DNA from: Saprospiraceae bacterium
Lineage (GTDB): Bacteria > Bacteroidota > Bacteroidia > Chitinophagales > Saprospiraceae
Reading direction: 5' to 3'
DNA length: 53,072 nt
Assembly (NCBI GenBank): GCA_027080725.1
Contig: JALWRC010000074.1
Span: 1 to 53,072 of the forward strand
The notes beneath the pieces were generated by a model. The model worked only from the letters and a program-made list of their open reading frames with translations. It was not told where the DNA came from and ran no database searches. Position 1 is the stretch's first letter. Each line of letters starts with the position of its first letter. A program made the translations under genes and the position numbers. Positions 1 through 53,072 of this stretch are shown here, piece by piece.

Positions 1-607
1 ACAGGCTTTAACGGCGGTTCGCAGAACGACTATTTCATTTCGGATAATGGCTTGCGATAGTACCTACTAAAACTTGAGCACGCTTCGAAAAGCTTCTTTG
101 TCGCTAAACTCGGTGTCGCCAGTATTCGCTGCACTGACGAATTTCCCACTTGAATCCCGCATAATCAGGACTTTCACCCGACTAGTTTAATTTCCAAATT
201 CTTTGTACTTTTACACAGAATTTATATAGTAGCCATTCAAGGCACACACAATGTGCAGGACATCCATGCCTCCTATCGTCGGCACGGTGGCTGCATTGAA
301 CGCTTTTTGAGAATGTAGCATGGGCAATGTTCCTATTTTATTTGCTTCAGCTTTTGCCGTTCGCTTCAGCCCTTTGCCGTTCGCTTCAGCGAACGGTCTA
401 AAAGTTAGAAAAGATTGGCTTTAGCCACATAAAAACGTGTGTCTGGATTCTTTTGCTTTTGCTGCGATTGAATTTTGAGTTTACCTGAAATGTGCATCTT
501 GTAATACACAAAAACATTATCAAACATTACAACTTAATAAGATTATAGTATCTTTATGAGATTAGAAGTCTTTATATTGAAATGTAAGTGCAATAAAAAG
601 TATCAAA
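1..607. other. Intergenic, decayed sequence with short tandem repeat
   Basis: No convincing complete gene. A short plus-strand open frame runs off the left edge and stops at 58-60, and a 31-codon minus-strand frame (ATG at 162, stop at 67-69) reads like real protein; both may be remnants of disrupted genes. A 20-bp unit beginning TTTGCCGTTCGCTTCAGC is repeated twice at 353-392. Its second copy forms a 9-bp hairpin, CCGTTCGCTTCAGCGAACGG, at 377-396. The last 150 bp before the next gene is AT-rich and probably holds its promoter. Confidence 0.4.
353..396. repeat. Two-copy 20-bp tandem repeat with hairpin
   Basis: TTTGCCGTTCGCTTCAGC occurs at 353-370 and 373-390. The second copy continues into GAACGG, so CCGTTCGCT (377-385) pairs with AGCGAACGG (388-396). 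It could be a short REP-like hairpin. No run of T follows, so a terminator role is not supported. Confidence 0.6.
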
Positions 608-1330
608 ATGAAATATTACCAATTACATACAGCTTGTGGAATAAATGACAATATCATTGGAGAGGGTGGGAGGATGATAGATCCTGAATTATATCCTGAA
701 GGAGGATGGAAAGAGTATAGGAAACAATTTAAAATCCAACCCACTGCCCCATTCTACGAACAAAAGGAGTATTTTCCACCGGAACCCGACCACCTGGTGT
801 ATGATCCTAAAATCCCTTTTGAAGGAGAGGATCTTATGATGGTAATTAGTCCAACGGAAATTCTTGTCAGCCAAAGAGTAAAGGAGGTATTTGATCGCTT
901 TCCTTTGCCTCCTCATGTGTTAGGGCCAATGTATATAGTCCATAGGGATGATGTATATACTTATTGGTACTATGATTTTTATTATCATAATCTTGAGTGG
1001 ATCGATTATGAAAGGACTTCTTTTTTCAATAATTCGTCCATTACAAGGCTTGATCCTGAAGAGAAGCGGGACTATGTTAAAGTATCCGACCATCAAGATC
1101 TAATTGCAAAAAGGCTTTCTAAAGATAGAGATATAACACGTTTATTTAGGTCATCGGCTGATCCTATCATCTTGAGGAAGGACTATCCATATGCAATAGT
1201 TTCTTTTATAGGGATAGTCATAGGTATTGGCAATTTAATGATAAATCAGGAGTTATATGAGGCGCTCAATACGGCAGGATGTACCAACAATTTTTACTTT
1301 CTAGAGAAAAGTATAGTTCAGGGACCTTAA
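608..1330 (+). CDS. Hypothetical protein, possible polymorphic-toxin immunity protein
   Basis: This 240-residue soluble protein has no signal peptide and no strong membrane segment; there is a short hydrophobic stretch near residue 200 (IVSFIGIVIGIG). It is rich in Tyr, Asp and Pro. The C-terminal pattern (LYEALNTAGCTNNFYFLEK) resembles the end of DUF1629/MXAN_0049-type immunity proteins, in which a helix 'LxxxLxxAG' precedes a strand. That comparison is from memory of the family and is weak. It stands alone with no toxin gene beside it, in an AT-rich segment that also contains broken genes, which would fit an orphan immunity gene. The ATG at 608 follows an AT-rich leader without a clear Shine-Dalgarno, as is usual in Bacteroidota. 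Confidence 0.5.
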   Translation: MKYYQLHTACGINDNIIGEGGRMIDPELYPEGGWKEYRKQFKIQPTAPFYEQKEYFPPEPDHLVYDPKIPFEGEDLMMVISPTEILVSQRVKEVFDRFPLPPHVLGPMYIVHRDDVYTYWYYDFYYHNLEWIDYERTSFFNNSSITRLDPEEKRDYVKVSDHQDLIAKRLSKDRDITRLFRSSADPIILRKDYPYAIVSFIGIVIGIGNLMINQELYEALNTAGCTNNFYFLEKSIVQGP

Positions 1331-1390
1331 AGCTTCAGGGACATTATCCTAAAAATTGGGGTAACTACAGGTTATCTTCCCGGTCGTTAT

Positions 1391-1936
1391 TTATTCACTG
1401 TCTCTATTAAATCCAATTCTCTTTCTGGATTCTTGTTCTATTCTATCTTTTTTTTCTTTAAGCAGCTGTTTTAAATGCTCGAACAATACTACTATCTGAT
1501 GATCATGACTGGATATATGGTTTTCTATTTCTTTCATCTTTTCCAACAGTTCTTTGTGGGTACTCATCCACTCCCGAAGCTTGACGAAAGTATCAATGAT
1601 AACAATATTTACTTTCTCCGCTCAAACACTTCTGAGAACACTTGATAACATTAATATACCGTGTTCTGTAAATGCATACGGTGGATATTTTGAGTATTTC
1701 CCATGCCCTAAGATCACATTTTGTGACCTTAGGATTTCCTTGTACTCCTCTTTCGTTAGCTTGAACATATACCGCTCAGGAAAACGATTTATATTCCTTT
1801 TTACCTGTTGGTTTAGTATTCTTGTTTCGACCTCGTAGAGCTCAGCAAGGTCATCAGACAACATAACTTTCTTGCCTCTAATCTCATATATTTTTCGTGC
1901 TATTAATGCTTCTTTTATTTCTAATCCTTTACCCAT
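1391..1936 (-). pseudogene. ORF6N-domain protein gene with in-frame stop
   Basis: The first 104 codons encode an ORF6N domain: [20 protein letters not shown], then [16 protein letters not shown], and [17 protein letters not shown]. Family members continue after LRS with 'ERAIxVNIxIIDTFVKLREW'. Here a TGA (complement of 1622-1624) falls exactly at that point. Reading on in the same frame gives KVNIVIIDTFVKLREWMSTH and a charged helical tail ending at a TAA complementary to 1391-1393. The full frame is 182 codons including both stops, the usual family size, so a single nonsense change rather than a frameshift broke it. ORF6N proteins are KilA-N-related phage or accessory DNA-binding proteins. 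The 104-residue product may still be made. Confidence 0.7.
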
Positions 1937-1988
1937 AGAACAAAGATATTTTCTTTATTACTAAGAATGTAATCTTAGGTTGATTATT

Positions 1989-2183
1989 TTAACGGATGAT
2001 GTAAGTATATTTGTTTACTGGTTCAAAATGGATATGCTGTTTTACTGTAAGACCATGAATTTGCGCTTCCTCTAACAACCTTAACACTCGTGGTGACAAT
2101 GTTTACCAACTTTCCAGTAGCATTTTTGTTAATGTCTCGCCAATACCAGTAGGCAAGCCGTGAAATAATTTTAAGGTCGAGCT
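1989..2183 (-). pseudogene. Broken small gene remnant beside a repeat element
   Basis: The minus strand reads a protein-like frame ending at TAA (complement of 1989-1991), with a C-terminus such as LRLLEEAQIHGLTVKQHIHF. The same frame upstream reads GLPTGIGETLTKMLLESW, then one in-frame TAA. The frame begins where the inverted-repeat element at 2184-2371 ends. Beyond that element an ATG overlaps the stop of the adenosyltransferase gene, in the sequence ATGGGAAAAGTGA, and opens a short frame. The original gene may have started there and been interrupted by the element. I do not recognise the family. Confidence 0.35.
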
Positions 2184-2371
2184 AGTGCTACAGGAACAAA
2201 GTTCAACCAGTATTAAACGCCGCTATTTTTCTCTGAATCGAGGCGCTTAAACAGGAGCTATGCCGTAGTATAGTGACTGTTTGAGCAACAAAGAGTCAGA
2301 GGAAAAGAGAAGACGCAATGCATTGCGTCTGTACACTCTATACTGGATTTATATTTTGTTCCTGGCGCACT
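2184..2371. mobile_element. Diverged family 1 inverted-repeat element (188 bp)
   Basis: The ends are inverted: AGTGCTACAGGAACAAAG on the left and CTTTGTTCC-like sequence ending in GGCGCACT on the right. The core, on the minus strand, matches the family 1 core at 5018-5182 and 15115-15279: TTGCTCAAACAGTCA, then GGCATAGCTCCTGTTTAAG, then CGCCTCGATT. It carries an extra palindrome, GACGCAATGCATTGCGTC, absent from the two 165-bp copies. It encodes nothing. It sits between the adenosyltransferase stop and the gene remnant at 1989-2183. Confidence 0.65.
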
Positions 2372-2396
2372 GTGTTGACAAGCGGTCTCCCGTCTT

Positions 2397-2954
2397 TCAC
2401 TTTTCCCATAGTGTTTCCTTGTCGTTCATCCTATGGACGATATAGCGGGAGAAGACAAACAGATAATCGGAGAGGCGATTCATAAATTGGATCATGACAG
2501 GGTCAGCCAATGCTCCGGAGCGTTGGAGTGTGACCATTCGCCGTTCTGCTCGCCGGCAAACGGTCCGGCACACATGGGCAATAGCAGCGGCTTTATTCCC
2601 ACCCGGCAGAATAAAGTTCTTTAACACGGGCAATTCCTCATTCATTGCATCCATGGCTTTTTCAAGGTCTTTGATGTCCGCTTTTCCGGGCATCGGCAGT
2701 TGGAATTCTGCTCTTTTTTCCGGAGCAACGGCGAGTTGGCCTCCGATGTCAAACAGGGTGTTTTGAATGCGTTTTAGGCGGGTGTCTTCACGCATTCCTT
2801 CGGGCAATTCAGCGATAAGCATCCCCATAAAAGCATTGAGTTCATCCACGGTGCCGTAGGCTTCTATTCGGATATCATCTTTATGAAGGCGTGTCCCTCC
2901 AAAGAGGGAGGTCATGCCCTTGTCTCCTGTTTTGGTGTAAATCTTAGATGCCAT
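2397..2954 (-). CDS. PduO-type ATP:cob(I)alamin adenosyltransferase
   Basis: It transfers the adenosyl group of ATP to cob(I)alamin to make coenzyme B12. This 185-residue protein has the PduO-type pattern: N-terminal ATP loop TKTGDKGMTSLFGG (residues 7-20), YGTVDELNAFMG (33-44), then the ILPGG and CRTVCRRAERR segment and RLSDYLFVFSRY near the C-terminus. The chosen start is the ATG giving MASKIYTKTGDKG; an upstream in-frame ATG at 2987 would add 11 unconserved residues. The methylmalonyl-CoA epimerase at 43751 in the same window fits a B12-dependent methylmalonyl-CoA mutase pathway. The end of the gene abuts the element at 2184-2371. Confidence 0.93.
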   Translation of the reverse strand: MASKIYTKTGDKGMTSLFGGTRLHKDDIRIEAYGTVDELNAFMGMLIAELPEGMREDTRLKRIQNTLFDIGGQLAVAPEKRAEFQLPMPGKADIKDLEKAMDAMNEELPVLKNFILPGGNKAAAIAHVCRTVCRRAERRMVTLQRSGALADPVMIQFMNRLSDYLFVFSRYIVHRMNDKETLWEK

Positions 2955-3368
2955 AATACGATTGCCGGTTTGATTTGCTTTTGGCAAAGGTAGGGCATAA
3001 TTGGGCGAGAGGGCGTAATCCCGGCATAAAAATCCGGTTTAATGGTTTACGTCCCTGAAATAGGCCAGGCAAAAAAATCTAATATCGCCAAGGCGTCACA
3101 AATGGTAATAAATAACACCTTTATAGAACCACAACCTGTGATGCCGCGGCGTTATAAGGCACAACTTGTGACGCTGCAGCGTTATTAGGACACAACAGGT
3201 TTATGTCCTGTAATGACTTCAAGGTGTTTTTCTGAATATTGATTTAGAAGAAAAAATCGGGCGCCCGGGAGTCAAAGGTTATCAGATAAAACGTTTAGCA
3301 CCTCCATTTGTAGTATGCCACAAATTTGCGCGTTTAGTACAGTTTGTAATACATATGCTTTAATGCAC
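2955..3368. other. Intergenic region with 30-bp palindromic repeats
   Basis: This 414-bp gap separates the start of the adenosyltransferase gene from the end of menC. It contains the tandem 30-bp repeats at 3130-3189 and, just after them, a short hairpin made of GGACA and TGTCC. Otherwise I see no gene. Confidence 0.5.
3130..3189 (+). repeat. Tandem pair of 30-bp compound-palindrome repeats (family 3)
   Basis: Two adjacent units of 30 bp share the pattern CACAACyTGTGAyGC followed by yGCrGCGTTATwAGG, with a partial third CACAAC at 3191. Each unit contains the near-palindrome CACAAcTTGTG and a second palindrome (CCGCGG or GCTGCAGC). A single inverted copy lies at 8876-8905. Confidence 0.75.
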
Positions 3369-4400
3369 TTATTTTAAAATAAGGGTATTTTCGTCATAAC
3401 TCAGCCTTCCGTTTTGTATATACAAGGGGGAGGGAAAGTTGTTGGTGTACAAGCTTCCCGTTCCGAGTCCTTGATAGGTAGAGGTATTGAGGGTGGCGGT
3501 CCATTGGGCGATGGCATTGAGTCCGATGTTGGATTCGAGTGCAGAGGTGACCCACCATCCGGTGCCCAGGGATTCCGCCATTTCAATCCAGTGCTCAGAG
3601 GCGGCAAATCCTCCGGTAAAACTCGGTTTTAGGATAATGTAGTGCGGGCGAATGGTCTCCAACATTTGTCGTTGCCGGGTGCTATCGTGCAAGGGAATCA
3701 GTTCCTCATCGAGGGCAATCGGAATCGGTGACTGAGTCACCAAATCCGCCATTTCATACCACCTTCCGGCAGGAATGGGTTGCTCGATGCTGTGTATGTC
3801 GAGCGGCGCCATCGCATCGAGAAACTTCAGGGCATTTTGGGGAGTGAAAGCACCGTTGGCATCGACCCGGAGAATCAGGTCCCGTCGGGTAAAATGCCCG
3901 CGGATATAACGCAATACGTCCAACTCCTGCTCGAAATCAATCGCACCGATTTTCATTTTGATACAGGTGTACCCTGCCGCAATCTTCTGCTCGACTTGCC
4001 GGAGCATATTTTCCTTGTCCCCCATCCATATCAGTCCGTTGATGGGTATGGAGCGCTCCCCTCGAGTAAATCCGGAAGAGTAGTATCTCTGTTGCCCTCC
4101 ATTGCGCAGGTCCAGAATAGCCATTTCGAGACCGGCCCGGATTGAAGGCCATTGGAGGTACGCTTCGGGTTTTGGGGCTTGGCCTCCATTGATCCTTTGG
4201 CACAAGGAAGTCAACACCTCCTCGTACCCGGGTCGGTCATCCCAGCTTAAGCCTTTGAGGAGGCCGCACTCGCCAATACCGCTCTTTCCATCGTTGTCAG
4301 TGAGTTGGATAAACCAACTCTCCTTCGTGCGGAGTGTCCCCCTGGAGGTCCCGGCGGGAGTTTTAAACCGGAGGGTATGTTTAAACCATTTTGCCTGCAT
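3369..4400 (-). CDS. menC: o-Succinylbenzoate synthase (MenC)
   Basis: It dehydrates SHCHC to o-succinylbenzoate in menaquinone synthesis, in the cytoplasm. The 343-residue protein is an enolase-superfamily enzyme with an N-terminal capping domain and a barrel. The catalytic lysine pair is KMK (148, 150). Metal ligands are Asp180 (RVDANGAF), Glu206 (IEQPI) and Asp231 (ALDEEL). The second catalytic lysine is Lys258 (ILKPS). The ending GWWVTSALESNIGLNAIAQW is characteristic of the Bacteroidota MenC group. Dipeptide epimerases share the fold, but the SALESNIGLNAIAQW segment favours MenC. No other men gene is adjacent. Confidence 0.88.
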   Translation of the reverse strand: MQAKWFKHTLRFKTPAGTSRGTLRTKESWFIQLTDNDGKSGIGECGLLKGLSWDDRPGYEEVLTSLCQRINGGQAPKPEAYLQWPSIRAGLEMAILDLRNGGQQRYYSSGFTRGERSIPINGLIWMGDKENMLRQVEQKIAAGYTCIKMKIGAIDFEQELDVLRYIRGHFTRRDLILRVDANGAFTPQNALKFLDAMAPLDIHSIEQPIPAGRWYEMADLVTQSPIPIALDEELIPLHDSTRQRQMLETIRPHYIILKPSFTGGFAASEHWIEMAESLGTGWWVTSALESNIGLNAIAQWTATLNTSTYQGLGTGSLYTNNFPSPLYIQNGRLSYDENTLILK

Positions 4401-4686
4401 TTAGAATGCTTTATTTAACGACGGTGATAGATCATCAGTACATAAAAAGTAAATGCCCAAAGGGTATTTTTAAATGGATGGCAAGGTAGCAAAAAAATAC
4501 CTTTTCCAGGTGCTACACGAATGAAAGGTGGGTATTATAAACCGTACAATACTGAATTGCGCATGTCTGAAAGAAGAAATGGAATTTGCATCAATATGGC
4601 AGGAAATGCAGAAGCAGAGTGCGGAAATGGTTGTGGAACAAATTGTTTGTGAAATTTGTTTCCAAAGTGAATTAAATGACTTAATT

Positions 4687-4923
4687 ATGTCTACAGCAGA
4701 ATTGCAAAATCAACTAATAAGAAAGGTAGTAAACATCAATAAGGATTATTTATTAGAGGAGTTATTAAACATCATTGAATTAGAAACATCCGATGATATA
4801 GTTCAACTTACCAACTTTGAAAAGGAGCAAATTGATATTGGGCTTAGGCAAATTAAAAATGGAGAAACGATAACCAATGAAGCTGTTGAGAAAGAAATGA
4901 AAGACTTGCTCGCTAATGATTAA
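4687..4923 (+). CDS. Antitoxin of a ParD/ParE-like toxin-antitoxin pair
   Basis: This 78-residue acidic, helical protein starts MSTAELQNQLIRKVVNINKD and ends with EKEMKDLLAND. The pattern of a short N-terminal segment, a central region and a C-terminal 'GxxxTNEAVEKExKxxL' helix is typical of the small antitoxins encoded just before RelE/ParE toxins in Bacteroidota. An in-frame ATG at 4528 would add 53 unconserved residues; I chose 4687 because it matches the family's length. Its stop overlaps the toxin start (ATG at 4916), which implies translational coupling. The toxin is now broken, so this antitoxin is probably an orphan. Confidence 0.7.
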   Translation: MSTAELQNQLIRKVVNINKDYLLEELLNIIELETSDDIVQLTNFEKEQIDIGLRQIKNGETITNEAVEKEMKDLLAND

Positions 4924-4933
4924 AACTGTAATA

Positions 4934-5262
4934 TAGTGCTTGCCAGGAAACTGTCAAATTTTATGAAATGAAAGATTTTGGATGAGATTTTTCATTTTTC
5001 GAGACGAAGTGATGTATAGTGCTCCGCGCAGAAAATAACTACCCATATACCCTCGCTCTATTCTCCTGACTCTTCGTTGCTCAAACAGTCATTGTGCTAC
5101 AGCATAACTCCTGTTTGAGCGCCTCGATTCAGCAAAAAACTGCTTCGGTTGCTAAGGGTATTTATTTCATACACGGAGCACTTGGGTATCAGTGAGTTGA
5201 GAAAAATAAAAAGATTGCCAAAAGATACATTTCTAATTTTGAAGAGTTTTCTCGCAGGCACT
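4934..5262 (+). mobile_element. Family 2 inverted-repeat element, interrupted by a family 1 element
   Basis: The left end is TAGTGCTTGCCAGGAAACT and the right end AGTTTTCTCGCAGGCACT, an imperfect terminal inverted repeat. The target ATA is duplicated at 4931-4933 and 5263-5265. The 165-bp family 1 element occupies 5018-5182. Without it this copy is 164 bp and matches the inverse of 24017-24179 along its whole length. It has no coding capacity. Confidence 0.8.
5018..5182 (+). mobile_element. Family 1 inverted-repeat element nested in family 2
   Basis: It is 165 bp, the same length as the copy at 15115-15279 and roughly 85-87% identical by eye. The ends are AGTGCTCCGCGCAGAAAATA and, inverted, a sequence ending CGGAGCACT. 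The centre is a hairpin in which GCTCAAAC pairs with GTTTGAGC around GTGC/GCAT arms. Non-autonomous; no open frame of significance. Confidence 0.8.
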
Positions 5263-5668
5263 ATAAGGACAAAACAGGCTAAGAATCAAAGAAAAGCAAT
5301 TCTTAAATACTGGATAGGCCGAAATAAAAGCAACACCTATTCAGCAAAATTAAACGTCCTCTTTGGAATTGCTGTAACAACTTTGTCCCGTCAACCTAAA
5401 TTAGGAAGGCCGACAGAAATTGAGAATATCAGACAAAGAATAATTAAAAACTACAAAATGTTTTACAAGATTGAAAAATCGAACATTTATATAATTGCAC
5501 TAGTTGATATGAGAAGAGCTCCCGATACCATTCGAAAAATGTTAGAGTAGAGTACTACCACGCATACATGATTTGCACTATTTGCTGCAATGATTTTAAC
5601 CATTTATATCCAAACCTCCTTATCATCCACTATCTAAAATTGCACTTTGCAATTTACACTAATTGGAA

Positions 5669-5710
5669 AATACCAAAGCCCGGAACGATTTCGTCCCGGG
5701 CTTTGGTATT
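5669..5710. terminator. Strong terminator downstream of clpB
   Basis: AATACCAAAGCCCGG (5669-5683) pairs perfectly with CCGGGCTTTGGTATT (5696-5710) around a short loop. It lies 12 bp beyond the clpB stop. The stem is symmetrical, with A-rich sequence on its left side, which gives a T-run for minus-strand transcripts. Confidence 0.8.
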
Positions 5711-5721
5711 GCGTCCTTATC

Positions 5722-8385
5722 CTACTCGTCTATTTCCTCTACTTCTGCTTCTTCGATGTCTTCCTCCTGCTCCTTACGAGGTGCTTGTTCGATGGTGAAG
5801 GTAAATGCCCCTTTGCTATCGGCGTCCACACGGATGGTGTCTCCTTCGTCAAACTTGTTGCCGAGGAGGAATTTTGCCAGCTCATTCACAATGTATTTCT
5901 GAATGGCTCTACGCATAGGCCGTGCCCCAAACTGCGGGTCATATCCGTATTGGACGAGCAAATCGTATGCGGCATCGGAAACATCGAGTGACAGTCCCTT
6001 CGAATTCAGATTCTTGATGAGTCCCTTCATCATGAGATGGGCTATTTTCTTTATCTGCTTTCTTGTCAGCGGAAGGAACATAATCTTTTCGTCGATTCTA
6101 TTCAAGAATTCCGGTCTCATCTCCTGTTTGAGGATGTCGAAGACTTCTTTCTCGACATTGGTGACGACATCTTTCTGCTGACTTTCGGAGAGTTCGTCAT
6201 AATCCTCGAGATTGTCGAGGATATTTTGGGCCCCGAGATTGGAGGTCATGATGATGATGACGTTTCTGAAGTCAGCGGTTCGTCCTTTGTTGTCGGTAAG
6301 TCTTCCGTCGTCGAGGACTTGCAGAAGGATGTTGAACACGTCCGGATGTGCCTTTTCGATTTCGTCTAAGAGCACGATTTGGTACGGGCGACGTCGTACG
6401 GCCTCCGTCAATTGTCCCCCTTCATCGTATCCGACATAGCCGGGAGGGGCTCCGATTAATCTGGAGACCGCATGGCGTTCTTGAAACTCACTCATATCTA
6501 TCCTTGTCATGGCGTGCTCATCATCAAACAACTGATCGGCCAAGGCTTTGGCCAACTCGGTTTTTCCCACTCCGGTAGGACCGAGGAAGATAAAGGAGCC
6601 GATGGGCTTGTTGTTATCCTGGAGGCCTGCCCGGCTTCTTCTGACGGCATCCGATACGGCGCGGACGGCCTGTTCTTGACCGATGACGCGCTTTGCCAAT
6701 TCATCTTCGAGATGGAGAAGCTTTTCCTGTTCGCTCTTCAGCATTTTATCCACAGGTATGCCGGTCCATTTGGCGACGACCTCCGCCACATCGTTGGCGG
6801 TGACCTCTTCGTTGGTGAAGCGGCTCTCCTGATGATGTAGTTTTTCTTCGGCGACTTTGAGCATGGCTCGCTTCTCTTCGAGTAAACCGTAGCGTATTTT
6901 GGCGACCAACTCGTAGTTGCCTTCGCGCTCGGCTCTCTCAGCTTGATGCTCGAGGTCCTCAATCTCCTTCTTAATGGCCTGAATGGTATCGACAATTTCT
7001 TTTTCCTGCTGCCATTTAGCCGTGATGCTATCCAGCTTTTGTTTGAGGTTGGCGATTTCTTCTTCGAGGGCTTTTCGTTTTTTAGTGAGCTTTTCCCTTT
7101 TTACGGCCTCGCGTTCGATTTCGAGTTGTCGAAGTTTTCGCTCGAGCTCGTCGATCTCTTCCGGCACAGAATCGAGTTCCAGTCGCAATTTTGCCGCTGC
7201 TTCATCTATGAGGTCTATGGCCTTGTCGGGCAATTTGCGTTCGGCAATGTATCGATGAGAGAGCTGGGCTGCGGCCACGATCGCTTCATCAAGGATTTTG
7301 ATTTTATGAAAGTTCTCGTATTTTTCCTTGAGTCCACGCAAGATAGAGATGGTGTCTTCCACGCTGGGTTCGTCGATATAAACGGTTTGAAACCGGCGCA
7401 CCAGCGCTTTGTCATTCTCAAAATGCTTCTGATACTCATCCAAGGTCGTAGCGCCGATAGTATGGACTTCTCCCCGTGCTAAGGCCGGCTTGAGGATATT
7501 GGCGGCATCCATGGCGCCCCCTCCACCGCCTGCACCGACCAGGGTATGAATCTCATCTATAAAAAGGATGATTTCCCCATCGGATTCTTTGACCTCTTTC
7601 ATCACTGCCTTCAGCCGCTCTTCAAACTCACCTTTGTATTTGGCCCCGGCGATGAGCGCGGCGAGGTCCAAAGCAAATATCTTTTTGGTACGCAGATTCT
7701 CCGGTACATCCCCGCGCACAATACGCCAGGCAATGCCTTCTACGATGGCGGTCTTACCGACTCCGGCTTCCCCGATTAACAGAGGATTGTTTTTCTTCCT
7801 GCGGGAGAGAATTTGGAGGATGCGGCGAATTTCGTCGTCTCTTCCGATGATTGGATCCAGTTTTCCGGACTCCGCCCGTTCGTTGAGATCAATCGCGTAT
7901 TTGGACAGCGATTGGTATTGGTTTTCGGCGTGGGGACTGTCCACGGTCCGTCCTTGTCGCAGCTCTTGTATCGCCTGTTTTAAGGTTTGCGGTGTGATAC
8001 CGTGCTCTTTGAGGAGGCGTGCCGTTGCGTCTTTTCCGGAAGCGATGGCCAGTAATAAGACCTCCATGGAGACGTACTCGTCCCCAAAGCTTTTCATGAG
8101 TTCGAGTGCCTTTTGGAAAGCAGTTTGGGCATCATGGGTAAAATTGGGTTTTGCTCCCCCCGTCGAGCGAGGATATTTTTCAAGCGCTTGCTCCACAGCA
8201 GCCATGACCGCAGGAGCATTGGCTCCCGTCTTTTCCAAAAGGTATTCGACCAATTTTTTGTCTTTGTCGTACAGCCCTTTGACCAAGTGCATGGTATCGG
8301 CAGAGCTGTTGCCCAATGCTTTGGCATGCTCGATGGCATTGAGTGCTCCCTCCTGGGCCCCGACAGTAAATTTTTCCAGATTCAT
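5722..8385 (-). CDS. clpB: ATP-dependent disaggregase ClpB
   Basis: A hexameric AAA+ chaperone that works with DnaK to dissolve protein aggregates after heat stress. The order is Clp N-domain (MNLEKFTVGAQEGALNAIEH), first AAA+ with Walker A GEAGVGKT near residue 205 and Walker B ILFIDEIH, the coiled-coil middle domain with many charged repeats, then the second AAA+ with GPTGVGKT and LLDEIEKAHPDVFNILLQV, and an acidic tail (EEDIEEAEVEEIDE). At 887 residues it has normal length for the family. The start at 8385 is chosen because it gives the conserved N-domain; an upstream ATG at 8532 would add 49 unconserved residues. A -7-like TACCTTTG (complement of 8563-8570) lies upstream and would give a leader of about 170 nt. 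Confidence 0.97.
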   Translation of the reverse strand: MNLEKFTVGAQEGALNAIEHAKALGNSSADTMHLVKGLYDKDKKLVEYLLEKTGANAPAVMAAVEQALEKYPRSTGGAKPNFTHDAQTAFQKALELMKSFGDEYVSMEVLLLAIASGKDATARLLKEHGITPQTLKQAIQELRQGRTVDSPHAENQYQSLSKYAIDLNERAESGKLDPIIGRDDEIRRILQILSRRKKNNPLLIGEAGVGKTAIVEGIAWRIVRGDVPENLRTKKIFALDLAALIAGAKYKGEFEERLKAVMKEVKESDGEIILFIDEIHTLVGAGGGGGAMDAANILKPALARGEVHTIGATTLDEYQKHFENDKALVRRFQTVYIDEPSVEDTISILRGLKEKYENFHKIKILDEAIVAAAQLSHRYIAERKLPDKAIDLIDEAAAKLRLELDSVPEEIDELERKLRQLEIEREAVKREKLTKKRKALEEEIANLKQKLDSITAKWQQEKEIVDTIQAIKKEIEDLEHQAERAEREGNYELVAKIRYGLLEEKRAMLKVAEEKLHHQESRFTNEEVTANDVAEVVAKWTGIPVDKMLKSEQEKLLHLEDELAKRVIGQEQAVRAVSDAVRRSRAGLQDNNKPIGSFIFLGPTGVGKTELAKALADQLFDDEHAMTRIDMSEFQERHAVSRLIGAPPGYVGYDEGGQLTEAVRRRPYQIVLLDEIEKAHPDVFNILLQVLDDGRLTDNKGRTADFRNVIIIMTSNLGAQNILDNLEDYDELSESQQKDVVTNVEKEVFDILKQEMRPEFLNRIDEKIMFLPLTRKQIKKIAHLMMKGLIKNLNSKGLSLDVSDAAYDLLVQYGYDPQFGARPMRRAIQKYIVNELAKFLLGNKFDEGDTIRVDADSKGAFTFTIEQAPRKEQEEDIEEAEVEEIDE

Positions 8386-9091
8386 ATTTTTCAATTTTTT
8401 TGTTATTCTAATGGATTGCGTACGAAACACCTTAACACCTGTTTCCTCTCCCGGCATGGCATCGCCGGATTTGATTTTTTCCGTTTCAAGGTTTGAAATC
8501 GTACACTCTTCTCCTATCAATAATACGTCCATTTCAACAGAATGGACAATTTGGCAGATAGAGCAAAGGTAATATGTGTCATTAAGGCAGGAGTTGAATT
8601 TTGGATGCTGTCAAGAATACTCGTTAGGCCGTTGAGCGAGGAGATGTGTGTATTACATAGTGCATCCATCTAAGACAAACCGCTGGGATGAACCCCGACC
8701 CCAAAGCTGACGAAGGAAGACTTGGGAGCGGAGATTTACAAGAAGATTTATTGAGCAGGAAGGATTGGAGATTTGTGATTTTGCTCTACGCTATATGTAG
8801 TATAGGCACACGCACGTTTTATTACTTTTGAAACCGGCATTTGGAAATCTATTTGAAGTCCTTAAAAGACATAAATCTTATAACGCTATAGCGTCACAAG
8901 TTGTGTTCTATAACATCGTATTGTCTCAGGCTATAAAGGAGAGGAGGAGAGGTGCCTGTGCTGACGTGGCGGTATGAGGTTGTAAAAAAAGTGCAGTTTT
9001 TAACACACACTTATATTTGTGTTTATCAGATTATTTAGTAAATTTACAGCTCTTAAATTATATATTGTCAAAACAAAACCCAAGCTTTTCC
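8386..9091. other. Divergent intergenic region between clpB and a membrane protein gene
   Basis: It should carry the clpB promoter on the minus strand and the promoter of the 9092 gene on the plus strand. TATATTTG at 9012-9019 matches the Bacteroidota -7 consensus TAnnTTTG, but I see no good -33 TTTG at the expected distance. One inverted family 3 repeat lies at 8876-8905. No gene seen. Confidence 0.4.
8876..8905 (-). repeat. Single family 3 30-bp repeat
   Basis: On the minus strand it reads CACAACTTGTGACGC, then TATAGCGTTATAAG. It differs from the second unit at 3160-3189 at only a few positions, with GCTATAGC replacing the palindrome GCTGCAGC, a change that preserves the symmetry. Confidence 0.7.
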
Positions 9092-9700
9092 ATGAAAAAT
9101 CAAGTTTTCCCCATAAGGGAGAATACGCATAAAGTTTTTGGATTTTATGATAGTGAAATTATCCTGAGTTCTAAAAACCACAAAACTTTTGATGAATTAC
9201 TATCTGCGGCGGACAAGCCCGGAGCCCTTCAGACGGTGACCATTATCCCTATGGATGACGTTCATGCGTTGTTTTACAATACGGAAGAGGATACCTTCAC
9301 CATTCACTTTGATAAGAATGGCAAGAACAAAAAGCAAAAGATTGAACTCAAAGACAAGGAAAACAGAGAAGAGATTATTGAGGAAATAGCTGCCTTGAAC
9401 GGTTTTGACAAGACGGAAACCGTTGAATCTAAGGGGAAACCCTTGTTTTTTAACCTCTTGGCAATTGCCTGTATTGGAGGATTGACTTGGTATGCCAGAA
9501 TGATGGCTACCGGCCCTACTGATAGCGACATAGAAACAACGTGGAGAAGAAGTGTATTGAAACTTAGGGCTATCGCTCGAATTGGGCATTGGTTAGGCCC
9601 CACCGGGGTTACGGTCATAGGGGGGGTGATTTTGTTAGCCTTGATAGCAATGACCTATACCCGTTTTAAAAATCCGGCATTGGATATTACTTATAAATAA
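9092..9700 (+). CDS. Uncharacterised protein with two C-terminal membrane segments
   Basis: A 202-residue protein of unknown family. Residues 1-125 are hydrophilic, with a Lys/Glu-rich stretch (DKNGKNKKQKIELKDKENRE). Two membrane segments follow: FFNLLAIACIGGLTWYARMM and, near the end, VTVIGGVILLALIAMTY. The start MKNQVFPIREN at 9092 is preferred; an upstream frame from 9017 adds 25 unconvincing residues. It lies 17 bp before a small two-TM protein that resembles Imm17, so the two are probably co-transcribed and may form one membrane module. Confidence 0.7.
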   Translation: MKNQVFPIRENTHKVFGFYDSEIILSSKNHKTFDELLSAADKPGALQTVTIIPMDDVHALFYNTEEDTFTIHFDKNGKNKKQKIELKDKENREEIIEEIAALNGFDKTETVESKGKPLFFNLLAIACIGGLTWYARMMATGPTDSDIETTWRRSVLKLRAIARIGHWLGPTGVTVIGGVILLALIAMTYTRFKNPALDITYK

Positions 9701-9717
9701 TAAAAGCTAATTAAAAG

Positions 9718-9924
9718 ATGACATTCGACAATCATACCATTCAGGTAATTATTTTCTTTGCTGTGGGATTATTCTCAATCATTGGAAGTGTATTAGATTG
9801 GAATTATTTTTTGGAACATCGAAGAGCAAGATTGATTATGAGATTGCTCGGTCGTAAAGGTGCCCGTATATTTTATACACTTATGGGTATTGGGATGTTA
9901 TACCTCGGTTATCGTATGATGTAG
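9718..9924 (+). CDS. Imm17-like small two-TM protein
   Basis: A 68-residue membrane protein. The first segment is VIIFFAVGLFSIIGSVLDW, followed by NYFLEHRRARLIMRLLGRKG and a second segment ending YLGYRMM. The layout 'W-x-x-F/Y, HRRAR, LGRxGARIFY' matches my memory of the Imm17 family, putative immunity proteins of polymorphic toxin systems, which are also two-TM proteins of this size. No toxin gene is nearby, so an immunity role is only inferred. It follows the 9092 gene closely and probably shares its transcript. Confidence 0.6.
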   Translation: MTFDNHTIQVIIFFAVGLFSIIGSVLDWNYFLEHRRARLIMRLLGRKGARIFYTLMGIGMLYLGYRMM

Positions 9925-10473
9925 TACAGCATCAGACGTGCTATTCCGTAAGGAGATTCTTGTGCCCCGTACAAGAAAGAAAAGTAGCTATATTATTACT
10001 TCATTCTATCTATGTGCTTCTTGAGTCCACTCGGGATAGTAAGCAATTGTCACCGGTATCTCAGGTATTAAGTTCGATTAAAGATTTTTGGATAGTTTTT
10101 TGCTTGAAATGGTAGCCTACGAGTAAGCCCTCAATTCATTATAAAACAGTCAAAAGAAGAACAAAAGATCGCGTATTTTCAGACAATATCTTTCTCCTTT
10201 TTCTCGCCCAATAGGGTTAAAGTATCGTTAAATTTTCGTTTTGTAAGATATTTTAGAAGGTTTTTATGTTTAGATAGCAACACGATCAGAAAGCTGACCG
10301 TTTGAACAATAAATCTACCCGTTTACTCATTTGTACGCCTCTATTTATTGGAAAAACACTACTTTTGAGCCGTTTTATAAGCGCGTGTTTGCCAATGTTT
10401 CGAAAGTATTGAGGCGGACAGGAGTAGAGATAATATAGATGATGTACCATTTCATAACAAAAAAATACTATAC
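9925..10473. other. Intergenic region before the OmpH/Skp genes
   Basis: This 549-bp gap has no convincing gene. Near 9945-9985 a segment (CCGTAAGG..GTGCCCCGTAC) resembles the REP-like sequence at 14480-14536. TACTTTTG at 10360-10367 matches the -7 consensus TAnnTTTG. A one-mismatch copy of the dispersed 13-mer (ACCATTTCATAAC) is at 10446-10458, just before the first Skp gene. Confidence 0.4.
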
Positions 10474-10992
10474 ATGAAATCAGCTTTTTTCTCATTATTG
10501 ATTATGCTCGTCGCATTGGGGACAACTTCCGCACAACGGTTTGCTATCGTCGATGTCGCTAAAATTATGGATAACATGGAAGAATACACTGCCGCCCAAA
10601 AACAGCTGGACCAAATTGCTGCCAAATGGCGCCAGGAGATCTCCGAGCAATACGATGAAGTGCGCAGTTTGTACAATAAATATCAAGCCGAACAGGTATT
10701 GCTCAGCGATGACGAACGAAAAGCCAAAGAAGAGGAGATTACCGCCAAGGAAAAGGAAGTGATGGACCTCCAAAAGCAACGATTCGGCCAGGACGGAGAC
10801 CTCTTTCGCAAAAGACAGGAACTCGTCCAACCCATTCAGGATCGCGTGCAAGCCGCGATATCGGAGTATGCAGACCAAAAGGGATACGATGCGATATTGG
10901 ATAAGAGCATAAACGTAGGAATCCTGTACGTCAGCGATGACATAGATAAGACCAAACAAATCATGGCAAAACTCGGCATTAAAGCCAAATAA
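10474..10992 (+). CDS. OmpH/Skp-family periplasmic chaperone, copy 1
   Basis: Skp-like proteins hold unfolded outer-membrane proteins in the periplasm. This 172-residue protein has a signal peptide (SLLIMLVALGTTSAQ, cleaved after about residue 20), then RFAIVDVAKIMDNM, the typical first strand and helix. A long, charged coiled coil forms the arms, followed by a conserved C-terminal return (YDAILDKSINVGILYV). It is followed 46 bp downstream by a paralogue and then murI, a gene order common in Bacteroidota. The two copies are diverged, so the duplication is old. Confidence 0.9.
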   Translation: MKSAFFSLLIMLVALGTTSAQRFAIVDVAKIMDNMEEYTAAQKQLDQIAAKWRQEISEQYDEVRSLYNKYQAEQVLLSDDERKAKEEEITAKEKEVMDLQKQRFGQDGDLFRKRQELVQPIQDRVQAAISEYADQKGYDAILDKSINVGILYVSDDIDKTKQIMAKLGIKAK

Positions 10993-11038
10993 TAATTGTA
11001 GTTTTGCACCTCATTTTTTATTCATTTAAACCAACAAC

Positions 11039-11548
11039 ATGAAATTTTTAAAGCACATTTTAATAATGGGAGCGCTTTTGCTGTCCGTTTCAGCAGTATC
11101 AGCTCAAATGAAGATCGGCTATGTCAATAGTCAGGATCTCCTGGCGGACTTGCCGGAAGTAAAGCAAGCGCAAGCCAACCTCAAATCCCTCGAACAACAA
11201 CTCCAAAAGAAAGGCCAGGGAATGGTCGAGGCCCTTCAGAAAAAATATGCCCAGTTGCAACAAAAGGAGCAACAAGGGATGTTGGCTCCCAAGGAGGTAG
11301 AGACCCAAGCAGCTAAACTCAAACAAGAAGAGCAAAAGCTCGGTCAGTTCCAACAACAAATGCAAGAGCAATTGCTCAAAAAACAGCAAGAACTGATGGA
11401 GCCGGTGATCAATAAGATTAAAGCCGCCATCGCTGAAGTAGCCAAAGAGAATGGATATACTTATATCTTGGATAACTCGGCTGGAATGGTGCTCTATGGC
11501 GAACCATCTTACGATGTTTCTGCCATGGTAAAAGCGAAGTTGAAATAA
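11039..11548 (+). CDS. OmpH/Skp-family periplasmic chaperone, copy 2
   Basis: A 169-residue paralogue of the preceding gene. Signal peptide ILIMGALLLSVSAVSAQ, then MKIGYVNSQDLLADLPEV, which matches the OmpH/Skp start. The arms are very rich in Gln and Lys (for example EQKLGQFQQQMQEQLLKKQQ), and the return segment is YTYILDNSAGMVLYG. Probably in one operon with copy 1 and perhaps murI, whose start lies 93 bp further on. Confidence 0.9.
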   Translation: MKFLKHILIMGALLLSVSAVSAQMKIGYVNSQDLLADLPEVKQAQANLKSLEQQLQKKGQGMVEALQKKYAQLQQKEQQGMLAPKEVETQAAKLKQEEQKLGQFQQQMQEQLLKKQQELMEPVINKIKAAIAEVAKENGYTYILDNSAGMVLYGEPSYDVSAMVKAKLK

Positions 11549-11641
11549 CACTCCACCACCGGATTATTGGCCGCATGGATTATAAAGTGGCCCATCATCC
11601 CTATCGTGGGTTCTACTTAAAATGTTTGCCATAAGAACTTA

Positions 11642-12457
11642 ATGAGCCAAACAAAACCCATAGGAATATTTGATTCCGGCATTGGCGGCCTCACGGTCGC
11701 CAATGCTGTTATTAGCCGTCTGCCCAAGGAGCAGATTATTTACTTTGGGGATACCGTGCACCTGCCATATGGCGACAAATCAAAGGATTCTATCAATTAC
11801 TATGCGCTGAGAATAACGCGCTATTTGCTGGACAAAGGCTGCAAAGCCATTGTCATCGCTTGCAACACCGCTTCGGCTGCAGCATACCGGACCCTTGTTG
11901 ATTTCTTTGACCGGGAGACCATTATCGTCAATGTCGTCGATCCCCTCGTTGAGGCGGCGATCAAACGGAATGCGCGCAAGGTGGGCATTATCGGTACAAA
12001 ACTCACGATAGAGTCCGGGGTATACCAGCAGCAGTTGCATACCCTGGCTCCGGAGATGGAGGTCACCGCCCTGCCTACACCTCTTTTGGCGCCCATGATA
12101 GAGGAGGGATTTATCAATAACTCAGTGAGCAATGTCGTATTGAAGGAATACCTGCACCACGCGATGTTTGATGGGATGGATGCCCTACTGTTGGCATGTA
12201 CGCATTATGCTTTGATCAAACCCCAAATTCAGGATTTGCTTCCGGGAGTGGAGATCATCGATACCGCCGATACCACCGCGCGGTACCTCCAACGGCAACT
12301 CTCCGAACACCAACTCTTAAACACTTTTCCCCAACAGGAAGAACACCATTTTATTGTCTCGGACTTTACTCCGACATTCGAAGAGACCACCGCCCTCTTC
12401 TTCAAAGATGCCGTCCACCTCGAGGAGGACAACATCTGGAGGCAACAGAAATGGTAG
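11642..12457 (+). CDS. murI: Glutamate racemase
   Basis: It makes D-glutamate for peptidoglycan. The 271-residue protein shows GIFDSGIGGLTV (8-19) with catalytic Asp11, the first catalytic cysteine Cys74 in ACNTASA and the second Cys186 in LLACTHYAL, the two-base pair of cofactor-independent racemases. GDTVHLPYG (36-44) is the substrate loop. Length is normal. It ends only 11 bp before the convergent purF stop with no obvious terminator hairpin between them, so the two transcripts should overlap. Confidence 0.95.
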   Translation: MSQTKPIGIFDSGIGGLTVANAVISRLPKEQIIYFGDTVHLPYGDKSKDSINYYALRITRYLLDKGCKAIVIACNTASAAAYRTLVDFFDRETIIVNVVDPLVEAAIKRNARKVGIIGTKLTIESGVYQQQLHTLAPEMEVTALPTPLLAPMIEEGFINNSVSNVVLKEYLHHAMFDGMDALLLACTHYALIKPQIQDLLPGVEIIDTADTTARYLQRQLSEHQLLNTFPQQEEHHFIVSDFTPTFEETTALFFKDAVHLEEDNIWRQQKW

Positions 12458-12468
12458 GCAAGCACCCT

Positions 12469-14367
12469 TTAATACGCCCGCACATTCTTCTTCTCCATAT
12501 AATTCATAAATGCCCGGTTGGCAATACTATTGCCACCGGGAGTGGGATAATTGCCGGTGAAGTACCAATCACCCAAATGATCCGGACACGCTCGATGGAG
12601 ATCCTCAATCGACTGATAAATGATAGTCAACTCCACCTTCAAGTCCTTAGGACGTAGCATCTCTGCTATTTTATCCGATATCTGTTGGGCCGTGAATTGA
12701 TCGTAGAGCACTTTTACTTCATTCTCCCTCTGGTCCAATGGAAGCTTCATGGAGGCCTTGCAGCGATTGTAAACCTGCTCCAATTGATTTTCCTGCCCCT
12801 TATCCTTCAACAACGAGACCATCGCCTGAAACGCAATGAACTCTTGCATCTTACTCATGTCAATGCCATAGCAGTCGGGATACCTGATCTGTGGTGCAGA
12901 ACTCACGACGACGATTTGTTTGGGCTTCAGACGAGCAACGATGCGGATGATACTGTCCCGAAGGGTGGTCCCCCTGACAATAGAGTCATCCAGCAAGACC
13001 AAAGAGTCTTGGTAATTGCGCACGATGCCGTAAGTGACATCGTAGACATGGGCCACTAAGTCTCCCCTGCTGTGGTCATCCGCGATAAATGTCCGCATCT
13101 TAGCATCTTTGACCACTATCTTCTCCACCCTCGGACGGTAAGCCAATATCTCCTTTAGAGCTTCATTGGACACTTTCCCGGCCTCAAAGGAGTTAATCTT
13201 CTCGCGTTTCATCCGGCTGAGTTGAAACTCCAGTTCATCGACCATTCCTCCGAAGGCCGTTTCCGCAGTATTGGGGATGTATGAAAAAACCGTATTCTTA
13301 TAATCGAAGTCTATCGCCTCCAATACCGGTTTTGCCAGATACTTCCCCAATGCTTTCCGCTCGAGATAAATATCTCTGTCATTGCCCCGGGAAAAATAAA
13401 TACGCTCGAAGGAGCACGCACTCAATTTAGGGGCAGGATCGAGACAGCTTCGAATGCCGATTCTCCCGTCCCTCTTTACGATGAGTGCACTACCGGCAGG
13501 TATCTCAAGGATGTCCTTGAATGACACATCCAGAGCCGTTTGGATGGCTGGTCGCTCTGACGCGGCTACGACAATCTCATCATCCTGATAATAATATGCC
13601 GGGCGAATGCCCCAAGGATCCCGGTAGACGAAAGCGTCGCCGTGCCCGATGATCCCCACTAAGGCCCATCCTCCGTCAAATTTTCGCGAAGCGCGTTGCA
13701 ATACCCGGGAGACGGAGAGCTTGTGAAAAATAAGCTCATTGAGCTCCTCCTTAGTGTATCCATTGGGTTTGTAAAGGTTGAATACCTTTTGAACCTCTTC
13801 ATCCAGGAAGTGACCGATTTTCTCCAAGATAGTTACAGTATCACTTTTCTCTATCGGATATTGACCGATTTCTACCAACTGATGAAAAAGCATATCCACA
13901 TTGGTGAGATTAAAATTGCCTGCCAAGACCAATGTCCGTGTTATCCAGTTGCTCTGTCTGATCTGCGGATGCACCGCCCGGATATCATTCTTACCATGGG
14001 TGGCGTACCGCAAGTGTCCCATCATCACTTCCCCCATGAATGGCATGTGGTCTTTGAGCCAGACCGTATCATTCTTCTGCTCCGGTGTGAGGTCGTTAAA
14101 ATTGGAATAAACATTATTAAAGAGCTCCGTGAGATTATTGGTCCCCATGGCTCGCTCCCTGTCCAGATAACGCTTGCCCGTAGGAGGGGTAAACTTTATC
14201 GTCGCAATACCGGAGCCATCCTGTCCTCGATTGCGTTGTTTTTGCATGAGAAGCTGGAGCTTATTGAGACCATAAAACGGGGTTCCGTACTTTTCCTTGT
14301 AGTAGGCAAGAGGCTTCAGCAGCCGAATGAATGCAATGCCGCATTCGTGCTTGATATTATCACTCAT
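12469..14367 (-). CDS. purF: Amidophosphoribosyltransferase (long Bacteroidota PurF)
   Basis: It catalyses the first step of purine synthesis, PRPP plus glutamine to phosphoribosylamine. The protein has 632 residues. It starts MSDNIKHECGIAF, so the catalytic N-terminal cysteine is Cys9 behind a short propeptide. The class II glutaminase domain contains RNRGQDGSGIAT and MMGHLRYATHG. The PRPP site near residue 460 is LVLLDDSIVRGTTLRDSI. It is longer than the roughly 500-residue E. coli enzyme, as is usual for this Bacteroidota group. It lies convergent to murI. Confidence 0.9.
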   Translation of the reverse strand: MSDNIKHECGIAFIRLLKPLAYYKEKYGTPFYGLNKLQLLMQKQRNRGQDGSGIATIKFTPPTGKRYLDRERAMGTNNLTELFNNVYSNFNDLTPEQKNDTVWLKDHMPFMGEVMMGHLRYATHGKNDIRAVHPQIRQSNWITRTLVLAGNFNLTNVDMLFHQLVEIGQYPIEKSDTVTILEKIGHFLDEEVQKVFNLYKPNGYTKEELNELIFHKLSVSRVLQRASRKFDGGWALVGIIGHGDAFVYRDPWGIRPAYYYQDDEIVVAASERPAIQTALDVSFKDILEIPAGSALIVKRDGRIGIRSCLDPAPKLSACSFERIYFSRGNDRDIYLERKALGKYLAKPVLEAIDFDYKNTVFSYIPNTAETAFGGMVDELEFQLSRMKREKINSFEAGKVSNEALKEILAYRPRVEKIVVKDAKMRTFIADDHSRGDLVAHVYDVTYGIVRNYQDSLVLLDDSIVRGTTLRDSIIRIVARLKPKQIVVVSSAPQIRYPDCYGIDMSKMQEFIAFQAMVSLLKDKGQENQLEQVYNRCKASMKLPLDQRENEVKVLYDQFTAQQISDKIAEMLRPKDLKVELTIIYQSIEDLHRACPDHLGDWYFTGNYPTPGGNSIANRAFMNYMEKKNVRAY

Positions 14368-14750
14368 GAGTCGTTATCTGATACATGCCGCAAAGCTACA
14401 TATTTTCTCAATAATTGTAAGAGGACTCCGCTTCCATTGTGGATTGCAAAATGCACATTTCTGATTTGATTACCTGCAATAATCCCGTAGGGATGCCATC
14501 TTTGTAGCCCCGTACGAGCGAAAACGAAGTACGGGGTAAATAGTGTATGCAAGAGGTTAAATGCTTGAGAAGTGTTGCTTGCAAAAATAGTGACAAAACA
14601 ATGCATTGGCATGTTTTTAGTGCAGTTTGTAATATACACCCTTTTAGAAGTGATAAATTATGCTTTCGACTTACCCGTCCATCCTATTCATTTCATACCA
14701 AAACATACTTGAAGCTGCGATCCAACCGTTGGTTCAATAAACAGTTTCAT
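14368..14750. other. Intergenic region with REP-like hairpin
   Basis: This 383-bp gap lies between the divergent starts of purF and tag. It contains the REP-like hairpin at 14480-14536 and a one-mismatch copy of the dispersed 13-mer near 14687-14699 (TTCATTTCATACC), 50 bp upstream of tag. No gene seen. Confidence 0.4.
14480..14536 (+). repeat. REP-like sequence with 8-bp hairpin
   Basis: An ATCCCGTAGGGAT palindrome (CCC/GGG arms) is followed by a hairpin in which CCCCGTAC (14508-14515) pairs with GTACGGGG (14529-14536). The wording 'CCCGTAGGGATGCCAT..TTGTAGCCCCG' is one I associate with dispersed repeats in Bacteroidota genomes. A degraded relative is at about 9945-9985. Confidence 0.55.
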
Positions 14751-15494
14751 ATGGATTCTATCGATAAAAACCGATGTTCCTGGCCGGGGCAAGACCCGCT
14801 CTATCTTAATTACCACGACACGGAGTGGGGCGTCCCGGTGCACGACGACCAAAAGCTATTTGAATTTTTGCTGCTGGAAACATTTCAAACGGGATTGAGC
14901 TGGATTACCATACTGCGCAAGAGAGAGAACTTCCGCAGTGCCTTTGACGGCTTCGACTACCGGAAAATTGCGCGTTACGACGACAAGAAATTCGAAGAAC
15001 TCCTGTCTGATTCAGGCATTATACGCAACAAATTAAAAATCAAATCTGCAATCACCAATGCACAAGCATTCCTCCGCATTCAAGAGGAATTCGGTTCCTT
15101 CGACCGTTATATTTAGTGCTCCGCGCAGAAAATAACTACACATATAAACTCGCTCTTTTTCCCTGACTCTTCGTTGCTCAAACAGTCATTATGCTATGGC
15201 ATAACTCCCGTTTGAGCGCCTCGATTAAGAGTAAAATAGCTTCGGTTGCTATGTATATTTATTTCTTGCGCGGAGCACTGGGCTTTTACCGGAGGGGAGA
15301 CCATTCACAATACATGGGCTACGCTCCGGGATGTTCCCCCCAACACTCCCCTATCGGACAAAATCAGCAAAGACTTAAAGCGGCGAGGTTTCAAATTTGT
15401 CGGCACCACCGTCGTCTATGCGCATATGCAGGCCACCGGCATGGTCAACGACCACACGACGGATTGTTTTCGATGGAAGGAGCTAAAAAATTAA
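14751..15494 (+). pseudogene. tag: DNA-3-methyladenine glycosylase I, split by a family 1 element
   Basis: Tag removes 3-methyladenine from alkylated DNA. The 5' part (121 codons) begins MDSIDKNRCSWPG with zinc ligand Cys9, then His22 in YLNYHDTEWG and the base-binding Glu43 in LLLETFQTGLSW. The 3' part starts at 15280 region with WAFTGGET and includes RRGFKFVGTTVVYAHMQATG, then VNDHTTDCFRW with the last two zinc ligands. Between them lies a 165-bp element (15115-15279) that creates TAG right after Ile121. Removing exactly those bases restores the frame with ATT TGG at the junction. The truncated product lacks half of the zinc site and the C-terminal helices, so the gene is almost certainly inactive. 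Confidence 0.88.
15115..15279 (+). mobile_element. Family 1 inverted-repeat element in tag
   Basis: This is the best-preserved copy: 165 bp, with ends AGTGCTCCGCGCAGAAAATA and, inverted, AGTGCTCCGCGCAAGAAATA, an imperfect terminal repeat of about 30 bp. The centre folds as GCTCAAAC..TTATGC TATG GCATAA..GTTTGAGC. Excision restores tag with no base left over, so there is no target duplication, or at most one T. No coding capacity; it must have been mobilised in trans, and no matching transposase is in the window. Confidence 0.85.
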
Positions 15495-15516
15495 TATTAA
15501 GGGCAATCTGTTTTCA

Positions 15517-17262
15517 TCAGTGCTTAGGATGGACGTTGGTTTGGGAAGTAAAATCCTGCATTTCACTGGGATGAGGGGTTTCTGAGCGACAAATACAATT
15601 GACTGCATCTTCTACACACATATAAAATTTTTCGTCCCCCATCTTACTTACCACCCCTCCACGTACAAGTGCGTCCCTTACTGGCCCTTTGACCCCTGCA
15701 AAGACCACATCCACGCCCCTTTCCCTGAAAGCATCGACGACTTCTTTGATGGTATGTATCCCCGTACTATCGATCTGATTCATGCTCTCTGCATTGATGA
15801 TAATCAGCCGAAGGGCGTCGCCTTTCTTCTCGGCCAATTGGAAGAGACGCTCCTTGAAATACTGTGCATTGGCGAAGAAGAGTTGCGCATCAAATCGAAC
15901 AATAAGCGTATCTTCCTGCTGAATCAAATCGGGAAAGCGCTCTACATTGCGGTAATGAATCGTCCCCGGCACTTTGCCCAGTTCGGCGACATGAGGACGG
16001 GTCACGCGAAGGATGACCATCACCAAAGACAAAACCACCCCGATAGCAATCCCGCGCTCGATACCCAGCAACAAGGTCCCTGCGAAGGTGATCATAAACA
16101 GTATAAAATCCGTTTTATTGGCTTTCCACAAAAACAGCGCCTCCCTCCAATCTACCAATCCCGCGACAGCCACAATGATAATAGCCGCCAAAATCGCATT
16201 GGGTAGGAAGTAAAACAAGGGCGTAAAAAAGAGCAGTATCAACATCAACAACAACGCACTGATTATCGAGGCAACCGGCGTGCGGGCCCCTGCGCGGTCA
16301 TTGACCGCCGAGCGGCCGAATCCTCCGGCTACAGGGTAGGCCTGACTAAATGACGCCCCGATATTGGCCAAGCCCAACGCGATCAACTCCTGATTGGCGT
16401 TGACCTCATAGTTGCGATGCCGCATCTGTATCGCCCTCGCGACAGAGTACGACTCCATAAACCCGATGATCGATATGGTCCCCCCAAACAGCAGCAACTG
16501 GCGAATCTGATCCCAGTCCATCACCGGAGCGCTTAGGTGCGGCAACCCGGCGGGAATATCCCCGACAATCTTCACTCCATAATCCGTCAGTCCGAGATAC
16601 CGAACAGCGACAATCCCAAAAACCACTGCCACCAACTGTACAGGAATCGCCTTGTGGAGCTTTTTGGCGAATAAAATAATGAGCATGCCCCCCAACCCCA
16701 ATCCCAAGGAGTACATGTTCGTATGACCCACTTCCTCTGCAAGGTGTTGTATCAATTCGTGGATATGATGCGTCCTCGGGATGTTAATCCCCAAGAGGTG
16801 CTTGAGTTGGCTCAATCCGATAATTAGAGCAGCGGCAGAAGTAAACCCCGAGATAATCGGGTGGGACAAAAAGTTGGAAAGGAACCCCAAGCGAAAGACC
16901 CCGAGCATCAATTGGATGCCCCCTACGATGAGCGCCATCAGTATGGCGACCTGTATGTATTGCGAAGTTCCGGGTTGCGCAATCGCGGCGACACCGGCCG
17001 TCGTCAACAGCGATATCATGGCCACAGGTCCGACCGCCAATTGACGGGAAGTGCCAAAAATTGCATATATAATTAAGGGTATGGTCGCCGCATACAATCC
17101 GTGAATCTGAGGGAGCCCGGCCAACATCGCATAGGCCATTCCCTGAGGTATCAACATCACCCCTACCGTCAAACCGGCAGACAAATCCCCTTTAAAATCC
17201 ACTTGGTCATAATGCCGTAAAGCCTCTACAATTGGAAAAAACTTCGACCATTTTAACTGCAT
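15517..17262 (-). CDS. SulP-family anion transporter with STAS domain
   Basis: An inner-membrane permease of the SLC26/SulP family, usually a sulfate or bicarbonate transporter; the substrate cannot be read from sequence. The 581-residue protein has an N-terminal cytoplasmic stretch, then the family signature DLSAGLTVGVMLIPQGMAYA (about 26-45), around 12 membrane segments, and FGRSAVNDRAGARTPVASI near residue 320. The C-terminal STAS domain (residues about 440-555) includes LRLIIINAESMNQIDSTGIH. The stop lies 22 bp from the end of the convergent tag pseudogene. Confidence 0.92.
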   Translation of the reverse strand: MQLKWSKFFPIVEALRHYDQVDFKGDLSAGLTVGVMLIPQGMAYAMLAGLPQIHGLYAATIPLIIYAIFGTSRQLAVGPVAMISLLTTAGVAAIAQPGTSQYIQVAILMALIVGGIQLMLGVFRLGFLSNFLSHPIISGFTSAAALIIGLSQLKHLLGINIPRTHHIHELIQHLAEEVGHTNMYSLGLGLGGMLIILFAKKLHKAIPVQLVAVVFGIVAVRYLGLTDYGVKIVGDIPAGLPHLSAPVMDWDQIRQLLLFGGTISIIGFMESYSVARAIQMRHRNYEVNANQELIALGLANIGASFSQAYPVAGGFGRSAVNDRAGARTPVASIISALLLMLILLFFTPLFYFLPNAILAAIIIVAVAGLVDWREALFLWKANKTDFILFMITFAGTLLLGIERGIAIGVVLSLVMVILRVTRPHVAELGKVPGTIHYRNVERFPDLIQQEDTLIVRFDAQLFFANAQYFKERLFQLAEKKGDALRLIIINAESMNQIDSTGIHTIKEVVDAFRERGVDVVFAGVKGPVRDALVRGGVVSKMGDEKFYMCVEDAVNCICRSETPHPSEMQDFTSQTNVHPKH

Positions 17263-17326
17263 AAAATCACGTTTACCTTTACCTTAACTTCCCCCCTCGA
17301 GAGATATCTATATGGATAACTGTTGA

Positions 17327-17339
17327 GGTATGAAATGGT
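17327..17339 (-). repeat. Dispersed 13-mer, exact copy
   Basis: GGTATGAAATGGT, the inverse of ACCATTTCATACC. It lies in the gap upstream of the sulP start and is inverted relative to the copy at 17514-17526. Confidence 0.85.
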
Positions 17340-17513
17340 TGATGGGGAGGTGGATCTTAACCCCATCGCATCCCTACCCTCTTGTACTCTTTGTAAGAAT
17401 CTGCACGCAACCACAGAGAATGGGTGCAGAAATAAACTACTCTACGATTAGCAAAGGTTGCAAAAATTAATGAGTATTTAAGTAACCCACATCACGCATG
17501 TAACCGAGTGTCT

Positions 17514-17526
17514 ACCATTTCATACC
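17514..17526 (+). repeat. Dispersed 13-mer, exact copy
   Basis: ACCATTTCATACC followed by AAAAAAA and preceded by T, the full 18-bp consensus TACCATTTCATACCAAAA. It lies just past the stop of the lipoprotein gene at 17561. Confidence 0.85.
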
Positions 17527-17560
17527 AAAAAAACAACGCATTATCCTCAAACTCCCGATT

Positions 17561-19159
17561 TTACTCCGGCTCCGGGGCGATCTGTTGTAACGACAATCGG
17601 TTGCCCTTACGGTCCAAAACCAGAATATACGCGCCTTTATGCTTCAGGACAGGGAGTCGAATTCGTTGATTCTTCTCCACTAAAGTAGCAAAATACGGCA
17701 CCTTGTCGTAGTAATCTGTCCGGCTCTTGAGCTCTTCGGGGTAAAAAAGGGATACTTGAACTTCCTCACCAAAGCTGTTCTTATACACCCGCATCGTGTC
17801 GCCCATGTCCTGCTGCATTCTCAGATTATTGAGTAAAAGCAAATCTACGGATTGGAGCCGGTGCTCCTTAAAATATCGTCCCTTCAATAAGGTGTATTCA
17901 CGGGTCGCCTGATGGCTGTATTTATCCAAATGCGTCTGGCTAATCGTCAGGGGATCGATGTGGTATTTGTCCCGGAATACCTTGGCCAACCACCGCCTTC
18001 CCCGCTTGGTCTCCCGCTCAAGGATATGGTCAAAACCCGCCAATACCACGACGCGGGATGCTGTATCCTGCCCGAATGTCTTGTCGTACAAATGCACGGC
18101 CTGCCCCACCTCCCGGTCTATCCCGGCATCCTGTGATTCGTATGCTACAAATCGAAATCCCATCCGTCTGGCAGTATGAATAAGCCGGTTATAATGCTGC
18201 TCCCGCGTATAAAATCCGGTCGCCAGCGTCGGAAATCCGCCGGGAGCATTCAATACACTGTCCTGCCCGGCTCCCAACGCTTCAAGCGCTAAGGTGTTGA
18301 ACCCCTCCTTCCTCAACCCCTGCAATAGGCGGACGAGTAAGGCGCGATGTCTCGGGGCATAATGATTTTCATTGAACATGACCAACTTGTGCCCACGAGC
18401 CTCCGAAAGAATGGTGTCCAATGCTGCTTCGCCTGTAATTCCCCTGGTTTGTATGGTGTGGACCATGTTGGTGTCTGGCGTACCCCCATGCGATTGGAGC
18501 TTTTGCCATAAGGCATCGTATTCTTTATTCTCACCCAAAAAGGAGGCGAAGGTGAGTTCCATCTGCAACTTCAACCACTCCTCCTGCTTGTCATAGGCGG
18601 GATAATCCCTGATCGCTTCCAAAGCCGCCAAATACGCATTGGACGACCTGTACCGGGCTACAATATCCATTACCGTGCTGATCTCCTTGCGATACCCTTC
18701 GCCCACCTCCAAACTCTCAAACATATCCCTCAAATCCGCCTCTAAAGCGTAAATAGCCTTCGGAGCCCTTGGAATGCCCACAAACCGGAAGCGCTGATGC
18801 TTTAGGATGGTATCCAGTACCACCAAACTATCCGGATAATCAAAAGTGTCTTTGGGGCCGGAGAGCGCCAAGAAAAAAGCATAGGGAGGAAAATCGGTAC
18901 TGCCATACACCAAGACCCCTTTCTCCACCTCGAAATCCAAATGCCGGAGCAGCCGGTTCAATCGGCGTTTGTTGGTCGTATATACAATATCGGCAGGAGA
19001 GCGAAAATACACTTGTTGTGTGTCATTGACGATGTGGATATGGAAGTCGCGCACATAATGGTTGTACTTAAAGGTTTTGTGAACGCGATTGCTGCATCCC
19101 AAGAGCACCCCCATCGTCAGAACCCCTACGAGCCAGGATAGCGTCTTTTCAAACAACAT
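17561..19159 (-). CDS. Lipoprotein with TIKI/EreA/ChaN-like domain
   Basis: A 532-residue predicted lipoprotein: signal segment LVGVLTMGVLLGCSN with the lipobox Leu-Leu-Gly-Cys. The N-terminal 200 residues are unrecognised. From about residue 250 the sequence reads HKLVMFNENHYAPRHRALLV, then LRKEGFNTLALEALG and MGFRFVAYESQD, and later VVVLAGFDHILER. The 'NExH..H', 'EAL' and 'GxxH' layout resembles the TIKI/TraB, ChaN and erythromycin esterase superfamily, which binds metal or haem at conserved Glu and His residues. Function is not known. It is the last gene of an operon with an ECF sigma factor and its likely anti-sigma factor; the gap from the anti-sigma gene is 18 bp, so it may be part of the signal pathway or its output. 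Confidence 0.65.
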   Translation of the reverse strand: MLFEKTLSWLVGVLTMGVLLGCSNRVHKTFKYNHYVRDFHIHIVNDTQQVYFRSPADIVYTTNKRRLNRLLRHLDFEVEKGVLVYGSTDFPPYAFFLALSGPKDTFDYPDSLVVLDTILKHQRFRFVGIPRAPKAIYALEADLRDMFESLEVGEGYRKEISTVMDIVARYRSSNAYLAALEAIRDYPAYDKQEEWLKLQMELTFASFLGENKEYDALWQKLQSHGGTPDTNMVHTIQTRGITGEAALDTILSEARGHKLVMFNENHYAPRHRALLVRLLQGLRKEGFNTLALEALGAGQDSVLNAPGGFPTLATGFYTREQHYNRLIHTARRMGFRFVAYESQDAGIDREVGQAVHLYDKTFGQDTASRVVVLAGFDHILERETKRGRRWLAKVFRDKYHIDPLTISQTHLDKYSHQATREYTLLKGRYFKEHRLQSVDLLLLNNLRMQQDMGDTMRVYKNSFGEEVQVSLFYPEELKSRTDYYDKVPYFATLVEKNQRIRLPVLKHKGAYILVLDRKGNRLSLQQIAPEPE

Positions 19160-19177
19160 CTCTTTAGTTTAAAAATA

Positions 19178-19849
19178 CTAATTAATCGGTGAAGGCATTG
19201 ACTCTTGTTGGTATTCGAGGATGAGGCCATTGGCGAGGTAAAGGATAATAGCCTTGTGGGCTATTTCTATCCGTCTGACCCCCGGATGCATCACTTTGAC
19301 CTGCCCATCTTCATTGGAGACGTGAAGCAAGTAGGCATCGGTATTAGCGCGACCGGCTTGAAGATAATAATGCCCGTCCGCTGTATGAAAAACGTGCAAT
19401 CGCTCCGGGATAAAAGCGGCATTGGCCATGACAAACTCCTCTGCCAGCTTCCATGTCCCCAACATGCTATTGAGATATTTTATCTTACCTGAAGCGGGCG
19501 AATGCTCCGGGGTGGGGGCATGTGTACGAGACATATGAACAGGTGTCGCAGCGGTCGGACGGTAAATCACAGGCCGGAGCGTGGCCTTTTTGGAAGGGCG
19601 GTAATCCTCGAGTTGAGCGACGTCATAGGTCTTTGTCTTCGCCCGGATATACTGCGCCAACCAAGCGATGTTAACCAAAAGGATAACCGAAGCGGCCACT
19701 TTGATGATCCGGTTCAGTCGGCGAATTTTACGATGGAGCCTGTTGACCTCGCCCAAACGTTTAGACAGTTTTGACCAGGTCTTTGGATGCGGATTGATAT
19801 GGAGTTCTTCCGCCGATTTTTGAAATATTCTTTCTATGCTATTTTCCAT
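19178..19849 (-). CDS. Putative membrane anti-sigma factor
   Basis: A 223-residue protein with a cytoplasmic basic N-terminus (KRLGEVNRLHRKIRRLNRII), a single membrane segment (VAASVILLVNIAWLAQYI, about 51-68), a Pro/Thr-rich linker, then a periplasmic domain of about 110 residues with WKLAEEFVMANAAFIPERLH. Position directly after an ECF sigma gene (18-bp gap) and topology suggest an anti-sigma factor, but no zinc (ZAS) motif or FecR domain is visible. The periplasmic part resembles small 'lipocalin-like' domains in its strand pattern only loosely. Confidence 0.55.
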   Translation of the reverse strand: MENSIERIFQKSAEELHINPHPKTWSKLSKRLGEVNRLHRKIRRLNRIIKVAASVILLVNIAWLAQYIRAKTKTYDVAQLEDYRPSKKATLRPVIYRPTAATPVHMSRTHAPTPEHSPASGKIKYLNSMLGTWKLAEEFVMANAAFIPERLHVFHTADGHYYLQAGRANTDAYLLHVSNEDGQVKVMHPGVRRIEIAHKAIILYLANGLILEYQQESMPSPIN

Positions 19850-19867
19850 TGTATTTAGTTTTTTTTC

Positions 19868-20425
19868 TCAGGACCTCTCTTTTTTTTGAGCTTCCAGATG
19901 TTTTTCTACCAATGCTTTGAGCTTCTTCTTCGCCATAATCAGTTGTGACTTGGAGGTGTGAATACTAATCCCCAGCATTTCGGCAATCTCGCGGTGTTTA
20001 TAACCGTCCATGACGTAGAGGTTGAAGACGGCACGGTATCCGGTGGGGAGCTGATCCAGCAGTCCGACCATCGCACCGGGCTCCAGTGGCCCCGGCAAAA
20101 AGACGGATTCATCGACCAGCGGAATGTCGTATTCGTCAAGGGAGAGGAGCATCTTTTGTTGTTTCTTCCGCCTGAGGTACATCAAGGCCTCATTGATACC
20201 TATTCGCCGCACCCAGCCTTCGAAGCTTCCGTGAAAGTCAAATGACCCTATCTTCGTCAGCACTTTAAAAATGGCCTCAGACATCACCTCTTCGGCATCC
20301 TCCACAGAAGAGACATACCTACGTACCACCCCGAGCAGGAAAGGAGCGTACCGCTCATACATCTGCCGTTGGGCCGCCGGGCGCCCCTTTTGACATTGTT
20401 GTATTAATCTTTTTTCCTCCGGCAT
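19868..20425 (-). CDS. ECF-family RNA polymerase sigma factor
   Basis: Sigma-70 region 2 is seen in QRQMYERYAPFLLGVVRRYV and EDAEEVMSEAIFKVLTKI, and region 4 in LPTGYRAVFNLYVMDGYKHR followed by EIAEMLGISIHTSKSQL, the helix-turn-helix that reads the -35 element. The start at 20425 (MPEEKRLIQQCQKG) gives 185 residues; an upstream in-frame ATG at 20494 adds 23 residues with no family support. It heads an operon with a membrane anti-sigma factor and a lipoprotein. The gene is transcribed away from aminopeptidase P. Confidence 0.9.
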   Translation of the reverse strand: MPEEKRLIQQCQKGRPAAQRQMYERYAPFLLGVVRRYVSSVEDAEEVMSEAIFKVLTKIGSFDFHGSFEGWVRRIGINEALMYLRRKKQQKMLLSLDEYDIPLVDESVFLPGPLEPGAMVGLLDQLPTGYRAVFNLYVMDGYKHREIAEMLGISIHTSKSQLIMAKKKLKALVEKHLEAQKKERS

Positions 20426-20578
20426 TTTTCCACTACTTAATCTCAAAGATAGAGATAATCCGACTATTCCGACCATTACAAACGGCTCTGGCACACCATT
20501 TCAATTATCTAAACCATCGCAATCCTCCACTTAAAACCCATCCCCGGATAGTCTTCACAATAACAAAGATGCACATTT

Positions 20579-20635
20579 GGTATGAAATGGTGTACACCAG
20601 GGTGAATTCGTTCTCACATTCAACCATTTCATACC
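20579..20635. repeat. Inverted pair of the dispersed 13-mer
   Basis: GGTATGAAATGGT at 20579-20591 and ACCATTTCATACC at 20623-20635 are perfect inverse copies separated by 31 bp, so together they form a potential 13-bp stem. They lie between the divergent sigma and aminopeptidase P genes, 83 bp upstream of the latter. Confidence 0.85.
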
Positions 20636-20717
20636 TCAATCCCATATTTTGCCTTACCTTGCAGGGTCTAACAGAGTGTATCACTTTTGACCTTTCAAAA
20701 TTCTTAAAAACCTGACT

Positions 20718-22121
20718 ATGTTTGAGCCAACCGTTTATAAAGAAAGAAGAGCCCGGCTGAAGCAACTTCTCCGTGGTGGAGTTATTCTCCTGCAAGGCAA
20801 CAATGATGTTCCGATGAACTATCCCGCCAATCCGTACACTTTCCGACAGGACAGCACTTTTTTGTATTTCACGGGAGTAAATACCACGGGATTTGCCTTA
20901 ATAATGGATCTGGATACAGGGGAAGACTCCTTATACGGCTACGATTTGGAGGTGGATGATATCATCTGGATGGGCGAACTGCCCGGACTCAAGGAGTGGG
21001 CCAGGGTTGCCGGCATCCAACATACGTGGCCCTATAACCAACTCTCTACAGACCTCCAATCCATCCAACATAGCAACAGGAAAATACACTTCTTGAATCC
21101 ATACCGGTCTGACCTCAAAATCGAACTGAGTGGTATGCTCGGTATCGATATCGATGATTTGGAACAGCGCGCCTCTGCGGAGCTCATTAAGGGGATTGTC
21201 GCCTTGAGATCCATCAAAGAGGACCGGGAAATTGCCGAGATGGAAGCCGCCCTGCACACGACAAAACACATCTATCTCCGGGTCATAAAAAACACATTGC
21301 CCGGGGTGAAAGAACAGATATTAACCGGCATCGCCGAAGGCATCGCCATCGAAAACGGGGGGCATCTCGCCTATCCGGCCATCATCTCCAGGGATGGAGA
21401 AATTTTGCATAACCACCACCATCACCATACCCTCAAAGATGGGGATTTGGTACTGGCTGATATCGGTGCCGAAGGCCCTTCAGGGTATGCCTCGGATATC
21501 ACACGGACCTTTCCGGTTTCTTGCTGCTTCTCTGAGCGTCAGCGCGCCATTTATCAGATCGTCTTGGATGCGGAAATGTCCTGTATCGAAATGCTTCGGC
21601 CGGGAATCACCTACCTGTCCGTTCACCTTCACGCCGCGACCATCATCACCGAGGGCCTCAAGGAGCTCGGCATCATGAGGGGAGATACGGACGCAGCGGT
21701 CAAGGCCGGAGCCCACGCTTTGTTTTTTCCGCACGGTCTCGGACACATGATCGGTCTGGATGTCCACGACATGGAAAATCTCGGAGAAGATTATGTCGGA
21801 TATAGCGATAGCGTGCAGCGCAGCAGCCAGTTTGGCACCGCTTATTTGCGATTAGGCCGGGAGTTGGAACCCGGCTTTGTCCTGACCGTCGAGCCAGGCA
21901 TATATTTCATACCAGCCCTGATAGATTTGTGGAAAAAGGAGAACAAGCACTCCGGTTTTATTAATTATGAAATGGTGGACCAATGGCGTTCCTTTGGAGG
22001 GGTGCGCATCGAAGACAATGTCCTCATAACCGAAGATGGACACCGCGTCCTGGGCCCGGCTATCCCGAAAACCATCGAAGAAATCGAAGCACTCAAAACA
22101 CCTCCTGGAAGGATTTCATAA
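20718..22121 (+). CDS. pepP: Xaa-Pro aminopeptidase (aminopeptidase P)
   Basis: A cytoplasmic metallopeptidase of family M24B that removes an N-terminal residue preceding proline. The 467-residue protein has the AMP_N domain (MFEPTVYKERRARLKQ, then NPYTFRQDSTFLYFTG) and a pita-bread catalytic domain. The five dinuclear metal ligands are visible: Asp248 (VLADIGAE), Asp260 (YASDITRTFP), His339 (FFPHGLGH), Glu392 (LTVEPGIYF) and Glu432 (VRIEDNVLIT). HNHHHHHTLKDGD around residue 235 is a histidine-rich loop. Length and motifs match the family. Confidence 0.94.
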   Translation: MFEPTVYKERRARLKQLLRGGVILLQGNNDVPMNYPANPYTFRQDSTFLYFTGVNTTGFALIMDLDTGEDSLYGYDLEVDDIIWMGELPGLKEWARVAGIQHTWPYNQLSTDLQSIQHSNRKIHFLNPYRSDLKIELSGMLGIDIDDLEQRASAELIKGIVALRSIKEDREIAEMEAALHTTKHIYLRVIKNTLPGVKEQILTGIAEGIAIENGGHLAYPAIISRDGEILHNHHHHHTLKDGDLVLADIGAEGPSGYASDITRTFPVSCCFSERQRAIYQIVLDAEMSCIEMLRPGITYLSVHLHAATIITEGLKELGIMRGDTDAAVKAGAHALFFPHGLGHMIGLDVHDMENLGEDYVGYSDSVQRSSQFGTAYLRLGRELEPGFVLTVEPGIYFIPALIDLWKKENKHSGFINYEMVDQWRSFGGVRIEDNVLITEDGHRVLGPAIPKTIEEIEALKTPPGRIS

Positions 22122-22161
22122 ACATTGTTCTTGATAAAAGTGTAATAGAAATTATTCGCCA

Positions 22162-22932
22162 ATGAAGATGATCAGATACTCCACCCTCTTCTTGTTTTTT
22201 GCCTTCGCATGCATGTTCACCAACACGCACGCCCAAAAGACGATTACCCAAGGGTATGTTTGGGGCGTCAAAGGCGGCCCGTCTTACCTCACCCAAAAAG
22301 GACATTACCGCACCGGTGGCTCTGCCTATGGCTGGCATGGGGACCTTTTTTACGACTCTTATTCATCCGAATCCTCCAACAGCGTATATTTCCAATTGGG
22401 CTACCACCAACGCGGCGCAGGGTTGTCCCGGTACTATCTGGGAAATTTACACAATATCCAGCTCCCAAGGCTTCGATTGGACAATCCGCGATTTTTGTAT
22501 CACAACGTCGCCCTTGAGGCCGGCGTCAAAAAGCGCTATAAGGTCACCGAAGCGCTCAAAGCTTACTTCGGAATAGGACTGCGCGGGGAGTATACCCTCA
22601 AGACCAACCTTCAAAAATATGCCGCCATTAACGAAGAGTACAAGGCGCCCATCTATCCCGCAGAAAATTTTGTCCGGCATTATCAATACGGGATTACGAT
22701 GAGTGTAGGGGCGGAATTCCCCTTGGCGGAAGGGTTGTACGAAGGATTTGGCGAATTGCGCCTCTGTCAAGACCTCTCTACGCAGTATTATCAGCCCCCC
22801 ATTCCGGGAGCGGGGTACAGAGACCCCTATACCGGGGAGCAAAGAGACCTCAATGAGATCAGTGCACGCAATTTTACCGTCGAACTCTCCTTCGGACTTC
22901 GTATCTTTAGAGTGTACGAATATGAGCTGTAA
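22162..22932 (+). CDS. Predicted outer-membrane beta-barrel protein
   Basis: A 256-residue protein with a signal peptide (STLFLFFAFACMFTNTHAQ, cleaved near residue 25). The mature part starts with GYVWGVKGGPSYL and alternates short amphipathic strands and loops, ending in NFTVELSFGLRIFRVYEYEL, as in porin-like barrels of the PorT/OMP_b-brl type in Bacteroidota. No ligand can be assigned. It begins 40 bp after aminopeptidase P. Confidence 0.75.
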   Translation: MKMIRYSTLFLFFAFACMFTNTHAQKTITQGYVWGVKGGPSYLTQKGHYRTGGSAYGWHGDLFYDSYSSESSNSVYFQLGYHQRGAGLSRYYLGNLHNIQLPRLRLDNPRFLYHNVALEAGVKKRYKVTEALKAYFGIGLRGEYTLKTNLQKYAAINEEYKAPIYPAENFVRHYQYGITMSVGAEFPLAEGLYEGFGELRLCQDLSTQYYQPPIPGAGYRDPYTGEQRDLNEISARNFTVELSFGLRIFRVYEYEL

Positions 22933-23089
22933 AAGGCCTGTCAGCCCACATAATAAAGAACAAATAGAACAAAAATCGCTATCGACTAATGCAGTAGCGC
23001 ATGAAAGTGCAATAAGCCGAGTGGCCACCAAAGCTATTTGTCTCTTAATTGAAGGGCTTGACAGGACCAAATATATCCCATGGTTTTAA
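22922..23089 (+). CDS. Small ORF overlapping the barrel gene stop (uncertain)
   Basis: An ATG at 22922 inside the last codons of the barrel gene (ATGAGCTGTAAA) opens a 55-codon frame. The product (MSCKRPVSPHNKEQIEQKSL at its start and KAICLLIEGLDRTKYIPWF at its end) looks more protein-like than chance, and the stop TAA is followed by non-coding sequence. It could be a translationally coupled small protein or the 3' remnant of a decayed gene. No family recognised. Confidence 0.3.
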   Translation: MSCKRPVSPHNKEQIEQKSLSTNAVAHESAISRVATKAICLLIEGLDRTKYIPWF

Positions 23090-23168
23090 CTGTAGGTTGT
23101 AGGGTACAAGACAATCCTTGTAATGATCCTAACCATTTCTTTGGGGCCTCACCTTATCGTGAAGTGCA

Positions 23169-23999
23169 CTAACAACAGCCTCCTCCCGGAGTACAACCGG
23201 GCTTCCGGCCAAATACCGTTATGCTAAAAATACCCAAATCCGATTGACCAAAGCGGTCGATATCTATCTTGCCTTCGTACTTTTTAAGAATATCAGAAGG
23301 GATGTGTATGGGCTTTTCCTTTTGGATTTTGATATCCTCAAATCCGGCCTCCCGTATTAAGTTCAGATAATCGTCTTTTTGTATGGCCCCGGACACACAA
23401 CCGGCGTACATCTCTGCATCTTCGCGCAGTATTTCCGGCAATGCACCTACCAAAACGATATCAGAAATACTAAAATGCCCTCCTGGCTTCAATACCCGCA
23501 TGATCTCCTTAAAGATAGTCGTTTTATCAGGGAGCAAATTGAGCACACAGTTGCTCACCACCACATCTATCGAGTTGCCTCCTACCGGCATATCTTCGAT
23601 ATCGCCTTGTCTGAACTCCACATTATTAAAGCCCAATTTGTCCGCATTCTCGCGTGCCTTATGAATCATCTCCTCTGTAAAATCCACTCCTATTACCTTG
23701 CCTTCCGGCCCCGTCTCATGCCGTGCGACGAAGCAATCATTGCCGGCCCCACTGCCCAAATCCAAAACGGTATCCCCGGGTTTTATCAGAGCAAAAGCCG
23801 TGGGCAAACCACACCCCAAACTCAAATCCGCATCTTCCACATACCCCTCCAAAGAAGAGTAATCATCCGTCATAATATTGTAAACTTCCGTAGAGCAATC
23901 ACCTGCACCACAGCATGAAGCGGCATTGACTTCTTTATCTTGCCGGGCGATTTCAGCATACTTCCGGCGCACCATTTCTTTAATCTCCTTCTTATTCAT
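23169..23999 (-). CDS. arsM: Arsenite S-adenosylmethionine methyltransferase
   Basis: It methylates As(III), giving volatile or less toxic organic forms, and acts in the cytoplasm. The 276-residue protein has the SAM motif DLGSGAGND (80-88) and VIGVDFTEEM. The three cysteines that bind arsenic in ArsM are present: Cys63 (LSLGCGLPT), Cys151 (VVSNCVLNL) and Cys201 (MYAGCVSGA). There are extra cysteines at the N-terminus (ASCCGAGDC, 28-35) and C-terminus (PGCTPGGGCC) that could help capture the metalloid. No arsR or arsenic transporter is adjacent. The family 2 element at 24017 lies 18 bp upstream of its start codon and may affect its promoter. Confidence 0.9.
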   Translation of the reverse strand: MNKKEIKEMVRRKYAEIARQDKEVNAASCCGAGDCSTEVYNIMTDDYSSLEGYVEDADLSLGCGLPTAFALIKPGDTVLDLGSGAGNDCFVARHETGPEGKVIGVDFTEEMIHKARENADKLGFNNVEFRQGDIEDMPVGGNSIDVVVSNCVLNLLPDKTTIFKEIMRVLKPGGHFSISDIVLVGALPEILREDAEMYAGCVSGAIQKDDYLNLIREAGFEDIKIQKEKPIHIPSDILKKYEGKIDIDRFGQSDLGIFSITVFGRKPGCTPGGGCC

Positions 24000-24016
24000 C
24001 GTTTGATATTTTCAAC

Positions 24017-24179
24017 TAGTGCCTGCAAGAAAACTCTTCAAAAATAGAAATGTATCTTTTGGCGATCTTTTTATTTTTCTCAACTCACTGATACCCAGGC
24101 ATCACTTCATCTCGAAAAATGAAAAAGCTCATCCAAAATCTTTCATTTCATAAAATTTGACAGTTTTCTGGCAAGCACT
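24017..24179 (-). mobile_element. Family 2 inverted-repeat element, intact
   Basis: 163 bp. One end is TAGTGCCTGCAAGAAAACTC, the other AGTTTTCTGGCAAGCACT, an imperfect inverted repeat. AAC is duplicated at 24014-24016 and 24180-24182. The interior (ATGAAAAAGCTCATCC and TTTCATTTCATAAAATTTG) matches the inverse of the interrupted copy at 4934-5262. It sits just upstream of the arsM start. Confidence 0.8.
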
Positions 24180-24235
24180 AACTAAAACCAAAGGAAATGC
24201 ATATTGTTGCCCAAAGCAAAAAAACCTTGCACACC

Positions 24236-24457
24236 TTACTTCTTCCCTCCCGGTTGTTCACCCAACCAAGCGAGATAACTGATGATGAGTCCCAAGCCTA
24301 TCATTGTCAGGCGCATTACAAAACCAATGCCTTTACCCCAATAATCCAGCCAGGTCAGGTATGAAAAGTTGGCACCTACCAACATCAACACGAGAGATAG
24401 CATCCCGAAAATAAACAATAAAAACCCGATTAGTTTTTGAATCTCTCCTTTTTGCAT
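24236..24457 (-). CDS. Small two-TM membrane protein
   Basis: A 73-residue hypothetical protein: a short polar start (MQKGEIQK), a membrane segment LIGFLLFIFGMLSLVLMLVG, a loop with NFSYLTWLDYWGKG, a second segment around LTMIGLGLIISYLAWLG and a basic tail. I do not recognise the family. It lies 84 bp downstream of the LytTR regulator on the same strand and might be its partner or target. Confidence 0.6.
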   Translation of the reverse strand: MQKGEIQKLIGFLLFIFGMLSLVLMLVGANFSYLTWLDYWGKGIGFVMRLTMIGLGLIISYLAWLGEQPGGKK

Positions 24458-24541
24458 ACAGCACTTGTTTTATGTGGCAAAGGTAAGGAACAATTCAGTG
24501 AAGTGTAACGGGCTTGACATTCGTTGATTATAACCTTAATC

Positions 24542-25315
24542 CTATCCAAACAGCTCTTCCTTGAATTCTTTTCCCAGGTTTCGAGACAAAGGAATGGGAA
24601 ATTCAGCCCCCTCCAATAGTATCTCATAGCCTTTGGAATTGCCTTGAATGGTTTTTACTTTCGAGAGGTTGATGATGTAAGACTTATGACATCTTCTTAA
24701 TGAAGTGCCGGGATGATCTTCCAGTACTCTCTTTATAGAACTGCGAAGGAGATGCTTTCCGGCAGAGGTGTGAATTTCTATGTAATTGCCATCGGATTTG
24801 ATAAAAAGGATGTCGTCCACTTTGAGACGCAAAGAAGTCTTGTTATCTTTTATCAGGATTATTTTTGGGGCTCCATCAACGCGCTCCATTGGCAAGTAAG
24901 TTTTGTAAAAGGGTTTCAATAAGTAGAAGGACAATATTTGAAAAACACCAATGATACTTACCACTGTCAATAGAAAGAGGAATGCATTCTTTTTAAACAT
25001 ATAAGGATGGAGTAGGAATATTACTAGCATACTGATAATGACCGCCAAAATACCTACCGCCCAATTGAGACGGAGAACTTTTGATGGCGTCAGCTTCTTG
25101 ACCTTTTTGAGATAGGCTATTTGCAACAGTTGCAAACTAGAGAAACTAAGCGAAAGAACCAGTATCAACAATACCTTGGTCGACTGAGACTTCATCATGA
25201 AAAGTCCGAGGGGTTGCGTCAAATACAAGAACAGAAAGGGAAAGCCTATCAGTATCGAAAGAAAAAATATCTTTTGAAATCGTTGAGAATTATATGGTTG
25301 TATCAGTGGTGACAT
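24542..25315 (-). CDS. Membrane-bound LytTR-family transcription regulator
   Basis: A 257-residue protein with about four N-terminal membrane segments (for example IFFLSILIGFPFLFLYLTQP and VGILAVIISMLVIFLLHPYM) and a C-terminal LytTR DNA-binding domain from about residue 155 (DDILFIKSDGNYIEIHTSAG, then RRCHKSYIINLSKVKTIQGN). There is no receiver domain and no histidine kinase nearby, so it belongs to the one-component membrane LytTR type common in Bacteroidota. The signal is unknown. Confidence 0.88.
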   Translation of the reverse strand: MSPLIQPYNSQRFQKIFFLSILIGFPFLFLYLTQPLGLFMMKSQSTKVLLILVLSLSFSSLQLLQIAYLKKVKKLTPSKVLRLNWAVGILAVIISMLVIFLLHPYMFKKNAFLFLLTVVSIIGVFQILSFYLLKPFYKTYLPMERVDGAPKIILIKDNKTSLRLKVDDILFIKSDGNYIEIHTSAGKHLLRSSIKRVLEDHPGTSLRRCHKSYIINLSKVKTIQGNSKGYEILLEGAEFPIPLSRNLGKEFKEELFG

Positions 25316-25652
25316 TCATTTAAAACAAACTGCGCGAATTTAATTCAAATTTATGTGTTTGATGTAAAACATTGTTTATCTAAAACCTATTTCGAAAGCA
25401 TTGGTTTATTACACAAGCTCTAAAAGTTAAAAAACGTCTCCTCATAACACAACAATAAGTATCCGTTAAGTGGTATGAGTGGCAGGATGTTACCTATTAT
25501 TCATTTGTCTAATCAAAAGGACAGGGCTTTTTTGTATTATTGTACTTTCTCCTGCACATCGGAAAGGGTGAAGCAACCCTTTCCGGACAATTTTGCATAT
25601 TTGAGGGAAAAAGGAGAAGAAAGAAAGTTGTACTGGATATGAAATCGTTGGT
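25316..25652. other. Intergenic region with 9-bp stem-loop
   Basis: A 337-bp gap between divergent genes. CAAATTTA at 25346-25353 reads TAAATTTG on the minus strand, a -7-like element for the LytTR gene. GGAAAGGGT (25561-25569) pairs with ACCCTTTCC (25576-25584) in a hairpin 68 bp before the sigma factor start. The hairpin has no T-run after it on the plus strand, so a leader or regulatory role is possible. No gene seen. Confidence 0.45.
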
Positions 25653-26231
25653 TTGAAGCAAGATGCGACCAATATTAAGTTGATTATAGAGGGATGTCTG
25701 ACGCAAAGTCCGGCCTCTCAGAAGCGCTTGTTTGATTTGCGTTATGGGTTTGTGATGTCCATATGTCAGCGCTACGCTCGCACAAGGGCTCAGGCTCAGG
25801 AGATGCTCAACGATACTTTCTACAACGTATTTAAATTCATCGATCGCTACGATCCAAAATACCCCTTTGAGCCCTGGCTTCGAAAGGTGTGCGTCAACTG
25901 TTGTCTGATGTACCAGAGAAAGTATTTTAAAAAGGAAAATTTATATCCTTTGGAAGAAAAATACATTGATATTCAGTACGAAGAAATGAAGTTGCCCGAA
26001 CCCGAAGACTACGATTATATGAAATTGTTGAAAGATCTTCCACCGGCATGCAGGACGGTGCTCCTTTTATTCGTAATCGAGGGATACAAGCATCATGAGA
26101 TTGCCGAAAAATTGGGCATTAGTATCGGCACCTCAAAATCCAATCTATCGCGGGCCAAAAGATTGTTGTATGAAATGGTTGAAAAAGACAAATCGGGACA
26201 CCTAAAACTCAAAAAGAATAGTCGTGAGTAA
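25653..26231 (+). CDS. ECF-family sigma factor (TTG start)
   Basis: A 192-residue ECF sigma factor: region 2 in FVMSICQRYARTRAQAQEML and NDTFYNVFKFIDRY, region 4 in LPPACRTVLLLFVIEGYKHH followed by EIAEKLGISIGTSKSNLSRA. The only start that keeps region 2 is a TTG at 25653; no in-frame ATG lies upstream. Its end overlaps the GTG start of a membrane protein by 8 bp, so the two are translationally coupled, a sigma/anti-sigma arrangement. It is upstream of the DUF4956/HlyD/TolC genes and may control them. Confidence 0.87.
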   Translation: MKQDATNIKLIIEGCLTQSPASQKRLFDLRYGFVMSICQRYARTRAQAQEMLNDTFYNVFKFIDRYDPKYPFEPWLRKVCVNCCLMYQRKYFKKENLYPLEEKYIDIQYEEMKLPEPEDYDYMKLLKDLPPACRTVLLLFVIEGYKHHEIAEKLGISIGTSKSNLSRAKRLLYEMVEKDKSGHLKLKKNSRE

Positions 26232-27513
26232 ATTATTCGAACATATCAAAAAAAGCATCGATAGCCAGCCTGTACCGAAGAAACCGGATACAGCATGGGA
26301 GGACTTTATGCGCTATAAAAAGAAGAAGGATAGAAAGAAGCCTTTTCCTTGGACGATGCTTGTCTTATTGTCCCTACTCGGATTGTTTCTGGCGAGCAAT
26401 TTGTATTGGATGGGTAGGTCCTCAAGGCAGTCAAGTGCTCCTGCACAAGAGCATATTGTCACGGTTGTGAAGAGAGATACGGTTTATATCCAGCAACCTG
26501 CATTGGTGCCCCCTTCAAATGCCAATCAAGGGGCCAACGCGGGTATTGATGCTTCCGAATATCATCTCGTACGTCAAGAGTTGACGTACTTGAGGTCAAA
26601 ATACAACCAGCTGCGGGCCTTACTCTCTACATCCAACCATTTCATACCAAAAACTTCTTACGCATGGAATAGGAGTGGAGGAAAATTTGGAAATCAAGGA
26701 GATTTCGGAGCTTCTTCAGGTACCATATCCCTAGGTGGAGAATCCACTTCTAATACTCATAAACCATTCGGTGTATCGGAGCATTCTCCGCAAATCCATT
26801 TGAATGAGGCTGCCCCCCTGGATTATTATCTGCTATATCCGCAGTCACTCTATGGGTATGGGATAGGTAGACCGTATTATTACATCCTCAATGAGCGATA
26901 CAACCGGAGCAAAAGTAGTTCGCTACTGACGTATGTCACTCCTAAGACCATCACCCTCGGATTGCATGCAGGGCTGGCTGCTATTTTCAATCCGTTGTTG
27001 AGTACTTCGATTGGACCGGGATTAGGATTGAGTGTCGGAACCTTGTTTTCCAAAAGGATACGAGGGGTACTATATGTAGATCGAATTACGACTATGGGTC
27101 ATATAGAAGACCACAGCAAATTTCAATCTTTACCAGTTGTTGTCCCACCCAATGGGGGGACACTAAAGGAAGTGTATTATGATGCCAATTTGACCGCATT
27201 GAGTTTGTCGATGGATTATTTGTTCCCCACCTATTGGAGAATTAGACCATTTGCCGGTCTATGTTATTACTACAATTTCGTGCGGAGCAACGAATTAAAA
27301 TACGAGTATTATACCGATCAGGGAGAAGTCAATAAACTTGTATATGCTCCCTCTTTGAGGTACAATCATCACGCGTTAGGGCTTCGAATGGGGATGGACT
27401 TTAATTTGACAGATCACATCGATGCTTATCTGTTGGGGACATTCCAACCCAAACTCAGGAAAAATTCGGGTGTCCTCTTCTATTTATCCCCGGGGATATA
27501 TTACCATTTATAG
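26224..27513 (+). CDS. Membrane protein, likely anti-sigma factor with barrel-like C-terminus
   Basis: A 429-residue protein that starts at GTG inside the sigma gene. Residues 1-42 are cytoplasmic and basic (MRYKKKKDRKKPF), then a membrane segment (WTMLVLLSLLGLFLASNLYW, about 44-63), a low-complexity linker, and from about residue 235 a Tyr- and Gly-rich domain (LGLHAGLAAIFNPLLSTSIG) with barrel-like strand alternation. The coupling with an ECF gene suggests an anti-sigma factor, but the large C-terminal part is unusual for one and would lie in the periplasm. One exact copy of the 13-mer falls in the linker (26636-26648). Confidence 0.6.
   Translation: MSKLFEHIKKSIDSQPVPKKPDTAWEDFMRYKKKKDRKKPFPWTMLVLLSLLGLFLASNLYWMGRSSRQSSAPAQEHIVTVVKRDTVYIQQPALVPPSNANQGANAGIDASEYHLVRQELTYLRSKYNQLRALLSTSNHFIPKTSYAWNRSGGKFGNQGDFGASSGTISLGGESTSNTHKPFGVSEHSPQIHLNEAAPLDYYLLYPQSLYGYGIGRPYYYILNERYNRSKSSSLLTYVTPKTITLGLHAGLAAIFNPLLSTSIGPGLGLSVGTLFSKRIRGVLYVDRITTMGHIEDHSKFQSLPVVVPPNGGTLKEVYYDANLTALSLSMDYLFPTYWRIRPFAGLCYYYNFVRSNELKYEYYTDQGEVNKLVYAPSLRYNHHALGLRMGMDFNLTDHIDAYLLGTFQPKLRKNSGVLFYLSPGIYYHL
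26636..26648 (+). repeat. Dispersed 13-mer inside a coding region
   Basis: ACCATTTCATACC followed by AAAAAC, within the linker of the putative anti-sigma protein, where it encodes NHFIPK. Confidence 0.8.
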
Positions 27514-27755
27514 TGGGGTGGCTTGAGAAACGTAGAATTATCTTTGGTTACTTAGATGTAGTTTTTTTATGTGAAAAGCAACCTTTGCATCATTGGAGTG
27601 CATAAAGAACAGTAAACAGATGCAAATCCGGAGGAGGTGATTATTTAGCATGCAGAGAATCTATCCTCCGGGCAGTTGGGCACACCGAGTGCCACAAGGA
27701 TCCCATTTCAGACAGTCGTTTTCAAGAAGCTTTATTCATCATTTAAACAGAACAA

Positions 27756-28445
27756 ATGTTTGACACATTGTCATTGGAGTACAATACCGAATTTCCAAAC
27801 CTTTTCACTTTTGCCATCACCATGGTAAGTGCGATGGTGCTGGGAATATTGTTGGCCTTTACCTATGAGCGGACTTCGAGAGAGATCAGCCGTCCGATTC
27901 ATTTTCTGCAAGCGATGATATTGATTACCATCGTATCGGCCACCGTGATACAGGCGATAGGCGACAGTGTAGCGAGGGGACTGGGGATGATTGGGACGTT
28001 GTCGATAATTCGATTTCGTTCGTCCATAAAAGATACCCGCAATTTGGTATTCATGTTTGCCGCAATAGCCATCGGGGTGGCTTGTGGAGTATTTGGATTT
28101 TTGATTGCGATTGTTGGGACCGTAGCCTTTTGCACAACGGCATTTTTACTCCATTTTTCATCCTTCAGTCAAAGGGCGATGGTCGGTAAGATAAAAGTCG
28201 AATACCTCGATACGCAATGGAAGGGAGCGGAGGTAGAGCGAGCTATCAAAAAACTTTGCTCAAGGATTCGATTAACTAAAAAGCAAGCAGTGACCGGTAA
28301 GGAAGCGTTAAAATTTCAAGGAACCTTTGAGCTGAAGTTGAAAAGAGGGGTCGAACTCGGCCAATTGCTCGAACACATTCAGCAGCAACCCGGCCTTGCG
28401 GTATTAAAACTCGAACAAGAATCAGATAACTACAATAATATATGA
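27756..28445 (+). CDS. DUF4956 membrane protein
   Basis: A 229-residue inner-membrane protein. Membrane segments include FTFAITMVSAMVLGILLAFT, then FLQAMILITIVSATVIQAIG, then FMFAAIAIGVACGVFGFLIA and IVGTVAFCTTAFLLHF. The central GLGMIGTLSIIRFRSSIKDT and RNLVF segment is the hallmark of DUF4956. The soluble C-terminus (about 145-229) resembles a small ferredoxin-like sensor or binding domain in its pattern. DUF4956 proteins are usually found next to VTC polyphosphate polymerase and CotH genes; neither is present here. Instead it precedes HlyD-like and TolC-like genes, suggesting that it is the inner-membrane part of an export-like assembly. Confidence 0.85.
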   Translation: MFDTLSLEYNTEFPNLFTFAITMVSAMVLGILLAFTYERTSREISRPIHFLQAMILITIVSATVIQAIGDSVARGLGMIGTLSIIRFRSSIKDTRNLVFMFAAIAIGVACGVFGFLIAIVGTVAFCTTAFLLHFSSFSQRAMVGKIKVEYLDTQWKGAEVERAIKKLCSRIRLTKKQAVTGKEALKFQGTFELKLKRGVELGQLLEHIQQQPGLAVLKLEQESDNYNNI

Positions 28446-28555
28446 TATGAAACGAGCATAACTAAATGATTAATATAATACTCAGAGTGTAATTATTTAG
28501 CGGCGGGAAGTTCCATGTATTTTTTAAATGAAAATAATAGACAGATGAAACCGAC

Positions 28556-28625
28556 ATGATTAAAACAATTATTAAACACACAAAGTAATGATTGTTTTAA
28601 TCATCAAAGGTTCCATCTGACCTTT
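28556..28625 (+). promoter_or_regulatory. Inverted repeats in the leader of the HlyD-like gene
   Basis: ATGATTAAAACAAT (28556-28569) is a perfect 14-bp inverse of ATTGTTTTAATCAT (28591-28604) around a 21-bp loop. A second small hairpin, AAAGGT with ACCTTT, follows at 28606-28625, ending 23 bp before the HlyD-like start. These could form a leader structure or bind a dimeric regulator. Confidence 0.5.
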
Positions 28626-28648
28626 AAGAGACAATAAAAAGCAAACAA

Positions 28649-29710
28649 ATGAAAAATAGACTAAATTTTGTTTATCTCTTTGGGATGGTTATGGTCTTAG
28701 GGCTGTATTTTGTTCTCAAGCAAACCCATAAAAAGGCAGAGATGTTTTATGGATTCACCCAAAGTGAGGAGGTTATCGTCAACTTGGACAAAGAGGTCTC
28801 TATCCGGGAGGTCTTGGTGAAGCCCGGCCAGACGGTTAAAAAAGGAGAAGTACTGCTGAAGGTGGCCAATGCGGAACTCCCGATACAAATGGATGATTTG
28901 AAGGTCCAAAGTGATTTGTTGGCAGACAGCAAGTCCAGGGATGAAGACCAAATACGCTATCAAATTTCACAGTTGCGTATTCGTCAAAACTCGGAACTAA
29001 TGCAGATCGAGGCAGAGATTAAAAAATGCATGCAGAAGCTCGAAACACAAAAGACCCTATATGCTGAAGTGAATGGATTAAGTCGTAGGGGCAACAGTAC
29101 AAATAGCCCGTTAAAACTCGAGCTGGAGCAGTGGTACCTCAAGCGAAAGTCCGTTCAAAAGATGTACCGTGAGCAGATCGCATATCAGTCAAAGCTCCTG
29201 CGCAAATTGCAAAAGCCTTTTACCCTGAATAGTACGCTTATGCAGAAACAAATCGCTGCCAATGCCGAGCGCTTGGATGACCTGGAGGTTAAGGCTCCCA
29301 TAGATGGATTTGTAAGGGAAGTGTACAGTCATCCCTACGAGCACATCGATTCCTACCGCCCCATGTTAGTCATCAATAAAACAGTACCCACACAAGTAAA
29401 ATCCTATCTACACGAAAACTTGGCGGTCAATCTACAAAAAGGAGATGCCATTAAAGTGTTGTCGATTACTAATCCCGGAGTATCTGTGGTTGGGGAAGTG
29501 ACCGGTTTGGGGGTGAGTATTGTGGAGATACCCGAACGGTTGCGCAGAATTCCGAGTTTTAAGACATATGGCCGCGAAATCATCGTGCGCATACCAGAGT
29601 CCAACACTTTCTTACAAAATGAAAAAGTCAAACTGGAAGTGATCCCGGATACCAATCATCCATTGGCCTTCGGGTGTGCCGGACATCAAAAAGAAGAAAA
29701 CAAAATGTGA
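28649..29710 (+). CDS. HlyD-like membrane-fusion (periplasmic adaptor) protein
   Basis: A 353-residue protein with a short cytoplasmic start, one membrane segment (FVYLFGMVMVLGLYFVL), a half-lipoyl motif (SIREVLVKPGQTVKKGEVLL, about 51-70), a helical hairpin rich in Lys and Gln of about 140 residues, the second half-lipoyl segment (DDLEVKAPIDGFVREVYSHP) and a beta-barrel domain. This is the standard adaptor layout linking inner-membrane transporters to TolC. No ABC or RND transporter gene is next to it. Probably co-regulated with DUF4956 upstream (203-bp gap) and the TolC-like gene downstream. Confidence 0.85.
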   Translation: MKNRLNFVYLFGMVMVLGLYFVLKQTHKKAEMFYGFTQSEEVIVNLDKEVSIREVLVKPGQTVKKGEVLLKVANAELPIQMDDLKVQSDLLADSKSRDEDQIRYQISQLRIRQNSELMQIEAEIKKCMQKLETQKTLYAEVNGLSRRGNSTNSPLKLELEQWYLKRKSVQKMYREQIAYQSKLLRKLQKPFTLNSTLMQKQIAANAERLDDLEVKAPIDGFVREVYSHPYEHIDSYRPMLVINKTVPTQVKSYLHENLAVNLQKGDAIKVLSITNPGVSVVGEVTGLGVSIVEIPERLRRIPSFKTYGREIIVRIPESNTFLQNEKVKLEVIPDTNHPLAFGCAGHQKEENKM

Positions 29711-29715
29711 TAATG

Positions 29716-29820
29716 GAGCGTAGTGGTTATACGCTCGTTCATGGGGTGTGTTACCTGAATTGTGCAAAGTGCCGAAAGGCTGCTTTGCACAATATAGGTA
29801 CCGGTATAGATTATTTTTTT
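29716..29820 (+). terminator. Tandem stem-loops with GAAA tetraloop and T-run
   Basis: First stem: GAGCGTA (29716-29722) with TACGCTC (29730-29736). Second stem: ATTGTGCAAAG (29759-29769) with CTTTGCACAAT (29783-29793), with a nested GCC-GAAA-GGC hairpin inside its loop. A T-rich run, TTATTTTTTT, ends at 29820. It may terminate or attenuate the HlyD transcript, or be a small structured RNA; the 17-bp distance from stem to T-run is long for a simple terminator. Confidence 0.5.
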
Positions 29821-29944
29821 CATACATCATCTACCCCCAATTTATAGCAATTAGGATAACAAATAAAAGCCATTTACCATTGAGTCCCATCTGAAAAGTG
29901 TAGTTTTTGTCAAAATCGAGGCGGAAGAAGTTTTTAGCCCGCAG

Positions 29945-29958
29945 TTAACTCGAGTTAA
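29945..29958. promoter_or_regulatory. 14-bp perfect palindrome upstream of the TolC-like gene
   Basis: TTAACTCGAGTTAA lies 82 bp before the TolC-like start. Its symmetry and position suit an operator for a dimeric regulator. No matching second site was noticed. Confidence 0.35.
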
Positions 29959-30039
29959 AGAGGAGTTAAAAGCTTCTGACCACGATGCATTTGGCAATAG
30001 AGGGTCTTTTCGGATGGGGCCCACCATTTCATAATTTAT

Positions 30040-31314
30040 ATGAGAAATTATTATTTATCTAATTGTTGTTGGACGAGGAGCCGGGGAGCCCTTTGGGTAA
30101 TCTCCTTATTGATATCATTATCTGTCTTCGCCCAACCCGTTCTCACCAGAGAAGAGGTATTGGCGAAGTACGGCTTGATGGATGTGTCAGGTGTACATTC
30201 CAATTGGCCAAAGACCGTTAAAGGGCTTCCGGTGATAAGTGACTTGGGCTTGAGGACGGAGACCAATGATCTGCTATTCAAAAGTCTTGATATGCAAATA
30301 CGAGTCGGTTGGAATAGCCGGAAAGAGCGAAAGGCTTCAAAGCAATGGGGATATCTGGTCGGTCAAGAGCGGTCGTTGTACCTAAGGGTACATCGATTAG
30401 AACGGGTGCGGGAAGTGTACCGGCGAATGATCTTACTCTACTATTCGGCCCATCAAATGTCGCGATATGATACACTCCTCGGACTCCTAAAGCAGAAGGA
30501 GGAGATTTATCAAAAAATGGTGGCGGCCGGTCAGTCCATTGATGTTGAAAAATGGTTTGACAATCAAAATGACAGGAGAGATGCCCAGCTCAAACGCAAA
30601 GAGCACGAATCGATGCTCAGATACCTTTCAGGGCAGTTTGGTTTGGATAATTTGACCGGGATAGACCCGTTGTTCAAGCATTGGATTTCGTTGGATCGAA
30701 TGGAGCGATTGGTGTTCTCAAAGGGGCGTTCATTCGAGCAAAGTCCTTTGTTGTTACTACAGAACGCGAAACTGGATATCTCCCGCAATGAGTGGAAGAT
30801 GGCGGCGGCCAAGCAGAGTAATTGGTTGGATTTTATCCAACTAAAATACAGCACCTCCAAGCAGTTTGATTTTCGAAAGGAGGTTTCGATCGGAGCCAAT
30901 TTTAATATCCCCCTTGCGGTATTGAGCCGTTTTGACGCCGAAAAAGCTCGATTGAAGGCCTTGGAAGCCCAGGAGAAGAGACAGGTTTTTGGGGAGCAGT
31001 GGACGGAGGAGTATCAGCAAGCCATCTACGATTTCAAGCATAAGCTGAGTAACTATCGATCCTATGCAGGAATCAACGAAGATATAGGTATGAAAAGGGC
31101 GTTGGGCAAATATAAGACCATGCCCTCGATCGAACCTATCGTCATACTGGATATAGCCATCAAAGTTACTAATGATCGTATTAAAATGGGGGAGATGAAA
31201 CGGGACGTATTGCTGGCATATTTGAAGGTGTTGTACCTCGAAGGAAGATTAGTACAATCGCCTTACCGGGATTACCTTTCGGAGGATTTAGTCATTATTT
31301 CAACAGGCAATTAG
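30040..31314 (+). CDS. TolC-like outer-membrane efflux protein
   Basis: A 424-residue protein with a signal peptide (ALWVISLLISLSVFAQ, cleaved near residue 32). The rest is a long all-helical pattern with two repeats: the first around LYLRVHRLERVREVYRRMIL, the second around SRFDAEKARLKALEAQEKRQ, each ending near an 'SP' or 'N.P' turn such as ANFNIPLAVLSRFD. This is the TolC/OEP layout, but somewhat short and diverged. Its place after a HlyD-like adaptor supports a periplasm-spanning channel. The NUDIX gene begins 4 bp after its stop. Confidence 0.78.
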   Translation: MRNYYLSNCCWTRSRGALWVISLLISLSVFAQPVLTREEVLAKYGLMDVSGVHSNWPKTVKGLPVISDLGLRTETNDLLFKSLDMQIRVGWNSRKERKASKQWGYLVGQERSLYLRVHRLERVREVYRRMILLYYSAHQMSRYDTLLGLLKQKEEIYQKMVAAGQSIDVEKWFDNQNDRRDAQLKRKEHESMLRYLSGQFGLDNLTGIDPLFKHWISLDRMERLVFSKGRSFEQSPLLLLQNAKLDISRNEWKMAAAKQSNWLDFIQLKYSTSKQFDFRKEVSIGANFNIPLAVLSRFDAEKARLKALEAQEKRQVFGEQWTEEYQQAIYDFKHKLSNYRSYAGINEDIGMKRALGKYKTMPSIEPIVILDIAIKVTNDRIKMGEMKRDVLLAYLKVLYLEGRLVQSPYRDYLSEDLVIISTGN

Positions 31315-31318
31315 GCAA

Positions 31319-31984
31319 ATGATGTATCGATATTATATCAATAAGGGCGTATTGGTGTTTATAGACGTCAAAGATAAGACCTCTTTCATAGAGGGAAAAG
31401 ATACCCTGGTCATCGACTTTACCGGCGAGGTGAGCAAGTTGATGAAGTATGTGTATCTGCTTCGCAAAGGGGAAGGAGGTTATAGGAGAGTGATCGTCGT
31501 CAGTGATACCATCAGCAAAGTAAACCGGCAGTTTTTGAAGCTCTTCAAGAAGATTCGTGCTGCCGGTGGCTTAGTCGTCAATGATAAAGAGGAGTTGCTA
31601 TTTATCTATAAAAATCAGCGGTGGAGACTCCCTAAGGGCAAAATTAAGAAGAAAGAATCCAAGAAGGATGCCGCATTGCGGGAAGTTTCCGAAGAGGCAA
31701 ATGTCCGGGATTTGAAAATCGTAAAGAAACTCGGTGTCACCAATACCCTCAAACAAAGTGAAGGGGGCAGATGGACGGTTAAAATCTGCCATTGGTATCT
31801 GATGACTGCTCCGATTCAAAAACTGGCTCCGAGACAGGAGGAAGGCATCGAAAAGGCTTTTTGGATGTCATTGAACGACTACAAAACGCTCAACCCAAAG
31901 GTGAGTATGCCCTTGAAAAACATTGTCAATTTCGCTTCTTTTTTTAAAATGGAAACAAAAGTAGTAGAGTATGAGCAAGCATAA
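31319..31984 (+). CDS. NUDIX hydrolase
   Basis: A 221-residue protein. The C-terminal NUDIX domain has GKIKKKESKKDAALREVSEE followed by ANV, which fits the Nudix box Gx5Ex7REUxEExGU with Asn in place of the last Gly. The N-terminal 95 residues (MMYRYYINKGVLVFIDVKDK) form an unrecognised domain. It hydrolyses a nucleoside-diphosphate-linked compound, substrate unknown. It is 4 bp after the TolC-like gene, so it probably shares that transcript, though similar NUDIX proteins are widespread and may be a bystander. Confidence 0.85.
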   Translation: MMYRYYINKGVLVFIDVKDKTSFIEGKDTLVIDFTGEVSKLMKYVYLLRKGEGGYRRVIVVSDTISKVNRQFLKLFKKIRAAGGLVVNDKEELLFIYKNQRWRLPKGKIKKKESKKDAALREVSEEANVRDLKIVKKLGVTNTLKQSEGGRWTVKICHWYLMTAPIQKLAPRQEEGIEKAFWMSLNDYKTLNPKVSMPLKNIVNFASFFKMETKVVEYEQA

Positions 31985-32121
31985 AATGATTAAACGGGAT
32001 TTTCTTAGTAAAAAATCAAGTATTTACTGCAACATCAAATCGAAGCGCTGTATAAAACTCAGCCCGCTCGTCAAACGCCTGTTGCTTTTGAAGCTCTCCG
32101 GGCAATTGTAGTGTGTATTCT

Positions 32122-32134
32122 ACCATTTCATACC
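32122..32134 (+). repeat. Dispersed 13-mer, exact copy
   Basis: TACCATTTCATACCAAAA (full 18-bp consensus) between the convergent ends of the NUDIX gene and the membrane protein gene, 5 bp past the latter's stop. Confidence 0.85.
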
Positions 32135-32138
32135 AAAA

Positions 32139-33035
32139 TCACCGCTTATAAACGGGCTCCTTGTCAAAGCGCATGTAAACCCAGCTCACTCCTATCGCAA
32201 ACAGAATAGACAGGATGGTCAGACCAATCATCACGAACAAATCTTCGGAAAAAGCGATGCGCAATAAGATGGTAGAAACGGTTAAAGCAGAGGTCCGGAA
32301 TACCACTGAGTATCTCGCACCATACCACATGGTCAACAGGATCATCAGGATATCAAAAAAGATCATGATAGAGAACATGTTTTTGAAAAAGACATGCCCT
32401 AAATGCGTGTCGTTGAAGGTCCCCTCGAGGAGGTGAAATACGCTTTGGGACATTTCAAATCCGGCGTACGTCAGGAGTGTTATTAGAAGAATGAAGGCAA
32501 ATCCTTTTTTGATGCGCACAAAATTATGCCGGTTTGTTGGATCCTCCGTGATGGATTTATGCGGCTGAATATCGTAGAAGATTTTAATCAAATAGTACAA
32601 GACCAGCGTGCTGGCGGTGATGCCAAATACCTGAGCTATCTCCTTCCAATTGGATTGGAAATCGGCGATATGGAGGTAATTGTCGATATGCTCAAAGAGG
32701 TACCGGATGATGATGAGCGACATGATCTCAAACTGTTTTCCCACCGAATCCGCTAGTGAATAGGGAATCGTGTATATCATCGCCATGACTTCCCAGACAA
32801 GCACCACACTAAAGGCTACGTAAAAGGCAAAAAAGTAATTGCGAAAGAGGGGAGGGACATACGCATCGGGCAGCGTGCCCATCCGGGATAAAAACGCCAA
32901 AACCAAAGAAACCCCAAACCCCAACAGAGCCAGCAGGACGAAACCCTTTCGGGCCCGGCCAAGTACCTCACGGCGAAGAATGTGATCGATCCATTTGCCG
33001 GCCGGCAATCGTATATGTCCTGAATTGGGATTCAT
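32139..33035 (-). CDS. Multi-pass membrane protein of unknown function
   Basis: A 298-residue protein with about seven membrane segments, for example GFVLLALLGFGVSLVLAFLS, then FAFYVAFSVVLVWEVMAMIY and MIGLTILSILFAIGVSWVYM. A cytoplasmic start carries basic residues (RREVLGRARKG). No family recognised. Its ATG overlaps the stop of the upstream M28 peptidase gene by 4 bp, and that gene overlaps rpiB by 7 bp, so the three are one tightly coupled operon. Confidence 0.7.
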   Translation of the reverse strand: MNPNSGHIRLPAGKWIDHILRREVLGRARKGFVLLALLGFGVSLVLAFLSRMGTLPDAYVPPLFRNYFFAFYVAFSVVLVWEVMAMIYTIPYSLADSVGKQFEIMSLIIIRYLFEHIDNYLHIADFQSNWKEIAQVFGITASTLVLYYLIKIFYDIQPHKSITEDPTNRHNFVRIKKGFAFILLITLLTYAGFEMSQSVFHLLEGTFNDTHLGHVFFKNMFSIMIFFDILMILLTMWYGARYSVVFRTSALTVSTILLRIAFSEDLFVMIGLTILSILFAIGVSWVYMRFDKEPVYKR

Positions 33036-34630
33036 CGCAGTTGGATATATTTGGTCAGGGTTTGGTCCGTATTAGCCAGCGTCCACAGGAGGGTGAAGAG
33101 ATATCGCGTACGACGGGTATATACGTTCCAGCAGATTTTATCTACGGTATCTGTGGGCCGGTGATAGTCTTGGTGCACTCCGTTGAAAAAGAAGATAGAG
33201 GGAATCCCGTGCTCGGCGAAATTGTAGTGGTCAGAGCGATAATAATAGCGATTGGGGTCTTCTTCGGAATTGTATTTGTAGTCTAGAATTAATCCTCCGT
33301 ACTTTCGGTTGACCGATTCGTTAAGTGCATGCAAGGTAGGGCTAATGCGGTCGCTGCCGATGACATAGAGATAATTGGAGTTCTTCTCCCAGGTAGGGAC
33401 GACACGACCGATCATATCCACATTGATTTCCGCGACGGTGTTGCTAAGGGGAAAGACAGGGTGACGGACGTAGTACCGGGAGCCGAGAAGGCCGCTTTCC
33501 TCTCCGTTGCACCAAAGGAGCAAAATGCTCTTCTTCGGACGAAAACCGAGAGTTTCGGCTTGTTGGAGGGCCTTGGCAATGGCGAGTAAGGCCATCGAAC
33601 CCGATCCGTTGTCGTCCGCTCCATTGTATATCTTGGTGCCGCGTGGGGGGAGGTGGTCCGGATGAGCGGTTAGCGTAATGAGTTGTTTATTATCCCCGGT
33701 GCCGGGGAAATAGGCTAAGACATTATCTCCTGAGTAGCGGATAACCCGTGGAGCTTGGATGATGTGCATCTCCTTGGAGAGGGAATAACTATGTGAGTCC
33801 TTGTGACGGCACCACCATCGTTGCCACCAGTGCTTCTTGGGTTGATTGTCGGGGAACAGATCCCCGGCGGTCTTTGGTGTGAGGAAGAGGTGATGGGCGA
33901 TGCCGGAGTCCGCCGGTGGTGGTCCCATGGTCGCCCGGTGGCGGAGATACGTAGATTCGTTGAAGGTACGTACTCTCAGATTGAACTGTGGGTCCACGAT
34001 GAGCACCAGGGTAGCTCCGAGTTGGTGTAAGGTGTGCAGAATAGGATGATAATCGATCAATACTGTATCGACCACGGGTGAGCAGCCTTCCAAAACGACA
34101 ACGCTTCCATCTATCTCCAGGCTATATGGGGTATAGTCCGGGGACGAAACCAAACAAGGCAGTCGAACGACTTTGTCAAAGCGGAGGTCCAAGCTGTCAA
34201 AGTGGTCGATGTAGGAACTAAAAAACGACTGTTTGTGTACAAATCGACGGACAATGTGGCCGTGCTCCTCTTGGGTAAAGCGTATTTTATCCCAAAACTT
34301 TCGGTGGTAGAGGACCTCTTGGAAGTAAGAAGTGTCGTTGCCGGGGCGAGCGCCCATACTGCGCAATTGGGCTGCTATATACCGGGTGGCCTTTGTATTG
34401 CCGGGTTTGTTGAAGGCACGACCATCGAATTCGTCCGAAGCAAACACCTTCAAATGACGCTGTAAGAAAGCGGCCTGAATGGTCTGTGCCATTTTATAGA
34501 CAGAGTCCCGGGTGAGTACGACGTTGCTATCCGGACGGCTAATGCCCGAGTAATATTGGCCTATGACAGGATGAATGTAAAAAATACTGCATAAGGCGAA
34601 AGTAACGAGATATCCTCTATTAATCAACAT
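33032..34630 (-). CDS. Secreted M28-family metallopeptidase
   Basis: A 532-residue exported peptidase, likely an aminopeptidase. The N-terminal hydrophobic stretch YLVTFALCSIFYIHPVIGQ is a signal peptide. The catalytic domain has the M28 zinc-binding series: TLTAHPDHLPP (His and Asp), NGADDNGSGSMALL (bridging Asp), LWCNGEESGLLGS (Glu pair), and NVDMIGRVVP. The final His lies in the YRSDHYNFAEHGIPSIFFFN and HRPTDTVDK region. A PA-like insert of about 150 residues is present before the catalytic part. Residue order and length fit the family. It lies between rpiB and a membrane protein in an overlapping operon. Confidence 0.88.
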   Translation of the reverse strand: MLINRGYLVTFALCSIFYIHPVIGQYYSGISRPDSNVVLTRDSVYKMAQTIQAAFLQRHLKVFASDEFDGRAFNKPGNTKATRYIAAQLRSMGARPGNDTSYFQEVLYHRKFWDKIRFTQEEHGHIVRRFVHKQSFFSSYIDHFDSLDLRFDKVVRLPCLVSSPDYTPYSLEIDGSVVVLEGCSPVVDTVLIDYHPILHTLHQLGATLVLIVDPQFNLRVRTFNESTYLRHRATMGPPPADSGIAHHLFLTPKTAGDLFPDNQPKKHWWQRWWCRHKDSHSYSLSKEMHIIQAPRVIRYSGDNVLAYFPGTGDNKQLITLTAHPDHLPPRGTKIYNGADDNGSGSMALLAIAKALQQAETLGFRPKKSILLLWCNGEESGLLGSRYYVRHPVFPLSNTVAEINVDMIGRVVPTWEKNSNYLYVIGSDRISPTLHALNESVNRKYGGLILDYKYNSEEDPNRYYYRSDHYNFAEHGIPSIFFFNGVHQDYHRPTDTVDKICWNVYTRRTRYLFTLLWTLANTDQTLTKYIQLR

Positions 34631-35058
34631 TTTACAGGCATCTTCAGGACACGTCGCAGATGTCTTCCCCCTTCAAATGGGGTAGAGATAAACACTTCGA
34701 AGAGTTCTTGTGCGAGGTCATAAGAGATAAAGCGGGCAGGAAGGGCGAGGACATTGGCGTTGTTGTGCCGCCGTCCGAGCTCTGCAAGTTCCCGGTTCCA
34801 ACACAAGGCTGCCCGGATACTTTGATGTTTATTAGCGGTCATCGCCACCCCATTGCCGCTTCCACAGAGGACCACACCAAAGGTCGCTTCTTCCTCTTCT
34901 ACATCCCGTGCTACAGGGTGGACGTGATCAGGGTAGTCGGCGGAGCGGTCACTATCCGTACCATGGTCAATGACTTGTATGCCTTTGCCAATCATAAATT
35001 CGATGAGCTTCTGTTTGTATTCGAATCCCGCGTGGTCCGAGCCTATTGAAATGGTCAT
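34624..35058 (-). CDS. rpiB: Ribose-5-phosphate isomerase B
   Basis: It interconverts ribose-5-phosphate and ribulose-5-phosphate in the pentose phosphate pathway. The 144-residue protein shows MTISIGSDHAGFEYK, with His9 for ring opening, DYPDHVHPVA, and the catalytic Cys65 in VVLCGSGNGVAM. RRHNNANVLALP follows, binding the phosphate. It is the first gene of a three-gene operon; its stop overlaps the next start by 7 bp. A good Bacteroidota-type promoter lies upstream. Confidence 0.95.
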   Translation of the reverse strand: MTISIGSDHAGFEYKQKLIEFMIGKGIQVIDHGTDSDRSADYPDHVHPVARDVEEEEATFGVVLCGSGNGVAMTANKHQSIRAALCWNRELAELGRRHNNANVLALPARFISYDLAQELFEVFISTPFEGGRHLRRVLKMPVKC

Positions 35059-35454
35059 ATTGTACTATTTGATATAGTGGGGCACAATTGTATGTGTGCA
35101 GAATTAGTTTATTTATTATCTGCAAAAGTAATAAATTTGCATGAGCAACAATGGTCACGGGTGATTATTTAAACCGACGTCGCGATTAGAATAGATGAAG
35201 CATCAGGCCTCATCTACTTTCTAATCAAGAACTCCCTCAGGCTATTAATTGCCCGATAATAATAAGTTAATTATGAAATAATTTATATTCAAAAAACGGT
35301 CAACAGTATTTAGGAATGTACATTTGTGCAAAAAGAAGATGCAAGGTAGTGTTTTCCACTTTCTATTGAATGAAAAATGATTATTTCAACTACAAGCTTA
35401 CTAAAAGCTACTATAGTAACTTAAATCTACTATCCTCCATATCAAAATGCAATT
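35059..35454. other. Divergent intergenic region between rpiB and the fecI-like gene
   Basis: It contains the rpiB promoter (35123-35152) on the minus strand. On the plus strand TACATTTG at 35319-35326 fits the -7 consensus for the sigma factor gene but lacks a clear -33. Base composition becomes AT-rich from about 35200 on. No gene seen. Confidence 0.45.
35123..35152 (-). promoter_or_regulatory. Likely promoter of the rpiB operon
   Basis: On the minus strand ATTG (complement of 35149-35152), an 18-bp spacer, then TACTTTTG (complement of 35123-35130). This fits the Bacteroidota pattern TTTG - 19 or so - TAnnTTTG with one change in the -33 box. The predicted start of transcription is about 60 bp before the rpiB ATG. 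Confidence 0.5.
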
Positions 35455-36066
35455 ATGTCAGAAGAAGATATAGATAAGAGAAAGGAAGAGAAATGCCATT
35501 TTGATAAAATGAAGAATGGAGATGAGGCAGGATTGGCTTATTTTTTCCAAAAGTATTACAAGTACTTGGTTATAACCTCCTTTAATATATTGGGCGACGA
35601 AGACGCTGCTAGAGATGTTGTACAGAATGTATTCGTCCACTTTTGGAATAAAAGAAACCAAATGGACATTGAAAGTTTTAAACCCTATCTAAGGAAAATG
35701 GTCTTTAATCGTTCTATTGATGAAATCAGAAAGAAGAAAAGAAAAGGACAAATTTTGGAACTGAATGAAGGTCATCATCAAATAGAGTCAGGATCCGGAT
35801 TACAGAATCTTGAGACACAAGAACTGCAAGACAGAATTAACGATGCCATTTCACGGTTGCCCAGTCGTTGCCGTACTGTTTTTTGCTTGAGTAGATTGGA
35901 GAATTTATCCCATAAGGAAATTTCAGAACAACTGGACATCTCCGTGAAAACAATCGAGAACCAAATCACAAAAGCACTAAAAATAATGAGGGAGTATGTT
36001 TATCTTCTAGATACCTGGCTCATTATATTCATTCTGGCAAAACTCATTATAGGGGAATATCAGTAA
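35455..36066 (+). CDS. ECF sigma factor (FecI-like)
   Basis: A 203-residue sigma factor. Region 2: YFFQKYYKYLVITSFNILGD and EDAARDVVQNVFVHFWNKRN. Region 4: ISRLPSRCRTVFCLSRLENL, then SHKEISEQLDISVKTIENQI. The spacing and the motif 'LPxxCRxVFxLSR' are typical of the Bacteroidetes FecI/SusC-linked family. It is followed by a FecR anti-sigma gene and a TonB-dependent receptor with STN domain, the classical cell-surface signalling triad. AT-rich codon use differs from the flanking housekeeping genes. Confidence 0.93.
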   Translation: MSEEDIDKRKEEKCHFDKMKNGDEAGLAYFFQKYYKYLVITSFNILGDEDAARDVVQNVFVHFWNKRNQMDIESFKPYLRKMVFNRSIDEIRKKKRKGQILELNEGHHQIESGSGLQNLETQELQDRINDAISRLPSRCRTVFCLSRLENLSHKEISEQLDISVKTIENQITKALKIMREYVYLLDTWLIIFILAKLIIGEYQ

Positions 36067-36099
36067 AATTACGTCTAAAAGAAAAGTACTCTATACAAT

Positions 36100-37095
36100 A
36101 TGGAACAAGACATCTACATAAAATTAATCTATAAAAGTCTCAAGGGTGAAATTTCTACTGAGGAAGTTTTGAATCTCGACAGCTGGTTGAAAGAATCTGA
36201 TGAGCATCAGACGATTTATGACCAGATAGCCAAACAATGGGAATTAAGTGCCAATTACCAACCCGACATTCATATTGATGTCGATAACGATTACGAGTTG
36301 CTTTTAGACAAGATAAAATCGTCTGAAAACGAGAATGCACCGAGCTCAAGGCAGATGAAAAGGCGTACTTGGCTCGGAATCGCAGCGTCATTCCTCCTTC
36401 TTTTTGCAGCCGGTTGGTTGTGGTTTAACAGCCTGGTCGATAGAGAAATGTTGAGTATCGTTAATATGGATGTTCCTGTAAAGGAAGTCCAGCTGCCAGA
36501 TGGGTCACAGGTGTGGCTAAAGAAAGGTTCTCTACTCAAATACCCAAAGACCTTTGGCAAAGGCCAACGAGAAGTGATCATGGCCGGCAATGCCTATTTC
36601 GATGTAGTCAAAAACCCAAATAAACGGTTTGTTGTCCACACCCAAAAAACGAACATTGAAGTCTTGGGGACATCTTTTGACGTGAGAGAAGATTCCAATC
36701 AAAAGAAAACGATAGTCAACGTAGTAAGTGGTGTAGTCAAGTTTTCTATAAAAGATTCTCATGAATCCCTCATTCTTAAAGCCAATGAAAAAGGCTCCTA
36801 TGACCAAAGGAATGAGCATTTAGAAAAGTCAAAAGTAGATAAAAATGACCTTGCATGGTTTACTAAACGGTTAATCTTCAACAACAACACCCTTAAAGAG
36901 ACGTTTGACATCCTTCAGAAGCAATATAACAAAGAGATTATCGTATTAAACAGCAGGTTATTAAACTGTCCATTTACTGGAAGGTTGAATATTGACAGTA
37001 TGGATAATTCGCTTAATTATTTGCGCAATATTTATAAATTTGATTTTGAAAAGAGAAAAAACAGTTATATCATCAAAAATGGCACATGCCGGTAA
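36100..37095 (+). CDS. FecR-family anti-sigma factor
   Basis: A 331-residue membrane protein. The cytoplasmic N-terminus (LKGEISTEEVLNLDSWLKES) binds sigma. The membrane segment is LGIAASFLLLFAAGWLWF near residue 90. The periplasmic FecR domain reads VQLPDGSQVWLKKGSLLKYP, then REVIMAGNAYFDVVKNPNKR and NIEVLGTSFDVR. The C-terminal DUF4974 domain is seen from TKRLIFNNNTLKETFDILQ on. It receives the signal from the STN domain of the receptor encoded next. It starts 33 bp after the sigma gene and overlaps the receptor start by 10 bp. Confidence 0.93.
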   Translation: MEQDIYIKLIYKSLKGEISTEEVLNLDSWLKESDEHQTIYDQIAKQWELSANYQPDIHIDVDNDYELLLDKIKSSENENAPSSRQMKRRTWLGIAASFLLLFAAGWLWFNSLVDREMLSIVNMDVPVKEVQLPDGSQVWLKKGSLLKYPKTFGKGQREVIMAGNAYFDVVKNPNKRFVVHTQKTNIEVLGTSFDVREDSNQKKTIVNVVSGVVKFSIKDSHESLILKANEKGSYDQRNEHLEKSKVDKNDLAWFTKRLIFNNNTLKETFDILQKQYNKEIIVLNSRLLNCPFTGRLNIDSMDNSLNYLRNIYKFDFEKRKNSYIIKNGTCR

Positions 37096-39782
37096 CCTAT
37101 TGTAACAGAATCATTCATCTTATATTTTGGCTTCTATTATCAGTTAATCTTAGTTTCGGACAAGGAAACTTGGAAAGATATATCAGTATCAAATTCCACA
37201 ACACGACCATTCAAGAGGCATTATTAGAACTGGGTGAAGCAGCCGATATTTCCATTGGTTTTGACCCGCATATGTTTAACCATCAAAATAAACGCATACA
37301 TGCAAATTTTATAAACACACCATTAGATTCGGTTTTAACTACTATTTTGGATTCGACAAATGTTGACTTTGTAATTAAGAATAACCAAATTATCCTCAAG
37401 CCGAATGTTCTCAAAAAGATTAGACTTACAGGTTATGTATCCGATGCAACAAGCAGGGAAAAACTTGTTCGGGCGACACTTTACGACAGGGTTCATAATA
37501 CCTTAATTATTACCAATGACTATGGATATTTTAGTGTCAAACTCCCCAATGGCAATTACGATTTTGATATATCCTATGTAGGATATCAACCCAAACGAAT
37601 ACATCAAGCCCTAAATATTCCGGTTAGTTTGGATATACTATTGGAGCCGGCAACCTACCTGGGAGAGGTGATCGTGAATGAACATCAATTCAAGAGCGAT
37701 CTATTTGGTAAATCATTACAGAGTGACATTAGTCTCCAGAAAATTAACAATAAAATCGGGAAAGGAGGAGAAAACGACTTGGTTCAATATATTCAAACTA
37801 TAGCCGGAGTCAAAAGTGGAGCTGACGGACTTGGTGGGCTCAATGTAAGAGGGGGAAATTTTGATCAAAATACTTTCATTGTAGATGATGCGACGATATT
37901 CCAACCTTACCATGGATTTGGGCTTTTTTCTATTTTCAATACGGATGCGATACGTCATGTAAGCTTTTATAAGTCGGGTTTCCCCGCCAAATATGGTGGA
38001 CGGCTTTCCTCTATTTTGGACATCAAAATAAAAGAAGGAAATACCCAACACTTTGGATATCACTTCTCGACAAGTACGCTAATGACAGGAATCACTGCTG
38101 ACGTACCTCTTAAAAAGGAGAAAGCGGCTCTTTTTTTCGCAGCGAGAAGAACTCATATAGACCCTTTCATTAGATGGTATTCAAGGAAGCAAAAGAAAGA
38201 AAAAGACCAAAATGGAGTCAATAATTTCTTTTTTTATGATTTGAATATAAAATTCCACTCCGCCATAACCAAATCAAATAGAGTCTATTTAAGTATTTAC
38301 AATGGAGGAGACCTATATAGTGATACCACGGGATTTGTTGATCACGACATTGATTATAATGTTGTCCAAAATCAAAATCAAGAACTGAAATGGCAAAATA
38401 GTTTTATTTCCTCCAGGTGGAATCATATATACCATAATTCGTTATTTAGTAATTTGACATATACTCATAGTAGGTATGGATACAATAGTAAACTAAGACA
38501 ATACAGTCAGCTATTATTAATAGATTCTTCATTCCAAAGCCTGAACCAAAGCGACTATCATACGACCATCATCGATGACAATATAAAGCTTGATTATAAC
38601 TTTTATTTAAACCAAAAGTCTGAATTGTTTTTTGGTGGTCAATTCTTACATAGAAAATTTCATACGGACTTGTTTTACTATGACATTGATTTGGACGATA
38701 TATTTACGGAACCACATAAAAAACTTCAATATGTAGATCCTATTTCCTCCCCGGTAGTTTTTTTAGCTGATGAGATTAGTCTTTATCTTGAAAATAAATA
38801 CACATTGAGTTCTCATTTTCTTATCCATTATGGAGTTAGAGGAAATCTCTTTAACCATGAAAGCTTTTACAATTTTTCTATCCAACCGAGGGTCAACATT
38901 ATTTGGGTTCCCGACAAAAGCATTTTGGCCAATCTGAGTTTTACCAAAATGAATCAAAACTTACATAATCTAAGTGTGTCCGGAGGATTCCCATCGGATA
39001 TTTGGGTTCCTTCCAATGAATGGGTTAAGCCAAAAACCTCTTTGCAGGTATCCAGTTCCATTTCGAAACAATGGAACGAATCATGGAGAACTTCAATTTC
39101 CACCTATTACAAGAACATGGAGAATTTGATACAGCTTTATGATGCGGCAAAATTGCCTGGAATTGTAGAAAATGATCCTTTGTTTTGGGAAGATCAGGTA
39201 AATGTGGGACTTGGAAAGGCTTATGGCATTGAATTGGCAACTTTAGTGTCTACATCTAAATGGAAATGGGATATCAGTTATACCTACTCCACATCAGTAA
39301 GGAAATTTGAGGGTATTAATAATAATCAATTTTTTCCGGATATATTTGATCAAAAGCATCGAATGAATACGCAGGCCAATATCGTTCTCAATAAGAACAT
39401 GAGTCTCTATTTATCTTGGCAATGGAATTCCGGAACGCCTTATACTCTTTTCAATAGTACAGTACATTTCAACCCTTTTGTCACCGATTATTTTGGTTTA
39501 GAATCAGAAGATGATAATACTGGCCATTCAGGTCTTATTAACGGCAACAGATTGCCGGATTATCACAGTCTGGATTTTGGGCTGCTCATACAGTGGTCAA
39601 GAAAGAATTACTCAAATAGATTGGCGATAGGTCTGAACAATGTGTACGATCATAAAAATGTTTATTTTGCATATAACTTTGTTGATATACTTGAAGAAAA
39701 GGATGATCAACTCATATATAAAACAACTCTTCCATTAATACCATTCTTCAAGTATAGCATCCAATTTGAATCATCAAAGTAA
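37086..39782 (+). CDS. TonB-dependent receptor with STN signalling domain
   Basis: An 898-residue outer-membrane receptor. Order: signal peptide (LIFWLLLSVNLSFGQ), STN domain (ISIKFHNTTIQEALLELGEA), a carboxypeptidase-regulatory-like domain (KKIRLTGYVSDATSREKLVR), plug (NDLVQYIQTIAGVKSGADGL, then NVRGGNFDQNTFIVDDATIF) and a 22-strand-type barrel ending FFKYSIQFESSK. The STN domain lets it pass the ligand signal to FecR. Ligand unknown; there is no SusD partner, which argues against a classic polysaccharide system. The nearby convergent metallopeptidase suggests a peptide or protein-derived ligand, but this is only proximity. Confidence 0.92.
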   Translation: MPVTYCNRIIHLIFWLLLSVNLSFGQGNLERYISIKFHNTTIQEALLELGEAADISIGFDPHMFNHQNKRIHANFINTPLDSVLTTILDSTNVDFVIKNNQIILKPNVLKKIRLTGYVSDATSREKLVRATLYDRVHNTLIITNDYGYFSVKLPNGNYDFDISYVGYQPKRIHQALNIPVSLDILLEPATYLGEVIVNEHQFKSDLFGKSLQSDISLQKINNKIGKGGENDLVQYIQTIAGVKSGADGLGGLNVRGGNFDQNTFIVDDATIFQPYHGFGLFSIFNTDAIRHVSFYKSGFPAKYGGRLSSILDIKIKEGNTQHFGYHFSTSTLMTGITADVPLKKEKAALFFAARRTHIDPFIRWYSRKQKKEKDQNGVNNFFFYDLNIKFHSAITKSNRVYLSIYNGGDLYSDTTGFVDHDIDYNVVQNQNQELKWQNSFISSRWNHIYHNSLFSNLTYTHSRYGYNSKLRQYSQLLLIDSSFQSLNQSDYHTTIIDDNIKLDYNFYLNQKSELFFGGQFLHRKFHTDLFYYDIDLDDIFTEPHKKLQYVDPISSPVVFLADEISLYLENKYTLSSHFLIHYGVRGNLFNHESFYNFSIQPRVNIIWVPDKSILANLSFTKMNQNLHNLSVSGGFPSDIWVPSNEWVKPKTSLQVSSSISKQWNESWRTSISTYYKNMENLIQLYDAAKLPGIVENDPLFWEDQVNVGLGKAYGIELATLVSTSKWKWDISYTYSTSVRKFEGINNNQFFPDIFDQKHRMNTQANIVLNKNMSLYLSWQWNSGTPYTLFNSTVHFNPFVTDYFGLESEDDNTGHSGLINGNRLPDYHSLDFGLLIQWSRKNYSNRLAIGLNNVYDHKNVYFAYNFVDILEEKDDQLIYKTTLPLIPFFKYSIQFESSK

Positions 39783-39823
39783 AACAAGGAATTGCCCTAT
39801 AATTTTCGGGCAATTCCTTGTTT
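39782..39823. terminator. Bidirectional terminator between receptor and protease genes
   Basis: AAACAAGGAATTGCCC (39782-39797) pairs with GGGCAATTCCTTGTTT (39808-39823), a perfect 16-bp stem with A/T-rich ends on both sides. It begins in the last base of the receptor stop codon and serves both convergent genes. Confidence 0.85.
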
Positions 39824-39850
39824 AAAATGGAGGTATGATTGGTATGAGTA

Positions 39851-41647
39851 CTATTTGTTCAATTTGGCCTTTCTTGACCTAGCTATCACCTCATTTTTTC
39901 TAACACTGGTTTTTCTTCTTGTGTTTGTGATCTTTTGCTTCCCTAAATGAATTTCCACACAGAATGCAAGGACTTCGAACGCACCATAAATTCCATCAGA
40001 TCCGATAATAAACTCTCCGTCTTCACCTACAAGTTCAATACTTCCTTCCCCATACTCACAACACAATCCATCTTCATAGGCATCATTTACGATTAGGGTA
40101 TAACATCCGTCTTCAAGACAAAACGTTTCCCGGACTTCTATTCCTGCATTTCCATCCTCATAATTTCCACCTTGATATAATATTTCTCCGAATTCATTGA
40201 TAAGCACCCATTTGACGTCACTGCCATAATCATCAAGGACAAAATTCAGCCCAATCGTATTATAAGTGCATCCATTCTCGATTTGTTTGGTACCAAAAGT
40301 TGAGATCGGACTATACTCTCCTTCTTCGTCTGAGCAAATAGATTTTACTTGATACTCATATGTTTTACCAGCAAGTAGATCAATCAATACAAGTGACGGA
40401 ACATCCACTTGTATCTCTACAAAACTCTGCTCTGTCTCCTCTTTATATCTGACCATATAACCAACTGCCCCGGAAACGGGTAACCATTCAATTTTTGCAG
40501 ATTCGGCTGTAATTTCACGTACTGTAATATCTGAGGGAGTTTGGCAGGCGCTTGTTGTATCACAAGGTTTGCAATCCGGACCTCCACAATCGATGCCGGT
40601 TTCCTTTCCATTTTTTATACCATCTGAGCAAGTACCATCAGAAGTCTCAACAACACATACATTGGCGGCATTGTCTACGAGGTTTTGTAATGACATACCA
40701 ATATAGTTCGTAGACCTTACTACTTGTCCCTCGGAGAACATATACATACAATCATCATCAACATAGTCCATATAGTTCATAAACAAATCAGAGGATCCAC
40801 AACTTTCTATACCTAATTGCGGACAGTTATAATGGGGTTCTTCGGCGTCTGGTGTATCACTTACTTGATCATCCTGACCACAACCACCACCCCAGATGTG
40901 TTCCAACATTAAATAGTGCCCCATCTCGTGAGTCAAAGTCCTGCCTAAATTGTAAGGAGCTTGGGGTTGAATAGAACCACAACTTAATCCTTTTCCAAAC
41001 GCAGCTGCATCAATTACTACGCCATCACCATTACCTATACCACCCAGGGGGGAGTATCCTAGGACTCCAATGTTGGGTTGGACAAAGATATTAATGTATC
41101 CAGACCATTTTGCATCAAAGTCGCCGGATGTTTTGTTGACAGTTACAGCGGGGTCTCCATCGGATAATCCATATCCGGACGGGTGATTTTTTGTAGCGAT
41201 ACAAAATTTAAACTTTCCCTTCCCATTGGTTACTCCAGGGAAGGTACTTGATGCGCCATTTATCCATTTTGTAATATCGGAGTTGGTCCCACTATAGTCT
41301 TTATTCAAAACGTCCACTTGACTTTGAGCCAATTGTCGAAGGCATTCAATATCCGGATTAACAACATTTTGAAAATGAACAGCAACAGGAAGCACCGTAT
41401 TTTGATTGATCTCAAAATAGCTAAGCCCCTCTAACAAGCTAATGGCTTTCATTCTTTCATTATGTTGTTTTCGATAGGCCGGATCTGATAATAGTTTTTT
41501 CATGTGATCACTCAGACCACAACTTCTTTTGGATACGGGTAGATAAATATTGGCCGTATTGTTTTCATTGCCAATAATTTTATCTTTTTCACATGATGTA
41601 AAGATAAGGCCTAATGTAAAGAGGCACAAAACAAGATAATTTTTCAT
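39851..41647 (-). CDS. M43-like (pappalysin-type) metallopeptidase lipoprotein
   Basis: A 598-residue predicted lipoprotein (LVLCLFTLGLIFTSCEKDK; acylated Cys near residue 19). The protease domain holds the zinc motif HEMGHYLMLEH, followed by SDTPDAEEPHYNCP and the Met-turn LFMNYMDYVDDDCMYMFSEG. These features match M43 cytophagalysins, except that the usual Gly after the second His (HExxHxxG) is Met. A CSDGIKNGKETGIDCGG cysteine motif, one fibronectin type III domain (SDITVREITAESAKIEWLPV) and a beta-sandwich domain follow. The end is a basic tail (TRRKTSVRKNEVIARSRKAK) instead of a T9SS sorting domain. Convergent to the TonB receptor. Confidence 0.82.
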   Translation of the reverse strand: MKNYLVLCLFTLGLIFTSCEKDKIIGNENNTANIYLPVSKRSCGLSDHMKKLLSDPAYRKQHNERMKAISLLEGLSYFEINQNTVLPVAVHFQNVVNPDIECLRQLAQSQVDVLNKDYSGTNSDITKWINGASSTFPGVTNGKGKFKFCIATKNHPSGYGLSDGDPAVTVNKTSGDFDAKWSGYINIFVQPNIGVLGYSPLGGIGNGDGVVIDAAAFGKGLSCGSIQPQAPYNLGRTLTHEMGHYLMLEHIWGGGCGQDDQVSDTPDAEEPHYNCPQLGIESCGSSDLFMNYMDYVDDDCMYMFSEGQVVRSTNYIGMSLQNLVDNAANVCVVETSDGTCSDGIKNGKETGIDCGGPDCKPCDTTSACQTPSDITVREITAESAKIEWLPVSGAVGYMVRYKEETEQSFVEIQVDVPSLVLIDLLAGKTYEYQVKSICSDEEGEYSPISTFGTKQIENGCTYNTIGLNFVLDDYGSDVKWVLINEFGEILYQGGNYEDGNAGIEVRETFCLEDGCYTLIVNDAYEDGLCCEYGEGSIELVGEDGEFIIGSDGIYGAFEVLAFCVEIHLGKQKITNTRRKTSVRKNEVIARSRKAKLNK

Positions 41648-42060
41648 AATTCAAATATTTTAAAGGATTAATTAATGATATTTGTCCTCCAGACGAACAG
41701 TTTCAACTTACCCCCTATACGGATAAACTTTTTTTTAAAAAAAAACTTCAAATTAAGTTATAGACAGGGTGACTGGAATGATCTTCTATTAATTTTCAAG
41801 ATATGTTGGCAAGTTAAGGTGGCCTGGGGGGAGGCTATAGCGCCGATAGGTCACCGTTTAGGGGGCATAAGTAGCAGATACATACCTTTTGATTCGACTT
41901 ATTTTAGAGCAAGTCAATACTAAAACTATTTGTCACATTCTTTGTAGTTTTGTAATCCAAAATACGCGAGGAAGGTCCGGGGGTGTATAATGACCGGTAG
42001 AAAAATGATTTGGATCCCACGAATAGCCCTATCTGCTTCGCTACCCAAATATTAATTAGT
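41648..42060. other. Divergent intergenic region
   Basis: A 413-bp gap between the divergent M43-like and sialidase-like genes. TAGTTTTG at 41945-41952 fits the -7 consensus TAnnTTTG on the plus strand, about 110 bp before the sialidase-like gene; a -33 box is not clear. No gene seen. Confidence 0.4.
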
Positions 42061-43629
42061 ATGTTGCATCTGCTTCGATCTTTCGTTATCTTTTATTTCT
42101 CGCTTCTCTTAGCAATGTATGGCAAGGCGCAAAACATTATGATTAGCGATACGGACAATCCCAATGAACCCTCAATCACTATCGATCCAAAGCATCCGGA
42201 CCACTTAGTGGCCGGTGCTAATATCAACTCTTATTATTATAGCCGGGATGGGGGAAAGACATGGGAGGAAGGTCGCCTTCAATCCACTTACGGTGTCTGG
42301 GGAGATCCGGTCATTGATGTAGATACGGGAGGTAATTTTTATTTCTTTCACCTGTCCAATCCCCCACAGGATGGGCATTGGGTAGATCGCATCGTCTGCC
42401 AAAAATCTACCGACGGTGGGATGACCTGGTCGCCGGGGACCTTTACCGGACGCAACGGCACCAAGGTGCAAGACAAGCACTGGACCATTATCGATAGAAA
42501 CACCAATCAGATATTTGTGACCTGGACACAGTTTGACAAGTACAACAGCTCAGATCCAAAGGACAGCAGTAACATCCTCTTTTCTACTTCGACGGACGGA
42601 GGAGCGTCCTGGAGCCCCCCTCAACAAATCAACCATGTGTCCGGGGATTGTGTGGATAGCGACAATACCGTCGAAGGTGCCGTACCGGCCCTCGGACCCA
42701 ATGGAGAGATCTATGTCGCCTGGGCCGGACCCGATGGGATTGTGTTTAATCGTTCGCTGGATACCGGTAAGACCTGGTTGGCGCGGGAAATCCATGTATC
42801 TGACAATCCCGGAGGATGGGATTATTCTATTCCGGGGATATACCGGGCCAATGGGTTGCCGGTCACCAAATGCGATTTGAGTCATGGCAAACACCGGGGC
42901 ACCATCTATGTCAACTGGTCGGACCAACGCAACGGAGAGAATGACACAGACATCTGGTTATCCAAATCCACAGATGGAGGAAATACCTGGAGCACTCCGG
43001 TACGCGTCAATGATGACCCCGGCCAGAAACATCAGTTTCTTACCTGGATGGATATTGACCGGACGACGGGTTATCTCTTTTTTGTGTTCTATGACAGGCG
43101 CAACTATGAGGACAATCGGACAGATGTGTATTTGGCTATCTCAAAAGACGGTGGAGAGACGTTTATCAATCGACGGATTAGCGAGCGCCCCTTCCTCCCC
43201 AATGAAGGCATCTTCTTTGGAGACTACAACAATATCGTCGCACATGATGGTATCGTCCGGCCTATCTGGACGCGTTTGCATGAGGGTAAACTCAGCCTTT
43301 GGACGGATATTACCGATTTGGATACGCTGTTGTCCACCGGTGCCCCCTTAAAGTCCACCATTTCATACCCGATCGAGCAATACCCCAATCCGACAGATAA
43401 AATGAGCTATATCTCATTTAAACTTCATACGGTTGCGACGGTCTCCCTCGTGTTGAGAGATGTCCATGGCAAACGGATAAAAACCCTGTTTACCAGCCGG
43501 AAGATGCATCCTGGAAAGCATATTATTCCGGTCGATACCCGCGCATTGGGGCTCTTGCCCGGGGTATATTATACCGGGATTACGATCAATGGTCAGAGCC
43601 AAACCCTAAAAAACGTGGTCGTTAAGTAG
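42061..43629 (+). CDS. Secreted BNR-repeat (sialidase-like) protein with T9SS sorting domain
   Basis: A 522-residue exported protein. Signal peptide: SFVIFYFSLLLAMYGKAQ. The beta-propeller has at least five BNR/Asp-box repeats: YYSRDGGKTWEE, QKSTDGGMTWSP, STSTDGGASWSP, NRSLDTGKTWLA, SKSTDGGNTWST. A type A T9SS sorting domain closes the protein (YPNPTDKMSYISFKLHTVAT, then GLLPGVYYTGITINGQSQ, ending KNVVVK). BNR propellers occur in sialidases but also in non-catalytic binding proteins; I do not see an unambiguous Arg triad. The start at 42061 gives the signal peptide; the frame opens earlier at 42010. Its TAG stop coincides with the beginning of a family 2 repeat fragment. Confidence 0.82.
   Translation: MLHLLRSFVIFYFSLLLAMYGKAQNIMISDTDNPNEPSITIDPKHPDHLVAGANINSYYYSRDGGKTWEEGRLQSTYGVWGDPVIDVDTGGNFYFFHLSNPPQDGHWVDRIVCQKSTDGGMTWSPGTFTGRNGTKVQDKHWTIIDRNTNQIFVTWTQFDKYNSSDPKDSSNILFSTSTDGGASWSPPQQINHVSGDCVDSDNTVEGAVPALGPNGEIYVAWAGPDGIVFNRSLDTGKTWLAREIHVSDNPGGWDYSIPGIYRANGLPVTKCDLSHGKHRGTIYVNWSDQRNGENDTDIWLSKSTDGGNTWSTPVRVNDDPGQKHQFLTWMDIDRTTGYLFFVFYDRRNYEDNRTDVYLAISKDGGETFINRRISERPFLPNEGIFFGDYNNIVAHDGIVRPIWTRLHEGKLSLWTDITDLDTLLSTGAPLKSTISYPIEQYPNPTDKMSYISFKLHTVATVSLVLRDVHGKRIKTLFTSRKMHPGKHIIPVDTRALGLLPGVYYTGITINGQSQTLKNVVVK
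43357..43369 (+). repeat. Dispersed 13-mer at a domain boundary in a coding region
   Basis: ACCATTTCATACC at the linker between propeller and T9SS sorting domain, encoding STISYP. Confidence 0.8.
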
Positions 43630-43672
43630 TGCCTGCAAGAAAACTCTTCAAAATTAGAAATGTATCTTTTGG
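43627..43672 (+). mobile_element. Truncated family 2 element end
   Basis: TAGTGCCTGCAAGAAAACTC and the following 26 bp match 24017-24062 with one mismatch; the rest of the element is missing. Its first three bases are the TAG stop codon of the sialidase-like gene. It may supply promoter sequence to the epimerase gene downstream. Confidence 0.75.
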
Positions 43673-43750
43673 TATGGTGAAAAGTTTTTGTGCTCTTAAA
43701 GTTCCCTTCCGGGATAGTTGCCGTATTTTTACCGCTTAACAATCCAAAAT

Positions 43751-44164
43751 ATGATACGACGCATCGAACATATCGGCATCGCCGTCCGATCCCTTTCCGA
43801 AGCCAATGCACTTTATGAAAAACTCCTCGGACTCCCTCCTTACAAAGAAGAATTTGTCGAAGGAGAACAGGTAAAAACGTCCTTCTTTTGGTCCGGACCG
43901 AATAAAATCGAGCTTTTGCAAGGGACGTCTCCGGAAAGTGCCATCACACGGTTTGTGGAGAAAAAAGGCCCGGGCATCCATCATATTGCCTTTGAGGTAG
44001 AGGATATTGTACTGGAAATGAATCGACTTAGAGAGGCGGGATTTCATGTATTGAATGATGTGCCCAAGCGGGGTGCAGATAACAAGCTCGTATGCTTCGT
44101 CCACCCGAAGACTACCGGTGGTGTACTGGTCGAGTTGTGCCAATCCATCCGAGATGACGCATGA
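43751..44164 (+). CDS. mce: Methylmalonyl-CoA epimerase
   Basis: It interconverts (R)- and (S)-methylmalonyl-CoA, linking propionate metabolism with the B12-dependent mutase. The 137-residue vicinal-oxygen-chelate protein starts IEHIGIAVRSLSEANALYEK, with metal ligand His7, then PGIHHIAFEVEDI with the second His, and ends TTGGVLVELCQ with the Glu ligand. The start at 43751 removes 11 upstream residues that are not conserved. The stop overlaps the start of a TauE-type permease gene by 11 bp, so the two are coupled. Confidence 0.93.
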   Translation: MIRRIEHIGIAVRSLSEANALYEKLLGLPPYKEEFVEGEQVKTSFFWSGPNKIELLQGTSPESAITRFVEKKGPGIHHIAFEVEDIVLEMNRLREAGFHVLNDVPKRGADNKLVCFVHPKTTGGVLVELCQSIRDDA

Positions 44165-44912
44165 CCTTTCTATATTCCAACTCTCGATTGCCATTGGCGG
44201 GGGATTTTTAGCCGGCGTTATCAACACGCTGGCCGGCAACGGCTCCGCCATCACCCTGCCTGTTCTCATGTTTGTCCTCGGACTCCCTCCCAACACTGCC
44301 AACGGGACAAACAGGATCGGAATCCTCGTACAGGGACTGATGGGGACCGGTACATTTTACCGCAATAAAATACTAAAACCCCGGCAGCATCCTTGGGTGA
44401 TTTTGCCGGCCATCGCGGGTGCAATGCTCGGCGTATGGATGGCCATACAGATCTCTCCACAGGGATTTAAACGGGTGTTTGGGCTCATTCTAATCCTTAT
44501 GCTGGTCCTGGCGCTGGCCCACCCAAAGCGCTGGTTAAAACCTAAGGAGCGACGCATTCCGGTTGGGTTATACGGAATTCTGATGTTTCTCTTAGGCGTG
44601 TACGGAGGCTTTATTCAAATGGGTATGGGAATCTTTTTTTTAGCGACAACGGTCTTACTGGGTGGGATGCCTTTAATCCGTGCGAATGCATTGAAGCTAT
44701 TTGTGGTGACCTCCTATACTCTAGTTGTTCTTTTTGTCTTCCATATGAAAGGACTGGTGGACTGGCGATTGGGGGGTATTGTAGCGGTCGGACAGGGGTT
44801 GGGCGGTTGGATAACTGCGAGATGGGCCAGCAAGTACCCCAAGGCAGACCTTTGGGCGTATCGACTGTTGCTGATAACACTCGTCTGGGCTATTCTCCGG
44901 GTGTTTTTGTAG
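44154..44912 (+). CDS. TauE/SafE-family (DUF81) permease
   Basis: A 252-residue membrane protein with about eight segments in two homologous halves, for example IAIGGGFLAGVINTLAGNGS followed by AITLPVLMFVLGLPP, and LYGILMFLLGVYGGFIQMGM. The 'GGxxxGxxNTLAGxGS' start is typical of TauE/SafE, which moves sulfite, sulfoacetate or other organic anions; the substrate here is unknown. The start MTHDLSIFQLSIA at 44154 lies inside the end of the epimerase gene. Confidence 0.88.
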   Translation: MTHDLSIFQLSIAIGGGFLAGVINTLAGNGSAITLPVLMFVLGLPPNTANGTNRIGILVQGLMGTGTFYRNKILKPRQHPWVILPAIAGAMLGVWMAIQISPQGFKRVFGLILILMLVLALAHPKRWLKPKERRIPVGLYGILMFLLGVYGGFIQMGMGIFFLATTVLLGGMPLIRANALKLFVVTSYTLVVLFVFHMKGLVDWRLGGIVAVGQGLGGWITARWASKYPKADLWAYRLLLITLVWAILRVFL

Positions 44913-45073
44913 AGTGCCTCCTTTATAAAGTGGAAGGGGGGACTATCTCTATTCTCCACTGTGCACAGCGCTTTTGCACCACGAAGAAAATCCAGCATAC
45001 ATGTATTTTTCAAAGTAGAATTAGGACAAGTCCGCGAATTGCCTTTTCTTTGTGCTTACAAAAGCAAAATCCA

Positions 45074-45196
45074 ATGAGTGTACACGACAACGATTACAAG
45101 AGCAAAGGACCAAAATTTTTGTGGTTTTTGGTGTATCTAATCGCCTTTATCGCTTTAGTGATTTATATCTATAAGCGCAATATGGACGGCATCTAA
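45074..45196 (+). CDS. Small single-TM membrane protein (40 aa)
   Basis: A 40-residue frame: polar start MSVHDNDYKSKGPK, a membrane segment FLWFLVYLIAFIALVIYIY and a short basic tail KRNMDGI. The charge layout and AT-rich leader look genuine. No family recognised. Confidence 0.5.
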   Translation: MSVHDNDYKSKGPKFLWFLVYLIAFIALVIYIYKRNMDGI

Positions 45197-45297
45197 CGCT
45201 TTTCTCAAGAAATTGCATTTACCATTTCCCAATCTGACCTATAGGGAATATTACTTTTCGGAGTGTATTCCTCATTTATGTGCAGAGCATAGATAGC

Positions 45298-45504
45298 TCA
45301 CTCTTGCTCCTCTATAGCTTTGATATGCGATTGCGCCTTTTCTACGTCTTTCTCCAAAACGTATAGTTCGACCTGTCCTAACATGACATACATGGAGTCC
45401 TTTTTGTTGACTAAACGGCACTCGATACCGGATTCTTGCAGTGAAGCCAGGATGAGTTGGGCTTTGAAATTGTCCGGGGTTTCGTATATTTTAATCCATT
45501 CCAT
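45298..45504 (-). CDS. DUF2007 domain protein
   Basis: A 68-residue protein: MEWIKIYETPDNFKAQLILA, then LQESGIECRLVNKKDSMY and VELYVLEKDVEKAQSHIK. This matches the DUF2007 'putative signal transducing protein' family, small ferredoxin-fold proteins with a 'A..AxxxLxxxGI.a.l.N' core. Function unknown. Confidence 0.85.
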   Translation of the reverse strand: MEWIKIYETPDNFKAQLILASLQESGIECRLVNKKDSMYVMLGQVELYVLEKDVEKAQSHIKAIEEQE

Positions 45505-45563
45505 AATGTACGTACTTCATGTTAGATTTGATGCTGTGATTTTTTTTATAATAGCAAAGAGTA

Positions 45564-46268
45564 TCAAAACAAAACCCCGGCCTGTAGCACTACGGATCCC
45601 AATGTCGCTTTGATTTCATTAGTGGATTCATTGGTGATATCGGCGACCCCTTGTTGGTATTTCAGCCCAAAGATGAGAGAGAGATCTTCCGTGACACTGT
45701 ATTCGATTCCGGCGCCAAATCCGTAGGAAAAATTAAAAATCCGTGTGACCTCAGAGAAGTTCTCTCCGGAGGTAGAGGGAATGCCGGGGCCTTCGATATT
45801 CCCCCGGGATTTCATTCGGATGCCCAATGTAAAAACCGGCAACTGAAATGTATATCTGAAATGTCCTAACTCCTTGGTGCGCATGCGAAATCCCAAAGGG
45901 ATCTCCAAATACTGCAATTTGTAGGTCACCCGGGAATCGTCCGGTAAATTGTAATAGATTTTATCGCTAAAATCACCTGTCAGAATCTTTCCTCCGGTTC
46001 GGTATTTGAGTGCTCCCCCTTGATTGAAGGACAATCCAAAACCGGAATACAGTACATAATTTTCGCTCAGGTAATATTCGGCAACGGTCATCAATTTTGC
46101 TCCCACCAAAATGCCATCTCCCTTTGCTTTGTTAACACTTGGAGAAAGCCAGGTAAAGGTCGGATTGAGGTTAAATCCAAACCGTACATTTTCCGGCAGT
46201 TGGGCCCTTGTGGGACCGGAACATGCTATTCCCAAAATCAATAGAAAAAAAACTATTCTCCCTTTCAT
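45564..46268 (-). CDS. PorT-like outer-membrane beta-barrel protein
   Basis: A 234-residue protein with signal peptide IVFFLLILGIACSGPTRAQ. The mature part has eight-stranded-barrel spacing: VRFGFNLNPTFTWLSPSV, then YYLSENYVLYSGFGLSFNQG, YKLQYLEIPLGFRMRTKELG and VLQAGVLF as the last strand with the expected aromatic C-terminus. This is the PorT/OMP_b-brl_2 family of Bacteroidota. The start at 46268 is preferred since it removes a 6-residue extension before the signal peptide. It follows the OmpA-family gene on the same strand after 85 bp. Confidence 0.82.
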   Translation of the reverse strand: MKGRIVFFLLILGIACSGPTRAQLPENVRFGFNLNPTFTWLSPSVNKAKGDGILVGAKLMTVAEYYLSENYVLYSGFGLSFNQGGALKYRTGGKILTGDFSDKIYYNLPDDSRVTYKLQYLEIPLGFRMRTKELGHFRYTFQLPVFTLGIRMKSRGNIEGPGIPSTSGENFSEVTRIFNFSYGFGAGIEYSVTEDLSLIFGLKYQQGVADITNESTNEIKATLGSVVLQAGVLF

Positions 46269-46353
46269 AATTAAAATTTTATCCAACAGAAATAATAATA
46301 AGGTGTACCCTTACACTTACTTTAACGCGTGACAAGTTAGTAATAATATTTGA

Positions 46354-47922
46354 CTACTGTTTAGGTTTACCATTTTTAAATAGCACCAACCGCAAGGATT
46401 TGAAAGTAGAACTCTTTTTCATCTTCTTCAAATAACTGACGGCTTCCGAATAAATCGTGAAGGGTCCCGTATAGTAACGGTAAGTATTACCTGAACCGGC
46501 TTCATCCTCAATAAAGATAAATTTCAGTCCGTTAAAGTGTTTATCATCCTGTGAGATGATATCATCCCTGGACTCCAAAAACAATAGATATCCGGTAAAA
46601 TCGCTTGGAATCCGTGCAGAAGAAGGTATGGTTGCTAGCATTTTCGGCCCATTTGTCCCCGTAGGCATTGTATCCGGTTTTGCTACCGGTGTGGATGGTT
46701 TATCCGCTTGTTTTTGCTCTTTTTGCTTCAGAAACTTTTTGAGGTCTTCGGGCATATCCTCCCCTTCTTTATACTCTACGACCTCGGGTTCACCCTCCAT
46801 TACTTTGTGCATAAAATTCTCTTCGTGAATAATCTGTTGGAGTGATTTAAAGGAATTGCTTTTTTCTTCGTTGATGCCGGTGATCTTGATCTCCGTCCTG
46901 CGATTTACTTCATGCTCTTTATCCGAACAATTTACGCCATTCTTACAACGATTGAGGATATGCGTTTCTCCATACCCTTTGGCTGAAATGCGCCGGGCAT
47001 CGATACCGTTTTTGACGATGTATTGGACAGCGGCTTCAGCTCGCTTTTGGGAGAGGCGCATGTTATAACTATCCTTTCCGCGGGCATCGGTGTGGGAACC
47101 CAGTTCGACTTCCAGTGCCGGATTGTCTTTGAGCATCTTCACCACTTTGTCCAGTTCCACTGCGGCATCAGGACGAATAAAATACTTATTGTAATCATAA
47201 TGAATATTTCTAATCTTAAACGAACTGCCGATTACGGCTGGACGGAGCAATACAGTCGATAACAAGGTGCCGTGTTGCTGATCCGAATTGATATTGTCGG
47301 TGACATTGGGCTCAATACTTCCTATCCCGTCAAAACACAAAATACACCCCCGGACATTGACATAGGCCTCCATTCTCCGGGTCAAAAAACCCTTTTTGCG
47401 AATCATAATGGTGTAGTGGTTGCCCTTTTTGAAGGTAAAATTGAATTCTGACTTGGGGTAATTTTCCAAAACCAGTTCCTCCTTGTCCGTAGTGTTGTTG
47501 AAGATCTCGATACGGGTATTCTTAATGGATTCCATCGGAGCATTGGGATCATCGGTCGCTTTTGCGATGAGCATCTCAAAGATGTATCCCGGCTCTCTAA
47601 TCATCCGTAACTTTAAGAACAACTTTTGGCCTGCCGCGGGTGCCGTGGTATCCATTTTTAAGGTATGAAATAGTTGTTTCCCGGCTGTGATAAAAACCGG
47701 TTGGAGGGGCGGAACCTCCAGGACAAAATGCCCCTCTGCATCCGAATAGGTCTCGGCGATAGGAGTGGTCGAATAGGAATTGGGGTAGGCCTTGATTTCG
47801 ACCTGACCCAGGAAACCCCGGTTTTCGTCCTCAAAGACATATCCGTCCAAGACCGCTTTTTGGGCCGGTAGTCCCATTGAAACAAACAATATTATAATAA
47901 CAATCCATCTGATGTCATGCAT
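46354..47922 (-). CDS. OmpA-family outer-membrane protein
   Basis: A 522-residue protein. Signal peptide: WIVIIILFVSMGLPAQ. Residues 25-110 form a carboxypeptidase-regulatory-like fold (LDGYVFEDENRGFLGQVEIK), repeated in part up to about 200. The OmpA C-terminal domain (about 245-350) binds peptidoglycan: YFIRPDAAVELDKVVKMLKD, then VELGSHTDARGKDSYNMRLS and VNRRTEIKI. The C-terminus (about 440-522) resembles a SPOR-like fold. Such proteins tie T9SS or gliding-related complexes to the wall; this one has no PorE or PorP neighbour. Confidence 0.87.
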   Translation of the reverse strand: MHDIRWIVIIILFVSMGLPAQKAVLDGYVFEDENRGFLGQVEIKAYPNSYSTTPIAETYSDAEGHFVLEVPPLQPVFITAGKQLFHTLKMDTTAPAAGQKLFLKLRMIREPGYIFEMLIAKATDDPNAPMESIKNTRIEIFNNTTDKEELVLENYPKSEFNFTFKKGNHYTIMIRKKGFLTRRMEAYVNVRGCILCFDGIGSIEPNVTDNINSDQQHGTLLSTVLLRPAVIGSSFKIRNIHYDYNKYFIRPDAAVELDKVVKMLKDNPALEVELGSHTDARGKDSYNMRLSQKRAEAAVQYIVKNGIDARRISAKGYGETHILNRCKNGVNCSDKEHEVNRRTEIKITGINEEKSNSFKSLQQIIHEENFMHKVMEGEPEVVEYKEGEDMPEDLKKFLKQKEQKQADKPSTPVAKPDTMPTGTNGPKMLATIPSSARIPSDFTGYLLFLESRDDIISQDDKHFNGLKFIFIEDEAGSGNTYRYYTGPFTIYSEAVSYLKKMKKSSTFKSLRLVLFKNGKPKQ

Positions 47923-48195
47923 AATGATTAAGAATTTATAAGCTAAATGAATTCGCCCAATGGGGTATTACTTATACAACCTTTCAACTCATAAAGGGTT
48001 TGAAATGTTTTATATCCTTTAGAATTATGTAACGGGATAATATGAAAAAAGAGCTGCAAAAAGAATTTTACGGCTCTAATGGAGATGTCTGCATTTCTCT
48101 TGATTCTTTCTGTGAAAAACGGCTCCTATCTATCTCAAAAGTGTATCATTGACAGGACGAATAGATGACAGGGGCTTTGGGATAAGTTACAAAAA

Positions 48196-49368
48196 TCACT
48201 CCACATAAAAACGGCGATATCCGGTGTATACACTTTCTCCAGCTTGAACAAAGACGGTATAATAGCCCGGAGAAAGAAAAGAAATGAGTATCCTCCCTTT
48301 GAAACCGAGGATAGTACCTGCGTTGACGGGTCTGCCCAACAGGTCGATAATCGACCATTTCATGCCAGACAGATCTTCTCCGGAAGTTAATAGCAAATAG
48401 CCCCCCTGTACGCGGGCTTTGATGGACAATTCCTCAATATTTGGATTTGTTGAAGCTGTAATTTTCTCACAGGGAGGTTGGACGTCGTTTAGATGCTCGA
48501 TGAAAAACGCTTCCAACCTTCTTCGGAAATCGCGTTCGTCAAAGCCACCATGCCCTTTGCCTTCGTAGAAATACAACTCCGCATCCACACCATGCCGTAG
48601 AAGGGTGTCATACAACAATTGGCTCTGCAATGGGGGCACCACACAGTCCATGTCTCCATGGTGTATCTGGACGGGGATATCACTGTCATCCACATATGCA
48701 ATAGGGCTTGCAAATCGCGCCCTATCAGGGCATTCCAAGGGCTGGCAGCCCAGCAACTGGTCGGAAGCCGAATGGGGCTTGTTCTGGGTATTGCGCCGCC
48801 GGCAAGAATCGGGAAAAATAGAATCAAAACGGATTAAATCCGTAGGTCCAAAGGCATCAACAATAGCATATACCCTCGAGGAAACCTCCAGATTGCCCAA
48901 ATGACGTCCTTCCAACTCGTGAACACCGTTGGAGAGACCCAACAGAGTGGCCAGGTGGGCCCCCGCACTGGTTCCCATCACTCCAAAGCGACAGGTATCG
49001 ATGAAATATTGATCGGCATGAACCTTCAAAAAGCGCACCGCCGCTTTGCAATCAAAGATTTGAGCCGGAAAAATACTGTCCCCACTCAAACGATAATTGA
49101 TATCGGCAATTACGAATTGCTCCCGCTCCAACAGCCCTCTCAAATGCCTCAGGGCCGGTCCTTTCTTCCCTTTTGACCAGCCTCCACCGTGGATAAACAT
49201 GACCACGGGACGCGGGGCTTTTACCCCTTCCGGCACAAAAATATCCATGATTTGCTTCTCATGCCCGTCTTTGACATACGGGATATCGACATAGGTCTGT
49301 GAGAACCCGGATACACCGAGGGTTAATAAAAATGCCGTAAAGATGAATGGGAAGAAAGATCGATGCAT
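48196..49368 (-). CDS. Secreted alpha/beta-hydrolase (esterase) with T9SS sorting domain
   Basis: A 390-residue exported enzyme. Signal peptide: FFPFIFTAFLLTLGVSGFSQ. The hydrolase has the oxyanion motif MFIHGGGWSKGKKG, nucleophile GTSAGAHLATLLGLS, acid in IHHGDMDCVVPP and His in YEGKGHGGFDE, a complete catalytic triad of the BD-FAE/carboxylesterase type. The C-terminal 80 residues form a T9SS sorting domain (SIIDLLGRPVNAGTILGFKG, then LSPGYYTVFVQ). The start at 49368 yields the signal peptide; an upstream ATG at 49422 adds 18 residues. Confidence 0.88.
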   Translation of the reverse strand: MHRSFFPFIFTAFLLTLGVSGFSQTYVDIPYVKDGHEKQIMDIFVPEGVKAPRPVVMFIHGGGWSKGKKGPALRHLRGLLEREQFVIADINYRLSGDSIFPAQIFDCKAAVRFLKVHADQYFIDTCRFGVMGTSAGAHLATLLGLSNGVHELEGRHLGNLEVSSRVYAIVDAFGPTDLIRFDSIFPDSCRRRNTQNKPHSASDQLLGCQPLECPDRARFASPIAYVDDSDIPVQIHHGDMDCVVPPLQSQLLYDTLLRHGVDAELYFYEGKGHGGFDERDFRRRLEAFFIEHLNDVQPPCEKITASTNPNIEELSIKARVQGGYLLLTSGEDLSGMKWSIIDLLGRPVNAGTILGFKGRILISFLSPGYYTVFVQAGESVYTGYRRFYVE

Positions 49369-49450
49369 GTTTTTTGAAGTTATTACGTTTTTTGGAAGGG
49401 AAAAGTTGGTGAGTAGAACCATTCTTTTGAAGAGTATGGCAGACTCAACC

Positions 49451-49864
49451 CTAATTTAAAACCGGAGGATAAATCAGCAAAAATTCCGGTACTTCTGCCT
49501 GAAAGAAGGTGCCCCCCTCGAGATCCATCATAGTGTAAGCACCCGACATTTTTCCGATTACGGTACTCACATGGGTCCAGGAGCTGTAATGAAAATGACC
49601 ACCGGGTTGGATAACGGGCTGTTGGCCGATGACCCCTTCCCCTTCGACTAAAGAGATGCCCCCAAGCGCATTTTCCACTGCCCAGTTGCGTCTCAATAAC
49701 CGGATGGGTTGATCCCGGAGATTGTGTATGGTAATGTGATACACATGCCCATAGATTGATCTTGCCGGAGACGACTGCTGGGGAAGAAAGCCTACCTCTA
49801 CCTCGATGGTAACCCCTTCCGTCGTTTTGACGTATTGCAAAGCCAATCTGTTGTTTGAAGCCAT
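49451..49864 (-). CDS. apaG: ApaG protein
   Basis: A 137-residue protein with the ApaG beta-sandwich: VTIEVEVGFLPQQSSPARSI, then GHVYHITIHNLRDQPIRLLR and WAVENALGGISLVEGEGVIG, GGHFHYSSWTHVSTVIGKMS. ApaG proteins are linked with Co2+/Mg2+ efflux or dinucleoside polyphosphate levels; the biochemical role is unsettled. Length is normal. Confidence 0.93.
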   Translation of the reverse strand: MASNNRLALQYVKTTEGVTIEVEVGFLPQQSSPARSIYGHVYHITIHNLRDQPIRLLRRNWAVENALGGISLVEGEGVIGQQPVIQPGGHFHYSSWTHVSTVIGKMSGAYTMMDLEGGTFFQAEVPEFLLIYPPVLN

Positions 49865-49918
49865 GGTTATTTTCTATGTATTAGTTGTAAAACAACAGAT
49901 ATGTGCAAGAGGTTCACC

Positions 49919-50035
49919 TTACTTATATTGAAGAGTTTTGTTGCGTGCCCATTTAATAGCCTGTTCTTCGAATGACCGGAATACTGTAGCCTTATCCATA
50001 CTTTCCGGTTTGCCTCTCAATCCAACCCATGTCAT
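49919..50035 (-). CDS. Small hypothetical ORF upstream of apaG
   Basis: A 38-codon frame with ATG at 50035 and TAA at 49919-49921. The product (MTWVGLRGKPESMDKATVF, then RSFEEQAIKWARNKT and LQYK) looks like real protein. The frame remains open for another 16 codons upstream of the ATG, so the true start may be further up or this may be the 3' remnant of a longer gene. It lies 54 bp before apaG on the same strand. No family recognised. Confidence 0.4.
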   Translation of the reverse strand: MTWVGLRGKPESMDKATVFRSFEEQAIKWARNKTLQYK

Positions 50036-50142
50036 CTGTACATTAAAAATCCCGGTGCTGCGAAAAATGAGATGTAGAACAATCTATTTTCCGGCAAAAT
50101 CACTACTTTTACCCAACGGTTTTATCGCCGGATAGTGTAGAT

Positions 50143-50155
50143 GGTATGAAATGGT
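50143..50155 (-). repeat. Dispersed 13-mer, exact copy
   Basis: GGTATGAAATGGT lies 51 bp upstream of the acs start, in a 171-bp gap after the small ORF at 49919-50035. Confidence 0.85.
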
Positions 50156-50206
50156 ACACTATTGACCGGCTCATACCTTATTTCGTTAATTCTCAAAAAT
50201 CTTGTT

Positions 50207-52105
50207 ATGCAAATCAAAACAGTCGAGCAATACGTAGATACGTATCGTAAAAGTGTGGCGGATCCGGAGGGGTTCTGGTCGGAAATAGCCGGCCATTTCA
50301 TATGGAAAAAACCATGGGAAAAGGTCTTGCAGTACGATTGGGACAAACCGGAGTTTAGGTGGTTTGAAGGGGGACAGCTCAATATTACGGAAAACTGTCT
50401 GGACCGGCATTTGGACGATAAAGCGGACCGGACTGCGATTATTTGGGAGCCCAACGACCCAAATGAGGAAGCGCGAAAAATCACTTATCGCGAGTTGCAT
50501 AAAGAAGTATCCCGCTTTGCCAATGTACTTAAAAAGCAAGGCATAAGTAAAGGAGATCGGGTGTGCATCTACCTGCCGATGATTCCCGAATTGGCGATAG
50601 CTGTATTGGCATGTGCCCGGATAGGAGCGATTCACTCGGTGGTGTTTGCCGGGTTTTCGTCCAAATCCCTCGCCACGCGAATCGACGATGCCACGTGCAA
50701 AATGCTGCTCACAGCAGATGGGGGTTATCGCGGCACCAAGACCATCGCACTGAAGGAAATTGCAGACAAGGCCCTTGAAATATCGGAAACACAATCGGTA
50801 GAAAAAGTCATCGTCTTTAAGAGAACCGGCCAAAATGTGGATATGCTGGAGGGACGGGATATCTGGTGGGAGGAGGCATTGGAAGGGGCATCTGCGGACT
50901 GTCCGGTCGAAGTGATGGAGGCGGAAGATCCATTGTTTATCCTCTACACGTCCGGCTCGACCGGCAAACCCAAGGGCATCATCCACACGACAGGAGGATA
51001 CATGGTCTATACGGCCTATTCTTTTATCAACGTTTTTCAATACAATGAAGGAGACATCTATTGGTGTACGGCGGATATCGGTTGGATTACCGGCCATAGT
51101 TACATCGTATACGGACCTTTGCTGGCAGGAGCGACCACTATGATGTTTGAAGGAGTGCCGACCTTTCCGGATGCAGGACGATTCTGGCAAATCGTAGAAA
51201 AGTATAAAGTCAACCAATTTTATACTGCACCTACAGCGATCCGGGCATTGATGAAGTACCCCTTAGAGCTCGTGCAGCGCTCGGATCTGTCATCACTTCG
51301 AGTGATTGGCACCGTCGGAGAACCCATCAATGAAGAGGCCTGGGTGTGGTATAAGAAGAACATAGGCAATGGCGAAGTGCCCATCATCGACACTTGGTGG
51401 CAGACGGAGACCGGAGGTATTCTCATCACGACCATTCCGGGTGTCCTGCACGATGAGCCCACCTATGCAGGCTTGCCCCTGCCCGGGGTGCAGCCCATGT
51501 TGTTTGACGAGATGGGAGAAGAAGTAGAGGGATTTCCGTCAGAAGGCCGGTTGGGGATAAAGTTTCCGTGGCCCTCCATCACGAGAGGCATTTGGGGAGA
51601 TCAGGAGCGCTATAAGCGAACCTATTTCTCCTTCGAAAATCGGTATTTTACCGGGGATGGGGCCCTGAGAAACAAGCGTGGATATTACCGTATCACCGGA
51701 CGCGTAGATGATGTCATCATTGTATCGGGGCATAATCTCGGCACAGCGCCTATCGAAGATGTGATCGACGACCATCCTTTGGTGGTGGAGACGGCCATCG
51801 TCGGGTTTCCGCACGATGTCAAAGGAAATGCACTTTACGCCTTCATTATCCTCAAGCAAAATGTAGATGAAGAGGATGAGCTCGCGTTGGAAATCAACCG
51901 GCTGATAGCAAAGAAAATCGGCCCCATTGCCAAATGCGACAAAATCCAATTTGTCCCCGGACTACCCAAGACCCGTAGCGGTAAAATCATGCGCAGGATT
52001 CTGCGCAAAATCGCTGCCGGGGAAACTTCGGATTTCGGGGATATTTCGACATTGCTCAATCCGGAAGTGGTCGAAAAAATCATTCAGAAGAATTCGGCTT
52101 TATAA
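50207..52105 (+). CDS. acs: Acetyl-CoA synthetase
   Basis: It activates acetate to acetyl-CoA through acetyl-AMP. The 632-residue ANL enzyme has the N-terminal ACAS_N segment (MQIKTVEQYVDTYRKSVADP), P-loop-like YTSGSTGKPKGIIHTTGGYM, the TWWQTETGG acyl pocket motif, GRVDDVIIVSGHNLGTAPIE at the hinge, and the regulatory PKTRSGKIMRRILRK with the catalytic, acetylatable Lys593. The start at 50207 matches the family; an earlier in-frame ATG at 50162 adds 15 residues. Substrate choice for acetate is supported by the conserved WWQTE motif. Confidence 0.95.
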   Translation: MQIKTVEQYVDTYRKSVADPEGFWSEIAGHFIWKKPWEKVLQYDWDKPEFRWFEGGQLNITENCLDRHLDDKADRTAIIWEPNDPNEEARKITYRELHKEVSRFANVLKKQGISKGDRVCIYLPMIPELAIAVLACARIGAIHSVVFAGFSSKSLATRIDDATCKMLLTADGGYRGTKTIALKEIADKALEISETQSVEKVIVFKRTGQNVDMLEGRDIWWEEALEGASADCPVEVMEAEDPLFILYTSGSTGKPKGIIHTTGGYMVYTAYSFINVFQYNEGDIYWCTADIGWITGHSYIVYGPLLAGATTMMFEGVPTFPDAGRFWQIVEKYKVNQFYTAPTAIRALMKYPLELVQRSDLSSLRVIGTVGEPINEEAWVWYKKNIGNGEVPIIDTWWQTETGGILITTIPGVLHDEPTYAGLPLPGVQPMLFDEMGEEVEGFPSEGRLGIKFPWPSITRGIWGDQERYKRTYFSFENRYFTGDGALRNKRGYYRITGRVDDVIIVSGHNLGTAPIEDVIDDHPLVVETAIVGFPHDVKGNALYAFIILKQNVDEEDELALEINRLIAKKIGPIAKCDKIQFVPGLPKTRSGKIMRRILRKIAAGETSDFGDISTLLNPEVVEKIIQKNSAL

Positions 52106-52136
52106 ATAGTGTTCCAAAAACGAAATACGTACAAGA

Positions 52137-52204
52137 AATGGTTAAAACCATTACAAAAATTCGTCTGTAACATCCATCCCACGGTTAAAATCGTGGGCTA
52201 TGTT
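52137..52204 (+). repeat. REP-like hairpins after acs
   Basis: AATGGTT and AACCATT (52137-52152) form a small hairpin. A second, CCCACGGTTAAAATCGTGGG (52178-52197), is flanked by AACAT and ATGTT that extend the stem. 'CCCACGGTTAAAA-CGTGGG' resembles the REP-like hairpins associated with IS200/RAYT transposases in Bacteroidota. They may also act as a terminator for acs. Confidence 0.55.
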
Positions 52205-52246
52205 AACACCCGTTGGAGTGGCTCGATTCAGCTAAAATTAACGGTA

Positions 52247-52951
52247 TCACCGCATCACCACCACCTTTCTCGTGACGATAGCGTCCCTCAAAAACAATCG
52301 AAGGACATACACGCCCGGGGCATGCAGTGCTACCGAATGCCGCTGTGTCCTGCCCCTCTCTGCAATCCGACCTGTGGCCATATCCAACAGCATATAGTCC
52401 ACTTCCTTATCTATCCCCTTGACATAAAGGGTGGAGTGCGAGGGATTGGGATATACCACCACTTCAGGATGAGGGTCCTCCGGAGTGTCCACCTCTAATA
52501 CCCAGGTACTATCACAATCGTAATCCACAAATTTATACAATGCCGTATCATTACTAAAGCAACGCAATTGTCCTATATATCCTAAGGGATCCGCAGTGGG
52601 ATGGGGTAAAATAAACTGAGCAGTGGGCATTCCGCCCGACAAAAATCCAATCCCCTTAACAACTCTGTGGCCTGATTCGGAAAAGATGGAGTCGTCGGGT
52701 GTTTGGTCACTGAGATGATAATATCCCTCGTAACGGACATAATACACCGGCCTTACTGTATTGTCCGGTAGGGTATAGGGACGTACACTATCGATGTAAC
52801 CATACCCTCGATAGTAGTCAAAGGTACTCAACCCCTTGTGTAGTCTTCTACCATAAATTGGGAAGGAATCCACCCCACTAAAATCCATGACCAGCCGGTA
52901 GATAGTATCCTCCCTATCCCTGACATACCACCGGTCATCCTGATCGTACAT
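52247..52951 (-). CDS. T9SS sorting-domain protein, probably 5'-truncated
   Basis: A 234-residue frame. The C-terminal 75 residues are a type A T9SS sorting domain (PEVVVYPNPSHSTLYVKGID, then LDMATGRIAERGRT and LHAPGVYVLRLF, ending TRKVVVMR). The N-terminal part (MYDQDDRWYVRDREDTIYRL) is unrecognised and has many Tyr and Asp residues. There is no signal peptide, which a T9SS cargo needs. Upstream in the same frame a TGA lies four codons before the ATG, and the frame before that TGA is open to the window edge. So the gene is either truncated or broken by a stop codon or frameshift. Confidence 0.6.
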   Translation of the reverse strand: MYDQDDRWYVRDREDTIYRLVMDFSGVDSFPIYGRRLHKGLSTFDYYRGYGYIDSVRPYTLPDNTVRPVYYVRYEGYYHLSDQTPDDSIFSESGHRVVKGIGFLSGGMPTAQFILPHPTADPLGYIGQLRCFSNDTALYKFVDYDCDSTWVLEVDTPEDPHPEVVVYPNPSHSTLYVKGIDKEVDYMLLDMATGRIAERGRTQRHSVALHAPGVYVLRLFLRDAIVTRKVVVMR

Positions 52952-53072
52952 AGGGTTTCCTCAGAAATGGAAATTGTGGTGTTCACAAAACTTAATGACG
53001 TTGGTGACAAATAGTATTACACCTATCCAAGATTTAGAGGTGTCATTTAGCTTAGCCCTGATAGCATTCAAT

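Follow-up and report, generated by a model that had tools for sequence, protein, structure and literature searches.

Pasteurellaceae and Neisseriaceae, two proteobacterial families that take up DNA by type IV pili, are the established examples of self-specific DNA uptake guided by a short sequence word. The classical words, USS in the former and DUS in the latter, occur at a density of roughly 1 per kb, and DUS, whose reader is the pilin ComP, lacks flanking motifs. According to the accessible text of PMC1939737, uptake sequences of Haemophilus influenzae or Neisseria are evenly spaced, show no orientation bias, are in excess in noncoding DNA, comprise about 10% inverted repeats, and include more perfect than singly mismatched copies. 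The sections available of three further papers describe an AT-rich motif just 3′ of the USS core (PMC1626085), name a type IV minor pilin as the predicted USS receptor (PMC12616744), and report genus-level DUS dialects around an invariant core (PMC3630211). For Riemerella, the ComEC, DprA, helix-hairpin-helix, and DUF5689 domains are found in proteins that the available part of PMC8459023 lists as essential for transformation of R. anatipestifer, and R. columbina favors its own DNA by a signal described as not known in the accessible text of PMC7965970.

We analyzed a stretch of 53,072 nucleotides (the window) from the Saprospiraceae genome G000, in which an earlier note had pointed to a repeated 13-mer, ACCATTTCATACC, and had offered, without choosing among them, four roles for it: a DNA uptake signal, a nucleoid or segregation motif, the site of a global regulator, and the footprint of a mobile element. 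The first of these proved the best supported, and, judged from sequence comparison, ACCATTTCATACC is probably the core of a DNA uptake sequence. All eight exact copies listed were confirmed, and the expected number that the note had given, 0.002 per window, was reproduced as 0.0020. Matches with up to two mismatches numbered 21, against 1.72 ± 1.30 in shuffled sequences, and none of 100 shuffles reached 21. No Rfam family matched within the window.

As placed by a simple gene caller, six of the eight copies are intergenic and two lie inside genes. The minus-strand copy at 17327 to 17339 lies in intergenic DNA flanked by two minus-strand genes and forms an inverted pair with the intergenic plus-strand copy at 17514 to 17526, which is extended to the 18-mer TACCATTTCATACCAAAA. 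The second of the two inverted pairs noted earlier, likewise confirmed, consists of copies at 20579 to 20591 (minus strand) and 20623 to 20635 (plus strand), which are separated by a 31-base spacer in the same intergenic region, one that is divergent and precedes an M24 aminopeptidase P-like gene (20718 to 22121). This pair can be folded as RNA (z of −2.57), yet it sits in a divergent region. The plus-strand copy at 32122 to 32134, also extended to TACCATTTCATACCAAAA, lies between two convergent genes (31319 to 31984, plus strand, and 32139 to 33035, minus strand), and the minus-strand copy at 50143 to 50155 is located between divergent genes, shortly before a plus-strand gene (50162 to 52105). 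The two coding copies, both on the plus strand, encode NHFIP (26636 to 26648, within the plus-strand gene at 26224 to 27513) and TISY (43357 to 43369, within a BNR-repeat, sialidase-like gene at 42010 to 43629). The latter copy is flanked by the BNR_2 match on one side and by a weak, below-cutoff match to a secretion tail on the other. Extension beyond the 13-mer, previously attributed to many copies, was overstated, since TACCATTTCATACCAAAA is found at two of the eight and ACCATTTCATACCAAAA at three. The list of near copies needed revision as well: copies with one mismatch occur on the plus strand at 3748 to 3760 (A1G), 10446 to 10458 (C12A), and 48354 to 48366 (A11G) and on the minus strand at 26167 to 26179 (C13A) and 47662 to 47674 (C3T). 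Thus, the entry at 10446 was correct, those at 26168 and 47664 were slightly displaced, that at 14687 has two mismatches, and the copies at 3748 and 48354 had been missed.

A chance-level count across the genome, named beforehand as the outcome that would refute the note, was decisively not seen. The 3.80-Mb G000 genome contains 383 copies of ACCATTTCATACC, 192 and 191 on the two strands, where about 0.14 is expected, a 2,700-fold excess, while the reversed control word has no copies in this genome and six shuffled words have no exact copies in 453 kb. The exact word occurs about once per 10 kb, and the degenerate 12-mer ACSATTTYATAC occurs once per 5 to 8 kb. Within 799 kb of G000, 91 copies of ACCATTTCATACC are exact, 72 have one mismatch, and 113 have two, so that exact copies outnumber singly mismatched ones; none of the 72 single changes fell at letters 4 to 9. 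The core is preceded by TC and followed by an A-rich tract in the flank consensus, with a similar trend in the congener G041, and conservation is gone within approximately 10 bases upstream and 10 bases downstream. A longer known repeat, which the note had also named as a refutation, is ruled out by this fading on either side of the core.

For the cyanobacterial HIP1, a palindromic octamer, maintenance by a mutation or repair bias has been suggested. Enrichment alone does not prove uptake, and a dispersed word kept by such a bias is one alternative; however, recognition by a specific protein is indicated by the invariant core, by the pattern of the flanks, and by dialects limited to two genera, and this explanation is highly improbable. 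Chi and KOPS are octamers, shorter and far less enriched than ACCATTTCATACC. A recombination or replication signal of the Chi, KOPS, or SRS type, read by RecBCD/AddAB, FtsK, or similar proteins, would fit a word that is frequent, dispersed, and nonpalindromic, as ACCATTTCATACC is; it is nevertheless very unlikely given the length of 13 bases, the size of the excess, and the nearly equal strand counts across the genome, whose contigs are unordered. Orientation with respect to local GC skew was likewise without bias in this draft assembly of unordered contigs (39:52; P = 0.21).

Of the 91 copies, 48 lie in intergenic DNA, 2.99-fold over expectation (P = 3 × 10−14), and the corresponding enrichment is 1.70-fold in G041 and 2.94-fold in G069. 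The intergenic copies are distributed over tandem (31), divergent (9), and convergent (5) regions and contig ends (3). Forty-one copies lie inside genes, 26 in the sense and 15 in the antisense direction, and occupy all five stop-free frames of the six (three sense and two antisense). Spacing, analyzed with pairs closer than 300 bases merged beforehand, was more even than random by some of the measures. In the 799 kb, only 4 gaps were shorter than 2 kb, compared with 12.4 expected (P = 0.002; coefficient of variation [CV], P = 0.004). On 16 contigs, a set that overlaps the first, 11 gaps were shorter than 3 kb, compared with 20.0 expected (P = 0.003), and the deficit below 2 kb reached a P value of 0.022, while the CV (P = 0.08) and the gaps below 1 kb (P = 0.14) gave weaker signals, and the signal on these contigs weakened once counts were fixed per contig. 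Five inverted pairs with members no more than 300 bases apart occur among the 91 copies, two of them without a spacer and two with a 31-base spacer; all lie in tandem or divergent regions. Because none of the five is found between convergent genes, the pairs are not terminator-like, and a terminator or promoter was rejected as the main role.

The main rival to the uptake reading is the site of a chromosome-wide DNA-binding protein, that is, of an abundant intracellular protein that organizes the nucleoid, shapes chromosome structure, or acts as a global regulator and requires dispersed sites. An invariant core of 6 to 8 bases with tolerant edges does resemble a protein's site, and the 3-fold intergenic enrichment and somewhat even spacing would suit such a protein too; moreover, a reader of any kind would explain why the word persists in genomes that are about 67% identical in their aligned DNA. 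On the other hand, the word is not a palindrome, shows no bias relative to GC skew, is not tied to one class of intergenic region, and falls inside genes in 41 of 91 cases, using every stop-free frame. Few sites are common to the congeners G000 and G041, namely, 2 among 10 and 9 aligned sites, respectively, and such turnover is unexpected if each site serves its own cell. We therefore regard this rival as unlikely, and nothing that we found favors the nucleoid, segregation, or regulatory site put forward in the earlier note.

An uptake sequence would be expected to spread by point mutation, and the origin of the copies was examined by comparison with homologues. At coding sites, copies arise by point substitution wherever this could be tested. 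A gap within the site was seen at the protein level in none of the 15 coding sites (of 41) with a homologue in G041 and in 1 of the 10 for which other genera supplied a homologue, some of the homologues being only 26 to 38% identical and possibly paralogues. The nucleotide alignment to G041 showed gaps in 9 of 19 site rows, in poorly aligned stretches, and for this reason the protein-level test, which covers coding sites, was used. At the minus-strand two-mismatch copy at 21964 to 21976, the aligned place in G041 carries an exact copy, indicating that substitution either created or removed the word at this site. Residues at coding sites are less conserved than their surroundings, with 26 of 75 (35%) identical, compared with 1,963 of 3,811 (52%) in the rest of the aligned stretch, and this fits the earlier remark that coding copies lie at flexible linkers, as does the location of the copy at 43357 between two domains.

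These comparisons bear directly on the proposed footprint of a mobile element, be it REP/BIME, MITE, or an insertion-sequence end. The word shares with REP and MITE its numerous dispersed copies and some inverted pairs, of which the five close ones have repeated spacers (two at zero and two at 31), and the gapped rows of the nucleotide alignment could likewise be taken for insertions. In contrast to such elements, it lacks shared flanks and an element length, its partners lie at no constant distance overall, and its coding sites bear no insertion signature. Flanks homologous to another place were found for 10 of the 91 copies, whereas TGTGTATTACAAA, a MITE-like word of G000 that served as the contrast, had them at 23 of 28 copies. 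Contradicted by both the flanks and the coding-site alignments, the mobile-element role was rejected and has hardly any probability left. TGTGTATTACAAA is a second abundant word of G000, with 132 copies and paired ends about 219 bases apart.

Conservation in relatives was found, but it is narrow. Four genomes, drawn from two genera, contain 600, 416, 515, and 488 copies of the degenerate word ACSATTTYATAC, compared with 0 to 15 in the other 394 Saprospiraceae genomes searched; ACCATTTCATAC has 0 to 4 copies in 161 genomes from other families of the order. G069 uses a mixture of ACCATTTCATAC, ACGATTTCATAC, and ACGATTTTATAC. The G000 13-mer is found more often with one mismatch than exactly in G041 (28:16) and G069 (21:11), because the favored word is shorter or different there. 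A scan of contigs for the inverted pair returned two Saprospiraceae records, L059, which evidently belongs to the G041 genome, and L060. The genome of the latter is not enriched, with 8 copies of ACSATTTYATAC in 4.7 Mb, and its inverted pair is thus a local oddity. The 13-mer itself was found in no paper in searches of the open-licence PMC literature.

Set against the described systems, the word behaves much like USS (AAGTGCGGT/ACAAGCGGT) as presented in the accessible text of PMC1626085 and PMC1939737: it is dispersed on both strands, in and between genes, is followed by an AT-rich 3′ motif, has more perfect than singly mismatched copies, is not an insertion at the coding sites tested, and comes in two clade dialects. 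It differs in being unrelated, in belonging to another phylum, and in having a density about ten times lower. With DUS it shares genus-level dialects with an invariant core, as described in the available part of PMC3630211, as well as the intergenic excess and some inverted pairs; however, DUS has no flanking motifs and has the pilin reader ComP, and none of the five close inverted pairs found here lies between convergent genes. By inspection, ACCATTTCATACC is unrelated to the DUS word GCCGTCTGAA as well as to both USS words.

Competence-type genes were also compared, as the earlier note had proposed. ComEC is present in all 12 genomes tested and DprA and DUF5689 in 11 each; DprA had no match in G161, which does have ComEC, whereas both proteins occur in G000, G041, and G069. 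In addition, a gene for a triple HHH_3 (helix-hairpin-helix) protein directly follows comEC. Competence-type genes are thus present; however, ComEC, DprA, and DUF5689 are equally common in genera without the word, and hence these genes do not track it. A search for pilus machinery that covered the ATPase only gave no match to the PilT family (TIGR01420) at an E value of ≤0.001 in G000 and G041, and the genus g69 is absent among the genomes listed with a TIGR01420 match. That no PilT-type motor was found in these two genomes contrasts with DUS and USS, whose shown or predicted receptors (ComP and ComN, respectively) are pilins. By shared domains, G000 resembles Riemerella in its ComEC, DprA, helix-hairpin-helix, and DUF5689 proteins (as listed in the accessible part of PMC8459023); it differs in that no uptake word is established for Riemerella in the available text of PMC7965970, whose k-mer table lists only A- or T-rich words.

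The best reading of the word is that of a self-recognition uptake sequence, one unusual in that it occurs in Bacteroidota and is apparently not pilus based. The word in free DNA would be recognized by a DNA receptor at the cell surface or in the periplasm, and fragments bearing it would be taken up preferentially. As these fragments recombined into the chromosome, point mutations would be transferred with a bias that enriches the word, chiefly at places where it is harmless, such as intergenic DNA and protein positions under loose constraint. The reader of the word would accordingly be an uptake receptor and the organism naturally competent, and uptake may follow a Riemerella-like route through ComEC, the helix-hairpin-helix protein, and a DUF5689-type surface protein rather than type IV pili. 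We consider it about as likely as not that self DNA in two Saprospiraceae genera is marked by a word that arose independently of proteobacterial USS/DUS and whose reader is an uptake machine of the Riemerella type that works without pili. If true, Bacteroidota would gain their first self-mark of this kind, recognized by a sequence-specific receptor; a comparable word in this phylum would show that self-marking evolved more than once and that pili are dispensable for it, and the 18-base probe would offer a direct way to find the outer-membrane DNA receptor of Bacteroidota.

Word discovery was also run on 100 kb each of eight other Saprospiraceae genomes, and the word was not among the best six of any. 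The top words of G001 derive from a protein repeat. In G006, of another Saprospiraceae genus, word discovery gave GCGTCCCCGCC; ACCYGCGTCCCCGCC, with 106 copies, is a candidate for another mark, unrelated to the first, in this genus.

The eight exact copies of the 13-letter word ACCATTTCATACC that the earlier note had placed in the window all lie at the positions it gave; its list of near copies contains a few slips. The genome-wide count that it had proposed bore out the excess: the host genome, a 3.80 Mb draft in 110 contigs (G000, with the window on contig C74), carried the exact word 192 times in forward and 191 times in reverse orientation, versus 0.14 copies predicted from base composition, an excess of approximately 2,700-fold. 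The reversed word, used as a control, had no copy in the whole of G000, and none of six shuffled controls was matched exactly in 453 kb. Within the window, 11 kb (32135-43356) were free of exact and near copies (up to two mismatches); this stretch takes in a GC-poor segment at 36-42 kb (34.5-39.4% GC) encoding a TonB-dependent receptor with a FecR-like N-terminus. The window also contains a weak secretion-tail match, and its host is evidently a member of the Saprospiraceae (phylum Bacteroidota).

Across 41 pieces of G000 totalling 798,721 bases, the window among them, there were 91 exact copies and 72, 113 and 330 copies with one, two and three mismatches, respectively. The 72 single changes affected letters 1, 2, 3, 10, 11, 12 and 13 (6, 1, 19, 3, 7, 13 and 23 changes) and never letters 4-9. 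The core was preceded by T at −3 in 79 and C at −2 in 80 of 114 copies of the 12-mer and followed by an A-rich tract; the flanks in the congener G041 showed the same pattern more weakly (47 and 49 of 94 copies). In G069, of genus g69, the word form was mixed, with 25 copies of ACCATTTCATAC, 12 of ACGATTTCATAC and 9 of ACGATTTTATAC in 197 kb.

According to a simple home-made gene caller, noncoding DNA made up 17.6% of the G000 sample and contained 48 of the 91 copies (2.99-fold excess, P = 3 × 10−14); the excess was 1.70-fold in G041 and 2.94-fold in G069. The coding copies (26 sense, 15 antisense) used five of six frames, and the unused frame, the one with an in-frame TGA, was also unused in G041 and G069. 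No bias toward the local G-rich strand was seen in G000 (39:52, P = 0.21), and a polar signal appears improbable. Bins rich in AT had somewhat fewer copies (Spearman 0.17, P = 0.035) even though the word itself is AT-rich.

For spacing, copies closer than 300 bases were merged first. Gaps in the 799 kb sample were more even than random (CV of 0.59 versus 0.82, P = 0.004), and only 4 were under 2 kb versus 12.4 expected (P = 0.002). In an overlapping set, made up of 86 copies on 16 contigs whose positions were listed completely, the effect was weaker (P = 0.08 for the CV, and 0.14, 0.022 and 0.003 for gaps under 1, 2 and 3 kb), and fixing the counts per contig weakened it further (P = 0.14 for the CV, and 0.20, 0.047 and 0.014 for the gaps).

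A flank matching that of another copy was found for 10 of 91 ACCATTTCATACC copies versus 23 of 28 copies of TGTGTATTACAAA in G000. The latter, with 132 copies in G000 and none in nine other genomes tested, constitutes a MITE-like family of the window's species. Among the places listed, it formed six +/− pairs at 219-220 bases with flanks common to copies (for example, C37:18338/18557, C37:21965/22184, C38:26373/26593 and C64:18158/18378); none of the places listed is on contig C74. For ACCATTTCATACC itself, a mobile-element footprint is the least probable reading we considered. A G041 homologue spanned the word site at 15 of 41 coding copies, with a gap inside the site in none and within 12 residues of it in six; homologues in other genera covered 10 of the 41, one with a gap inside the site. 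Residues at word sites were identical to G041 in 26/75 cases versus 1963/3811 elsewhere in the aligned segments, and 11 of the 15 sites were less conserved than their surroundings. Over 129 kb of aligned nucleotides (mean identity, 66.6%), 2 sites were exactly shared among the 10 of G000 and the 9 of G041, a tally limited by gaps in 9 of these 19 rows; by arithmetic, an unconstrained 13-mer would be shared approximately 0.5% of the time. Alternatively, a chromosome-wide DNA-binding protein may read the word, which we regard as unlikely, albeit less so than a polar signal or a mutational word, which are about equally improbable, or a mobile element; this site turnover between congeners and the copies within genes in every stop-free frame are the strongest counterpoints.

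Among 199 family genomes searched, exact ACCATTTCATACC occurred 383 times in G000, 237 in G041, and 46 and 31 in G069 and G161 of genus g69, with 0-3 copies in each of the remaining 195. The degenerate ACSATTTYATAC had 600, 416, 515 and 488 copies in G000, G041, G069 and G161, and 0-15 in the other 394 of 398 family genomes, on par with reversed-word controls there. Of 198 genomes drawn from the order, 161 from 21 other families held 0-4 copies of ACCATTTCATAC. The genomes drawn represent each enriched genus by two species only. Word discovery carried out independently ranked ACCATTTCATACC or a shifted part of it top in 5/5 control samples from the three enriched genomes, and never among the best six words listed for eight other genomes. 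Local clusters were also seen: four ACCATTTCATAC copies in tandem, spaced exactly 25 bases, in G041 (C12:15417-15503), and three overlapping or inverted copies within 60 bases in a Saprospiraceae record (CALGJS010000221.1, 1598-1656) whose genome is not enriched in the word.

These features suggest that ACCATTTCATACC works like an uptake sequence, a putative function that rests on anatomy. PMC1939737, PMC1626085 and PMC3630211 describe USS or DUS as lacking orientation bias, being in noncoding excess, evenly spaced and approximately 10% inverted repeats, with perfect copies outnumbering singly mismatched ones, an origin by point mutation, an AT-rich 3′ flank and dialects. The G000 word parallels these descriptions, in part only for the evenness of spacing, and includes inverted pairs within 300 bases (10 of 91 copies). 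We keep ACCATTTCATACC outside the DUS and USS families because the word is unrelated, its density is lower and a search for the pilus motor came up empty: neither G000 nor G041 had a match to the PilT family, and no match over the cut-off occurred in 120 genomes, with strong sub-cut-off matches in seven genera. ComEC was present in 12/12 genomes tested, DprA in 11 (no match in G161) and DUF5689 in 11 (no match in G006). In G000, comEC (L101:14645-16771, contig C64) holds a word copy at 16202 and overlaps by four bases the gene of a protein of 322 residues that has three HHH_3 stretches; the same contig also encodes a DUF5689 protein at a distance of approximately 16 kb. According to PMC8459023, eight essential transformation genes of Riemerella anatipestifer include those for ComEC, DprA, a helix-hairpin-helix protein and a DUF5689 protein. 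Since genes of these kinds are equally common in genera without the word, they indicate capacity rather than association.

The genome without a DUF5689 match, G006 (genus g7 of the same family), carried another word, ACCYGCGTCCCCGCC, in 106 copies (59/47); the control word had none there, and 129 other genomes searched held 0-2 copies of ACCYGCGTCCCCGCC. The flanks of six copies compared were unlike each other, and ACCYGCGTCCCCGCC may represent another dispersed mark in Saprospiraceae, unrelated to the first.
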